From: Thalassia testudinum
Taxonomy: Eukaryota; Streptophyta; Magnoliopsida; Alismatales; Hydrocharitaceae
DNA length: 64,000 bases
Reading direction: 5' to 3'
NCBI GenBank assembly: GCA_037157565.1
Contig: JAZHRO010000055.1
Location: forward strand, 39,649,001-39,713,000
Shown: piece by piece, positions 1-64,000 of the stretch
How the letters are laid out: each line of letters begins with the position of its first letter
How positions within the stretch are numbered: position 1 is the first letter of the stretch
Notes under the pieces: model-generated
What the model was told of the DNA's origin: nothing
The model's input: the letters and a program-made list of their open reading frames with translations, nothing else
Databases searched by the model: none
Made by a program: the position numbers and the translations under genes

Positions 1-962
1 TGCCACCCTACACCGACTCTTGTTAGGCCCACTGGGCAAATCGGGATAGTCGGGCGTGGGTACGCAGACTATTTTGAGGGATGAGACCCCTGTTTTGTTC
101 TGTGTTGTACGTTTGGGTGTACCCGCTAGTGGAAACGACTGACCGCATGCCAGTGCAGGGTAGCTACCCGTGCGTTTATCGCGCATGCCGTAGTCATCGC
201 TACGTCACGATAGTGACCTCGGGTTGGTAGACCGGGTGTAGGACTACCACAAGGGCTCTCCCGGCTAGGAGAGTGCTACATGTACATCCTACATCGCAGA
301 ATAAACTGTAATCAAGATTGTTCCCATAGGGAACAAGAGGATTAAGAAATGATGTGGATCCTTCCTAGAATAACCGAATCAGAATTACCTAGTTGAGATA
401 AATAGAAACGAATGAATATCTAATTGCAGAATTACCTTGTTGAGATAAATAGAAGTGAATGAATATCTAATTGCTTGTTTATTTTTATTAAATTGCATGT
501 AAATAGCTTAACTACCACTCTGCTTAGCGTTAGCTGACTACGGATTATATAACCATGTTCAGGTCAAATAGTTGAGCAGGTAGCACCACCGGCTGCAGAG
601 GGTGCTGGGCCCAGTCGAGCCTAGCCATAGCTGTTACTTTTTCGTTTCAAAGCTCCTTTTGTTGTAGTGAGTACCTTTAGCATGTATTAGCTATTCCTGC
701 TATATTTCTGTTCTATTTCTTTCTGTTCTAGTTGTGATGACTATGTATGTTGTACTCTTTCGCTTGAGGCATGTAATATTTTCGAGACTTCTCGTTCTGA
801 TTTCCATTATTGTTTCTTATTTATTTCTGCTTAGTTACATTGCATGTGTGGTTGTAGAATATTTTCTGCCTTTAGTTATTTCTTGTAGGACAACTGGGTC
901 TTGAGATTAGTTGAGGTGAGCTGATCTCAGGTCCTGTAGGGAGTTAGGATCAGGTCGTAACA
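1..962 (+). repeat. 5' LTR (3'-most 962 bp) of the Tekay-like element
   Basis: This aligns along its length with 7774-8697, the end of the 3' LTR, and ends in AACA four bases before the primer binding site. The window therefore begins inside the LTR. It carries a 47-bp tandem duplication (381-474) that is single in the 3' copy. CpG and CHG sites differ between the two LTRs mainly by transitions. Confidence 0.88.
381..474 (+). repeat. 47-bp tandem duplication in 5' LTR
   Basis: Two adjacent 47-bp units (381-427 and 428-474) differ at a few positions. The corresponding 3' LTR region near 8160-8210 has one unit, so the duplication arose after insertion or in only one LTR. Confidence 0.75.
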
Positions 963-966
963 AAGA

Positions 967-980
967 TGGTATCAGAGCAA
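967..980 (+). promoter_or_regulatory. Primer binding site, initiator-Met tRNA type
   Basis: TGGTATCAGAGC sits five bases after the 5' LTR end. This is the standard plant retrotransposon site complementary to the 3' end of initiator-methionine tRNA, where minus-strand DNA synthesis starts. Confidence 0.88.
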
Positions 981-1150
981 GGTCGTCCCGAGAAATGAAC
1001 CAAATGGTCTGAAAGTAACCACTCATGTACATATAGCTAGGATAGCTATCACAACGTATTGCTTTAATTTTTGCTCCCGAGTCTTATTTCTTTATGGAAC
1101 CTGGTATCGTTGATAGTTCCTGTTCTTTCTCTTTTATCTCCTTGTAAGAG

Positions 1151-2440
1151 ATGCCTCATCGAGGAGTTCTTGAGGCAGGCTGCAGACATGGCCGTGGGTG
1201 GGGTCGTAGGGGTGGACATACCAGACCTGAGGCACCAGTCAACCCACCCCTCCTAGGCATCCAGGCCCAGGATCTCGCCCACCTAATTCGGGACATAGTA
1301 CGGGAGGAGCTCTAGCAACCTCCTCCTCAGCCACCCCTCCCTAAGGACGTGAAGGGAGAGTCCTCTGTGAGATAGGGGAGCCGCCGCAGTGCTAGACGAG
1401 CTGGAGGGGGAGGGGGTGATCCTCCACCACCCTTAGACACTTCTGAGCACGAGCCCTCCTTGCCTATAGGCGTGCCTGTACCCCTGTTGCAGCTCCAGCA
1501 TGAGCTATTTGGCCAGTTTCGGAAGTTGAAGCCCCCCTCCTTCAAAGGGGATGAGAGCTCGTTTGAGGTAGAGGATTGGCTAGAGCAGATAGAGAAGGTT
1601 TTTGACACGCTCCACCCTCCTGCAAAATGCCGCGTGGCCTTTGCGACGTACCAGTTGGAGAGTGCAGCCCACCGGTGGTGGAGGGCAGTCAAGAGACAGG
1701 AGGGGAGAGAGTCGTCGTAGGACCGGTTCGTGGCACTCTTCTGTGAGCAGTACTTCCCACAGACCTAGTAGGACCAGAGGAGGCAAGAGTTCCACACTCT
1801 CCGCCAGGGGGCAATGACAGTTAGCGCATACCGTACACATTTCCTGGAGCTGTCACGCTCCGCCCTGACGGCTGCGTCTACAGAGGAGAAGTGCCTATGG
1901 AGTTTACTGAGGGCCTCTATTCTGCTATTTGGGGATATGTCAAACCCCTGAAGTTACCCATTTTCTCTCGCATGGTCGAGGTGGCCATGACCTATGAGGA
2001 GACCAACCCGACCATGCAAGACACTAATGGAGGACAGAAGAGGCCCTACCAGCTGGAGTACTCATAGGGCTATTGGGAGAGGAGGCACATGACACCTGCA
2101 GCGGAGTTGTCTCGCTCTGTGGGGGCATCAATGGCCTTTGGGGGCCCCAGACAAGGGCCAACTGACAGCACCGGACCCCTGCCCAATCACCAGTAGGGAC
2201 TGACTGAGGGAGGAGGTCATGCCCCTCTCTGTTACCAGTGTGCCTAGCTGGGCCACATAAGGAAGAACTACCCATCTAGGGCCAGAGCACAGCAGATGCT
2301 TCCAGCACCGAGCACTGGAGGTTGATCTGGCGGCCGCGGTTACTAGGCACGAGGAGGAGGACAGTAGTCACGAGGAGGGTACCGGCCAACTGTTGCTCAC
2401 TCAACCCAGAGCGTGGCCACTTTTTCTGCACCCAGGGCTG
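1151..2440 (+). pseudogene. gag: Tekay-type gag polyprotein (broken)
   Basis: Gag forms the retrotransposon particle and packages RNA. The reading frame opens at 1151 with a basic Arg/Gly-rich N-terminus. The conserved retrotransposon gag core is at about 1500-1860 (KPPSFKG, the EDWL-type motif and a WW pair around the capsid homology region). A CX2CX4HX4C zinc knuckle lies at 2230-2271, but it has an internal TAG and its last Cys is Tyr (TGC to TAC). Stops at about 1313, 1718, 1768, 1771 and 2245 fall where Gln or Trp codons are expected. The frame also shifts near 1870-1900. Gag runs into protease without a clear boundary, as in Tekay gag-pol fusions. Confidence 0.82.
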
Positions 2441-2444
2441 ACGG

Positions 2445-2890
2445 GCGTGTCAACGCCTTAACTCACAGAGACACCAGAGCTTCAGGCTCCGTGGTGGCAG
2501 GTATGGTTCCAGTTTCCGGCAGACTTGTTTACGTACTTTTTTTATTCTGGTGCCACACATTCTTTTGTTGCCACAAGTTTTGCCGTCAGTTTGGGCCTGA
2601 GTAGCGTATTGTTAGAGGTTTCGTTCCTGATTAAAGGCCTAGGTAGACGGTTGTTTATCTCAGAGGAGGTCTTCACAGACTACGAGGTCGCTATAGGGGA
2701 CACAGTCTTCCTGCTGACCTAATCGTGATCCTGATGGAGGACTTTGGCGTGATCCTAGGAATGGACTGGTTGTCTTCCTATAACACCCTAGTGGAATATT
2801 TTGGGAGGAAGATCGTCTTCTCCATACCGGAGTTGCCTCCCTTTGAGTTTCACTACCAGCCAATAGACAGAGGTTTCAGGTACATCTCCG
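2445..2890 (+). pseudogene. Retropepsin-like aspartic protease domain (broken)
   Basis: The protease would cleave the gag-pol polyprotein. The frame near 2525-2722 shows the active-site block as YSGATHSF, where Ty3/gypsy elements have DSGATHSF. The catalytic Asp codon at 2543-2545 reads TAT (Tyr), so the enzyme would be dead. The downstream conserved block, VILGMDWL, is intact in sequence at about 2746-2772 but in another frame. A stop near 2720 separates the two. The domain sits directly between gag and RT, as expected. Confidence 0.75.
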
Positions 2891-2899
2891 TACTTCAGG

Positions 2900-3640
2900 C
2901 AGCGAAGCTCCTGAGTCAGGGGTGTATGGGCTTCTTAGCTTGTGTTGTAGCAGAGCCTAGCTCTGTGGTCGACTTACAGAGTATCCTGGTGGTCTGCGAG
3001 TACCCTGACATCTTTCCAGAGGAGCTGCCAGGACTACCGCCTAAGCGTGAGATCAAGTTTAAGATCTCACTAGTACCGGGGACCAACCTCATCTCTACTG
3101 CACCATACAGGATGGCCTCACTTAAGCTACGAGGGCTCAAGTCTCAGTTACTGAATCTGTTGGAGAAGGGCTTTTTGAGGTCCAGTGCATTCCCGTGGGG
3201 AGCCCCTATGTTATTCGTGAAGAAAAGGGACGGTACCCTTTGGCTTTGTGTTGACTACAGGCAGTTCAATCGAGTCACCGTCAAGAACAAGTATCCGCTG
3301 CCTCGTATCGATGACCTCTTCGACCAGTTGAGAGACGCCACAGTGCTCTCCAAGATAGACATGAGGTCAGGTTTCCATTAGCTGAGGATCACGGAGACCG
3401 TCGTCTCCAAAACAGCCTTCCGTACTCGATATGAGCACTACGAGTTCTTGGTCATGCCGTTTGGGCTAACAACGCCCCTGCTACTTTCATGGATCTGATG
3501 AACCGTGCTTTTATGTCATACCTAGCCCAGTTTGTGGTGGTCTTCATTGACGACATACTAGTCTACTCTCAAGATCAGTTACAACATGAAAGCATCTACA
3601 TATGGTCCTAAATACATTGAGACGACGTAGGCTGTATACC
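2900..3640 (+). pseudogene. Ty3/gypsy reverse transcriptase domain (broken)
   Basis: This is the RNA-dependent DNA polymerase that makes element cDNA. Visible blocks in order are the [14 protein letters not shown] linker, PYRMA, the FVKKRDGT block, the [19 protein letters not shown] block and the FIDD catalytic box (3543-3554, the family's FxDD). An Arg in the usual MRLC/LRLC block reads Trp (CGG to TGG). A stop follows GFH at 3379-3381 where Gln is expected. One base is missing near 3468-3475, in the GLTNAPATF block. Catalytic aspartates are still encoded but cannot be reached in one frame. Confidence 0.88.
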
Positions 3641-3849
3641 AAGTACAGCAAGTGAAAGTTCTGGTTGAGCTAGGTGACCTTCTTAAGCCACGTGATTTCA
3701 GGAGATGAATTGGTTGTGGATCCAGCTAAGGTCAAGCCATACTCAAATGGGAGAGGCCACAAACAGTGATAGAGATGCGCAACTTTCTGGGACTAGCAGG
3801 CTACTACTGGCAGTTTATTAGGGGGTTTTCTCAGATCACGCATCCTATG

Positions 3850-4330
3850 GCCCAACTGACCCGGAAGGACATGCCATTCACCTGGACAGACGAGTGTGAG
3901 TCGTGCTTTCGGGAGTTGAAGGAGTGACTGACTTCAGCTCCTGTACTCACCATCCCAGATAGCAGTGCAGGTTTATGGTTTACACTGACGCCTCGTTGTA
4001 GGGGTTGAGTGGTGTGCTCATGCAGTGGGGCCATGTTATCGGTTACGCTTCACAGCAACTAAAGCCCCTTGAGCATAACTACCCCACCCATGACTTAGAG
4101 CTGGCAACAGTTGTCGTCATGCTGAAAACATGGAGGCACTACTTGTACAGTGAGACGTTTGAGATCTTCACGGATCATAAGAGCCTTAGGTACCTGTTTG
4201 ATCAGAAGGAGCTCAACATGAGATAGAGGCGTTGGTTAGAGCTCCTGAAGGACTACGATTGCAACATCTCCTACCACCCAGGGAAGGCCAATGTGGTGGC
4301 CAATGCCTTGAGTCGGAAGGCGCCTAGCCA
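3850..4330 (+). pseudogene. RNase H domain of gypsy pol (broken)
   Basis: RNase H removes the RNA template during reverse transcription. The sequence shows FTWTDE, a DASL block followed by TAG (Gln expected), then the [20 protein letters not shown] block and the [12 protein letters not shown] block at 4030-4200. A stop after LNMR (about 4224) again replaces an expected Gln codon. The tail reads [16 protein letters not shown], the standard end of the gypsy RNase H before integrase. The acidic catalytic residues remain recognisable. The domain lies between RT and integrase as in all Ty3/gypsy elements. Confidence 0.85.
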
Positions 4331-4439
4331 CTTGACTAGTTTACAGGCATAGAGTTGGAGACTCATGGAGGAGGTGGCCAGTTGGCGACCCCAGGTGTCA
4401 CGAGGGTACTTCGGAGCAGTGACAGTGACGCCTTAGGCA

Positions 4440-5240
4440 TGACTAGAGCAGATAGATCGTATCATTACAGGGCAGATGGCTGATCCATATTTGCAGACAC
4501 TACAGGACAGGGTGTTAACAGGGGACCCAGGAGATTATTCTTTCTCTAACGAGATACTACGTTTGAGGGGACGTTTATGCGTTCCTAGAGATGAGGAGCT
4601 GTTGAGAGAGCTCCTGACTGAGGCACACTGGTCAAGGTTCGCCATACATCCCAGGGACACAAAGATGCATCACGATCTGCAACACGACTTCTGGTGGAGG
4701 GGAATGAAGTGGGATGTATGTCAGCAGGTGAAGGCCGAGCACCAGAGGACTGCAAGGCCACTACAGCCACTTCCTGTACCAGAGTAGGAGTGGGAGAGTA
4801 TCACCAAGGACCTAGTAGTGGGGCTACCGGTTACACAGCGAGGACATGACGTAGTTTGGGTGATAGTAGACAGGTTGACAAAGACGATGCGGTTCCTACC
4901 GATCCGAGTCACCTTTGCGCCAGCACAGCTAACAGAGCGAGACATCAGAGATGTGGTGCACCATCACAGAGTCCCTCGCAAGATCGTATCCGACAGAGAT
5001 ACTCGCTTCACTTCCTAGTTCTAGGCAGTGTTTCAGTAGGCCTTGGGGACTTATTTGAGGTTTAGTACCGCTTACCACCCCTAGACCGATGGGTAATAGG
5101 AGCGCACCATACAGACACTCGAGGACCTCCTATGAGCTTGTGTACTAGACTGAAGCAGCTCTTGGGAGGAGCATTTGCCCCTGGCAGAGTTTGTATACAA
5201 CAACAACTACCATTCGAGCATCAGCATGGCACCTTACGAG
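4440..5240 (+). pseudogene. Integrase, zinc and DDE core (broken)
   Basis: Integrase inserts the cDNA into the host genome. The HHCC zinc domain near 4600-4760 keeps the two His (EAH and the later IHP) and the WWRGMK block. It then jumps directly into CQQVKAEHQR, so the segment carrying the first Cys is deleted. The catalytic core reads KDLVVGLP, VWVIVDRLTK and IVSDRDTRF, with the two Asp still present. The Glu box follows a run of stops near 5080-5105 (TAG, TAA, TAG at expected Gln codons). Further TAG codons near 5018-5024 fit Gln and Trp positions. Confidence 0.85.
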
Positions 5241-5879
5241 GCTCTGTACGGGAGGAAGTGTACTGCACCCTTGAGTTGGGTCGAGGTGGGGACCAAGTGG
5301 GAGGCTGGTCTTAGGCTGATCTGTCAGAGTCAGGAGGTGATAAGGCAGATTCACAGACAACTCTATACTGTCCGAAGTAGGCAAAAGAGCTACGCTGATA
5401 GGAAGCGGAGAGAGGTACAGTTCGAGGTTGGGGATCACGTCTTCCTCTGTGTTTCACCCATGAAGGGCTTGTAGCATTTTGGGGTGAAAGTAAAGCTTGT
5501 GCCAAGGTTTGTGGGGCCCTTTGAGGTCTTGGAGCGGGTAGGACCCATTTCTTACCAACTTGCCCTTTCTCCCTAACTTTCTGGAGTGCACAACGTGTTC
5601 CATGTGTCCAACCTTAGGAAGTACATCGCCGATCCCAGCCATGTTCTGAGCCACGAGAGCATCGAGGTGGGAGATGACTTGACTTATCCTAAGAGGCCAG
5701 TGTAGATACTAGACAGAGCCGTCTAGAGTCTGAGACGGAAGGAGGTGCCACTAGTGAAGGTCCTGAGGAGAAGCCAACAGTATGAGGAGGTGACATGGGA
5801 GCCCAAGGCAGTAATGCAAGAATAGTACCTGAAGCTTTTTGAGGGTACGCCGCTTTTGACCTACTTTGATCCTCTTTAA
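5240..5879 (+). pseudogene. Integrase C-terminus and chromodomain-like tail
   Basis: The region starts with the GPY/F-type integrase C-terminus: YADRKRREVQFEVGDHVFL, a stop after MKGL where Gln is expected, then KLVPRFVGPFEVL. Next comes HNVFHVSNLRKYIADPSH and a chromodomain-like segment ending KVLRRSQQYEEVTWEP with a final EYLKLF-type motif. Chromodomain tails bind modified histones and direct chromoviruses to heterochromatin (family knowledge). The last codons reach the TAA at 5877-5879. The frame holds several TAG codons. It confirms assignment to a chromovirus of Del/Tekay type. Confidence 0.8.
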
Positions 5880-6544
5880 GTTTGTTATGCGCTTTTACAT
5901 TCATTTCCGCACCCTAGTTAGCTTAATTTTCGGGGATGAAACTTCCTTTAAGTTTGTTATGTTGAAATGACCTTTCCCAAGGGTCGTTCAAGGTTTTCCC
6001 GAAAGGGTAGGGGTGTAAGTGTAATTTTAAACCCCCTGGGTTTAAGTTTGTGGGCTTTTCAGGAAAGAGGAAACTTCGCAGGGGAGATCTCACAATTTTT
6101 CTCTCTCTCTCTTCCCAGACAGCATACCCACGCACACACCCATGCATTCCCGCCCCCCTCACCAAACCCTCACCCTCTCCATCTCCACACCACCACCACC
6201 AGCTTCACCTTCACTCCTCCACCACCATTACCACTGACAACCTCCCTTCCTCTTCCCTGTCCCCTTGAAGCCACAAGTAGGGGAAGGAAGGGAGCTCGAG
6301 ATGGAGGAGGAGAGAGGGAGAAGTATGGACAAGGGAGAGGGAGAGTGAGGAGCTCGGAGGAGCTCAGGAGAGAGAATGTGAGAGGGCGAGGGGAGGAGCC
6401 GGAGGTGCGACAAGGAGCTCGAAGGAGCTCGAGAGAGGAGGTGCGACCTCTTGCAGCTGCGGTCCTACGAGTGGAGGGTCGCGTGGGGAGAAGGCTCGCG
6501 AGGCGTACTGCAGAAACATTCTTTTGCAATATCGGACCTTCTAG

Positions 6545-6935
6545 GACGCTATCCAGACGTCTAAAGGAGCCTTAGGACGTCCGAAACTGGCACCGAACGT
6601 CTGACAGCACACAGAGTGCTAAGGTATGTGCTTTGTATGCACCTGTATGCACATACGTAATTTCTTTACATGTTGCTTTTAAACTTGCGCGTGCATGCGC
6701 AGATACGAGATGTTGGAAAGGCACATGGCATGCCTTTTGAGGTGCTTTAGGACATCTGGATGTCTCTACAGACGTCTGATAACCATCTCAAACGTCTGGG
6801 TGCACTAACAGATGTCTGGAAGGACCCCAGGATAGCTGTGAGGGGTTCAAGACATTTGAGATCAGAGCAAGGAAACAAGGTGAGCCTCTGTGGTCGTCTA
6901 AGACGTCTGGGTCTAGTCCTAGATGTCTGATTTTA
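6545..6935 (+). repeat. Cluster of CCAGACGTCTGG-type palindromic motifs (Tekay U3)
   Basis: About ten exact or one-to-two-base variants of the AGACGTCTG motif occur in under 400 bp, spaced irregularly. Variants such as GACATC or GATGTC are what CpG deamination of GACGTC would give. The same motif clusters occur in the U3 of the Sirevirus-like LTRs in this window. The ACGT core resembles plant bZIP binding sites; function is inferred only. Confidence 0.7.
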
Positions 6936-7640
6936 GTCAGAGTACACGTTTTTGGCCTATTTAGGGTAGGGTCCCAATGGACTCGATTTTGTGCAAACGA
7001 AGTATCGTTGGTTTCAGTTCAGAGTTTTCTACGTGTTGTGTCACTCGTATACTTTTGAACTCATTTGATGTGATTTGGTCAATTGTATAGGTCTCCAGCT
7101 AGTAGAGTATACGGGGCTCGCGGAGATGACGGGATATGTGATTCGAGCCCCATTCCACCTGTGTATCCCAGTAGAGTGGTATATCTCAATATTATGAATT
7201 AATTAATCAAGTGCATGCTATCTTAGAATGAATTGATTGAACCCTAGGATATGAAATGAACCCTAGGGTAGAATTGAGTGAATGAACATTGCTTAAGCCA
7301 CACGGTCTATTATGAAATGCATGTTAGAACCCTTAATGCTAGAAATGAATAGTTAAATGAAATGATGCTAATTTCAGTTGTTAAATCACGAGCTACCTGT
7401 TATATGGTTAAGATCCGAGATGTGAACAACGAGATATACATGTCGTGAAATGAAATGAAATGAATACAATACATGAACCCTACGGAGAACTAGAAGAGAA
7501 ACTCACGTATACAGAACGAATATCGTATGTAGGAGGGAAGTGAGCTGGCCCTCGAGTACACTGTACCAAGGAGAGCAATTTTCCCTTTTGCATAGAAAGT
7601 CAGCTGGCCCTTATGTACGCGGTACCGAGGAGAGCTACCG

Positions 7641-7795
7641 TTACTTTAGTGTAGGGGGGAGCCAGCCGCCCTTGGGTTGAGACCCCAGGTTAAGAATGGC
7701 CCCCTACACCAACTCTTGTTACCTTAGTGTAGGGGGGGTGGCTAGCTGCCCCATGGGGCCCAGGGTTAGGACTGGCCACACTACACCAACTCTTG
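7641..7795 (+). repeat. Two ~78-bp tandem units in the LTR
   Basis: Units 7641-7718 and 7719-7795 both run from a TTAC(T/C)TTAGTGTAGGG start to CTACACCAACTCTTG. The solo LTR on the minus strand has a comparable pair between about 32660 and 32845, so the duplication is an old feature of the LTR family. Confidence 0.7.
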
Positions 7796-8697
7796 TTAGG
7801 CTCACTGGGCAAACCAGGATAGTTCAGCGAGGGTACGTAGACTGTTTTAAGGGGCGAGACCCTTGTTCTGAGAGGGCAAGGCCCTATTTTGTTCTATGTT
7901 GTACATAAGCGTTGACTCACTAGCGGAAACGACTGACCGCATGCCAGTGCGAGGTAGCTACCCGTGTCGTAGTCACTACTACATCACGATCGTGACCTCA
8001 AGGTGGTAGACCAGGTGTAGGACTACCATGGGGGCTCTCCCGGCTAGGAGAGTGCCACGTGTATATCCTAAATCGCGGAATAAACTACAATCAAGATCAT
8101 TCCCTTAGGGAACAAGAGGATTAAGAAATGATGTGGATCCTTACTAGAATAATCGAACCAAAAACACCTAGTTGAGATAAATGGAAATGAATGAATAGTT
8201 AATTGCTTATTTCTTTTTGTTAAATTGCATGTAAATAGCTTAACCACCACTCTACTCAACATTAGCTAACTACAGATTATATAACCATGTTCAAGCAAGT
8301 GAGTTAAGCAGCCAACGCCACCGGCTGCAGAGGATATTAGGCCCAGCTGAGTCCAACCATAGTTGTTACTTTTCTGTTTCAAAGCTCTTTTTGTAGTAGT
8401 GAGTACCTTTAGCATGTATTAGTTGTTCCTACTATATTTCTATTCTATTTCTTTCTGTTCTAGTTGTGATGGCTGTGTATGTTGTAGTACTCTTCCGCTT
8501 GAGGCATGTAATATTTTTGAGCCTTCTCGTTCTGATTTCCATTACTGTCTCTTATTTATTTCTGCCTAGTTACATTGCATGTGTGATTGTAGAATGCTTT
8601 CTACTTTTGGTTATTTCTCGTTGGACAACTAGGTTTTGGGATTAGTCGAGGCGAGCTGATCTTGGGGCCTGTAGGGAGCTGGAATCAGTTCATAACA

Positions 8698-8986
8698 CAA
8701 ATGTGTGTTTTTGCAACAGTTAAAATAATAACTGCTACCTAATCCCAATTCTAACTCCCCCAGCAAAACTTGAGAAGGCGCGATTGTCAAATGCGCTTTT
8801 GCAACGATTTACATAATAACCGTTACTAATTGTCGGAATGTGGTGACAATGTTTATGCTACTCATTGCCAACGTATAATTGGCTGATATGTTGGGCATGA
8901 ACTAAGGCACGCAGGAGATGAAATATTTGACAATTCGCAAGGGGTTTTAGTTTTAATCATTGACAATTCCAAATGAGATGGTGTTG
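8698..8986. other. DNA-transposon-like flank, left half
   Basis: Non-coding sequence with two similar blocks, GCAACAGTTAAAATAATAAC and GCAACGATTTACATAATAAC, plus repeats of a TTGACAAT type. The same kind of repeats continues at 14617-14822, across the Sirevirus-like insertion. Spaced subterminal repeats suggest the end of a DNA transposon, but no terminal inverted repeat was identified. Confidence 0.35.
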
Positions 8987-9375
8987 TGTTGGTGTAAGGG
9001 CACCACGATCATTAATTTTGATGATAACAAAACACTTATTTAATATTGCAATTTGAGTTTACGAGTTTGAGGAAAATTGCAAATAGATACAAGTGTGAAG
9101 AAGCTTAAGCTCGCATCCATGGTGGATTGGAGGAGCTTGTTGGAGGAGAAGGAGCTTCGCGTGGAGAGAGAGCTTGAAGAAGATGAAGAATAGGATAGAA
9201 GTTCATTCTATTCTTGTATTTTGTCTTTGTATTTGTATCTTTTAGTTCTTTGCTTAGATCATTTCTTAAAGAGCTTCAAAATAACAAAATAGTAGTCCTA
9301 GGATCACTTACTCAACCCTACGTTACTTAGACATCGCAGAGAACTTAGAAAATCAAAATAGGTTTCAAACAGCCT

Positions 9376-9970
9376 GATCAGACGTCCAATCTGAACATCA
9401 GACGTCTGATCTTAGACTTTAAGACATTTGATTGTTTGATCAGACATCCAAACACTTAGCCTGGACTTTGTGCTCTCTGTCTGTTGATTGCAGACGACCA
9501 GCCCTTAGTCCAGACATCATAGAAGATGTCTAATGACCTTGCCAGACGTCCAACTAGAGGACCGTTAGCTTAAGAAATCTAATCATTGAGAATTAACCCT
9601 TAATATGACTGACATTCACTTTCAGACATCCGTAGTATATCCCAGACGTCTGGGATATACTACGTTATAGCAGTTTAAACCTCGGGAAATCTATTCCCGT
9701 AGTGATTTATGTTTCCAAATGTCCAAACCTAGTGCCAGACGTCCGATCTATCGTCTGTGCAACTTACCCTAGAACCCTATTTCAATCTTGACAGAACAGG
9801 AAGGAAACCCAATTAGAATTAGACATCTGATTAATTTCTTAGACATCTTAAAAATCTTTTTTAGATGTCCATCTTGATCTAACCCAATCCAGATCTTCTA
9901 CTTTTTTAGATTAGACGACCAATTCCTAGATCAGATGATAGCCCAGACGTCTGATAATAGATTCAGACAT
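9376..9970 (+). repeat. AGACGTCTG palindrome cluster in copia U3
   Basis: More than a dozen copies of CAGACGTC(T/C)(G/A) or its C-to-T / G-to-A decayed forms, all upstream of the TATA box at 10083. The equivalent cluster in the 3' LTR (13200-13830) is more decayed. Confidence 0.72.
9631..9664. repeat. 34-bp perfect palindrome
   Basis: Seventeen bases (9631-9647) are followed immediately by their exact reverse complement (9648-9664), with the GACGTC core at the centre. The other LTR has only the short core at the matching position (about 13455-13480), so the long palindrome is specific to this copy. Confidence 0.9.
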
Positions 9971-10082
9971 CTACTAGCCCTGTTAGAATCATAAATAACC
10001 CTGATTTGCTTGGGATTATTCCCAACAGCTATAGAAGCCTTCCAACGGCTAGAAAAGGCTTTTAAACCCTTCTTAGGGCCTT

Positions 10083-10090
10083 TATAAATA
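10083..10090 (+). promoter_or_regulatory. LTR TATA box
   Basis: TATAAATA within the conserved context CTTTATAAATAGAGG. The 3' LTR has the same box at 13957-13964. Confidence 0.65.
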
Positions 10091-10736
10091 GAGGAGAACC
10101 CTTCCCTTGCAATACACACCTAGAAAACACTATTTCCACTCCTATTGTGAACAAGAGAAGAAAGGAATCATTTAGAAGTGATATTGTTCTCCAAATCCTT
10201 GTCCACATTCTTGAGAGCTTCATCTTCGCTGCACACCCACTCTCCCATCCTCACATTCGAGAGCACCGTTTGTGCCCTTGTGTGGTTCACGCACTTCGCG
10301 TCAATAGCCGACACACTTCTATCAAAGGGAAGTTTCTATTGCCTATAGTAGCTAGTTTTAAATATTTACTTTGCCTTCAGGATTGTGTATTATTGTCTTT
10401 GGTTAGGTATTCGCCTTGCGAATTCCCATCTCCCTTGCAAGAGAAAATACTCCTCGTGAAGAGGAGGGGTTTGAGATTATGCTACTCGGGTTCAAAGTAG
10501 CGTGGTTGTAAGAGGTTGAGTCACCCTCATTTTAAGTTACTTGGGTAGTGGATTCGATCGACTAGTCGATCGAAAAATCCTAAACCGAGTGGTTTAGTGA
10601 CAATTTTTACCCGGGTTTGGGTTTCCACCTAAAAATACCTTGTGCACTTGTGATTGCATTCTTTTGTGAGATTGATTATTTATATTTCCACTTCATTTAT
10701 CACGCAAATCTCACCCCTTTCGACAGAACCCACATT

Positions 10737-10750
10737 TGGTATCAGAGCAA
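10737..10750 (+). promoter_or_regulatory. Primer binding site, initiator-Met tRNA type
   Basis: TGGTATCAGAGC starts two bases after the 5' LTR end at 10734. Confidence 0.88.
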
Positions 10751-10787
10751 GTCTTGCACATCGACATTATAACCCGGCAAGGATCCA

Positions 10788-12490
10788 ATGGAGGGAAGCA
10801 TCACTGGCACGAGACACGTCGAGGGGCAGTCCACTACCCATCCTTCCTACTTTGATGGGAGAAACTACAGGTATTGGAAGCTCCAGATGAAGACATGGCT
10901 TCAAGCCAATGACTTCACCATTTGGGCTAAGTGCGAGACCCCATTCGACATCCCGGAGAGACCTACAAGAGGCTTCTCGCAGCAGCAAGTTCAGGAACTA
11001 TCGCTCAACTCCAAGATGATGAACACTCTCTATTGCGCATTGAGCCCGGAGGAATTCAATCAAATCTCACAATGCGCCACTACATATGAGATTTGGCACA
11101 CATTAGAGGTAACTCATGAGGGTACCTCAAAGATAAAGGCTTTTAAAATTAACATTCTTTCTCAAGATTTTAAATCTTTTTCTATGAAACCTAATGAGTC
11201 TTTAAGTGAGATGAACACTAGGTTCACTCTCATAGTAAATAATTTGAAAGCCTTAAGTAAGACCTTCATAATGGAGAGCTTTAAGGAAAGCTACTTCGTT
11301 CCCTTGGACCGGAATGGAAATAAAAAGTCACCGCCATCGAGGAAGCGAATGAAATTGAAGAGCTCAACATAGAGGATCTCTTAGGCAATCTTATGACTTA
11401 TGACATGAAGATGAAGCCGGAGCCGAAGCCAAGGAAGACCCTCACCTTCAAAGCCACTTCAGACAGTGAGGTAAGTTCTGACAATGAAGATCTTAGATTT
11501 TTATTTCAAAAATTTTCTAATTTTTGTAGGAACTCAAAGAAGGAGAAGATGGAGAAGGAGAAGGAAAGCCTAAGATGTTGCTATCATTGCAATGAAAAAG
11601 GGTACCTTTGACCCGAATACCCCCTTCTTAAAAAGGAGAAGTAGGAGAAGGAGAAGAAATACAAGAAAAAGACGTTCCAAGATACATTGGATGACTCAAG
11701 CTCGGAAGAAGAAGAAGATCCCGAAGAGAAGAATGAAGTCGCTTGCATGGGCTTCATGGCCATCAAAAGCAATAGTGAAAGTGAAGACGACAATAAGGAG
11801 GTACGTTCTGAATTACAAGATGCTTTTAATGAACTTTATGAGCTTAGTAAGTCACTAAAAGCAAAAAATAAAAACATGAAAAAGAATCACAGTTTTCTAA
11901 AATCTGAAAATGTAAGATTAGAGATTCAACTTAAAGATCTAGAAATTAGTTCTAGTCCTAATATTCCTGAAAATGATGACTTGTTAGAGAATAATAACCT
12001 AATCAATGAAAATAATAAATTAATTGAGGAGAACACTAGCTTAAAAATTGAAATCTCTAGTTTAAAAATCAAGATGCATGTTATAGAAGATAAGCTTGCA
12101 TATCTTAAGAAGAACTCTAATAAATTGTTAAATAGAGTTAGCACTAGTTAAAAGGTTGAGAAAGGATCTCCTTCAAGGAGACCCGCTAACAAATCCGGAT
12201 CCAAACCAACTTGGATATCAAAAGATCAACTAGAATCATGTTTTGCAGGTTTCAAAGGAAACTACAACGTGAAGGATTGGACCTACAAGCTCAAGGATGG
12301 TCAATTCAAATTGGGAGGACCAAAGAAGAAGACGGGAAGATCGACAAGAAGACCGATGGGTGATCGAACCGCCATGCATCGACCGCTCAATTGGAGACCG
12401 GCTCCAATGCCCAAACCACCAAGCTACGGATGGGAGCCCCGTCCATTTTGGCATCAACCTCCAATTGGGCCATGTTATTGGCCTTGGTAA
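10788..12490 (+). pseudogene. gag: Sirevirus-type gag with long coiled coil (broken)
   Basis: Gag of a Ty1/copia Sirevirus-like element, reading from ATG 10788. The N-terminal copia gag domain shows YFDGRNYRYWKLQMKTWL, YCALSPEEFNQIS and IWHTLEVTHEGTSKIK. A deletion or frameshift near 11280-11350 shifts the frame; it resumes with NEIEELNIEDLLGNLM. The zinc knuckle at 11579-11620 has three lesions: His to Tyr, Arg to TGA, Cys to Tyr, all C-to-T or G-to-A. About 150 residues rich in Leu, Lys, Glu and Asn follow (11700-12140), with a coiled-coil look, as known in Sirevirus gag C-termini. A TAA at 12149-12151 precedes a final basic, Pro/Trp-rich tail to 12490. No pol follows. Confidence 0.8.
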
Positions 12491-12544
12491 GTGAGGTAAA
12501 TTCTTTACACTCTACTTTATGTTAATTTTAATTGGTAGCATTTA

Positions 12545-12831
12545 GATAGGGGGAGATAAAATTTCTATTTGTCCATCATTAAGGGGGAGAAAGATTTCCT
12601 TCATTTAGATAAGGGGAGATCTCAAAAGATAGCACAGTTGTATTTCCATTAGAAAGGGGGAGATAATTATATAGCTATCTTGTTATGTGAGAAAGAATTA
12701 GAAGAGCATATTTTAAGGGAGTGTATAGGATGAAATTATTAAAATTGTTTAAACCTTTTTGATAATGTCAAAAATGGGGAGAATTTTTGTATTTATATTT
12801 ATGGTTTTGTCATCATCAAAAATGGGAAGAT
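12545..12831 (+). promoter_or_regulatory. Multiple polypurine tracts
   Basis: AGGGGGAGA-type tracts occur near 12547, 12581, 12611, 12655 and 12774, with AAATGGGAAGA directly before the 3' LTR (about 12819-12830). Repeated tracts of this kind are a described Sirevirus feature; the LTR-adjacent one is the likely plus-strand primer. Confidence 0.75.
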
Positions 12832-14616
12832 TGTTGGCGCAAAGGTACCACAATTATTAATTTTGATGATAACAAAACACTTGTTATTTGACATTTGCAA
12901 TTTGAGTTTATGAGTTTTAGGAAAATTGCAAATAGATACAAGTGTGAAGGATCTCAAGCTCGCGTACATGGTGGATTGGAGGAGCTTGTTGGAGGAGGAG
13001 CTTCGTGTAGAGTGAGAGCTTGAAGAAGATGAAGAATATGATAGAAGTTCATTCTATTCTTGTATTTTGTCTTTGTATTTGTATCTTTTTGTTCTTTACT
13101 TAGATCATTTGTTAAAGAACCTCAAAGTAACAAAATAATAGTCCTAGGATCACTTACTCAACCCTAGGATACTTAGACATCTCGTAGAGAATTTAGAAAA
13201 TCAAAATAGTTTTCAGACAGCCTAATTAGACGTCCAATCTGGACATTAGACATTTGATTGTTTAATCAGACGTCCAAACACTTAGGCTGGACTTTGTGCT
13301 TTCTATTTGTTGATTTCAGATGACCAGCCCTTAGTCCAAACGTCTTAGAAGACGTTTGATGACCTTGCCAGACATGCTACTAGAGGACCTTTGGCTTTAG
13401 AAATCTAATCATTGAGAATTAACCCTTTATATGACTCACATTCACTTTCAAACATCCGCAGTGTATCCCAGACATCTGATAAGTAGACGGTAGGCTAAAA
13501 TCTGACCCTAATTACTCCTTCAGACCTTGTAGCTGTTTGAGCCTCGGGAAATCCATTCCTGCAGTGATTTATGTTTTCAGATGTCCAAACCAAGTGCCAG
13601 ACATCCGATCTGTCGTCTGTGCAGCTTAGCCTAGAACCTTGTTTCAATCTTGACAAAACAAGAAGGAAACCCGTTTAGAATTAGATGGCTGATTAGTTTC
13701 CCAGATGTCTTAAAACACTTCTTTAGATGTTCGTCTTGATCTAACCTAGTCTAGATCTTCTACATTTCTAGATTAGATGACCAATTCTTAGATCAGATGA
13801 TGGCCCAGATGTCTAATAATAGATTCAGATGTCTGATAACCTTGTCAGAATCATAAATGACATTGATTTCAACCTGATTTGCCTTGGGAAAATTCCCAAC
13901 AGCTATAGAAACCTTCCAACGGCTAGAAGAGGCTTTTAAACCCTTCTTAGGGCCTCTATAAATAGAGGAGGACCCTTCCCGTGCAATACACACCTAAGAA
14001 ACACTACTTTCACTCATATTGTGTCCAAGAGGAGATAGGAATCATCTAGAAGTGTTGTTTTTCTCCAAATCCTTGTCCACACTCTTGAGAGCTTTGTCTT
14101 CACTGCACACCCGCTCTCCCGTTCTCACATTTGAGAGCATTGTTTGTGCCCTTACATGGTTCACACACTCCACGTCAATAGTCGACGCACTTCCATCAAA
14201 GGGAAGTTTCTATTGCCTATATTAGCTAGTTTTAAATACTTACTTTGTGGCTCTATAGGATTTTGTATTATTGTCTTTGGTTAGGTATTCACTTTGCGAA
14301 TTTCCGTCTCCCTCACGAGACAAAATACTCCTCCTGAAAAGGAGGGGTTTGAGGTTAAGCTACCCTCAAGTTCAAAGTAGGGTGGTTGTACGAGGTTGAG
14401 CCACTCTCGTTTTAAGTGACTCGGGTAGTGGATTTAATTGACTAGGTCGATTGGAAAATCGTAAACCGAGAGGTTTAGGTTGTGATTTTTACCTAGGTTT
14501 GAGTTTCCACTTAAAAATACCTTGTGTACTTGTGATTGCATTCATTTGTGAGATTGATTATTTATATTTCTGTTTCATTTATCATGCAAAGCTCACCCCC
14601 TCCGTCAGAACCCACA
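12832..14616 (+). repeat. 3' LTR of the first Sirevirus-like element
   Basis: Starts TGTTGGCGC and ends CCCACA, with TATA box at 13957-13964. It differs visibly from the 5' LTR by many transitions and small indels, so the insertion is not recent. The AGACGTCTG motifs at about 13200-13830 are mostly decayed. Confidence 0.88.
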
Positions 14617-14822
14617 TGCTGCACAACACGTGAAGGGAAAACTTGCATGTGGGGAAAATATTATTATACTTCAATTGACAATGATTCTTGAAGAAACCAT
14701 TGCTAGTAGAAACCTAAACCCTATGTTTTTTTTGGGATGTGCATGCCAAAAATATTATTTTAATTCAATTAGAGATGGTTGTTTAAAAATCATTGCCAAT
14801 AGTGTGATATTAGGGCACTGAT
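14617..14822. other. DNA-transposon-like flank, right half
   Basis: Continues the sequence interrupted by the Sirevirus-like element. Repeats of TTGACAATGATT / AAATCATTGCCAAT type recur, resembling the left half at 8698-8986. No transposase was recognised. Confidence 0.35.
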
Positions 14823-15090
14823 TCAGCTGATAGTCATTCCCCTCCCTCTTCTTGCATCTCTTCTCCTCTGTCGGTGCCCCTTCCTTGCTATGTTGTCGTC
14901 ATCGTGCCATGCTTCTCCTCGCCTTATCGGTGCCCCATCCTCTACGCCATGCTTCTCCTTGACCACTCCTCGCCTCACCGGTGCAGCATCCTCCTCGTGG
15001 TATCTCCTCATTCACTCTCCCTCTCCTCCAACCAACGACCCCTCTCCTCCTCCATTGCCCCAGCGTGCTTCTTTCACTCAAATCGAGGGT
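14823..15090. other. Pyrimidine-rich stretch, no feature recognised
   Basis: C/T-rich sequence with repeated CTCCTCGCC-like words. Overlapping ORFs in several frames reflect composition. Nothing gene-like was seen. Confidence 0.5.
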
Positions 15091-17286
15091 TGATAAAATA
15101 CGTCGTAGTATAGTCGAATGTGAGAAAGCAACTTTAGAAATTTTATTACTCGAAGCGAGAAATCCGAGGTCAAACACAGGGAGCAAATTGATTGTACAAT
15201 TACCACTAACACATTAATCCTAGAGTTGATAAAAACTTGGTTAAGCATGGTGATTTGTTGCAAAAATAATTGAATTTCAACCAAGGCAATCAAATCCAAA
15301 TTAGAAGGCAAGTGTCTACAAAGATAAGTCAATAAAATCCCTCAATTAAGTACAAAAGAGTATAATAGAGCTCGAGAAAAAGAAACATGTTCGATCATTC
15401 AACAATATTAATGAGCTCTCCTTTAATGTCTATCCTTTGTCTTCACAGATTCACACCTGCAAAAAGTTAAACTTATCTTGCAAAAATCAACCTTTGACGA
15501 CGTGGGCCAACATCCTATGGGCCACCCTAATGGGCCTCTCTAACTCTCTTGTGAATCAAGGTCCACCTGATTACCCACTGTTCGTGAAATCACGATAATG
15601 ATAAATCTGTTATTATAGGTGCGAAAATACTTCATTTTACATTTATAAAATCATCTTCGAAAAATATAAAAATAATATCAGGAGTACAGATTATCTCACA
15701 GGGAGATAGGATATCTACATAATTTTTAACCTAACTAAGCTAACTAGTTTTTTTATTTTTTGTATTTATTTTTATAATAAAAATAAATAAATGAAACAAA
15801 CACATAAACAAATATGAGAAGAATATGTAAATATAAATAAGAACTTTATTATTACTAGAAAGTCAGAATAACATAGAATAACAAGAAGAGAGAAAAGAAT
15901 CTCAGAGAGAATTTTGACAATATCGTGACTGGGTGGAGCAAGCCGTCAGTAGAACATGTGCACGGAAGCGAGAGGTCGCAGAAAGACGTTGTGTAAGTGT
16001 GGAAAATACATGAAGATGCGTCGAGGAAGTGTGGGAACATGTCGAGACTCGTGGAGTGATTGGAGGTTGTGGTTGTGTGAGAAGTCGGGCGTGGTCGTCG
16101 AGGGCGAGAGAGCTGCGACACGCGATGGTTGCACTGGCGAGGGGAGAAGTTGCGCACGTTGAGGATGTCGCGGTCAAGGGCACAAGCGCTGTCGAGCGTG
16201 CGAGAGGGAGAGAGCACGCGTTCGTGGAGAGAGGGAGTGCCGGAGAGATGCGTGAGCAGAAGGGTCTCTCGTGCATAGGCGAGGAGAGATGCTGTGAAGG
16301 AGAGCGTATGCACGGGAAAGAGGAGAGAGCAAGAGCGGGGGCGTCATGGGTCAGAGAGAGAAAGAGAGGGGGAAGAAGAGAAAGGGTGAGATCGGTGCCA
16401 TGTGTGGGCAGGAGAGGGAGAGGCGTGAGCGGGGATGATACTTTGACCGAGAGAAAAAGAAATCTGAACGTGCCTCCTCGGATGATATGAGAGAGCGTGT
16501 GTATTTAGTGGGAATTGAGGGGAATGGGATTAGGGTTCGTTGGGAATATTTTTCTGTTGGGATGGAAAAGTCGGTGAGGGAGTTTCGGATACGTGGGTTT
16601 TGGGATAGTCGGTGGTGAGTGGGATTTGAGGTGGAATTTTGTGGCTATGTATACGTAGTATTGGAGGCGAGAAGTTTACGCGGGGCTTTTCGGTGGATTT
16701 TTGTTGGAGGGATAAATAGGGTATTATTGGGATTTTTTTTTTTTTTTGGTACAGGGTGTACGTAGGAGGGTTTGTTGGATGGAGATGTGGGAATTGAGGG
16801 GATTTTTGTGAAGTCGGTGGAGAGGGGATAGGTTTGTTTGGGATCGACGTGGATGGGGAACGTACGAGCATGTGCATGGGTATATTTAGGGGATAAAATA
16901 GGATTAAATGAAAGGTGGGTAAAATGTGCAGGTGAATTTATTTGGTAGATTGGATAAACGTTGGTGGGTATGGGAATTTGATTTTTAAATAGGCTAAGGT
17001 CTAATCGAGTCTGGGTTTGAATTTTAATATAGGAAATAGATTCAACTTCATCAGAAAATCTGAGCTCAAAATAATTTTTTTCTCTTTTTAAAGCTCCAAT
17101 CAGTTTTAAACTTGGTGCCTGCACACATATAAGAAAAAATATCAAGGCACCAGAGAGAAGTAGTAGCAAAAATTATAATTAAACCCCTAAAAATATAATA
17201 TTTACAAAATGCTATAATGTGAACTAATTTACTCTTAAACTAACAATAGTTAGGTATAAATTATGTAAATAAATATGGATATGTCA
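15091..17286 (-). repeat. LTR-like segment, minus orientation
   Basis: Plus-strand ends are TGATAAAATACG and ATATGTCA, so the ends show TG...CA. The left part contains GAAGCGAGAAATCCGAGGTC and CACAGGGAG words, typical of the U5 end of plant Athila/Tat LTRs read in reverse. No matching 5-bp target duplication or primer site was found beside it. The GA/GC-rich centre (15950-16480) gives ORFs on both strands that look like composition artefacts. A second CACAGGGAGATAG word near 15700 suggests more than one insertion. Confidence 0.4.
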
Positions 17287-18639
17287 CCCACCCGCCTGTG
17301 TGGGCGAGTGTGAGATGGGGAGCTAACCCCCTTATTCTGGTCGATGGGGAAGCAAAGGCAAACGACTAAGTAGCACCCTTACCTTTCGTTGACCAACAAT
17401 GTGGGACTAAATGACCCAGCTCTGCTTGCTACGCTTTGTGAAATTGGAGCTCTGATGTGGTTGTCTTCTTCACTCGCATGACGTCGGTCAAAGGTTGCCT
17501 GAGATCGACCAAACTTGAGATCTAGTCTTTAGATGTCGACGACGAAAGTTAGAGTAGGGTCAGTGAGGCATCACCGAGGTGCTAGTGATGTTGGATGAAT
17601 GGTTGAAGTGGCAGAAGGCGGTGGCTGGCATCAGAAATGATGATGAAGTTCAACGATCACTTGCAACAAGCATACAAACCCTCAACCCCAAATTAAACAC
17701 CTTGGAAGTTTCGAGAGGAGCTCCCAAAGCTAAGCCCTAACTCAATTTAGTCAGAGGCTGGTTGGAGGAGCTTGGCGAAAAAGATTCTTCGAGCTTCAAT
17801 GGCGGAATAGAGAAGGGAGGAAAATACCTAATGATCTGGAGTGAGAAAATTTAAATCACTAATTGAAGGGGTAAGGAGAGAAAGCCCTAACCTAATTAGA
17901 GAAGAGGGAAAATAATTACCTGAGATGACGCAAGGTGGAAGAAGAAGAGTTATGGTTAGAGTGAAGGAAGGGGAGAGAGCAGGCTAGAGCTCATGTGAAG
18001 CTCAGGCAGATGATGGGGAAGGTGAACGCAGTCCTTATTGTATGTGGGAGTAGGTGATGAAGTGGGTTGAAGAAGCTCCGAGGTTCTTTAATAGCGATGG
18101 CTGAAGAAAGAAGAGAAGATTGGTTAGGCAATTGGGCATGAAATGTGCACGGTCATGATCAAAAGTTTATATAGAACTCTTTGGTGAATCAATTTGAATC
18201 GGACAAATTGATTTGGATCGCAAATTGCTTAGGATTTCATCCTTGATTTTGCGGCAATGAGAATGGCTGTTCTTGCCATTCAAAGAGCTTAGGAACATGC
18301 TTACTTGATTCGTCATGAAATGAGGATCAATCCCACCAAATTTGGTGGTATTTGATTGAGAAAATTTCAATCAAATCTTTTTGCCAGTTTACACGAAGAA
18401 GATGTTCTACTACTTGCTCGATAAAGAAGATGGCTGGCATTAGCCAGGGACCAGAATGAAGAAAATTTGAAAGCTGAGGATGTTTTTGAAAAGAAGGTGA
18501 AGATGAAGTCTAATTGAGCTCACGTTTTTTGGGCAACCTATTTTTGATCTAAGGAATCTAATGGTGACATCAATTTTAAGTTTTGATGAAGTTAGGTTGG
18601 TCAATTTTGTATTTTAACCCAAAATGAAATAATCAAGCT
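17287..18639. other. Unassigned, probably repetitive sequence
   Basis: No ORF of interest and no recognisable protein match. It contains AATGTGGGAC near 17400, AGAAGAG-rich stretches at 17800-18000 and an inverted repeat of GATTGA / TCAATC type at about 18350-18380. It may be decayed LTR sequence. Confidence 0.35.
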
Positions 18640-19420
18640 AACCTAACCTAATCTTACGTCACCTAATCTAATTAGATCACCTAAACTAGCCCACTCCACT
18701 TGGCTGTCCACTACATTCTTGCCACTTCACCTGAGTCTCCACAAAACCCTAAGTTGGCACCCCATTTGACTTTTATACCTAAAAGTCCATGCCAGCTTCA
18801 AGTTCAATTCTAACCCTCCATCCTAAGGTGATTTAATCGAAGTGCTTCAGTTAAGTTCACACCATCTTTACATGCAAAAAGCCTCAATCTATCCCTCCAC
18901 ATCCAAAACTGATGGCTAATGGATCTTCGATCTCCACCCTTCATCCAACACCAACTTCAAACCCAACTATCCATAGTCCACACCACCAATAAACACCATC
19001 TTAGTTGTCCACCTTCCAACTTCTAATCCCCACCTTCAATCAACATCAATCCAAAGGTACTTAAATTTCACTAATTACATTAGTTACTCCCTTTTGTATA
19101 AACCCCCCCTCCACCCCTCCAATCAATAGCCACCATCTACATCATCTTCACCATCTCCTCCTTCATCTCTACGCACCAACTCTCTTCCTCCCTCCACCAA
19201 GCATGGCCAGCCACCCGTCTCCCTAAACGCTAACCCTAAGCCTCCTCCGTGATCTCCCCCTCTACTTCTCTCTCTCCATCTTCATCGTTCGCTACATCTC
19301 AACTTCTCTGCAAGCATCTTCCTCACCACTAATGGTCATCGACGGGCTTCTCCATCGCCATCAAGAATCCTTCAGTATCTTCGACTCCGATCTCCTAATC
19401 TTCACCCTTTTCTTTTACTA

Positions 19421-19835
19421 CTTGTTCTTGTTTTTATTTCTTTATAGTTGTAATACTTGAACCCCATCTTTTGATTTTAATAAAATTTTTTATTCTCTCT
19501 TGCTCTTTGATTGCTTTAGATTATACTTGTTTCTTTACATTGCTTTCATTGTAGAAAATTATGAAAATTTCAGATATATATAAAAACCAAAAAAAGTTAG
19601 CCTCCCTAAGAATGACTTGGACTCTCGAATTATTTAGTTTTTATCATTCTGCTTGTTCTTGCTTTTCTTTCTTTATAGTTGTAATACTTGAACTCCACCT
19701 TTTGATTTTAATAAAAGTTTTTATTCTATCTTGATCTTTATTGCTTTAGATTCTATTTGTTTCTTTACATTTCTTTCATTGCAAAAAATCGCAAAGAAAT
19801 CAAATATATATAAAAACCAAAAAAAGTTAGCCTTA
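19421..19835 (+). repeat. ~231-bp tandem duplication within copy A
   Basis: Unit one (19421-19651) and unit two (19652-19835) repeat the CTTGTTCTTG ... CCAAAAAAAGTTAGCC sequence. The last ~45 bp of unit one match 20325-20374 instead, so template switching is a plausible origin. Copy B has a single unit (about 40925-41105). Confidence 0.7.
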
Positions 19836-21158
19836 GTTCACATTTACATTAGTTTCATTTTCTCTTAGAACAACATGTACAACTTCAAAAATTTGTTCCA
19901 ACGAATCTATATTTTCAAAAATCATGAAATTGTTTCTGAGGGTGTATTTTTAAGTCTATTTGAGCTCTACCAAATCTTAGGGTGTAATTCGATATAGTTT
20001 ATTTTCTAAAGCGCATTGATATGGGGTCAATCTACCCAATAGAACTGAATTTTTTCAACTTTCCTAAATTTTCTACATATTCAAATTGCATGAAATAAAT
20101 TCCATTACTTCTCCTTTGAAAATAGAAATTTCATATAAAATCCAAGATTTTTTATGGTGGCATTAAATTAGGTCTTGGGTTAGTAATTCAAGTAGAGTCG
20201 ATTTTGGCTTTTCTGACGAGGTCTTAATTAAAAATCCCACAAAAGTATGAAAAAATATCCGAAAATTCCAAAAATATTCATGAATACTTAGGACTTGTTA
20301 GGAAGCATTTTAGGCCAATCGCTTCTCTAAGATTGACTTAGACTCACGAATTATTTGCTTTTAATCATTCTGAGTTTAGTACAAATTAATAAAGCAATCG
20401 CATTAAGCTTACGCTACAGCGATGAAATTAACCTATACTAGTTTGCAATGATCACAACCTTCCTAGAAAAATACAAGAAAAAGTAGTAAAAAAAAAAAGA
20501 GTTGTGGATAAAGGTAGTATAAGGAGTTTTTATTAAAATTAAAAAGAAAATAGAAAAGAGAAAAATTAAGTAGTTAAAGGAAGGAAATAAAAGACACCAA
20601 AAGATGTAACCGGAGAGATATACACGGAGCCAGCTCTAATGTTGACCCTAGAATTAGGTAAAAATAAAAGATGCCAAATGGCACAACTGGGGACATATAT
20701 ACGGAATTCAATCTAGTGTTGACCTTGAGATAGAAATGAGAAGGGAGAAAGCTACTAGTCTTTAGTAAGGTAAAGTCGAAGGTAGGATTTGGAGGAGTGA
20801 AGGGGGTCTAAGGCTTCAAAGAAAGGCAGATTTTCAACTCATGAGTCACCCATTGGTCGAGTTAGTTTCACATGCATAGGTAGTTAAGTTTCATTTTCTT
20901 ATAAATGATGGGTGGATTTATGAGTAGTAGAAACTACCTTAGAAGCCAAAACTAAAGTTACAGAGAGCGGAAAAGACTAAGGCAACTCGTATTTTAATCA
21001 TGATCCTAGTGTTGTTGAGTCTTGAAGTATAAACTTGCATGCGTATTTTCTAAAGTAGTGATAAGTGATATCTTTTGACTCTTGAGTCTCAATTTGAATT
21101 ACCTTACGCTAGTTCTTTTATTTTATTCGAGGACTAACGAACGTTTGGCATAAGGGTG

Positions 21159-22917
21159 CGATGAGTTCATATTTTATTAGTTAAATTATGCTTAATTTAT
21201 GTTAGTATTATAAAAAACATTGCATATTTGCATTAGATTAAAGCATTTTAGCAATTAACGCATCTCAGGATTAGTCATGCATTTTAGGTTGATTTGTGCA
21301 CCTTTTTATCTAGTTAAACATTTTCTAAGTAACCAGCCGGTTAGGACATTCCTCACCGTTAAGCATTTTTCATTTTTAAGTATAAAATTACGTGAATTGA
21401 AATCCATTTAAATGGTTTTGCAATCAAAGGATGAATATTGACATCTAACCGTTTTAGAGGATGGATTCATAAATGTCCCAAAATTCATTATTTAAGCATT
21501 TTTCCGCAAAATCTTTTTCCTCCATTTTAAGAAATCCCCCACGTCTTTAAATAATCGTCCCCTCTCACTCCTCGTCCGCTCGTCACGCGATCCATTCAGC
21601 CCAAATGGAATTAGTACTGTGCACAAGATCCCAAAACCACGGTGGAGATCCCCACGGGATGCCTTGGAAGGAGGAGCCGAAGCCAAGAAAAGAGACGTGG
21701 ACCTCTCCTTCCCCCATGCAATATTGCTTCCACATTACGTACCCTTCCAATCAATCCGTTATCATGTTTTCTTTTGCTTGCAGGAATGATACAGAAGACC
21801 TAAAAAAGAAAAATTGAAATTCTCGGGAAGATGGAAATCAAGAAGAAAGCAAGATGTTAAGCTCGTTCGGGGAACTTTCTTCGATATAATTATCTGCGTC
21901 ATATGTATAGATGTACGTTCAGAGTACTCATATATGCACGCAAGGCTGAGAGAAGAAGCAAGCTTAATTATTAATTAGTTGCCTTCCTATTAAAATCAAG
22001 TACTGTTATCAGGTTCCATATATATATATATGGCCACTGATCACTGCTAGTTATAAATTGGAAGGGAAGGCTGTGAAATTTATAGTCCTCAAGAGATATT
22101 CGATGATATCTATATATATGCATGGCTGAATTACACGTACGCTTAAATTCTCCTCTTGATTTCAGCTGTATTTGTATGCCATCTTTTCTTTGTTGGTTTC
22201 TTGTGTGGGTGCGTTTTCTTGTACCGAGAAGCTTGTAGGAGGATTGCGGTCGGCTGAGTCCTATTCCAGAGGACCCCACGGAGGAAGGAGTTAAAATTGC
22301 TTGCTGCTTGAGACATAGGCCGGTGGCACACATATGGCGTAAGTTTAGGACCACCTTGGCCTGCCTGGTACAATGACAATATGAGGGGCCGCCCTTCTGC
22401 CCTTGGCTTTTTTCTTTTTCTTTTTCTTTTTCTTTTTCTTCATGTTCTTCTGAAAGGAGGCCATGGCTCGATCGGAATGGTATCTCTTACATGATGGCCA
22501 TCTCAAAATGGCATTCAACTATACCACTTTTTTAGTGAACCTAAATAAAATACTCTAGGAAGGCTTCCTTTACGTTCAGCGCTTGAGTAAATGGTGCCAT
22601 GCTAAAAGCCTACAAGACTAACCCATTGGGCTAGCCTATGGAATCAAGATAGGCACTAGTAATCATCCATTTTAATTTGTAATGCCCTAACCACCTAAAT
22701 TAACAATTATCATCGTGCTTAATTTACTAAGAGTAAAGGTACAAAACTCAACTTAATAATTGCACCTTTTACCACATATGATTATGCCAACATTCATAAT
22801 TTAAAATTGAGGCCCATCATTCATTTAACATTCCTCATAACAGAACACAATATGCCTGAAATACATTGCCCTTACCCTCCTTTGCATAAGAACGAGGGGG
22901 GAGGATAATGAATCGCG
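21159..22917 (+). repeat. LTR-like 3' segment of copy A
   Basis: Starts CGATGAGTTCATATTTTATT after a purine-rich TTTGGCATAAGGG tract, like copy B (TGATGAATTC at 42445). Contains a TTTAAATAATCG TATA-like region (21546) and a TTTTTC microsatellite (22408-22440). No ORF here is convincing. The 3' boundary is set only by where homology with copy B stops. Confidence 0.5.
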
Positions 22918-22930
22918 ATCAGAGTGCATG

Positions 22931-22935
22931 ATGAT
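22931..22935. repeat. Target site duplication ATGAT, left
   Basis: ATGAT precedes the 5' LTR; the identical ATGAT lies at 30914-30918. The rebuilt target TGCATGATGCA is itself a palindrome. Confidence 0.85.
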
Positions 22936-24542
22936 TGATGAGTCTATTTTAATGGACTAATATTAAGCCTAAGTACCTTTAATCGTACCTTGTAGGTGTG
23001 TTAATAATTGTAATTAAGCTGTAGAAGAATTGTACGCATCATAATTTACGTTTATAACATTCTATAACTTAATATGTAATGATTTTATTATTTTTATGTG
23101 CAGGTATTATATTCAGAAAGAGCGAGGGTTGGGGAGCAAATTTTCCCAACAACTGGAGGAACTTTTCCCTTTCCTCCGACCGTCTCCTCCAACGCCCGCC
23201 GGCCAAAAATAGAAAAGGGATTTGCAAATCCCTTGATTGGCACACGCGGAGAGAGAGAAGAGTTTAAAAGAGAGGGGGCGACGTGGACTAGAGGAATCTT
23301 CCCCCTCTTGCGGGGAAAGGCTCTATCTTCTCCACCGCTCCTTCTCCACCGCATGCACTGTGTACTCAACGCACACAGCTCCACCTCCAGTCGCGCCTGC
23401 AAACGCTCCCAACTGCGCGCCTCACTGCAGGCGCACCTCCCTGCAGAGCGCTATCACGCCTCACTGCAACCGCTCACCTCCCTCCAGTGCCCCCTGCTGC
23501 AGGCGCTCATGCCAGCCCTGCCCGCGCGCCTTCCTCCCATCTCCAGTGCACCAAGCCCGCACGCAGCCAACTGCAGGCGCTGCGTGAAGACCGCCTCCCC
23601 CTCACAACGGTCTCTCATCCGCCCGCATGCCTACCTCCGTCCATCTGCAGGTGCACCCACAGGCGCTACCAACCACGCGCCTCACTGCAGGCACACCTCA
23701 CCGCAGCGCCCGCACACCCATCTGGACCGCCACGCTCACCCGCTCCATAGGCAGGCGCTACTACACCAGTAGGTGCGCGCCTGCCCATCCACTGCAGCGT
23801 GCCTACGCCTTCAGGTGCAGCACCGCTCGCCCTCGCCTGTCGGCGCGTGCCGCACCCGCCAGCGCCTTTACAGCCAGTCGTGCAGCTGCAGCAATCTCCA
23901 GCCACCTCCGGACGCCGCGTCACCGCCGTTGCGTAGCTCTCGTCAAGCCGCACCTCCATGCCGACTCTCGTGGCCAACCATGTGCGGCCACACACGCGAG
24001 AGCCGCACACGGGAGGAGAGAGGAGAAATCCTCAATTTTTCCCTCTATTAAAAATTACATTCAATGCCATTGTCAAGTTTATATTAATATTTTATTCTAG
24101 CCACATTGTACTGATGCACTCAGATTTTCTCGAAATTATTTTATTTGTGTTATGTGCATGTTTCTATCTTGAATTTCAAATTAGAAATGCATGAAAGTTG
24201 AATTCACATGATAAGCCAGTACACATGCATCTTACACATATTTTTGGGGCTTAATTTCTGATGTGAAAATTACATAAACACCCTTGAACTTTTAAAGAAA
24301 TTGCAAACTTCATTTAAAACAGCATTTTCCTTGCATTAAAGTTGCAGAAGAGTTTGCGAACTGTGTATTCCTTGACTCGTGAATTTATTACGCTAATTCC
24401 TCCATGTGGAGACGACCTAACTCTTCGTGGTTAGTTTTGAAAATTTAAATGTTTTGAAAAGTGATTTTCTACCACGCGATTAAATACAACAACACATCAT
24501 TTTATGATAAAGTTTTCAACGAAAATGAAGATCATTCTTTCA
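22936..24542 (+). repeat. 5' LTR of the Athila/Tat-like element
   Basis: Begins TGATGAGTC and ends TTCA. AT-rich ends surround a GC- and CpG-rich core (about 23150-24010) full of CTGCAGGCG-type words. ORFs of up to 224 codons pass through this core in overlapping frames, and similar ORFs exist in the 3' LTR; see findings. Confidence 0.88.
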
Positions 24543-24544
24543 AA

Positions 24545-24562
24545 TGGCGCCATTGCCAGGGA
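24545..24562 (+). promoter_or_regulatory. Primer binding site, TGGCGCC type
   Basis: TGGCGCCATTGCCAGGGA, two bases after the LTR end. It differs from the common Athila/Tat site TGGCGCCGTTGCCGGGGA by two G-to-A changes. Confidence 0.8.
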
Positions 24563-25715
24563 GGAAAAATTCCTATTAATTTTTCAGGAATTTTATGTTA
24601 TTTTTATGCTATTTTGAAAACTTTTCTGAATTATTAACTGTGGATTTTCTTCTGTGCAAAAACACGCGGCGAATGCGACGAGCTTGTACGGTGGAGACGA
24701 TCTTTTTGGTGGACCTTGAAGCCACCTGGAGGATGGCTACAGGAACACGTGGGCCTTGATCCCATGCACATAGGCTTATGGAGAAGCCTACTTCTAATTT
24801 AGGCAGTAGATCTTAGTTAGATTTAGTTAGATAGACATTAGAATTTAATTTCTGTCGTTTGGACCCTTGTTGGGTATTTTTGGGAACATGTCCCCAGTGC
24901 CACTTTATTTCTTATTGCTCTTGTATGCGGGAGCGTATTTTCAGGAGCGTGTTCCCATTTATTTAGATTACAGGATTATTTGAACTATTTTGAACTACAT
25001 TTAAGTTAGTTAGTTAAATTAGGTCTGTTTGCTATTATTATAAAAAAAAAAATCGAACTGCCTGCTAGAAGCTGCATATCTATAGGACGACCATCTAGGA
25101 CTGAATGGGCAGCATCTAATTTATCTTTATTGCATTGCATTCATTACTGCACGAAGAAAGCTGGAGTAAGGTACGTCTTCTCTTGAGCATTAATTACTTG
25201 TCATGCATATGCATTGAACCTAAATCTAAGACCACTAAAGTGCTTGAATCAAATTAATTCAGTGGTCACTTTAAACTAATTGGAACTGTTAAGATGTTAG
25301 ACTTTAAAATCTGTGATTAAAAATTATGTACAAAAGGATCCTGTTTGCGGAATTTCAAAAAAAAAAATCAAAACACGATTGTATGCTTGCACACTTGAGA
25401 CACTGTGCACCTCACATAAGGTCACTAGATAAATTTCTACCTCTCCTCTTTTGCACCACAAGGGAAGTTAGTCGAAAATCAACAAACCTATCCACCAAGT
25501 TACTTTGGTTCCTCGTGTGTGGGCTCGATTCGAGACTTCCATCCCTTGCGAGTAGGTTATAGGCACCAGCGAAGGTTGGCCTAGGAAGCGTAATTTTTGC
25601 AAAACTTGTTTAGCCACCAACTAAACATACAATCTACTAAAAATAGATCCTGTTGAATTTGCGTTTGCTTTGACAATAGAACTCTCTAGGAAGTTTTCTG
25701 CTTATATTTTGAATT
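24563..25715 (+). other. 5' internal non-coding region
   Basis: AT-rich leader between primer site and ORF. A short open frame at 25326-25562 has no recognisable content. Nothing else was identified. Confidence 0.55.
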
Positions 25716-27592
25716 TTGCTAAATCCTAAGAGAGTTAAAATTATTTTGCTTAAAGAAATGGATTACTCTTACTCCTATCATTTAGATTATCAGAATCAAT
25801 ACTTCCCATCTTTTAATCAGGATCCCATGCTCCGAGCGTATCCATCCTTTGATGGGTACATTGACAATTCATGGGATCATTCTCATTCTTACCCTCGGAG
25901 TACCGGCTTGATAACTCCCACTTTTGAGCAGAGCCTAGGAGCGGGATTTTTCGATCCTGAAATCCATACTTCCATGCAAACACCCAACCCTCCCACCCTT
26001 CATGATTTTCTGCATCGAGGTTGGACCGGCACCCCTAGGCAACCAGAGCCTGAAATTGACTATCCTCCTTAACCTGATAATAGTGGCCTCTCCTCTTTTA
26101 TAATAAAAATGCAAAAACAGCAAAAGGAAATAATGGAATCAATGGGAGAGATGTTGAGGAATAGTCAACACTTAAATGAAGAAATAAGACAACTTAGCTA
26201 CACGCTTCCTAATAGTTCTGATCCCTACCCATACGATCATGATCATGAAAATAATTCTGAGGAACCTAATGACAATAGGGATCCAATTTTATGTAGCTAT
26301 CACTTAGACTCTCCCAATGAGACACAGCCACTAGAGCACAATGATCATAGTGATTATCCACTTGAATACATTGGAATCAAAAGCAAGGGAAGATGGTATC
26401 TCTTGTGGATCTTGACCTCAATGACGGTATTCTCCTTACCCCTACCAACCTAGGTCAAGGTTATATTGTTCCTATCACTTCCTCTCTTGATTATTTGGTG
26501 CTATCCCATTCTACTCTTAGTGAGCCTACTCCTGACCCTCCACTTAGGGAATCAACACCTACCATTCAATATTCTGAGGATTCAAATGCACCTAATGAAG
26601 TTGACCCTAAGGGAATAGAGGATGATCAATTATGGTCTCAGGGATATGAAGAGTCTAATTCAGAGGATGAGGATACCCCAACAGAGGAACTTGGACTGAA
26701 AATCTGGAGTGAATCACAGGAGAATTATTTATCATTTGAGGACTTACCTCCAGAGGGTAGAAATAATATAATTAAATCCAGATTCCTCCTTTCTTTTAAG
26801 AGTCATCCTCCATCAAAACAGGAGTTGAGATTAGAGGAGGACAAACAAAATAATGAGAAGTCTATGAGAGACTCTCAGGAACAAAACACGTCAATTGAGG
26901 ATTTATACCCCGAGAAGAATGACGAATTCAATGATATAGGCTTCCTCCAAAATATTAAGACTGATCCTCCTTTAGAAATAATTGAGAATACTGATCCAAC
27001 TCCTATTGAATCACATATACACCCCGACAAATATTTGAGTGAACCAAACAAATCTGGGGATGAGTTGAATGATAATGATTCTTACATTTTGACCTTGCCA
27101 TCAAAAAGTTGTAATTTGGAGTCTACCCTTGATTCAAATATGACTCCGATCATTAATGCTAGGTAGGATAACTTGAAGTTGTCTACTACTGTTAGGGAGT
27201 GTACACAATTCGAATCATTGTTGGAATTGGACCTAACACCAACTAAGCCCTCATTGGACTTAACCATTACCTTCCAACACTACAAACAACCCTTATACTC
27301 CCTAACTGATCCTTGGCTCAGATCTCTGCTCATGTACATTCTTTCTGAAGAATATATCAGGCTACTACATCCTAGAGTAGAATGGCGAGTGTGGATTTAT
27401 GCTTGTACTTTTACTCTCGCCATTCAAGGGTTTGAACTAATTATGTGTATATCTTTTAAAACCCGTCCTGATCTGGAGGATCCTTCTTATCCTCCACTTA
27501 GTCCATTTCGTGAGGTCCCTTTTCATATTCCGTTTATTATTCTTAGACCTCCCAAGGTAGCCAACGAGATTTTCTATTTTCATTTCTTCTAG
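25716..27592 (+). pseudogene. Unrecognised acidic protein of the element
   Basis: One long interrupted frame of about 620 codons. It may start at 25716 or at Met 25758, just before a Tyr/Ser/Asp-rich start (MDYSYSYHLDYQNQYF). A TAA at 26070-26072, a frameshift near 26393-26450 and a TAG at 27164-27166 break it. The product is rich in Glu, Asp, Pro, Ser and Asn, with no zinc knuckle, no aspartic protease or polymerase motif and no obvious membrane span except a hydrophobic patch near the end (27400-27450). The element at 60681-61961 has an analogous Tyr/Pro-rich then acidic ORF in the same position. I do not recognise the family; a highly diverged gag is possible. Confidence 0.6.
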
Positions 27593-29316
27593 CGAGCATT
27601 TAGAATTACATTGCATCATCAGCTCGCCAACATCCGTGGTTACCTATTTTCTAGGCCTGCGCTGTTACGCATATTCTTAGGGCCTAACTTTTTTTGTCTA
27701 GAACCTGACTTACAGGTTCCTTATAAGTCTGGCTGCTGACAGAAAATGCAGCACTTGTTGGGAGGCAACCTAGCAAACAATGTCAGGTGATATTTTTCTT
27801 TTCTCCTCCTATTTTAATTTTACAATGGGGACATTGTAGGATTTAGGCATTGGGGAGTGCATTTGCATTTTAGGAAGTATTCATGCATTTAGATTAGCAT
27901 AAAAAAAAATTCTTTTTTTGAGCTGAATGGGTTAGTCCCTAGCAAAATACCTTTGTTATTGGAGGTTCTTCTTCTGGAATTATTTCTTAAGTTTAGAATC
28001 CAGTACATTTATTTCACGTGCACGTAGATTTGGTAATGGATCCTTGAGGAAAACCAATGAGCATTTGTAAGTCTACTGAACCCTTGGACAGTTCATAGGG
28101 AGTCATACATACTATCTTCTAATAGATCTACCTCATATATGTGAGAAGAAAGTAGAGAGATTATTGGTGCGCTAAGTCTAGTGCAAGGACTCTTAAGTTT
28201 TGGATAATTAGATGATGATACTTCAGAGTTAGGCATAGTTTTCACTCTCTGTTCCTGTGTGCATATTTTGTGTGAATTCCTGAGAGTCACCAAATAAGGC
28301 AGATACACAGAGATTGAGTCTTAATAAAGCTATAACTATGGTGGATGGTTACGACCGTCCTTCATAGAGTTCTCAGCTGAAGGAGGGTAATAATGTCAAA
28401 GGTCAGAAATACGCCTGTCCGATCCATTCATTCCCGATGCCGAGAATAGGCACTTCCACCAAATAAGCCACACAACTTCCTTTTGATCATCATCATCCCT
28501 AATAATGCCTCGTAAATAAAAGGCCGTATTGTGTTGTGTTGATTGAAAAAGAAACAAAAATGAGAAGAAAAAATAATAATAATAATAATAAAGGAAAAGA
28601 GAAAAGAAGAAGAAAAAGAAGAAATAGTTATATTACAAAAAAAAAAGTCCAAGTTTATGATGTAACACTATTTCTGAGGCAGCAGAACATCTATCGTATT
28701 CTACCAAATATGACCCATACCTACCTTCTAGTATTTCTGATTGCCTGAATACTGGTTGAGAACTCTAACTTAGTTATAGAGTTATTAGAACTTTAATTGA
28801 AGTGTAGATGCCATGTGAGGCCACCAAATAGTGAGTATAATTTCTAAATCTGGCAAGATTCGTGATCTCAGAAAGAAAGAGAGAGAGTGCCCAGGAACAT
28901 CAAGAGAGCACAATTGTGTAGCCTCTCTCAGAGTTGACTTATCTAATAGTCTAGAGAGCTAGAGTCTGCAGTACTAGACTATATGTAGCACTAGATGAGT
29001 GTGTACCACAAAATACAAATCCATTCAACTCGTTATCTCCTACCTAAGCCAAACGTCGGGGTCAAATTACAGATTATCGTCTACTTTATCCCCGAGGGAA
29101 GTAATTGCCTATCTCGTCAGAAATTTTTGCCAAGGGTGATGTACGAACTCCAAATGCGAATTGGCTCTTTCACTTGGATCTGTTTACTAGGCTATCAACA
29201 CTTCATGTTTGTCTGGATTTCTAAAGCTTTGAAGTAAGAAAAGAAGAAATCTTCTGATTACTTCTATTATTTTTCATTTTTGCTAAGGACTAGCAAATCT
29301 TAGGCATGAGGGTATT
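27593..29316 (+). other. 3' non-coding region with conserved hairpin and purine tract
   Basis: Contains TTGTTGGGAGGCAACC (27755-27770), also seen near 36593, then the hairpin TACAATG-GGGA-CATTGTA (27821-27838) and a GGCATTGGGGAGTG purine tract. Both motifs recur in related copies. An AAT microsatellite and A-rich run lie at 28568-28640. TTAGGCATGAGGGTATT just before 29317 is the likely plus-strand primer. Confidence 0.65.
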
Positions 29317-30913
29317 TGATGAGTTCATTTTAATGGACTAATATTAAGCCTAAGTACCTTTAATCGTACCTTGTAGGTGTATTAATAATTGCAATTAAGT
29401 TGTCGAAGAATTATACATATCATGATTTACGTTTATAACATTCTATAACTTAATATGTAATGATTTTATTATTTTTATGTGCAGGTATTATATTCAGAAA
29501 GAACAAGGGTTGGGGAGCAAATTTCCCCAACAACCGGAGGAACTTTTCCCTTTCCTCCAGCCGTCTCCTCCAACGCCCGCCAGCCAAAAATAGAAAAGGG
29601 ATTTGCAAATCCCTTGATTGGCGCACGCGGAGAGAGAGAAGAGTTAAAAAGCGAGGAGGCGACGTGGACTGGAGGAATCTTCCCCCCCTTACGGGGAAAG
29701 GCACTATCTTCTCCATCGCTCCTTCTCCACCACATGCACTATGTACTCAACGCACACCGCTCCACCTTCAGCCGCACCCGCAGGCGCTCCCAACCGCGCG
29801 TCTTATTGTAGGTGCACCTCCCTGCAGAGCGCCATCACGCCTCACCGCAACCGCTCACCTCCCTCCAACGCCCCCTGCTGCAGGCGCTCACGCCACCCCT
29901 GCCCGCGTGCCTTCCTCCCATCTCCAGCGCACCAAACCCGCACGCCGCCAACTGCAAGCACTGCGTGCAGACCGCCTCCTCCTCACAACGGTCTCTCATC
30001 CGCCCGCGTGCCTACCTCCGTCCATCTGCAGGCGCACCCACAGGCGCTACCAACCATGCGCCTCACTGCAGGCGCACCTCACCGCAGCGCCCGCACGCCC
30101 ATATGGACCGCCACGCTCACCCGCTCCATAGGCAGGCGCTACCGCACCAGCAGGCGCACGCCCGCCCATCCACTGCAGCGTGCCTACGCCTTCAGGTGCA
30201 GCACCGCCCGCCCTCGCCCGTAGGTGTGCGTCGCACCCGCCAGCGCCTTCACAGCCAGTCGTGCAGCTGCAGCAGTCTCCGACCACCTCCGCCGGCCGTC
30301 GTCGACCACCTCCGGATGCCACGTCACCGTCGTCAGCACCTCCCTGCCGACTCTCACGGCCAACCGTGCGCGGCTGCACACGCGAGGAGAGAGGAGAAAT
30401 CCTCAATTTTTCCCTCTATTAAAAATTACATTCAATGCCATTGTCAAGTTTATATTAATATTTTATTCTAGCCACATTGTACTGATGCACTCAGATTTTC
30501 TCGAAATTATTTTATTTGAGTTATGTGCATGTTTCTATCTTGAATTTCAAATTAGAAATGCAGGAAAGTTGAATTCACATGATAAGCCAGTACACATGCA
30601 TCTTACACATATTTTTGGGGCTTAATTTCTGATGTGAAAATTGCATAAACACCCCTGAACTTTTAAAGAAATTGCAAACTTCATTTAAAATAGCATTTTC
30701 CTCGCATTAAAGTTGCAGAAGAGTTTGCGAACTGTGCATTCCTTGACTCGTGAATTTATTAGGCTAATTCCTCCCTGTGGAGATGACCTAACTCTTCGTG
30801 GTTAGTTTTGAAATTTTAAATGTTTTGAAAAGTGATTTTCTACCATGCGATTAAATACAACGACACATCATTTTATGATAAAGTTTTCAACGAAAACAAA
30901 GATCGTTCTTTCA
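29317..30913 (+). repeat. 3' LTR of the Athila/Tat-like element
   Basis: Begins TGATGAGTTC, ends TTCA, and is followed by the ATGAT duplication at 30914-30918. The GC-rich core (about 29530-30390) is conserved with the 5' LTR, with a roughly 90-bp length difference near 30290-30380. Confidence 0.88.
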
Positions 30914-30918
30914 ATGAT

Positions 30919-31764
30919 GCATGGCCGTGCGTCGACTTCAGATGTCTGAACCCCTACTTGACAGTCTGGATCCAACTCCAGATGTCCGACCTATCCTCCA
31001 GTCGTCTGGGAGTGCTTCCGGTCGTCTGGTAAGCTGTCCAGACGTCCGAGACGCGTGGGAGGGAATGACCCGCGCCTTCCCGAAGCTATCTCTGCACACG
31101 TCAGAACGTATCTTCTACATTTAGCTACGCAGATCGTAGCGGTGGTGCGGCCTGCATGGCCATAACCACAAGAGGGTCGTACCTTCGCAGAACACTGCTT
31201 TTAGACATCTGGTGTCATCACCAGACGTCCAATACGTCTTCTGGACGACACATCAGACGTCTGATTCTTGGAAAATCCCAGAACCAGACTACCTTCTGCT
31301 CCTCTTCGCCACGCGCAGCCACAGCCTCTCCTCCTCACCTGCAGCTCCAGCTGCAACAAGTGTCGAGGAAGTCTCCCCTGATGCGCTCCTCCTCCCGCAC
31401 GCGCCGCTCCGGCCGTGCGTCCTCCGGCGAGCTCCCATGAGCTAATGAGCTCAAGCTCTTTCTCCTCTCTTCACGCTGCCTCTCGCTCTCACGCTCTCTC
31501 TCACACTCGCCCCTCTCGCTACAGTGGAGAGGAAGGAGGGAAGGTGGCTGTGGTGGAGTGGGGAAGAAAGGAAGGGGGAGAGGGTCTTATATAAGGATGC
31601 ACTAGGGTTCTGCGGGGAGGGAAAAGAAGAGAGAGAAGAGGGAAAAAGGCAGCCTGCACACAGCCGCAGCGTGCAAATGCGAAGCTACGTACTAATTTTT
31701 CAATTTCCAAACGTCTGACCAGATGTCTGACCGACCGTTCAGACGTCTTAAAGGGCTCAGAACA
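30919..31764 (-). repeat. Truncated Tekay-family LTR, minus orientation
   Basis: Shares with the solo LTR the order of GACGTC-type motifs, the GATTCTTGGAAAATCCCAGAACC segment (compare 33885-33915) and GA/CT-rich tracts. It is interrupted by the solo LTR and resumes at 34482-34504. Its left part is missing; the Athila/Tat-like element lies at that edge. Confidence 0.6.
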
Positions 31765-34481
31765 TGTAACAACCCGATTCCCGAGTCCCTACGAGACACA
31801 AGAACCGGACCGACTCTACTAATCCCAAGACCTGGTCGTCCAACGAGGAAGTAACCAAAAGAGCAGTAAAATAAACCACATTCAGCATGAATATAACTAA
31901 CAGTACGAAAATACAGCAGTAAGAAAAGAAACCACTACAGTATGTACCACCACAACAATAGAACAACATTCATAACATAATATGAACTGCAGGTAAAGAA
32001 AAGTACAGCGGAAACAAGAACTACTCACTACAGTGGAACCAAAAAGAGGTACAAGAGAACAGTGGTAACTCTACTGGACCCTACTCGGCCCAGCATCCTC
32101 TACAGCCGCTGACCCTGGCTGCTCAACACCTGGTCCTGAAAGGTAACGAGTGTAACACGTCAGCAAAACGCTGAGTAGAGTGGTAGCTAAACTAAAGAAA
32201 CAGTAAAGTGTACAGTAGCTGTTTTAATTTTCTTCCTTTCTTTATTTACATCCTTCTATTGTTTCACAAATTATCTATTTCTCAGATCCTTCACTTGATC
32301 TCGAATGTTCCTCGTGGGAACGATCTTGATTGCAGTCTTTTCCGAACAGTAGAAGTAGCACGTGGTGCTCTCCTGGCTGGGAGAGTCCCCCGTGGTGATC
32401 CTACTCTCAGTCAACCACCCCAAGGTCACTAACAGACGTAACGGTGACTACAGCACGCGCGGTAAACTCACGGGTAGCTAACCCGCACTGGCACGCAGTC
32501 AGTCGTTTCCGTTAATGGGTGCGCCCAAAGCACAGCACGGAACTAGTACAGGGCAGAGCCCTCTCAGTAATAGGGGTCCAACCCCTCCACAGTAACCAAA
32601 TAGGGGCCTTGCCCCTCCACAGTCCGCGCACCCTCGCCTGACTACCCTGGTTTGCCCCAGTGGGCCTAACAAGTCGGTGTAGGTGGCTAGCAGAACCCCG
32701 GGGCCCGTGGGGTAGCTAGTACCTCCCTACACTAGTATCTCTCCTCGGTACTACGTACACGAGGGCCAGCAAGTCGGTACAGAGTGGCCAGTCCTAACCC
32801 CAGGTCCCTGGGGCGGCTGGCTCCGCTCTGCACTAAACAGGGGGATAGTCGCTCTCCTTGGTACTCCGTACTCAAGGGCCAGCTCACTTCCCCAATTCTA
32901 TTCCATTCACTTTCCAGGAGTTCTACTCCTAATTCCCCATAGGGTTCCAGCTCTTTTAACTCAGAACATCAAGGTTTCACTTTCCAGTTTCACGTTCTTA
33001 CAATCCATATTCTCAATCACGTTTATTTATTCATAACAGGCAGCTGTTAATTCAATTCACAGGAAGCTATTATTTCCTTTCCACATTTTCCAAGACTGCA
33101 GTATTCATACATTCCACTAGTTTTCCCATCCTAGGATTCATGCCATATCCTAGGATCTATCATACAATCTAGTTTTCCAGCCCTAGGATTCATGCAACAC
33201 CCTAGGATCTACCATTCAATCTATTTCTCATTCCTAGGATTCATGCAATGTCCTAGGTTCTATTTTTGGTTTCATAATTTAACAGATTATACTTAAAGCC
33301 ACTCTACCGGTTACAACAGGCGAACTGGGGGCGTGGTCGGGAATCCCGCGTGCCTCCGCAACCGCCGAGACTGCAACGGAATGGGGTCCTATCATGAGGA
33401 TTAAACACAAGGAATTTCTCAAAATAGTATACAGCTACTGTAGACAGGTAGAGGATTTAATTCCAAAAAGAACGTAACTCGAAACGTGGAAAACGGAACC
33501 CGAACGGGCCCTAAACGGGTCGAAAACGACGAAACAGTGCAAAATCAGACGTCTGGAACTTATTCCAGACGTCTTAAAAAGTTGATCAGGGGTTACCTTG
33601 CTCCGCGTGGTCTCTCAAACGTCCAGAATCCTGCGGGGGCATCTGGCCTAGTTCCCAGACGTCCGATGGTCACCCAGGACGTCTGGAAGTAGTTCCTACC
33701 GTCTGGCACTGCAGCCAGACGTCTGATTCGCGTTGGATGCGAATCTCAGAACCTATGCGTACCCATTTCCTCTCTCTCTTAGTACGGTCAGTCGAAGGGA
33801 AGGAAGAAGAGGGAAAAAGTCACCTTTCAGACGTCTGGACAGTCTTCCAGACGTCGTTCCCGTCGTCTAGCTAGAAGCACAGACGTTTGATTCTGGAAAA
33901 TTTTCCAGAACCAGGGGCCAATCGCCCTCCGCTCGCGACGCCCGACCGCGCTGCGAGTGCTCTGCCTGCTGCTCGAGCCGCAGCAGTCCTCCCGCGTCGC
34001 TCCGCACCCGCTGCGCCCCCTGCCGGCCGGCCCTAGCAGCCCCGGTGAGCTCGCCCTCACGGTCGAGCGCCTCTCCCACGCGTAGCACCTCCTCCCACAC
34101 TCACCGTGGCTGTCGCTGCAGCTGCACCCTCGCGCTCGCTCTCGTGCACTAGCTGAAGGAGAAGAGGAAGGAGGCGGAGGTGACGGGAGTGAGGGAGAGG
34201 CGTGGCCCTTTTAAGGCCGCGCGAGGAGGAGAGAGAGAACGCGGCAGAGGCATCTGCGGCGGCAGGAGAGAGGGAAAAAGAGGGAGAGAGAGAGAAAACG
34301 CAAGTCTGCACGCTCAGGCGTGCAGACAAACAGTAGCGTGCCAAAATAACCGATTTCCAGACGTTTGGAAATGATCCCAGACGTCTGGACCGACGTTTGT
34401 AAGTGATTCCAGACGTCTGGTATGACGTCTGGGCTACCTCCCGGACGTCTTAAAAGACGTCTGGAGTGCCCGTTCGTAACA
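31765..34481 (-). repeat. Solo LTR of the Tekay family, minus orientation
   Basis: A 2717-bp LTR. Its minus strand starts TGTTACG and ends GGTTGTTACA. GAACA occurs on both sides (31760-31764 and 34482-34486), a perfect target duplication. The 31765-31870 part is the reverse complement of the LTR ends at 962 and 8697. No internal sequence is present, so LTR-LTR recombination removed the body. Motifs CCAGACGTCTGG are well preserved at 33540-33730, 33826-33890 and 34355-34460. Confidence 0.85.
33540..34460 (-). repeat. Best-preserved CCAGACGTCTGG motif cluster
   Basis: At least ten sites with an exact GACGTC core and several full AGACGTCTGG words, grouped in three blocks (33540-33730, 33826-33890, 34355-34460) separated by GC-rich and GA-rich DNA. 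It lies near the U3 start of the solo LTR. Confidence 0.75.
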
Positions 34482-34504
34482 GAACATAACGGGTCTTTAC
34501 AACA

Positions 34505-34900
34505 TTTGTAATGAAACATTCGCTATGGAAGAGAACTCGGAGAGAGATGAAATTTTGGATCTTAAGGCTCCTGTACTCTTGAAAAAATAAACTTTTTATA
34601 AGGACCCTTATGATCCCTTCAAATCAGACTGCAAGCAAAAACTCATAGAACCCGAGCATGTTCAAGCACGAGATCATCATTCTAGACTTCATTGTCACGG
34701 GGCACATACACTTTACATCACACATTTATCCAGTGTCTGATCCTTTACACTTGGGTTACATCTAAATAAACCTCAAATCACACCCCATTTACACGAACTG
34801 AAAAATCCGTGGATACATTCATTTTACATCCACTATCTCACAAGTATTCATCTTTTTGGAATAGGGTTTCACCATCAGTTTGTCCACTTTTGTGGACATC
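34505..34900 (+). repeat. Athila-like internal remnant, left of CACTA
   Basis: Decayed sequence similar to 62005-62110 of the third element (words such as AGGACCCTTATGA and the AAGCAAAAA block). The matching right part starts at 36481, beyond the CACTA insertion. No usable ORF. Confidence 0.5.
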
Positions 34901-36477
34901 CACTACAAGGATATGGGTATAACTGTCAATAAATTGCAATGTGCATACAACCGTCGATAAATTGCGACGCGAAATGTGGCATCGTGGTTACGTTGTCTCA
35001 ATGATTTTTAAACATAACCGAGGACATAAAGGTGGCTTCCCATCCGATATGTGGGCATCTTTGTCGATGGTTTCAAACTGACAACATTAATTTTCATTGA
35101 CAGTTATGTGAAAATCTTTGTGGTATTTCTTAATCTTGGCCGTCCTTAATACCATCAAGGATATTAATAATGTCAACGGTTTATAAAAACTATATTTTTT
35201 TTTCATCAGTTAATTAGCCGTCAACAAAATGTAGAATGTCAATAGGACACTATTACTGTCAATTCAAGAATCGAGGATAATAATCCTTTTTTTTAATTGT
35301 AAATTGAATTTTAGAGAGCACCTATATAAGTGAAAATCCTGTAAATAGAACAACCAAATAAACCATGATATTTAAAGTGAAAATTTTCATATAAACAATC
35401 AAGTGTTTAGAAAATGTATATAAATACATAAATCATGCTAGGGCACCTACGCCCCCAGCCCCACCCATATCGTCGTCATCATAACGATCCCTAAACTAAT
35501 GGAAGGAGGGATGATCAAGACCTCCTTGCTAAAGAATCCTAAAGAGCTCCTGAAAGGTTTGAATCAACAGCTACAACTATGCAGCCAACTCCTTAAACTG
35601 CATAGCAGACTCCCTAACCTAAGAGGTTAGGTCCTTGATCCGCTGCTTCTTCTCATCCCGACGGTGTGATGCCGCAATCTCCTTTCTCATCTCCACGATC
35701 TAAGCTGAAGACGACGATGCCCCCTTCCTCCTATACCAGCTATAGATAGTATCGCTCCTTCCTGCACTATGCATGAATCATCTGTTTTCGGGTGGCATGA
35801 TGGTCCAGAATGCCACCTCTACTATCATCGGCTGCTGACCAATACTAGAGGTGACATCTTCAGGAGGTTGCATTAAGTTTACCATATTGTCCTAAAAATA
35901 TTGAGTTATGTTAAGTAATATCATGTAATTGTAATTAAGAAGTAGAATATAAATTCTTTGTAATTTAACTTATATGTCACTGCTGGTATGTGTCATGAAG
36001 GCACTCTTTGTTCCCCTCATGTGTGACTTTGCTATGTATGGCCTCATTTACTTGACGACGTGTGAGAAGATGATGTTTTGGGTGGAAGGTGGAAAGGGAG
36101 GGAGTTGGGGCTAGGTGAAGGTTTTAAGTCAGATATTCTCAATAATTATCACACAAACTGTCACCTAATCAATTCAAAATAACATCAAATTTGCGGAAGG
36201 AGTAACGTCGACGGTTAGATTCAAAACCTAGGATGTCCCCATCCTCCTCAGTTATAAACCGAAGACATTAATATAATTGTCAACGGTTCACTCTAGAACC
36301 ATCAACTATTCAAATCGAAAAATTACTTTGTGGCTTCAACAATAATAACAATGCAACGGACACTATGGTCGGACTATTGTAGATGATTCACTTAAAAACC
36401 ATCGAGCATAATTAAATGGCAACGATTTTAAAGCCATCAATTACAGACCGTCAGTAATTGTGCATTTTCTTGTAGTG
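34901..36477 (-). mobile_element. Non-autonomous CACTA (En/Spm) transposon
   Basis: A 1577-bp element with terminal inverted repeats CACTACAAG / CTTGTAGTG and a 3-bp target duplication ATC on both sides (34898-34900, 36478-36480). Subterminal repeats such as AACCGTCGATAAATTGCGA and GACCGTCAGTAATTG lie inside both ends. Only a degraded ORF1-like segment remains; no TNP2 transposase. It inserted into an Athila-like remnant. Confidence 0.85.
35430..35795 (-). pseudogene. CACTA ORF1-like remnant (TNPA/Transposase_24 type)
   Basis: On the minus strand the frame reads a Ser/Lys-rich stretch, then MRKEIAASHRRDEKKQRIKD, several stops at likely Gln codons, and a C-terminal DRYDDDDMGGAGG. The Met/Glu/Lys/Arg helical segment followed by an Asp-rich, Gly-rich C-terminus resembles the second protein of plant CACTA elements, which binds subterminal repeats. 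Four or more TAG/TGA codons break it. Assignment rests on motif style and on its position inside a CACTA element. Confidence 0.5.
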
Positions 36478-36480
36478 ATC

Positions 36481-36830
36481 TTATACCTGAGCTTGATGAA
36501 CAAATTGTAATTTTGATATTGATCCTCTCAATGGAATTGATTGACACATCTTTATTGAGATTTGTGCCTAGCATAAGGCATTAAACTTAATGCTTGTTGG
36601 GAGCCAACCCAGCATAATTTTTCTTGTATATATTAGGAGTTACCTTAGCTTATATATATATATATATATTAAATTCCACTTTCAGGTTTGGAGCTAGTTG
36701 AGTTGCAATGTACCAACTCAGAGATCTTCAGGTGATTTCTACCCTTTCTCGTGCATATTTAGGCATACAATGAGGACATTGTATGAAATAGGCGTACGGG
36801 TGGTAATTTATGCTGGGTGATGCAAAAAAT
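36481..36830 (+). repeat. Athila-like remnant with conserved 3' motifs, right of CACTA
   Basis: Contains CTTGTTGGGAGCCAACCC (36593-36610), an AT microsatellite (36651-36670), the hairpin CATACAATG-AGGA-CATTGTATG (36764-36785, nine perfect pairs) and an AATAGGCGTACGGGTGG purine-rich tract. The same order is seen at 27755-27860 and 62465-62520. Confidence 0.6.
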
Positions 36831-38159
36831 ATGCATCTTGTTAAACGCAAGTTTTGATGTCGTTGTAACGCGTATCTTTGCAATCAACCTTTAAATTTAT
36901 ATTTCCTACATAGTGGAGTATCTAGGGTCATCCAAGGAGACCAATTCGTTAATCACAAAAATTGATTCTCTCTCTCACCTCTTAAATCAACAAATATCTT
37001 TTTGTATTTTTGATTTTGTTATTTTTAGGGTTTTTAGAAGTAGTCGGGCAATGGATGCAAATATTAGAGTACACTAAAGTATGCCTATCAACTACTCTAA
37101 AGTGACAAGAATGCCCTCTCTTCTAAGCTCACTTTAGGCAAGTGCGCCTAAGGTAATTAGAAGAGAGTTGCGATGCACTACAACTACAAGAATAACACAA
37201 AAAAAACACTAAGATAAAGACATGAACTTGGAAAGCAAAGAAAACTTGTATTAACTAGCAAGTAGATGTAATGTAGCTAAATGCTTGCTACATGAAAGAT
37301 AAGGAAATACTGGCTAATACAAGAAAAATAATAAGATAAAGAAGAAGGGGGGATTCTCTGGTAGAAGATCCAGATGGCCCTTGCTCCAAGTGTGGTTGCC
37401 CTACACTTGAAAAGAGTTTTCCTTCTCTTCCTTCTTCAATTGGCCTTCCTTCAAGCTCTCCTCCAAGGTGGGCATTAACCACCTTGTTGGCTCCTCCCTT
37501 GCCTAGCCGTCCCCTCAATGTAGAGAGCTCCTCCTCCTTGGCATGGCTAAGGGAGAAGGAAGTAGAAGAAGAAGACACAAAGGGGGTGGGTAGGTTGCCC
37601 CCTTGATCTTCTTCCCTCCTTCCTCTCCCTTGGCGTGAATGGAAAGGCTATGGTGGAACCTAAAACTAAGGAAGGGAGATGATGATATGGTGGTAGTTAA
37701 GGGGGGGTATTAATAGGAATGGATGAGGGGTGGTTGGCATGGAGATAGGTGTAGGGCTAGGATTGATTTTTAGGGTAGTTATGGGTGGTTATTTAGATCC
37801 TAGGGTGTAGATCATTTGGTGCCAACCCAATGTATGCAAAACGGGGGTGGTTAACTCCCATGGTGCCCTTTGAATTGGTGCCAAAAATGGCTTCTAGAAG
37901 AGGGCTTGGTTGGTGCCATTAGATGGAGGGTGTAGATGTGTTGTATGGGTAGGTGTATGGTGGTGATGAGGGGGCTTTTGGAGGGAAAGTGTTGGATGGC
38001 TATAGGTGATTTTGGCGTCAAAATGAAGGTGCCTTTTGGTGGTGTTAGTGGAGTGAAGAGGTATCATGGTGGTGGCACCAAGTTTGGAGAAGTAGGTGTA
38101 GGTAGGTAGCTTACTTGGTGGACTAGTTAGATGGTGTTTTAGAGTTATGTTTTTATGGC
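36831..38159 (-). repeat. Probable decayed LTR, minus orientation
   Basis: The left part (GTATCTAGGGTCATCCAAGGAGACC) resembles reversed U5 ends of Athila-type LTRs. The middle is GGTG/TGGT-rich. The short ORF at 37288-37578 on the minus strand has no recognisable domain. No boundaries could be confirmed. Confidence 0.3.
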
Positions 38160-38840
38160 TAAGGAGGTGGCTAGCTTAGCTAAGCTAAGCTAGCTTAGAT
38201 AGTAGGGAGTAGGGTAGAGAGGTAGAGGGAGCTGGGGTTTTGAGAGAGAAGAGTTGGAGGAAGTAGTCTTGAGCCACATTGGAGCTGGTGGCTACTGAAG
38301 AGAATTGCAGGGAGCTACCTTAGCTGGCTTAGTTTGCTAGTTCTTTGTTAGCTGCAAAGCCAAGCTAAGATGAGTTGGCTTCTGCTGAAATGAGCTAAAG
38401 TGAGCTGGGTCTGGTCTTCCCGAAGTATACCTAGCTAGTTGGAGTAGTTAGCTTAGGTCAAGTAGGTCAGCTCAACTTAAAAGTTGACCTGAGTTAAGCC
38501 TCCGGGAGCTAGACTTGAGCTGGACTGAGCTGGTTGATGACTTCTTCAGTTGACTAGGTCTAGCTAGTTGATTGCAGTAGCTATTCCTAGTCAGGTTGAT
38601 CTTCTAGTGAACTCTTTTGAACTGGAGGAGCTGGAATGGAGCTGGGATCAACTAACTTGAGCTAGTTTGAGCTGCTATCCAGCTAAGGTGAGCTGAATAG
38701 AGCTAAGGTGAACTAGTTAGAGCTACCATTCAGCTGAGATGAGCTGAATGGAGCTAGGGATGAGTTGATCCAGCTAGAATGAGCTAGAAACTAGCTAAGA
38801 TGAGCTGGATCTAGCTGGGGATCCAGCTGATATGAGCTTC
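38160..38840. repeat. AGCT-saturated cryptic repeat
   Basis: I count about 39 AGCT tetramers in about 680 bp, where two or three are expected by chance. Longer words such as GATGAGCTGAATGGAGCTA and GAGCTAAGGTGAGCTG recur with variation, in part as degenerate tandem units of 20-30 bp. No ORF. Confidence 0.8.
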
Positions 38841-39159
38841 TTATTCATCTTCTGCCTTCATGAGTGCCAAGGTATGTAGGATCTCACTTTCTCTCTATCC
38901 CTGACACTCAAGTAAACACATAAAAAAAATACAACTAAAATGCAATGCATGCCTATCCTAGGTAAACGCCTAAATGCAGCCCGAAAATCCATTTGCAGAG
39001 TTAAAACAATAAGAGCTAGATCTGTTTTAGGATATAAGAATAATGATAAACTGGCATTTATCACTGAGTTACCTTTGTTTAGCCTCTACAAATTCAAAAA
39101 GAAAAAGAAAAAAAGAGAAACAATGCATAATTGAGTTAGGACCTTAAGAATTAGGTATT
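38841..39159. other. Unassigned AT-rich sequence
   Basis: No supported gene. Short frames at 38858-39064 and 38940-39134 are unremarkable. Confidence 0.4.
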
Positions 39160-39520
39160 TAGAGGGCCTACTCAGAGGTGATGTTAGTGGGGGCATATCC
39201 CCCTTCAAGTATTTGTGGAAGTTTTTTGAAAGATTTATCCTATAAAAAATCACAATAACTTCCACTCTCATTTTTAATATTAAACAAATACCCACTAGCA
39301 TCCTCCATTCTTACTTTTAATATTAAATAAATATCCACTAACATCCACCACTCCCACTTTTAATATTAAATAGATACCCACTAATATCACATCAATACAC
39401 CAATGATTTTATCCCATCACTTAACCCCCTACTTATTCCATCATCAAACAAACACCCCTCTCCACTTATCCTATCCCTATAGTACTATTTTATTCTGTGT
39501 CCAACCGTGCCCTTAGGATT
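39160..39520. mobile_element. Possible MITE with internal 44-bp tandem repeats
   Basis: Three degenerate ~44-bp units at 39260-39390 share ACTTTTAATATTAAATA(A/G)ATA. The reverse strand reads GGGTGTTTGTTTGATGATGGAATAAG, a word style common in plant hAT-type MITEs, and ends GGGCACGGTTGGACACAG. The terminal inverted repeat is very short (GGGC) and the target duplication is unclear. Confidence 0.3.
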
Positions 39521-39972
39521 ATGTTTTGAAAGTTTACCAAGTACTCGTCAAGTTATGTTCAACTTAATCAAGTAGGGTAATGTCGTAAATATGAGTTTGT
39601 GCCTTATAACTTTTAAGGAATTTCATGACTAAGGCTTTAAACTGATAAGGTAGAAAGTATATGGGTCATTATCCACCCCATGGTTTGGGAATCTTTGAAA
39701 AATTGAGTATCTGGAACTTACAAGCACACTGAGTCGGTTTGTGGGCAACTACCTATTGAAAGCTTGATTTTCAATCAAGCTTAGAAATGAGGGTCTGATT
39801 AATTAATCAAACTTAATTCTCTATTTAAACTTCAAAACCCTTACGGGTGTGGTTGTCATATTGCACTAGGTATGCTCCTTAGAAGTAGGGTGTTCAGAGT
39901 CCAACCTTGCATCCTGATCTCCTCTAAGCCTTGTCTAGGGAATGCTCTTGAACAAGATTTGAAGGAGCCACC
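39521..39972. other. Unassigned sequence with two short palindromes
   Basis: A hairpin of AAGCTTGATT with a 3-base loop and exact complement lies at 39760-39782. TGATTAATTAATCA follows soon after. No coding signal. Confidence 0.45.
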
Positions 39973-42900
39973 TGATAAATTCATATTTAATTAGCTAACT
40001 CATGCCTAATTTATGTTGGTTAAGGGACTATTATGCATAATTGCATTAGATTAGTAGGTATTAGTGCATCATAATATAAATAGTGCATTTTAGGTTAATT
40101 ATTGTATATTGAAGCTTAATTGTTTAATGTACATTGATGCATGTTTCTTTTCTTCACAGGTGTAATTAGGCTAACCTAACCTATTCTCACATCACCTAAT
40201 CTAATTAGATCACCTAAGCTAGCCCACTCCACTTGGCTATCCACTACATTCTTGCCACTTCACCTAAGCCTCCACAAAACCTTAAGTTTGGTGCCACATC
40301 TGATTTTTCCACCTAAAAGTCCATGCGAACTTCAAGTTCAATTCTAAGCCTCCATCCTAAGGTGATTTAATACTACCCTCCACTTTAGTTCATGCCACCC
40401 TTACTTGTAAAGCCCTAAGTCTATCCCTCCACATCCAAAACCCACAGCTAATGGATCTCCAATCTCCACCCTTCATCCAACACCCACTTCAATCCCAACC
40501 ATTCATCATCTTGACCTAACTAACCTAGCATGATCCATAGTCCACACCACCAACAAACACCATCCTACCCTTCCACCTTCCAACTTCAAATCTTCACCTT
40601 CAATCAACATCATTCCAAGGCACCTAAATTCCACCAATCACATTAGTTGCCCTCTTCTATATAAACCCACCTACCCCCTTGACAGTTAGCATCTTTATCT
40701 TCCTCACCATCTCTACATGACAACTCTCTTCCTCCCTCCACCAAGCCTCCTCCACAATCTCTCCCTCTACTTCTCCCTCTCCATCTCCATCTTCCGCTAC
40801 ATCTCCACTTCTCCACAAGCATCTTCCTCACCAACGGTGGTTGTTGACGGGCTTCTCCACCACCATCACAAATCCTCCGGAAACTTTCACTTTAATCTCC
40901 TAATCTTCACCTTTTCTTTTACTGCTTATTCTTGCTTCTCTTTCTCTATAGTTGTAATACTTGAACTCCACCTTTTGATTTTAATAAAAGTTTTTGTTCT
41001 CCCTTGATCTTTATTGCTTTAGATTCTACTTGTTTCTTTACATTGTTTTCATTGCAAAAAATTACAAATAAATCAAATATATATAAAAACCAAAAAAAGT
41101 TATCCTTAGTTCACATTTACATTAGTTTTGTTTTCTCTTAGATCTGGATGTACAACTTCAAAAATTCATTCCAACGACTCTATATTTTCAAAAATCATGA
41201 AATTATTTCTAAGGGTGCATTTTTAAGTCTATTTGAGCTCTATCAAATCTCAGGGTGTAATTCGTTATAGTTTGTTTTCAAGAATTCACAAACTAATATG
41301 GGGTCAATCTACCCAATAGAATTGATTTTTGTCAACTTTCCTTAATTTTATACATATTCAAATTGTGTGAAATAACTTCCATTACTTCTCCTTTGAAATC
41401 AGAAATTTCATACAAAATCCAAGATTTTTTGTGGCGGCATTAATTTTGGTCTTGGGTTAGTTACTCGAGTAGGCTTAGTTTTGACTTTTCTAACGAGGTC
41501 CTAATTAAAAATCCCACAAAAGTATGAAAAAATATACGAAAATTCCAAAAATATTCGTGAATACTTAGGACTTGTTAGGAAGCATTTTAAGCCAATCGCT
41601 TCTCTAAGATGGACTTAGACTCATGAATTATTTGCTTTTTATCATTCTGAGTTTAGTACAAATTAATAAAGCAATCGCATTAAGCTTACGCTACAGCGAT
41701 GAAATTAACCTATACTAGTTTGCAACGATCACAACCTTCCTAGAAAAATACAAGAAAAAGTAGTAAAAAAAAAGAGAGTTGTGGATAAAGGTAGTATAAG
41801 GAGTTTTTATTAAAATTAAAAAAAAATAGAAAAGTGAAATTAAGTAGTTAAAGGAAGGAAATAAAAGATACCAAAAGATGTAATCGGAGAGATATACACG
41901 GAACCAGCTCTAATGTTGACCCTAGAATTAGGTAAAAATAAAAGATGCCAAATGGCACAACTGGAGACATATATACGGAATTCAATCTAGTGTTGACCTT
42001 GAGATAGAAATGAGAAGGGAGAAAGCTACTAGCCTTTAGTAAGGTAAAGTCGAAGGCAGGATTTGGAGGAGTGAAGGGGGTCTAAGGCTTTAGAGAAGGA
42101 TGGAGTTTACACCAAAAGGTAAACTCATGAGTCACCACTGGTCAAGTCAATTTCACATGCACAGGTAGTTAAGGTTCATTTTCTTACAAACGATGGGTGG
42201 ATTTATGAGCCGTAGAAACTACCTTAGAAGTTGAAAACTAAACTTACAGGGAGCGGAAAAGACGAGGGCAACTCGTATTTTAGCCATGATCCTAGTGTTG
42301 TTGAGTCTTGAGGTATAAACTTGCATTCGTATTTCCTAAAGTAGTGATAACTGATATCTTTTGACTCTTGAGTCTTAATTTGAATTACATTGCACTAGTT
42401 CTTTTGTTATGCTCGAGAACTAGCAAACGTTAGGCATAAGGACATGATGAATTCATATTTTATTAGCTAAACTATGCTTAATTTATGTTAGTCTATAATA
42501 AACATTGCATATTTGCATTAGATTAAGGCCCAATTAACGCATCTCAGGCTTAGTCATGCATTAAAGGTTGATTTGTGCACCTTTTTCTCTAGCTAAACAT
42601 TTTCTAAGTAACCAGCCGGTTAGGACATTGCGCACCGTTGATCATTTTGTTTTTCATTTTTAAGTATAAAATTACGAGAATTGAAATCCATTTAAATGGT
42701 TTTGCAATCAAAGGATGAATATTGACATCTAACCGTTTTAAAGGATGGATTCATAAATGTCCCAAAATTCATTATTTAAGCATTTTTCCGCAAAATCTTT
42801 TTCCTCCATTTTAAGAAATCCCCCACGTCTTTAAATAATCGTCCCCTCTCACTCCTCGTCCGCTCGCTCGTCACGCGATGCATTCAGCCCAAAAGGAATT

Positions 42901-44213
42901 AGTACTATGCACAAGATCCCAAAACCACGGTGGAGATCCCCACTGGATGCGTTGGAAGGAGGAGCCAAAGTCAAGCAAAGGGACGTGGACCTCTTCCTCT
43001 CCCCATGGAATTTTGCTTCCACACTACGTACAACTCCGATCAACCCATTATCATGTTTTCTTTTGCTTGCTGGAATGATATAGAAGACCTGAAAAAAAAA
43101 AAGGTCATTCTCGGGAAGATGGAAATCAAAAAGTAAACAAGAAGTTAAGCTCGTTAGGGGAACTTTCTTCGATATAATTATCTGCGTCATATGTATAGAT
43201 GTACGTTCAGAGTACTCGTATATGCATGCAAGGCTGAGAGAAGAAGCAAGCTTAATTATTAATTAGTTGCCTTCCTATTAAAATCAAGTACTGTTATCAG
43301 GTTCCATATATATATATATGGCCACTGATCACTGCTAGTTATAAATTGGAAGGGAAGGCTGTGAAATTTATAGTCCTCAAGAGATATTCGATGATATCTA
43401 CATATATATGCTTGGTGGAATTACACGTACGCTTAAACTCTCCGCTGGATTTCAGCTGTATTTTTATGCCATCTTTTCTTTGTTGGTTTCTTGTGTGGGT
43501 GCGTTTTTTTTGTGGCGTGAAGCTTGTAGGAGGATTGCTGTCGCCTGAGTCCTATTCCAGAGGACCCCACGGAGGAAGGAGTTAAAATTGCTTGCTGCTT
43601 GAGACATAGGCCGGTGGCAAACATATGCCGTAAGTTTAGGACCACCTTGGCCTGCCTGGTACAATGACAATAAGGGGGGCCGCCCCTCTGGCCTTGGCTT
43701 TTCTCTTTTTTCTTTTTCTTTTTCTTTTTCTTCATGTTCTTCTTAAAGGAGGCCATGGCTCGATCGGAATAGTATCTGTTACATGATGGCCATCTCAAAA
43801 TGGGACTCAGCTATACTACTTTTTTAATAAACCTGAATAAAATACTCTAAGAAGGCTTCCTTTACGTTGAGCGCTTGAGCATCTGGTACCATGCTAAAAG
43901 CCTACAAGACTAACCCATTGGGCTAGCCTATGGAATCAAGATAGGCACTAGTAATCATCCATTTTAATTTGTAATGCCCTAACCACCTAAATTATAACAC
44001 ATATCGTCGGGGTTAATTTACTAACGGTAAAGGTGCAAAACTTTACTTAATAATTGCACCTTTTACCACAGATGATTATGCCAACATTCATAATTTAAAA
44101 TTGAGGCGCATCATTCATTTACCATTCCTCGTAACAAAACACAATATGCCTGAAATACATTGCTCTTGCCCTCCTTTGCATAAGAACGAGGAGGAGGATA
44201 ATGAATCACGATG
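39973..44213 (+). repeat. Long dispersed repeat, copy B (deleted LTR element)
   Basis: Counterpart of 18640-22917, here with an extra 5' end that starts TGATAAATTCATATTTAATT like a diverged version of the LTR start at 42445. It has CCAAT (40634-40638) and TATATAAA (40658-40665) promoter-like signals, an AATAAAAG polyadenylation-like site near 40982, the Athila-like 3' non-coding words (41890-42010), and a 3' LTR-like segment (42445-44213). No gag, pol or primer site was seen. It may be a deletion derivative that transposed, or one half of a segmental duplication. Confidence 0.55.
40658..40665 (+). promoter_or_regulatory. LTR TATA box in copy B
   Basis: TATATAAA about 20 bases after CCAAT (40634-40638). 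Copy A has TTTGTATAAACC at the equivalent place (about 19091). Confidence 0.5.
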
Positions 44214-44399
44214 CCTAATACAAGAGAACTTGACAATTTAAGATTCCTATTATCATCTAGATTACTTAGTATGCTGAGAGATAATTAGAACTCTTCCAAG
44301 GATCGAAACCCTTCAGACACAGAACTCGGTTAATCCTCCACTTCCTCATGTAAGAATATTTGTTTGTCATATGAATTCCATAAAAGTTTTGGGGTCAAA

Positions 44400-44870
44400 T
44401 TAAGGTGAGCTTCCATGTAAAGTCATGAAGTGGACAAGATTTGATATATTTATTGAATATAGTGGAATATGCATCAAAAGGCCATTTGTCTCTCCATTAC
44501 TGTAGGGAGACTTTACGAAGGTGGTTTTCACGTAGAATGCTCTTAGGCAAGGATACCCCTTTTCTCGATCCTTTCCATTTTGGTTATGAATTCTTGCTCC
44601 CATCTTATTTGGTTTTAGGTTCAAGCAACCTTAGTTTACTAATTAGCATGCCTAAGGTCGAAGGAGACCACTTCTTTTAAATTTATTGTCTGTAGATAAA
44701 TTTTCAATCTTTGCTCAAGCTTACCGAAAGTTAGCAGAGAATACCAGAGGGTTGATGGAGGTTTTAGGTCAATTGTCAAGATTTAAGATAAGTATGAATA
44801 AGAGACAAGTCCACTTAACTAAGGGCATAACTAATAGTGGGAGATCTGCTTACATTCAGGCATGCTAGAA
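44400..44870 (+). pseudogene. LINE reverse transcriptase remnant
   Basis: Weak but specific similarity to plant L1-type RT. One frame reads RQGYPFSRSFPF near 44545-44580, matching the RQGDPLSPFLF block. About 100 bases on, DKFSIFAQAYRKLAENTRGL then a VLGQLSRFKISMNK block match the region just after the YADD box. Frameshifts and stops separate these pieces. No ends or poly(A) tail were identified. Confidence 0.55.
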
Positions 44871-45077
44871 GGCTAATTACTACTAACAAGATGTTTAACC
44901 ATGCTAGTTGATAGGTGCACTCGTAAAATGGAATTTCAAGACTCTTTCCTGGAAGCGACATATGCAATTACCTAAATGGTTTAATTATTGAAGGCCTCCG
45001 TTCTTTCTAGATGCCTTGTGTGGTCATCCATGGAATGTAATTGAAAAAATCCAAAGGGTATGTTTAAATTTTTTTTG

Positions 45078-45079
<2 letters not shown>

Positions 45080-45133
<54 letters not shown>
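45080..45133. repeat. (TA)n microsatellite
   Basis: About 54 bp of uninterrupted TA dinucleotides. Confidence 0.97.
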
Positions 45134-45137
<4 letters not shown>

Positions 45138-45314
45138 CGAAACTTTGAAAAAGATGTACATATCCCTATTTATTTTGTATATGCATATATGTCCTTTGTA
45201 TTGGCGTATGTGCCTTCATAAATTTCAATTTGCTAATTTGCATACCCTTCAAAAAAGATGTGGTAAAAATTGAAGGTTATTTTTAGCAAACACCCTAACT
45301 TTATCTTCTTATTT

Positions 45315-45660
45315 CACTACAACAAAGAAGAATTTTGATCACGATTGAAAATTGTAACGAAAATCCTAAGAACCGTCAAGAGTTTTAGTCACGATTCCAT
45401 TCAAAATCATAACCAAAAGTTTTTGGTCATAGTTCCACCCAAAAATGTGTCTAAAGCCACCTCACCTTGACTAGCTTCAAGAGCTTTTGGCTATGATTAA
45501 AAACCTTAACTAAAGACATTTGGTTGTGATGGTTCTTAAATTGTGACCAAAGAGTTTTGGTCAGGATTTGTGAATCATCACCAAAGAGTTTTGGTCATGG
45601 TTTGTGAACCATCACCAAAAGTCTTTGAACCATGAACAAAACACATTTCCATGAAAAAAA
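45315..45660 (+). mobile_element. CACTA-like end with subterminal repeats
   Basis: Starts CACTACAACAAAGAAG, then at least six copies in either orientation of TTTTGGTCA(C/T)GATT / AATC(G/A)TGACCAAA-type repeats within 330 bp. Such crowding of short subterminal repeats behind a CACTA terminus is typical of En/Spm elements. The opposite terminus was not found. Confidence 0.5.
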
Positions 45661-47159
45661 TGTATATACATTTATTTTTTATATATTTCAACAGGAAACC
45701 CATATAACTTACCATTTATGTTTACCCCACAAATAAAAACATATTTTATATAATTTTTTCCTACAATCATGTACCACACAATCATCTTTCACAACATACA
45801 TAAATACTCATTTATCAAAAAAATACATGTACAACAATTTACAAATACATAACACATACACATGATTCACAAAATTTTTAAATAAGTTAACATGAATTAT
45901 AAATGGGAGAAATGTATACATATGAGATTACACATGTTGTGAAAATAAAAATAAAAGATCAGCTGTGTAACGACTTCTATGCTACCTATCCCAGATCCCT
46001 CCAAGCCATCATCGAGGAAGGAAGAATGATTTGTGATAACCTCACCCCAATGTACGTGAATCATCATTTAGAGCAAGATCTCAAGAAAGCAGCTTCTCAT
46101 CACTACACAAAAATGATGGGATACAAATAAGATATATCTGAAGAAATCTAAAAAAACTACAATAGATGAAAGTTAGGCTCCAAATAGGACATGAAGCTCT
46201 AGCTAACTAGATAGAAAAAGCATGTATTAGATGGAAAAAAAGGCAAAGCAACAATCACAAGAAACTCCTTACTGGGCAGTATTGTAGCATTGAATTTGTA
46301 AATTCAAGCACACTGGTTGATAAATGGTTGATAAGCGCCTATGACCAAATGGTTGATAACTTCAGGAACATTAACCTTGTAAATTGATTTTAATACTAAA
46401 CGTATGTTACTGAAATAAACAAAGAAAGTGGTCACAACTTCAACATGCTACTAATAGTTCCTATGTTACTAAATGCACTCTAATGGGTGTATGGTGAATG
46501 AGAACACTTGGACATTAAAAGGAATTCTACACCAATTGATGGGGCTTCAAACTCATTAACTAGGTCCATGTGTTGTGTGGTATTCGTATGCCATACAGGG
46601 TATTAACCTTTGACTTTCCCTTTTCTACTCTGATGCACTACAACATCTTTGTAAGCGAAGAAAAGAAACTCGTTTACATTTTTAATTTCACCAAAAGCAT
46701 TTAATATACTGTTGGCATTTTGTGTTATTTGCTGCCAAGTAAATTCTTGCCCATGATTACTTGTTTGTGTATTTTCCCATCTTGTCTCTGTTACAGTAAT
46801 CATCATCCCTTTACTATTTTATTTTAGGTTGAGGATCAGATTCAAGCATCAAAGCATATTACCTCATTGAATTCTATGCTTGAGCAAGATATTCAATAAA
46901 ATTCTGTTAAAAAATCTGGAAGCCATACAAGGAATCCTCTAAGGGTCAAGCATGGATTTGATATGATCAGGCTACTCTTGAGAACAGTTTTATTAGTACC
47001 ACTTAGGTTAATAATAGATAATATAAAACAATAAATTAGTATCACTCAAGTTCCTATAATGATGTATAGAATAGTGCACAAGATGGGCCCAAAGCTGTAA
47101 GCTTATTCTTAAAAGGAGTCCCATAAGTTTTCTTTTCCACATTTTGGTCTTGATCATCT
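45661..47159. other. Unassigned AT-rich sequence
   Basis: Short frames (for example 45903-46130 plus and 46603-46806 minus) have no recognisable motif. CACTACA words at about 46094 and 46635 lack subterminal repeats. Confidence 0.45.
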
Positions 47160-47756
47160 GGCATTAGAGGTTCCAGGAGAGGAGCTCGAGGTAGCCTAAG
47201 TGGGTGAGATGGAGGAGGTCAAGGTGGTCAGGGATGAGGGAGATGGCAAGGTCAACAAGCAGGCCGAAGTTGCAGCATGAGTTGAGGAGCTTGTAGTGGG
47301 GGAAGGCATAGTGGCAAGACATTGTGGGGAGCCTAGGGAGCTCTGAAGGGGCGAGGGGCTTGTAGAGGGAGAGGAAGTGGTGGTGGTTGGATAGGAATTG
47401 GTGGAGGGGGAGGTACAGAGGAAGGTGGTGGGGTTGGATGAAGGGGTGAAGCGATCGGGCTAGAGGTTGAAGAGGGTTCGGTTGTAGGAGAGGAGGGTAT
47501 CAAGGAGGAAGGGGAGGTGAAGGCTGGAGCAGCCGCAAGTAGTAGACTTGAAGAGCGTCAAGAGGGGAGGAGAGGACCTTGTGGATGACGCAAGAGTAGA
47601 GGTGAGGGTGCTAGTCATGGGTGACGGCGCGATTGAGGTGGTGGTCGTGGCTCCATGAGACCTTGAGGAAGGAGATGCCTTGCACATGGTAGTAAGGGAG
47701 CGTCATCCATGCTTGGGTGTGCTTTAAGGGTGTGTTTCTCCAATGAGGGGCTCCCT
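47160..47756. other. GC/purine-rich block, possible gene fragment
   Basis: Plus strand is GGAGG/GTGG-rich. On the minus strand, 47460-47687 and flanks read a frame containing ISFLKVSWSHDHHLNRAV, which could be a fragment of a host protein, but no family was recognised. It ends exactly at the Sirevirus-like LTR start (47757). Composition differs sharply from the AT-rich sequence to its left. Confidence 0.35.
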
Positions 47757-48129
47757 TGTTGGTACAAAGGCATCACAATCATTGATTTTGATGATAACAA
47801 AATACTTGTGATTTAATATTTGCATTGAGTTTAAAGTTTCAAATTAATTGCAAATGATAGCAAGTGTGGAAGAGCTCAAGCTCAAGATCATGAACGAATG
47901 GAGCAGCTTGATGTAGGAGAAAATCATGAAGAAGCTTTGGAGGAAAAAGAAAAAAAGAATAGGATAGATTTCTTTTTTATGTACTTGTAATCTTTGTTCT
48001 TTTATTTTTAGATATATGTTAAAGAACTCAAAATATAACACCCTAGGTTCTAGACACACTTACTTATCCTTGGACACTTAGGCAATTCCTAGAATCAACT
48101 TAAAAAACTAAATCAGTAATCAATCAGCC

Positions 48130-48790
48130 TTATCAAATGTCCAATAATTATATCAAATGTCTAATAGTGACTTTCAAGTCGTCTAATAATAGGATCAAAC
48201 GTCCAATACCCAATAGCCTTCAGAGGTTCTGACCTTAATATTCAAACGTCTAGATATAATTGTGGATGTCTGAAGACCTTCTCAGACATCTGATGAAAGG
48301 ACCATTGGCCTATTGATGCCTTTGTCAGACCAAATTATTCATGAAATAAGTTGCAATTATCTTATTACTTTTTCCAAACATCCAGAGAGCCTTCTAGATG
48401 TCTAATAAAGAGACGTTAGAACTAATCTGACCTAAATATAGATTTGTTAGATCCAATTTAACCATTAACTTCTCAAGAAATCAATTCTCGAAGGTTACCT
48501 ATAGTCTCAGACGTCCAGTAATATGTCCAAGCATCCTACAGATGTCTAAACAGGATCCCTGTTTGGATATGATCAACTCAGGAACATTTCCAGGAACCAA
48601 CCCTTCCATTATTAGACCTCCATTATTTGTATCAAAGGTTTTAAAACACTTCCAGACGTCATATCTTTGTGGATAAGTACACTGTTTAGATCTAATTAAC
48701 TCTAGGAAAACTGACCTCTTTTTCAGACATCCAGACTTTCAGTAGATGTCTGATCAGACGTCTGACCCATATTTTAAACGTCTGATTTTG
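48130..48790 (+). repeat. Decayed AGACGTCTG motif cluster
   Basis: About fifteen words of AAACGTC, AGACATC, AGATGTC and AGACGTCTGA type. The 3' LTR has the corresponding cluster at 55070-55700. Both lie upstream of TATA. Confidence 0.65.
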
Positions 48791-48958
48791 CTGTCATACC
48801 TAATTATGACCCTGATCTCATTAGATTTCGGCCTGACTTTTCTTCGACTAACCCCAATGGCTATAAGGCATCTCCCAAGCCTTCTTGAAGGTTCCTACAG
48901 CCTCTATAAATAGACTAGAGGCCTTCCTTTGTTAGACACATCATTGAGATATTACTTT

Positions 48959-48977
48959 CAACTATTATACACATTTT
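48959..48977. repeat. Target site duplication of the LINE, left copy
   Basis: CAACTATTATACACATTTT; the right copy at 51723-51741 differs by one base. The uninterrupted site is seen in the other LTR at about 55877-55896. Confidence 0.8.
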
Positions 48978-49165
48978 TTTTAGCAAATGCGGGAGCAAAT
49001 CTTATTCATCCCCCACTCCCTGGAGGCAAGCAAAATGACAGGGGGATCGAACTAAAACCTACTAGGTACATAAAAAAAGGGAACATGACTCGTGGCCTAG
49101 TACAATAAAGAAAGCAACAAAAGGACCAACAACAAAACAAAAGGTCAATGAATGACATAGGGAAA

Positions 49166-49890
49166 CTAAAGCTTATCGAGCCTAATGATGCCTTGGATGC
49201 ACTTGTTGAGATTCACAGGATTGTTGTAGAACTGCCAATCACTTCCTGCTAAGCCAGCAATCGCATAAGCAAGTGCATTCGCAGTAGGGTATATAAAAGT
49301 AAGCGAGAGAATTTTAGCCTTGTGCTTAAGAACCTCCTTGTAATCTACTTTAGCCAACAATTCACCGAAACTTTCCCTGTCCACCAAAAATACAAGAGAG
49401 TAGATTCGCACTCTAACTGAACTTCAGAGAAGTGAGGGGTAGCATTAAGAACATGACGGGCGGTATTAAGGATAGCCAGCTCCTTAGACCTAGCCTTGAA
49501 CCTGCAATTAACACTCAAAAGGAAATCCCCAATAGTATTTCTCACAACCCAAGTCAGAAGATAGTAGTCTTCGCTTCTCCAAACAACAATATTAATCATA
49601 ACCCCAACAAAAGGTCTGACCCAGCTAAGAATAAGAGATTTAGGGCATTGTTGAAGAATCCAAATAGATAAGTTAAAGTTATACCAATTCTTACCAAGCA
49701 CAATGGGAATATAATTAGAGGATATAAGATCATTCCTAAGCTTATTACGAAGCCACCACACATTAAACCATATGAAGCTAATGAGGCCTTTAAGGACGTG
49801 AGTTCTAAGGGAGCTATTAGGGACCTGATGATATGAAAGAAGTGATTTGGGTCGATAGGAGTAATGAGATGCACAGAGAAAACCCACTTG
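49166..49890 (-). pseudogene. LINE RNase H domain (broken)
   Basis: C-terminal RNase H (RVT_3 type) of plant L1 elements. The frame reads ELAILNTARHVLNA, EVQLECESTLL, then after a frameshift VDRESFGELLAKVDYKEVLKHK and ANALAYAIAGLAGSDW, matching the block order of this domain up to its C-terminal helix. Two frames are needed (49345-49887, then 49166-49411). It lies downstream of RT and zf-RVT on the minus strand. Confidence 0.7.
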
Positions 49891-49899
49891 GCGACCTGG

Positions 49900-50499
49900 T
49901 TAGCAAAGGTGGCCTTGAGAGAAAAGGTGTGTAATAGTTTCGCCCTTAGGCTCATCATTGCAGCAAGAGCATTTCAAGGGAAACAAAATAACAAGTCTAT
50001 TAATATTATCATCAGTTGGGAGCCTAGAGAGGATAATGAGCCAAACCAAAAGAGATATGTGAAGGGGAAGCTTAAGATTCCAAAGGGCTTTGGCTACAGC
50101 ATCAACAAGGGAAGTGGCAAATTGGGACTGGTAAGCCGAGGCAATGGTGAACCTACCATCGGAATTGGTCGTCCAAATGGGGATATCCTTCCCAAGATCA
50201 AGATTAATGTGGGAGATTTGAAGTCGGAGATTAATGGGGATATGAGTCATGATAGGGTGATTGTGGGATATCTGCAAAAAATCTATAACACAAACAGGGG
50301 AGATGTTGACAGTATCAAGAAGAAAGGCTTTAAGAGGTGAATCACCAATCCAAGTCTCCATCCAGAAGTTCACCATGCCTTCATGAATATCCCAACGGAT
50401 CAGAGGTTTCATAAGAAAATACGCATCCCAAAGAGCTTTATCTCTAGCAGGAAAGAACGGGGAACTGGAGGGGACACTGCCATAAAGACGTTTCATCAT
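49900..50499 (-). pseudogene. LINE zf-RVT region
   Basis: Uninterrupted 199-codon frame between RT and RNase H. It shows the conserved order KALWDAYF, WMETWIGDSPL, WTTNSDGRFTIASAY, then LWNLKLPLHISLLVWLIILSRLPT and a Cys/His cluster (CSCCNDEPKGETITHLF, then HLC). This is the reverse transcriptase zinc-binding domain of plant LINEs. The surviving frame indicates a comparatively young insertion. Confidence 0.8.
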
Positions 50500-51725
50500 C
50501 TGGGCATAAGGGGAATTGGAAAACAGAATATGCCAAACTCTTCATCCTAAGGGAAGATAGGAATGCATTGAGATCAAGTATACCGAGGCCACCAAGGTGA
50601 AGAGGTTTGGCAATAGTATCCCAAGAAATCCAGTGGTGTTTAGTATCTCCAGGGGAAGAGCCCCAAAAAAAGTTGGCCATGATAGAATGAAGCTTCCTGA
50701 TTATGAACTTAGGGACCTCTAAGACAGATAAGATGTGTATAGGGACAGAGGAGAGGACATGTTTAATGAGGAGCCTGGAAGCAGAAGAAAGTAAGTTGGC
50801 TTTCCAACCAGCCAACTTAGACTGAATTTTACCAATGGTGTCGTAAAAATAGGAAGTTTTAGCTCTACCCGAGAAGATTGGGCAACCAAGGTAAGTGAAG
50901 GGGAAGGAGCCGGATTGGATGCCACCGGCCTACGAGATACGATTGACCTTATCAGTAGGTAGATTTTTCCGCATAAAGCAGCCGAAGGCTTCTTGGTAGG
51001 AATTAAGGAATAGGGACAAATTAGCAATAGACTGGGGGGCTGCCATTAAGAAAAAGAACGATGTCATATGCATAGAGGAGAGACAATGGAGCACAAACAC
51101 CACGTTTAACAAAATAAGGCTTGATTTTATCCCGGAAGGCAAGTTATTTAAGGCCTCTAATGAAGGGTTCCATGAATATGTCAAAAAGATTGGGGGACAA
51201 CGGGTCGCCCTATCTCAATCCCCAAGACGTCTTGAAAAAAGGAGAGGAGACACCATCAACAAGGATGGAAGATCCCTCATGTTCGACAAAAGCCCAAATC
51301 AAGGAGAGCGCAATCAGAGAGAAGCCAAATCTCACAAGGATTTGAAAAAGAATATTCCACTCCACTCTATCATAGGCCTTTTGAAGGTCCAACTGGATAA
51401 TAATATTCGATCCGAAGACTTTGCGATTGATGTGTTGAGTGAGTTCAAAGGTGGTAGCAATATGATCATGAATGGAGCGATTTTTGATAAAGCCAGCTTG
51501 CTCAAAAGATATAAGTTTGGGGATGATCGTAGCAAGTCTTTTGGTAAGGATGCCCGAAATAATCTTGTAGATAACGTTACATAAGCTAATCAGGTGATAA
51601 TCAACCAAGTTCTCAACATCCAATTTTTTAGGGATCAGGATAATAAACATATTGTTGAAGGATCTAGGGCCTTTATGATGGGTGAAGAAGTAGGAAATGA
51701 CCTGAGTTAAGTCCTCTTTCAACAA
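50444..51725 (-). pseudogene. LINE reverse transcriptase domain (5' truncated)
   Basis: Starts mid-domain at 51725 with PRSFNNMFIILIPKK, then DYHLISLCNVIYKIISGIL, the AGFIKNRSIHDHI block and LQKAYDRVEWN. The next frame carries the RQGDPLSP-type block near 51190-51215. The YADD box reads YAYD in the third frame (near 51065), so the first catalytic Asp is Tyr. The thumb follows in 50444-50815 (LLIKHVLSSVPIHILSV, FFWGSSPG, WDTIAKPLHLGGLGI). Two or three frameshifts separate these parts. Confidence 0.82.
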
Positions 51726-52261
51726 CTATTATACATATTTTATTAGAGATCAAAAGAAGAGAATTGTGCCCTTGCTCTCTAATCACTACACTCCTAATCC
51801 AAGAGCACCGAAACTCTATTGCGCATTTCACATCAATCTCTTTCGAATTAGGGAAGTCTCTTCACCTATAGAAGTTTAACATCAACATTATATTTTGTGG
51901 CTCTATAGGATTTTTTTCTGTATTTTATATTGTTAGTTGGGTATTCACGTGATGAATTCCCGTCTCCTTCATAAGACAATACTCTTTGTGAAGAAGAGTT
52001 TAAGGTAGACTACCCTCAGTTAAAGTAGTGTGATTGTAAATTGAGATTGTATCACCCTTGTTTAAGTGCACTCGTGGATTTGATCTACTTGGTAAATTGA
52101 AAAATTCAAAGTCAAAAGACTTAGGTGATGGTTTTTACCCCTAGGGTTTCTACTTAAAAATCATTGTCTCTTTATGGTGAATGTTCTTTGTGTCATTGTA
52201 TTTTATTTTGGTATTATTTTTCAATTACACTATTCACCCTCCTCTAGTGTAAAATCTCAGC

Positions 52262-52274
52262 TGGTATCGGAGCG
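52262..52274 (+). promoter_or_regulatory. Primer binding site, decayed iMet type
   Basis: TGGTATCGGAGCG, one A-to-G change from TGGTATCAGAGC, two bases after the 5' LTR end. Confidence 0.75.
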
Positions 52275-52320
52275 TCGTTCTCACATATGCGGAGTCACAC
52301 CCGAAGAAGATCCAAAATTA

Positions 52321-54195
52321 ATGGAGGCAAGCATTGTTGCGACGAAGCACACCGAGGGGCAATCCATCATCCGACCACCTTATTTCGAAGGTAAGAATTA
52401 TCCATATTGAAAATTACAGATGAAAATGTGGTTGCAGCGAATAACTATACGGTATGGGAGAGATGCGAGACCCACTGTTATCCCAGAAAAACCTGCAAGA
52501 GGTTACTCAAGAGTAAATTAAGGAACTCTCTCTCAATGCAAAGGCGACGAATGCGTTATATTGCACATTAAGTCTGGAAGAGTTCAACCGGATTTCACAA
52601 TACTCCACTGCCTACAAAATTTGGCACACCCTTGAGGTAACACATGAAGGGACTTCAACAGTAAAATCATTTAAAATAAATTTATTTTCTCAAGAATTTG
52701 ATCTTTTATTATGAAAGATAATGAGACTTTAAGTGAGATGTATACTAGGTTCATACTTATAGTGATCAATCTCAAGTCACTAGGAAAGACCTTCATAAAA
52801 AGGGAGCTTCAATCCAAGTTACTACATTTCCTCGTACTCGATTAGGAACAAAAGTACCCTTGATTGAGGAATCTCACAAAATTAAAGAGCTCAAGATGAA
52901 GGATCTACTTGGGAATCTCATGGCATATAAGAACATGATGAAGCAAAGGAAGAAGCAAGTCACTCCGGAGCCAAAGATAAAGAAGACACTTGCCTTCAAA
53001 GCCACATCGGATAGAGAGGTAAGTTCTGATGACGAGGAACTTGAATGTCTAGCTAACAAATTTGCCAAGTTTCTCAAGCTTAGGTAATGCAAGAAGGAGA
53101 AGAAGGAAAGGAAGGAAAGCCCAACTCATTGCTATCATTGCAACAAAAAAGGGGCACCTTAGATCGAAGTGCCCACTCTTGAAGAAAGAAAAGGAGAAGA
53201 GGCACAAGAAGAAGTCGTTCCAAGCTACATGGGGCAACACTAGCTTGGAGGAGGAAGAAGAAGAGAAATTTCAAGGAGGAGATCGCTTGCATGGGTTTCA
53301 TGATGATCGTAAGTTATGGTGAGAAAGAAGAATCATTGCAACAAAAAGGGGCACCTTAGATCGAAGTGCCCACTCTCGAAGAAGGAAAAGCAGAAGGAGA
53401 AGAGACACAAGAAGAAGGTGTTCCAAGCTACATGGAACAACACTAGCTCGGAGGAGGAAGAAGAAGACAAGAAAAATTCCAAGGAGGAGATTGCTTTCAT
53501 GGGTTTCATGGTGATCGCAAGTGAGAGTGGCAAAGAAGATAACAACAAGAACAATTCCAACAAAGAAAAGGTAAATTGTTTTATTTTAGATGAGTTGCAA
53601 GAAGCTTTAAAAGAGTTGTATGATCTTAGTAGAACATTAAAGTTAGAAAATAAGAATTTGAAAAAGAGTTCTAGCACCGTAAAATCTAAATAGATAATCT
53701 TATTACTAAAAATCAAGATTTCAATGCCTTTTTCAGTTCTATTAAGTGTAAAAAGAATGCTCTTATTTTGGAAAACCATGATATAATCTTAAAGAACACT
53801 AAATTAATTGAGGAGAATAGCTTACTAAAATATGAAACTTCAATTCTAAAAAGAAAGATGAGTATTACTGAAAAAGACCTTGCTTGTCTTAAATAGAATT
53901 CAGAAAAATTAATTAGTGAGTTAGCTAGAATCACTAAGGAAAATACTATGGTTAATGCTAAATGTAGAAATGGACACACCAAAAGAATTTTTGCACAAAG
54001 GCCAAATGATTGGAATCCAAGTGAACCCCAACCTTGGTCAAGAAACACTATGGAAGACCTAAAAAGATGTGGGTATCTAGATCCCTTGTACAATCTTGTT
54101 TTGTAGATTTTGATGTAGATCCGAGGAACTATCTATATGGAATTCATCAAGGGAGAATTAAGGTTCTTGGCGAACCAAACAGGTATAGTGAATAA
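52321..54195 (+). pseudogene. gag: Sirevirus-type gag with duplicated zinc knuckle (broken)
   Basis: Starts MEASIVATKHTEGQS at 52321, parallel to the gag at 10788. The copia gag domain is broken by a TGA after NYPY and several frameshifts, but ALYCTLSLEEFNRIS and IWHTLEVTHEGTS are clear. The segment with the zinc knuckle occurs twice in tandem: CYHCNKKGHLRSKC (about 53133-53174) and a second copy lacking the first Cys (about 53340-53375). A Leu/Lys/Asn-rich coiled-coil-like stretch follows (53570-53940), then a basic tail with KKMWVSRSLVQ, like the usual Sirevirus gag end, to TAA at 54193-54195. No pol follows. Confidence 0.78.
53114..53530 (+). repeat. ~205-bp tandem duplication over the zinc knuckle
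   Basis: Units 53114-53325 and 53328-53530 share the knuckle, the Lys-rich stretch, the FQATW(G/N)NTS word, the Glu run and the GFM block. They differ by point changes and small indels. Confidence 0.8.
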
Positions 54196-54249
54196 AATCC
54201 ATACCAACGGAGGTAAAATTTTTTTATTTTGATGATCTATTAGGCATCA

Positions 54250-54697
54250 ACATAGGGGGAGAAAATGTGAATTTGGTATATGCTACAGTTCCATTAAAAA
54301 AGGGGGAGATTATCCCTAATAATAGTCAATTTGAATTTTACATAGAAATACATGTATTTAAGGGAAGATTTGAAAGCTTATGAAACTATATTTCCATTAA
54401 AAAGGGGGAGATATCTAGTAACCCTTGTAATTTTCAAATTTAACATAGAAGTGCATGTTGCTAGAGAAAATAAACTTATCTCCTAAATTATGTCAAAATG
54501 GGGGAGATAATAGAAAAGCATGCTTCCTTCATAATATCAAAAAGGAGAGAGTTAATAGACTTTAGAATAGCATGAATTAAGGGGGAGTTGTAGGATAAGT
54601 TGATTAAAATTGCTTAAATCCTTTTGATAATGTTAAAAGGAGGGAGATCTTTTTGAGTATTATTTATGGTTTTATCATCATAAAAAAAAAGGGAAAT
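54250..54697 (+). promoter_or_regulatory. Multiple polypurine tracts
   Basis: GGGGGAG-type tracts at about 54255, 54302, 54404, 54504 and 54583, with decayed GGAGGGAGA near 54641 and AAAGGGAAAT just before the 3' LTR. Confidence 0.75.
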
Positions 54698-56318
54698 CGT
54701 TGATGTAAAGGCATCACGATTATTTATTTTGATAATAACAAAACACTTGTGATTTAACATTTGTATTAAGTTTAAAGTTTCAAATTAATTGCAAATGATA
54801 GCAAGTGTGAAAGAGCTTAAGCTCAAGATCATAAAGAAATGGAGGAGCTCGATGTAAAAGAAAATCATGAAAGAGCTTTAGAGGAAGAAAAAAAGAAGAA
54901 TATGACAGATTTCCTTTTTATGTACTTGTAATCTTTGTTCTTTTATTTTTAGATATATGTTAAAGTGTCCAAAATATAACACCCTAGGTTCTAGACACAC
55001 TTACCTATCTTTAGGACACTTAAGCAATTCCTAGAATCGACTCTGAAAGCTAAAATAGTAATCAGTCAACCTTATCGATCAAACGTCCAACAATGATATC
55101 AGATGTCTGATAATAAGATCAAACATCCAATACCTAATGGCTTGCTTACAGAGGTTCAGACCTTAATATTTAGACGTCCAAACATAGTTGCAGACATCTA
55201 AAGATCTTCTCAGATGTCCAATAAAAGGATTGTTGGCCTATTGATGCCTTTGTTAGACCAAATTATTCACAACATAAGTTGCCATTATTTTATTACTTTT
55301 TCCAAACGTCCAGAGAGCCTTCCAGATGCTAGACCTAATCTGTTGACCCAAATCTAGATTTGTTAAACCTAATTTAACCATTAGCTTCTCAGGAAATCAA
55401 TTCTCGAAGGTTGCCTTTAGTCTCAAACGGCCATTAATATGTCCAAACGTCCTACAGACATCTAAACAAGATCCCTATTTGGATATGATCAACTCAGGAA
55501 CAATTTCAGGAACCAACCTTTCCATTATTAGACATCCATTATTTGTATTAGACATCTTAAAATGCACTTCTAGGCGTCTGATCGTTGTTGACAAGTACAC
55601 TATTTAGATCTGATTAACTCTAGGGAAACTGACCCTTGTTTTCAGATGTCTACACTTTCCAGTAGATGTCTAATTAGACATCTGGCCAATATTTTAGATG
55701 TCTGATTTTGCTGTCAGACCTAATTGTGACCCTAATCTCATTAGATTTCGACCTGACTTTTCTTGGACCTAACCCAAATGGCTATAAGGCCTCTCCCAAG
55801 CCTTTTTGAAGGTTCCTCAATCCTCTATAAATAGACTAAAGACCTTCCTTTGTTAGACTCACCATTGAGATAATACTTTCCACTAATATACATATTTTAT
55901 TAGAGATCAAAAGAAGAGAATTGTGCCCTTGCTCTCTAAGCTCTACACTCTGCATCCAAAAGCACCGAAACTCTACTGCATATTTCATATCAATCTCTTC
56001 CGCATTAAGGAAGTCTCTTCACCTATAGAAGCTTAAGTTCAACATTACATTTTGTGGCTCTATAGGATCTTCCTTTGTATTTTATACTGTTGGTAGGGTA
56101 TTCACGTGGTAAATTCACATCTCCTTCATGAGATAAAATCCTCTTCGAGAAGATGAGTTTAAGGTACATTACTCTTGGTTAAAGTAGTGTGGTTGTAAAT
56201 TAAGGTTGTATCACCCTTGTTTAAGTGATACGCTAGTGGATTTATTCTACTCAGTAGATCAAAAAATCCTAAGTTGAGACACTTAGGTGATGGTTTTTAC
56301 CTTTCGAGTTTCCACCTA
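54698..56318 (+). repeat. 3' LTR, truncated
   Basis: Matches the two parts of the 5' LTR. The TATA box TATAAATA is at 55826-55833. It starts CGTTGATG (TGTTGG expected) and breaks off at GTTTCCACCTA, where CACTACAATAAAA begins. Confidence 0.82.
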
Positions 56319-57742
56319 CACTACAATAAAAATGGTCAAAGATGACAAATATCTTATAAAGACCACAACAAATAAATCGTCGTTATATAACCTGCCAACG
56401 AATAATTTATTCGTTGTCACATTCGTTGCTATACGAGCTGTTGTTAAATCTATAATGAATATATATTCATTGGCAAATTTAAACAATGAATAAAATCGTC
56501 ACTAAATTCGTCACATATGTTAAATTTAGCGACGAATGTTTTCGTCGTCTTTCTTTCTTTTAATAATAATTTTTTTCATCACCTTATAAATAATATGCCA
56601 ATGATTAATTCATCGCAATGTAAGAATGATACAAAAAATTATTAATCATCCTTTAAAATACTTATAATGTATCATACTTATAGTTATGCTGATTACCTAT
56701 AAAATAAATTTTATTTTACAATATCTACCAAAATATTTCTCACAAATTGACATTTTCAAATGAAAACTTTACATAACATACACCTAAAAATTGTGAGCAT
56801 ACTTCATTTCAACATATATTTGAAGGGACTAAAAAGTTTATTAGTTTCCAAAAAATCACTGAAATATATAGTTTCTAAAATAAACTCCAAGAGTTCCCTT
56901 CAACTAATGTAGCTAGAATTTTACAAAAACTAATTGTTCTTGCACTCTTTGCTTATTATACCTACAAACAAGTCAAATAAAAAGCTGCATTTATAAACCT
57001 TTTAAGAATCTATGTACTAAACATAAAACTAGTTAAAATTTTACAACAAAAGATGCACAAAAGTGGTGCCTAAACCATGAAGGTAACTATAGTCCATAAC
57101 TAAGAAAAACGCAAGCTAGATCACAATTGCACTCAACACTTAGAAGTCAGATCACAGCCTGTCCATGAATGATCCTCGCAACCTATCCATGCTTCATCCC
57201 ATATTATCTTGCCACTGGGTCTGACGTTTGCATGTGTGGAAGCTTTAACAAAAGAAGAAGCAAGGAATTGCCATCAACAAGTTTATAAATACACGAAAAC
57301 ACCAAAGGATTGAACATTTCTATCTATTCTCTTGCCGTCTTTTTTCACATTAAGTTTATATTTCAAATTTTCATCTTTGTCTTAGCCAAATGAATTGAGC
57401 TTCTTGACCTTAGCACCCTTTGCTTGCAAGTTTTTCCTTTAGCATTCAAAGTTTTATTGATTCCATCTCATCCTTATAACCCATCCTTTTACTTTGCAGA
57501 AGAAAGCCTTCTGCAAAAGGTGTAAATGGTCGGGGCTCCTTGTAGATGACTCTTCCATCAAGTCATCCATAATTATGGTGAAGACTACGGGTTTAAAAGC
57601 TAGGATTGTCTCTATGTAAATTGATATTAATATCAAAATGATCTTACAATCAAATGAGTCTTGGTCATACAAATCCTTTATATGGTCAGCCAAAAAATAT
57701 AAAAGAATGGAGCATGGAATATAAGGCAATGAATACAAGCAC
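56319..57742 (+). mobile_element. CACTA-like terminus and following sequence
   Basis: CACTACAATAAAAATGG is followed by several GACGAAT / ATTCGTC-type words in both orientations (56380-56550), as in CACTA subterminal regions. The rest is AT-rich; the minus-strand frame at 57454-57756 is unrecognised. The other end is missing, probably lost by deletion or by the next insertion at 57743. Confidence 0.5.
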
Positions 57743-58283
57743 TGATTTAGACACATTTATTTCACATAAACTGTCTATTTTTGCATATTCTTAGGTGTAT
57801 AATTGCATTCATCATTATAAATATTGCACAGCATGCATCATCCTACATTTAGATTAGTTTGTATAAATTTTAGGTTAATTTGCTCTTTTTGTGGCTAGGC
57901 GACAGGACGATCTCATTTCGAGGCCTCGGATTGAAAATCCAACTATATAGATCTAATTAGGGAGATGATCAGAGTCCAACGCCTTCGAGATCACCCCGAT
58001 CGGATTTCCGTAGTATCAGATGTAGTCCAAGGAAAATCAGAGGTCAAGGGCCATGGTGGTCTAAATTCATACCTCAGATGACAAATCCGACCACACAGAT
58101 GAGTTCGGATCGACGACCACATCCCAACGACGCATAAATCGATCCAATCCAACATCCGTTGCACCACCTATGAGCATTTAAAGATGGACGGTCATGATGG
58201 CGTCACGTAGCGCCATCCCAACCACCCAAAGTGCCCAAAACTGCCCACAGCATCTTTTCTTCATCGCCTGATCTAATCCCAAC

Positions 58284-58394
58284 CGTTGGATCATCAATCC
58301 AACGACTGAGATTCAATCTCAAGCTGCACACCAATTCTACTGAAGGAAAGGGAGTGAGCGCTCTCAACTATTGGATCGTTATCCAACGGTTGAG
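58284..58394. repeat. Paired CCGTTGGAT hairpins
   Basis: First: CGTTGGAT (58284-58291), 5-base loop, exact complement ending 58304. Second: a 14-bp arm 58363-58376, 4-base loop, arm 58381-58394, with two mismatches that CG-to-TA decay would explain. A looser version lies near 58683-58712. Confidence 0.75.
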
Positions 58395-58865
58395 AATGCT
58401 CGCCCCTTAAAACACAAACGTGACCAAAGAACCCCTCAGCGCAGCGATCAAGAGCTTCCACGCGAGGGTTCGAGCCCTGGTCCGCTTCAAATCGAGCAAC
58501 GTAGGCACGTGTGCTCAATTCAACCATCCGATTGACATGGAACGACAGCGGCAGGCGCGACGTGGCGCCTTATAATGCGTTGATGAGGGAAAATGCCGCA
58601 CGAGCACGATGATGCACCATTAGAGGCGCCTTCGTACGTACGCGCAGTAACAACAGAAGAAGCAGTGCATGCGACTTTTAAGCCATCCAATCTCTTGATC
58701 GGATGGTTGAGGATGAGTGTGCGAGTTGAAGCGCCTCAACGACTGAAGAAGAAGAGACATGCCTTCACCAATGCTCAGCTATAGTGATAGTTATATCCGT
58801 CACTAAAGACCCCTACATTTATATTTAAGGCCTTAAAAGAACCTTTTGCCTCCAATCTTTACACC

Positions 58866-58874
58866 TATAAAAAG
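58866..58874 (+). promoter_or_regulatory. LTR TATA box
   Basis: TATAAAAAG in CACCTATAAAAAGGCC, a strong plant TATA context. Confidence 0.65.
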
Positions 58875-59521
58875 GCCACCCCTACCACTCATTTGATCCA
58901 TCCCTTCTCTTCTCTCATCCCCTCCAAAGCTCTACGAGCTGATCCTATACCCGAGATGTTCTATTAGAGAGAGTAAAATAATTTTCCATACGAGCTGGTA
59001 TCATCGCTGTTCGGGAAGCGGATCCTACTGTGACATCGCCCTATTTCGTCCTCCATCCTCCAATTTCGTTCTCCCTCATCTAACATCTCCCTACCCTCGT
59101 CCGGGCGCTCCGTCAATGCGACTCATCCTCCAAGCAGCCGTCGAGGAGGATAACTTCTCACCCTCTTCTCTTTTTATCGCTTTCTAATGTAGATTTCCAG
59201 CTTTCTAGTGTAACGATTAGATGTAATGAACATGATTCTATAGTTATGAGATATTCTCTTTCTCTCCCTTTTTCTCTATATTATTCTCTCTTTTTTATTA
59301 TTTATTCTTTAAGTAGAATGCTAGCGTAGATTAATTTCAACTAGCTACTCTGCTTCGTAACAATAATTCCAATGCAATTTTTAATTAAACATTCGTCTTC
59401 CCGTGTTCAACCCAGGATTCACCAAAGTTTCAGTAAATTTATCTGATTAACAAATTTTTACGCACTACAATGACAGGTTTTCAAACTCAACCTTTTAGCG
59501 TGGAAATCACATTCATCATTT

Positions 59522-59539
59522 TGGTACTGTTGCCGGAGA
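59522..59539 (+). promoter_or_regulatory. Primer binding site, decayed TGGCGCC type
   Basis: TGGTACTGTTGCCGGAGA. Compared with TGGCGCCGTTGCCGGGGA it has four changes, all C-to-T or G-to-A. Confidence 0.72.
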
Positions 59540-60680
59540 GGCAAAGCCCTTTGACTTTCCACGTTTTCACCCTTAACTTTTACCTCACTTTTCTCCTTTT
59601 TTTATTGTGATTGCTGGCACTTTCTCAAAGCAAGCAAAAGTGGTAGATTGAATTAAAATACTGTTAAAAGGTCTGTAAGTTTACCCCCACACCTCCCACC
59701 CTCTAATTTTCATTCCACCACCTAATAACACAAACCTTAATTAACCTAAGAGCTTGCATAAACCCTAAGATTAGTCTTAGTTGTCTGTTTGTCACCTCCA
59801 CTCATCTTACCCTCTACTTATAAAAAAATCTAAAAAAAAACCCCATAAAAGTACACGACCTCTTTTGATTCTTCATACTAAACCAGTAACACAATCTTTG
59901 GAGCCGGTACACTCATCAACATATAATTGAGAAGTCAAATTAGGTAACTACTTGTGTGCCTAATTCAGTGGTGCATTAGGCCAATTGCTTGAATTGTTTG
60001 GGCCACACCACTTCATCTAGAAACAACTCATCGAGTAGCTGCCTCTTAAGATTCAACTTTTAAGAATTAAAAAGACATTTCACATTCTTTTTAGGACATC
60101 TTTACTTGTACTTTCAAAATCTAGTGTGCCAACTGAACTTGATTGAATACACATAAAGTTGAACCCTAAAAGCTATTAAACAATGTTGAACCCTAAAAGA
60201 CAAATCATCAATTAACATTGTTTGAAAACCATTGGCTGTGTATGCACACACATCAAAACTATTCATTAAGGGCACATTTTAGATAAAGGGCCCATCATAT
60301 TCCCAAGCACATTCAAACCTAACCCTAATTAAAACAGAATAGACGTTGGCCTTAAGGACTTGACTCGCTCTTTGAGGCTCAAATTGAGATTATTTCCGAT
60401 TAATCTGCTTCTACAGTTCAATCTGATGTCTAACTAGGAGAGCAGTGTCAAACAACCGTAGTTGGGGGGGGTATCAAAGGAACCTGAGGCCAAAGCCAAG
60501 GGAAGAACCTTCTCCCCAATCCCTCCCTCTAACTGGTTGGATTGACCGAAAAGAAGTAGACCAAATCGTTCTTTTGATCTCAAGATAGGTTTTAAGAGTC
60601 TGTAGGTCTCTAAGCTATCCCACGTAAGAACAGGTTTTAGTGTCTGTATTGTAAAGTACCTTTCTTCCTCCCATTTTGTC
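59540..60680 (+). other. 5' internal non-coding region
   Basis: AT-rich leader with no supported ORF; the minus-strand frame at 60434-60694 is unremarkable. Similar in placement to 24563-25715. Confidence 0.5.
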
Positions 60681-61961
60681 ATGAATCCTTTCACATCCTA
60701 CACACATTTCCACTCCTACCCTCCTGACATTTCTTATCCCCAATATGATGATTATTATCCCAACCAGTGCTGTAATCAACCATCTACTAGTTGGGATAAC
60801 TTGGATTAGGGATACAGTTCCGGACCTCCATGTTCAGGATGTAACCCTGGAAACCATGATTTTTATTTCTATCCTTCTTCGAGCTATAATGATTATAGAT
60901 CTCCACCTCTATATGATCAACACAACGTGATCTACAATCAAAAAAGATATACTGATTATAACACACACCCTTCCCAGAATTACACTACATATAGGTCACC
61001 ACCCCTCTTTGAACAACCCAAAGTGACCTATTATCAGGGAGGGCACCAAAAACCTCAATTCCTTGACTCCCCTGGAATGAACCCAAACCCACCCAATCCT
61101 AAACCAAACCATTTGGTTCAGGAGAACCAGGTCCAAGATAAGGTGTTGACTAACTTAAGGAATACCAAATAATCTTTAGAAGCTCAGCCAATACCCTGCA
61201 TTGAAGAATTAGAGCCTCTGATTGAAATGATTGATGATCTTAATAAATATTTGTTTGATTGGCTCCAAGATGTTAAGGATAAGGACCCGAGTGAATTTTT
61301 ACTTGGGAAGTTGTCAAAATTGAGGATGACATTTGTAGTTACTCTAGTCCAATCTTGGGATGATTCCCATGACGAATCCCCTTCAAGAGAACCAATGTCA
61401 GAATCCACTCAGGTACCTGTAAGGGGGACACATTTTACGAGACCGAAGATGACAAGGTTGGTTTAGAGCAACTAATTAAGGATGAATTGATTTCTTCACC
61501 CAAGATCCCTGAGTCAGGGTACAAGGAAAAGTATGTCTCCATGGACCAAGCAATGATAGACGATTTGAGAAATAAATACAGATCCAGAATTCTTTGATTC
61601 TAAAGGTGAAGAATCGTTATATGAAGTCTCACGTAAGTTTGAGGAACATGATTTCAGTGAGTCAAATGGGCTTGAGGAATTTGATGAATCATTTGATGGC
61701 CCTATAATTGAGAAAATTGATCATGTCGGAGCTAGCTTAGAAGATACAAATCCTATTTTCATGGATGATTCAATTCATATCCCCATTCCTCATTCACACC
61801 CTATTGAGTATGATGATTTGATTTTTGAGATCATTAGATACAAGTCAATTCCGATTCAGCCGCAAATCTTGGACTTGGATATTTTATGCGGGGATGATGA
61901 CATTTGTGAGTTCCCGAAAATTATGATTATGGAGGATAGGAGCTGGGAAATGAAGATTTGA
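60681..61961 (+). pseudogene. Unrecognised Tyr/Pro-rich, acidic protein of the element
   Basis: A frame of about 425 codons from Met 60681. The first ~165 residues are rich in Tyr, Pro, Ser and Asn (YPPDISYPQYDDYYPNQ), with a TAG near 60808 and TAA at 61170-61172. The second part is acidic (IEELEPLIEMIDDLNKYLFDWL), breaks at 61464, and continues in other frames to 61961 with FFDSKGEESLYEVS and PIIEKIDHVGASLED. A CSGCNPGNH word near 60830 recalls part of a zinc knuckle but lacks the usual spacing and last Cys. Position and composition parallel the ORF at 25716-27592. Function unknown; a diverged gag is one possibility. Confidence 0.55.
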
Positions 61962-63690
61962 AGCAATTCCAAGGGAAGTAAAAGTTTGAGTCTAAGGGTT
62001 CCTATTTACTTAAAACCACCAACCTTCTACTAGGACCCTTATGACATTTTCAACTCTGAGGATGTCCAACCCAAGCAAAAATTCATTGATTATTTTTTTA
62101 TATTGATTTTTTTAGTCTGACTTTCTGGACTTAAGTTGCATCCTCATAAATCGTAGGCCCGACCCCGTTTGTACAATGATCTTAGGTTCTAGGTAATTTT
62201 TATCCAAAACCTTAGATACATTTGACCTTGGGGCATGGATCTGTACCATAATCTGGTCGACATTTGTAGACACCTGCTAGAAAGTTTTGAGGTGAATCTT
62301 TTTCTTTTGATTCTAACCTACACCTGTGAATTCTTTATTTCTTTATTTTTATAGTGTACATAGCTGAAGGCACTAAATTCAGCACGTATACAGTTTATTT
62401 TTATCTCATAGCTGATCGGGTAATCACGAAATTCAGGTGCTTTCTTCTCTAATCCACTCTTTTTCATGTCATTTAATACAATGAGGACATTGCATTAAAT
62501 AGGCATGGGGGGGTGGATAATCATCCCTGAATCTTCATATTAAGCTTCGTAGTTTTTTTTATTATTCTCTTTATTTTTGAAAAGGAAAAAAAATTAAATT
62601 AGGAAATAGAACTTCAGCATTATAATTTGTCAACTTTAAGGAATGATACGTAAGGACTTAAGCATTAAGATTCTTCAGGTCTCCAAGCTTAATCAACCGT
62701 GTCAACAAAAATGTGACCTTATTTCTCGAGTCTTTACCATTTTGAATTCATTTCTAATAGGTTAAATAAATTGGAGTGATAAGTAAATGACTTTATCAAC
62801 CTGCCTTTTGATTTGAGGAGACTTATAGTCTAAGTATCTACACACTATTTTCACTGAATCATTTTTTCGCGATTTTAATGAAAATTGGGTAGCTAATGAA
62901 CCTTTTAAGGTGGTATGGCCGAATTCTCTTTTTATTGCCATTAGGTAAATCTTAGATCAGGGAAGCCACTACTTAAAAGAAAAAAGAGAAAAAATAGAAA
63001 AAAATCCAAAAAGAAAAGAAAAAGAAATAGAAAAGAAGAAAAAAAAAATAAACCACACTTCACTATACTAGTATAGCAGGCAAGTAACCGTGGGTAATAG
63101 CCCAATAACCGATTGTCTAGAACCCAGCTCATGAAATGCACGTAAAATTCCTAAACACTTAGGAAGAAGTGGGAAAATATAATAATCCGAAGAGATATAC
63201 ACTCAGCTCGCCCTTGTGTTGACCCCATAAAAATAAAAAGTAGAGAAAAAGCTACCGATCGGATAGATATACCTTAGGTAGAATTTCTTTTCAAGGTCAC
63301 CTAAGCGTGTAAAAACCTGAAGTTCGTTCTAATTGCCGATCAGTGAATCTATCACATTCACACAAAAAGATGCTTCACACTTAGTTCCTTTTGAGTCTTG
63401 GATGGGTTAGGTAGCCGTAGAAAGCTGCCCTGAAACTCTAAACTCAAAAATCCAAAAAATTATAAAAGAAGAAAAAAAGACAAAAATGTATTTGTGTTTG
63501 AATAAGGCGAAGGCTTAGGCGGCTTGCATTTTGGCAGACACCCGAGGACTGTTGAGTTTATGAAGTTCAGGTCTTTAATAGAAATTTCTTAGTATTGAGA
63601 AATAATTATTGTCCAAGTAATTTAATCCTAATTCATTTATAAATAGCATTTAGTTTTGCTAGAGACGAGTAAAAGATAGGCATAGGGATG
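61962..63690 (+). other. 3' non-coding region with long hairpin
   Basis: Contains the hairpin at 62471-62500 (13-bp stem, one mismatch, AGGA loop), then ATAGGCATGGGGGGGTGG, an A-rich run at 62990-63050, and GAGATATACACTCAG / TTGACCCC words shared with copies A and B. GATAGGCATAGGGATG just before 63691 is the likely plus-strand primer. Confidence 0.6.
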
Positions 63691-64000
63691 TGACATAGAC
63701 ACATCTATTTCACATAAACTGTCTATTTTTGCATGTTCTTAGGTGTATAATTGCATTCACTATTATAAATATTGCATAGCATGCATCATTCTGCATTTAA
63801 ATTAATTTGTATAAATTTTAAGTTAATTTGCCCTTTCTGAGGCTAGGGACAGGAGTTAGTCATTTTATGGCCTCAGATTAAAGATCCAACCATACAGATC
63901 TAATCAGGGTGACGATCGGAGTCCAACACCTCTGAGATCGCCTCAAACGGACTTCCGTAATATCAAATGCAGTTCGAGGAAGATCAAAGGCCAAGGGCTA
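63691..64000 (+). repeat. 3' LTR, first 310 bp
   Basis: Begins TGACATAGACACATC and aligns with 57743-58050 with about one change per ten bases, then leaves the window. Confidence 0.82.

What the first reader, a model, noticed from the sequence alone, without database searches (positions are those of the whole stretch)
6545..55700. The same CCAGACGTCTGG-type palindrome is arrayed in U3 of both Ty3/gypsy and Ty1/copia LTRs
Seen: clusters of this motif, exact or with one or two transitions, at 6545-6935, 9376-9970, 13200-13830, 30930-31270, 31720-31750, 33540-34460, 48130-48790 and 55070-55700. They occur in Tekay-like and in two Sirevirus-like LTR families. In the copia LTRs every cluster lies upstream of TATA. 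Known: Sirevirus LTRs have been reported to carry multiple short palindromic motifs, and ACGT-core palindromes bind plant bZIP factors. Inference: a shared enhancer module acquired or evolved independently by unrelated families, possibly recruiting the same host regulator.
Basis: partly seen in the sequence, partly recalled or inferred. Interest (0 to 1): 0.75.

Follow-up and report, generated by a model that had tools for sequence, protein, structure and literature searches.

The report
Shared palindrome arrays in unrelated retrotransposons
In a large plant genome, two unrelated families of jumping genes carry the same 12-letter palindrome in rows with the same 20-letter spacing, which looks like a docking array for one shared DNA-binding protein.

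Summary
In the window 53 of 55 near-matches to CCAGACGTCTGG start in the eight named clusters (edges widened by up to 20 bases); the shuffled mean is 3.0. Exact copies number 64,059 in the 4.26-Gb genome, against 424 for the reversed control. In a 200-kb evenly spaced sample CAGACGTCTG is the most over-represented 10-mer (40 seen, 0.09 expected).

The sites lie in LTRs of a Ty3 chromovirus (Tekay-like) and of Sirevirus-like Ty1/copia elements: 189 of 197.

New: both lineages favour a 20-bp spacing with unrelated spacers. Between LTR lineages the motif is much better conserved than its surroundings, yet within an element's LTR pair it decays faster, at its own CG and CHG positions. No flanking homology links the superfamilies. 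In the Ty3 LTRs most sites lie beyond the TATA-like box, so 'U3 of both' is only partly right.

Best reading: an operator array for a dimeric DNA-binding protein acting in trans, kept by selection in two unrelated lineages. The protein is unknown; bZIP is untested; an RNA-hairpin role is not excluded.

The parts
6000..8705 (+). 3' LTR of Ty3/gypsy (chromovirus, Tekay-like) element A, start approximate
   Evidence: matches 31771-34483 in reverse and the 5' LTR end at 1-968
6545..6935 (+). palindrome cluster in Ty3 LTR A (7 sites; downstream-type position, no upstream cluster detected)
8987..10735 (+). 5' LTR of Sirevirus-like copia element B; sites at 9378-9954; TATAAATAG at about 10083
12832..14617 (+). 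3' LTR of copia element B; 5 sites by the loose criterion
10773..11369 (+). copia-type gag fragment of element B (Retrotran_gag_2, E 1.2e-15)
30915..31770 (-). truncated Ty3 LTR piece with an upstream cluster (31707-31750), TATATAAG and a downstream cluster (30938-31264)
31771..34483 (-). Ty3 LTR; upstream cluster 34357-34464 (includes a 32-bp tandem repeat), TATA-like TTAAAAG, downstream cluster 33545-33890
47758..48980 (+). 5' LTR of copia element C, first part; 8 mostly degenerate sites at 48242-48785
51725..52156 (+). 5' LTR of copia element C, second part (split by a LINE-like insertion at 48981-51724)
   Evidence: RT hit on the minus strand at 51210-51722
54699..56318 (+). 3' LTR of copia element C; 5 mostly degenerate sites at 55099-55705

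Best explanation
The arrays are operator-like binding sites for one sequence-specific, dimeric DNA-binding protein supplied in trans, most likely by the host. Each 12-bp palindrome binds a dimer; neighbouring dimers sit 20 bp apart (about two helical turns), or 12 or 32 bp, and cooperate. They drive or license transcription from the LTR promoter: from upstream only in the Sirevirus-like copia LTRs, and from both sides of the TATA-like box in the Ty3 LTRs. Unrelated lineages keep the same site because they exploit the same protein. After insertion the sites' CG and CHG cytosines are methylated and decay. Shown: motif, spacing, LTR specificity, conservation between lineages, decay concentrated at CG/CHG positions, lack of flanking homology. 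Inferred: the protein, its dimeric nature, cooperativity, activating direction, host origin, and methylation itself.
For: 64,059 exact genome copies against 424 control. 189 of 197 sites in LTRs. Consecutive gaps up to 130 bp: 20 bp in 52 of 101 Ty3 and 13 of 35 copia; exact pairs with 1-30 bases between: 11,827 against 0 control, and 43 of the first 50 listed are at 20 bp, 6 at 32, 1 at 23. In ten arrays 27 of 66 gaps are 20 bp, 1.36 expected on random placement, maximum 7 of 2000. Spacers agree at only 2.4 (Ty3) and 2.7 (copia) of 8 bases. Between lineages motif beats the rest in 78 of 78 Ty3 and 12 of 12 copia pairs and still does where flanks are 60-80% identical (333 of 370 Ty3 and 45 of 53 copia site comparisons). 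Within 3 elements the reverse holds (8 of 41 better, 32 worse). Masked LTRs of the two superfamilies share no homology.
Against: No protein identified and no expression, binding or methylation data. Where flanks are over 80% identical the Ty3 motif advantage vanishes (0.87 v 0.86). LTR copies share ancestry, so pair counts are not independent, and only three within-element pairs were available. The most regular Ty3 cluster contains a 32-bp tandem repeat, so part of the regularity is duplication. Real arrays fold as RNA somewhat more stably than re-spaced controls in 10 of 10. Most Ty3 sites lie beyond the TATA-like box, an unusual place for an activator array.
Confidence: 0.58

Rival explanations
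1. The palindromes act in RNA: doublets form 12-bp hairpins with 8-base loops in LTR transcripts, either as a replication signal or as a source of small RNAs, as proposed for maize Sirevirus palindromes.
For: In 10 of 10 arrays the real arrangement folds more stably than re-spaced controls (z -0.02 to -3.68, 5 of 10 beyond -2). Some neighbouring sites change in a complementary way (3 of 12 position pairs in Ty3 and 1 in copia at p below 0.03, uncorrected). Doublets outnumber longer 20-bp runs: 27 against 10 in Ty3, 13 against 0 in copia. Maize palindromes attract small RNAs (PMC5311732 and PMC10760457, passages).
Against: Changes tolerated by G-U pairing are only weakly in excess in Ty3 (127 v 96, p 0.04) and are the minority in copia (38 v 82, p 7e-5). 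A hairpin needs complementary arms, not arms that are each palindromic. Runs of 3, 4 and more sites and 12-bp abutting sites do not suit hairpins. Covariation counts are inflated by shared ancestry. Being a small-RNA source would not by itself explain conservation among active lineages.
Confidence: 0.17
2. The arrays are recognised by an anti-silencing protein encoded by one of the transposon families (VANC-like) and exploited by the other.
For: Dense transposon-specific motif arrays resemble VANC targets (PMC5735166, passages). Motif positions 2, 4, 6, 7, 9 and 11 are CG/CHG positions and take most within-element changes (49 of 159 against 15 of 158).
Against: No extra gene was found: pieces of the sampled Ty3 open frame gave only gag, RT, integrase and chromodomain (protease and RNase H stretches not scanned), and the two copia internal regions were only partly scanned. 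The known VANC21 motif is family-specific; here two superfamilies share it.
Confidence: 0.12
3. Neutral tandem duplication of a 20-bp unit, or mutation bias, without function.
For: A 32-bp tandem repeat at 34360-34432 and repeated spacers in young copies listed genome-wide.
Against: Spacers in the sampled arrays are mostly unrelated. Between-lineage conservation and within-element decay run in opposite directions. It does not explain the same sequence in two superfamilies.
Confidence: 0.05
4. One LTR segment was copied from one superfamily to the other by recombination.
For: Unmasked copia and Ty3 LTRs align weakly through the arrays (best E 1.4e-7).
Against: With motifs masked the best of 72 hits has E 0.06. 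The better-kept half-site is the left one in copia and the right one in Ty3.
Confidence: 0.05

Closest known systems
Sirevirus repeated-motif (RM) palindromes, Bousios et al. 2010 (PMC2829016; abstract, section 9 and passages read)
   Same: Many copies of a short palindrome in the LTR upstream of a conserved TATA box; the half-site CRGAC resembles that of Usier (GTCGGACGTCCGAC), HOPIE and OPIE-2.
   Different: Their core signature CGG-CCG is CAG-CTG here. That paper calls the RM Sirevirus-specific within a Ty1/copia dataset; here a Ty3 chromovirus has the same palindrome, and on both sides of its TATA-like box. A 20-bp spacing rule is not described in the parts read.
Maize palindrome shared by copia and Helitrons (PMC10760457; section 10 and passages)
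   Same: One palindrome in two transposon kinds of one genome.
   Different: There Ty3 elements generally lacked a structure peak and the second carrier was Helitrons; here the second carrier is a Ty3 element.
VANC/VANDAL anti-silencing arrays in Arabidopsis (PMC5735166; abstract and passages)
   Same: Dense short-motif arrays confined to transposons and recognised by a sequence-specific protein.
   Different: VANC is element-encoded, and the VANC21 motif is family-specific and not palindromic; here two unrelated superfamilies share the site.

Membership tests
Sirevirus RM palindrome | Multiple palindromic boxes upstream of a TATA box in the LTR | tested here: met
   48 of 48 copia sites in 6 of 6 LTRs upstream of TATAAATAG
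Sirevirus RM palindrome | CGG-CCG core signature | tested here: not met
   CCGGACGTCCGG 311 copies (control 86) against CCAGACGTCTGG 64,059
Sirevirus RM palindrome | Absent from other retrotransposons | tested here: not met
   141 of 189 LTR sites lie in Ty3 LTRs; the 2010 paper compared Ty1/copia elements only
Sirevirus (copia elements B, C) | Several polypurine tracts before the 3' LTR | tested here: met
   3 in B and 5 in C
Sirevirus (copia elements B, C) | Sirevirus branch in an RT tree | not tested
   No copia RT seen in elements B or C; gag domain only
Chromovirus / Tekay (Ty3 elements) | Ty3 gag, RT, integrase and C-terminal chromodomain | tested here: met
   Pieces of the L020 element: Retrotrans_gag, RVT_1, Integrase_H2C2, rve (just under cut-off), Chromo E 1.4e-6; its internal region is 76% identical to the window's over 4.9 kb
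Chromovirus / Tekay (Ty3 elements) | Tekay branch in an RT tree | not tested
bZIP ACGT-core sites | Binding by a bZIP factor | not testable with these tools
   ACGT core present; flanks AGACGTCT rather than TGACGTCA (recalled)
VANC-type anti-silencing array | Array bound by an element-encoded protein | not testable with these tools
   No such gene seen in the pieces scanned

The most novel reading that the evidence does not exclude
A single trans-acting factor with on the order of a million sites (113 sites of at most 2 mismatches per 6 exact ones in the sample, scaled by 64,059) is the common transcriptional or anti-silencing key of unrelated Ty1 and Ty3 retrotransposons in this genome. Each lineage independently evolved the same palindrome and 20-bp lattice, and methylation of the sites' CG/CHG cytosines switches them off: a shared vulnerability of the genome's dominant transposons.
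Probability: 0.4. Interest if true: 0.88.

Novelty: new variant of a known kind. Interest (0 to 1): 0.72.

Why it matters
Sirevirus palindromes have been known since 2010; the parts of that paper read name no single binding factor. The same site and spacing in an unrelated superfamily, with opposite between-lineage and post-insertion behaviour, argues for one shared trans factor and gives a concrete bait (the 32-bp doublet) to find it. It also offers a simple model for how methylation of regulatory sites could inactivate much of a large plant genome.

Tried and rejected
Rejected: CpG decay of a CGG-CCG Sirevirus motif as the present source, since CCGGACGTCCGG has only 311 copies. Shared flanking homology: none after masking. 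Selection for palindromes by compensatory change within sites: none; in Ty3, positions 1 and 12 even avoid changing together (6 double against 39 and 54 single changes, partly an effect of the mismatch cap). RNA pairing by G-U tolerance: no consistent bias. Aligner artefact: the excess persists with 60-80% identical flanks, though it vanishes above 80% in Ty3 (0.87 v 0.86).

Led nowhere: viral-contig scans for the doublet and for the Ty3 RT. A protein search with the copia gag gave 6 hits, none naming a plant, so the species is unknown. Literature: the motif letters (91 papers hold a term; only the 20 listed were seen, none of which by title concerns retrotransposon LTRs), Sirevirus with palindrom (12), Tekay with palindrom (35: 20 of 21 listed) and four mixed term sets; no title or abstract seen reports a palindrome shared by Ty1 and Ty3 elements. 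Most subscription papers are not held, Bousios 2016 among them. The genome-wide count of a second palindrome (GTACCGGTAC pairs) did not complete.

Full report
WHAT WAS CHECKED. The window is a 64-kb piece of a 4.26-Gb assembly, evidently of a plant, rich in nested retrotransposons. Self-alignment gives a Ty3 element with its 3' LTR at about 6000-8705, copia element B (LTRs 8987-10735 and 12832-14617), two minus-strand Ty3 LTR pieces (30915-31770 truncated, 31771-34483) and copia element C (LTR 47758-48980 plus 51725-52156, and 54699-56318) whose 5' LTR is split by a LINE-like insertion (RT hit).

GENOME SCALE. Exact CCAGACGTCTGG occurs 64,059 times; the reversed control word 424 times. In twenty evenly spaced 10-kb stretches of the first 20 Mb of contig C52, CAGACGTCTG ranks first of the 135 10-mers with at least 8 copies (40 seen, 0.09 expected from a second-order model); 10 of the 20 stretches hold at least 3 sites. 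In those stretches plus the window, 189 of 197 sites lie in LTRs, 141 Ty3 and 48 copia, in 43 of 264 kb. The copia sites come from six LTRs only. Eight further 4-kb stretches on C1, chosen around exact hits, all contain Ty3 sequence (seven LTR, one internal region only); that choice is biased and they are not in the counts above.

SPACING. Neighbouring sites are 20 bp apart, start to start, in 52 of 101 Ty3 and 13 of 35 copia gaps of at most 130 bp; 12, 32, 40 and 52 recur. A search over all exact 10-bp palindromes with 4-8 G+C in the 264 kb finds peaks at 12, 19, 20, 32, 40, 52 and 60, with at most 0.7 in shuffled sequence at any spacing; the 19-bp peak belongs to other palindromes. Genome-wide there are 11,827 exact pairs with 1-30 bases between and none in the control; of the first 50 listed, 43 are at 20, 6 at 32 and 1 at 23. 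Spacers agree at 2.4 and 2.7 of 8 bases, so recent duplication does not explain most of it. The Ty3 5'-end cluster is an exception in part: a 32-bp tandem repeat in the window and alternating 12/20 steps in some copies (L020, L025).

SELECTION. Between 13 Ty3 LTR copies, motif columns beat the rest in 78 of 78 pairs (0.76 v 0.53); in copia 12 of 12 pairs (0.75 v 0.55); the two close copia copies L010/L015 give 0.965 v 0.923. Where flanks are 60-80% identical the excess remains (Ty3 333 of 370, copia 45 of 53 site comparisons); above 80% it vanishes in Ty3 (0.87 v 0.86). Within three elements the LTR pairs show the reverse: 0.83 v 0.88, 0.82 v 0.86, 0.74 v 0.87; motif beats flank in 8 of 41 site comparisons and loses in 32. 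Those changes sit at the CG and CHG positions, 49 of 159, against 15 of 158 elsewhere, with 54 transitions to 10 transversions. This is the pattern expected if active lineages need the sites and inserted copies are methylated and then drift. Limits: LTR copies share ancestry, only three LTR pairs were available, and methylation itself was not measured.

POSITION AND ORIGIN. All 48 copia sites lie upstream of TATAAATAG. In 13 Ty3 LTR pieces, 28 sites lie at positions 35-153 and 98 at 447-965, counted from the start of the slice, which is near the LTR start; 3 of the 13 have no upstream cluster. A TATA-like box lies between the two clusters in 10 of 14 copies examined; 4 did not match the pattern. 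The Ty3 right half-site and the copia left half-site are the better kept. With sites masked, copia and Ty3 LTRs share nothing significant (best E 0.06). Independent acquisition, or transfer too old to see, are the options.

MECHANISM. Palindromic units, fixed two-turn spacing with free spacers, tolerance of position and orientation, and conservation among lineages fit a dimeric protein binding double-stranded DNA and helping expression. The same site in two superfamilies argues for a factor supplied in trans. A host repressor alone would favour loss of the sites, not their conservation. The RNA rival keeps some support and is not excluded. Nothing here identifies the protein.

KNOWN OR NEW. 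Palindromic LTR boxes are known for Sireviruses (PMC2829016), with a CGG-CCG core that fails here (311 against 64,059 copies). Maize shares one palindrome between copia and Helitrons, while its Ty3 elements generally lacked a structure peak (PMC10760457). Sharing with a Ty3 chromovirus, the common lattice and the selection contrast were not seen in titles, abstracts or passages of the searches made. Filed as a new variant of a known kind.

Noticed in passing
L005 5243-5887; L018 125-281 and 2210-2597: A different palindrome, GTACCGGTAC, in doublets mostly 19 bp apart (one pair at 20) in another repeat family; a possible parallel operator array. Its genome-wide count did not complete.
   Followed up: partly
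window 33117-33263 and 7240-7270; Ty3 LTR copies in L004-L028: A second palindrome in the Ty3 LTR body, ATCCTAGGAT, in 19-bp doublets with a conserved spacer, within a 52-bp tandem repeat; 16 of 19 LTR pieces scanned have at least one doublet.
   Followed up: partly
window 18630-22919 and 40163-44212: Two roughly 4-kb direct copies, 77-91% identical, about 21.3 kb apart, possibly the LTRs of a large element filled with later insertions.
   Followed up: no
window 10736-12831 and 52157-54698: Copia elements B and C have only 2.1-2.5 kb between their LTRs; B shows a gag-type domain and no pol domain was seen in the ORFs scanned, so they look non-autonomous.
   Followed up: no
window 22906-24543 and 29284-30914: LTR pair (91% identical) of another element without the palindrome; its 266-aa internal ORF at 26366-27163 has no Pfam match.
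   Followed up: no
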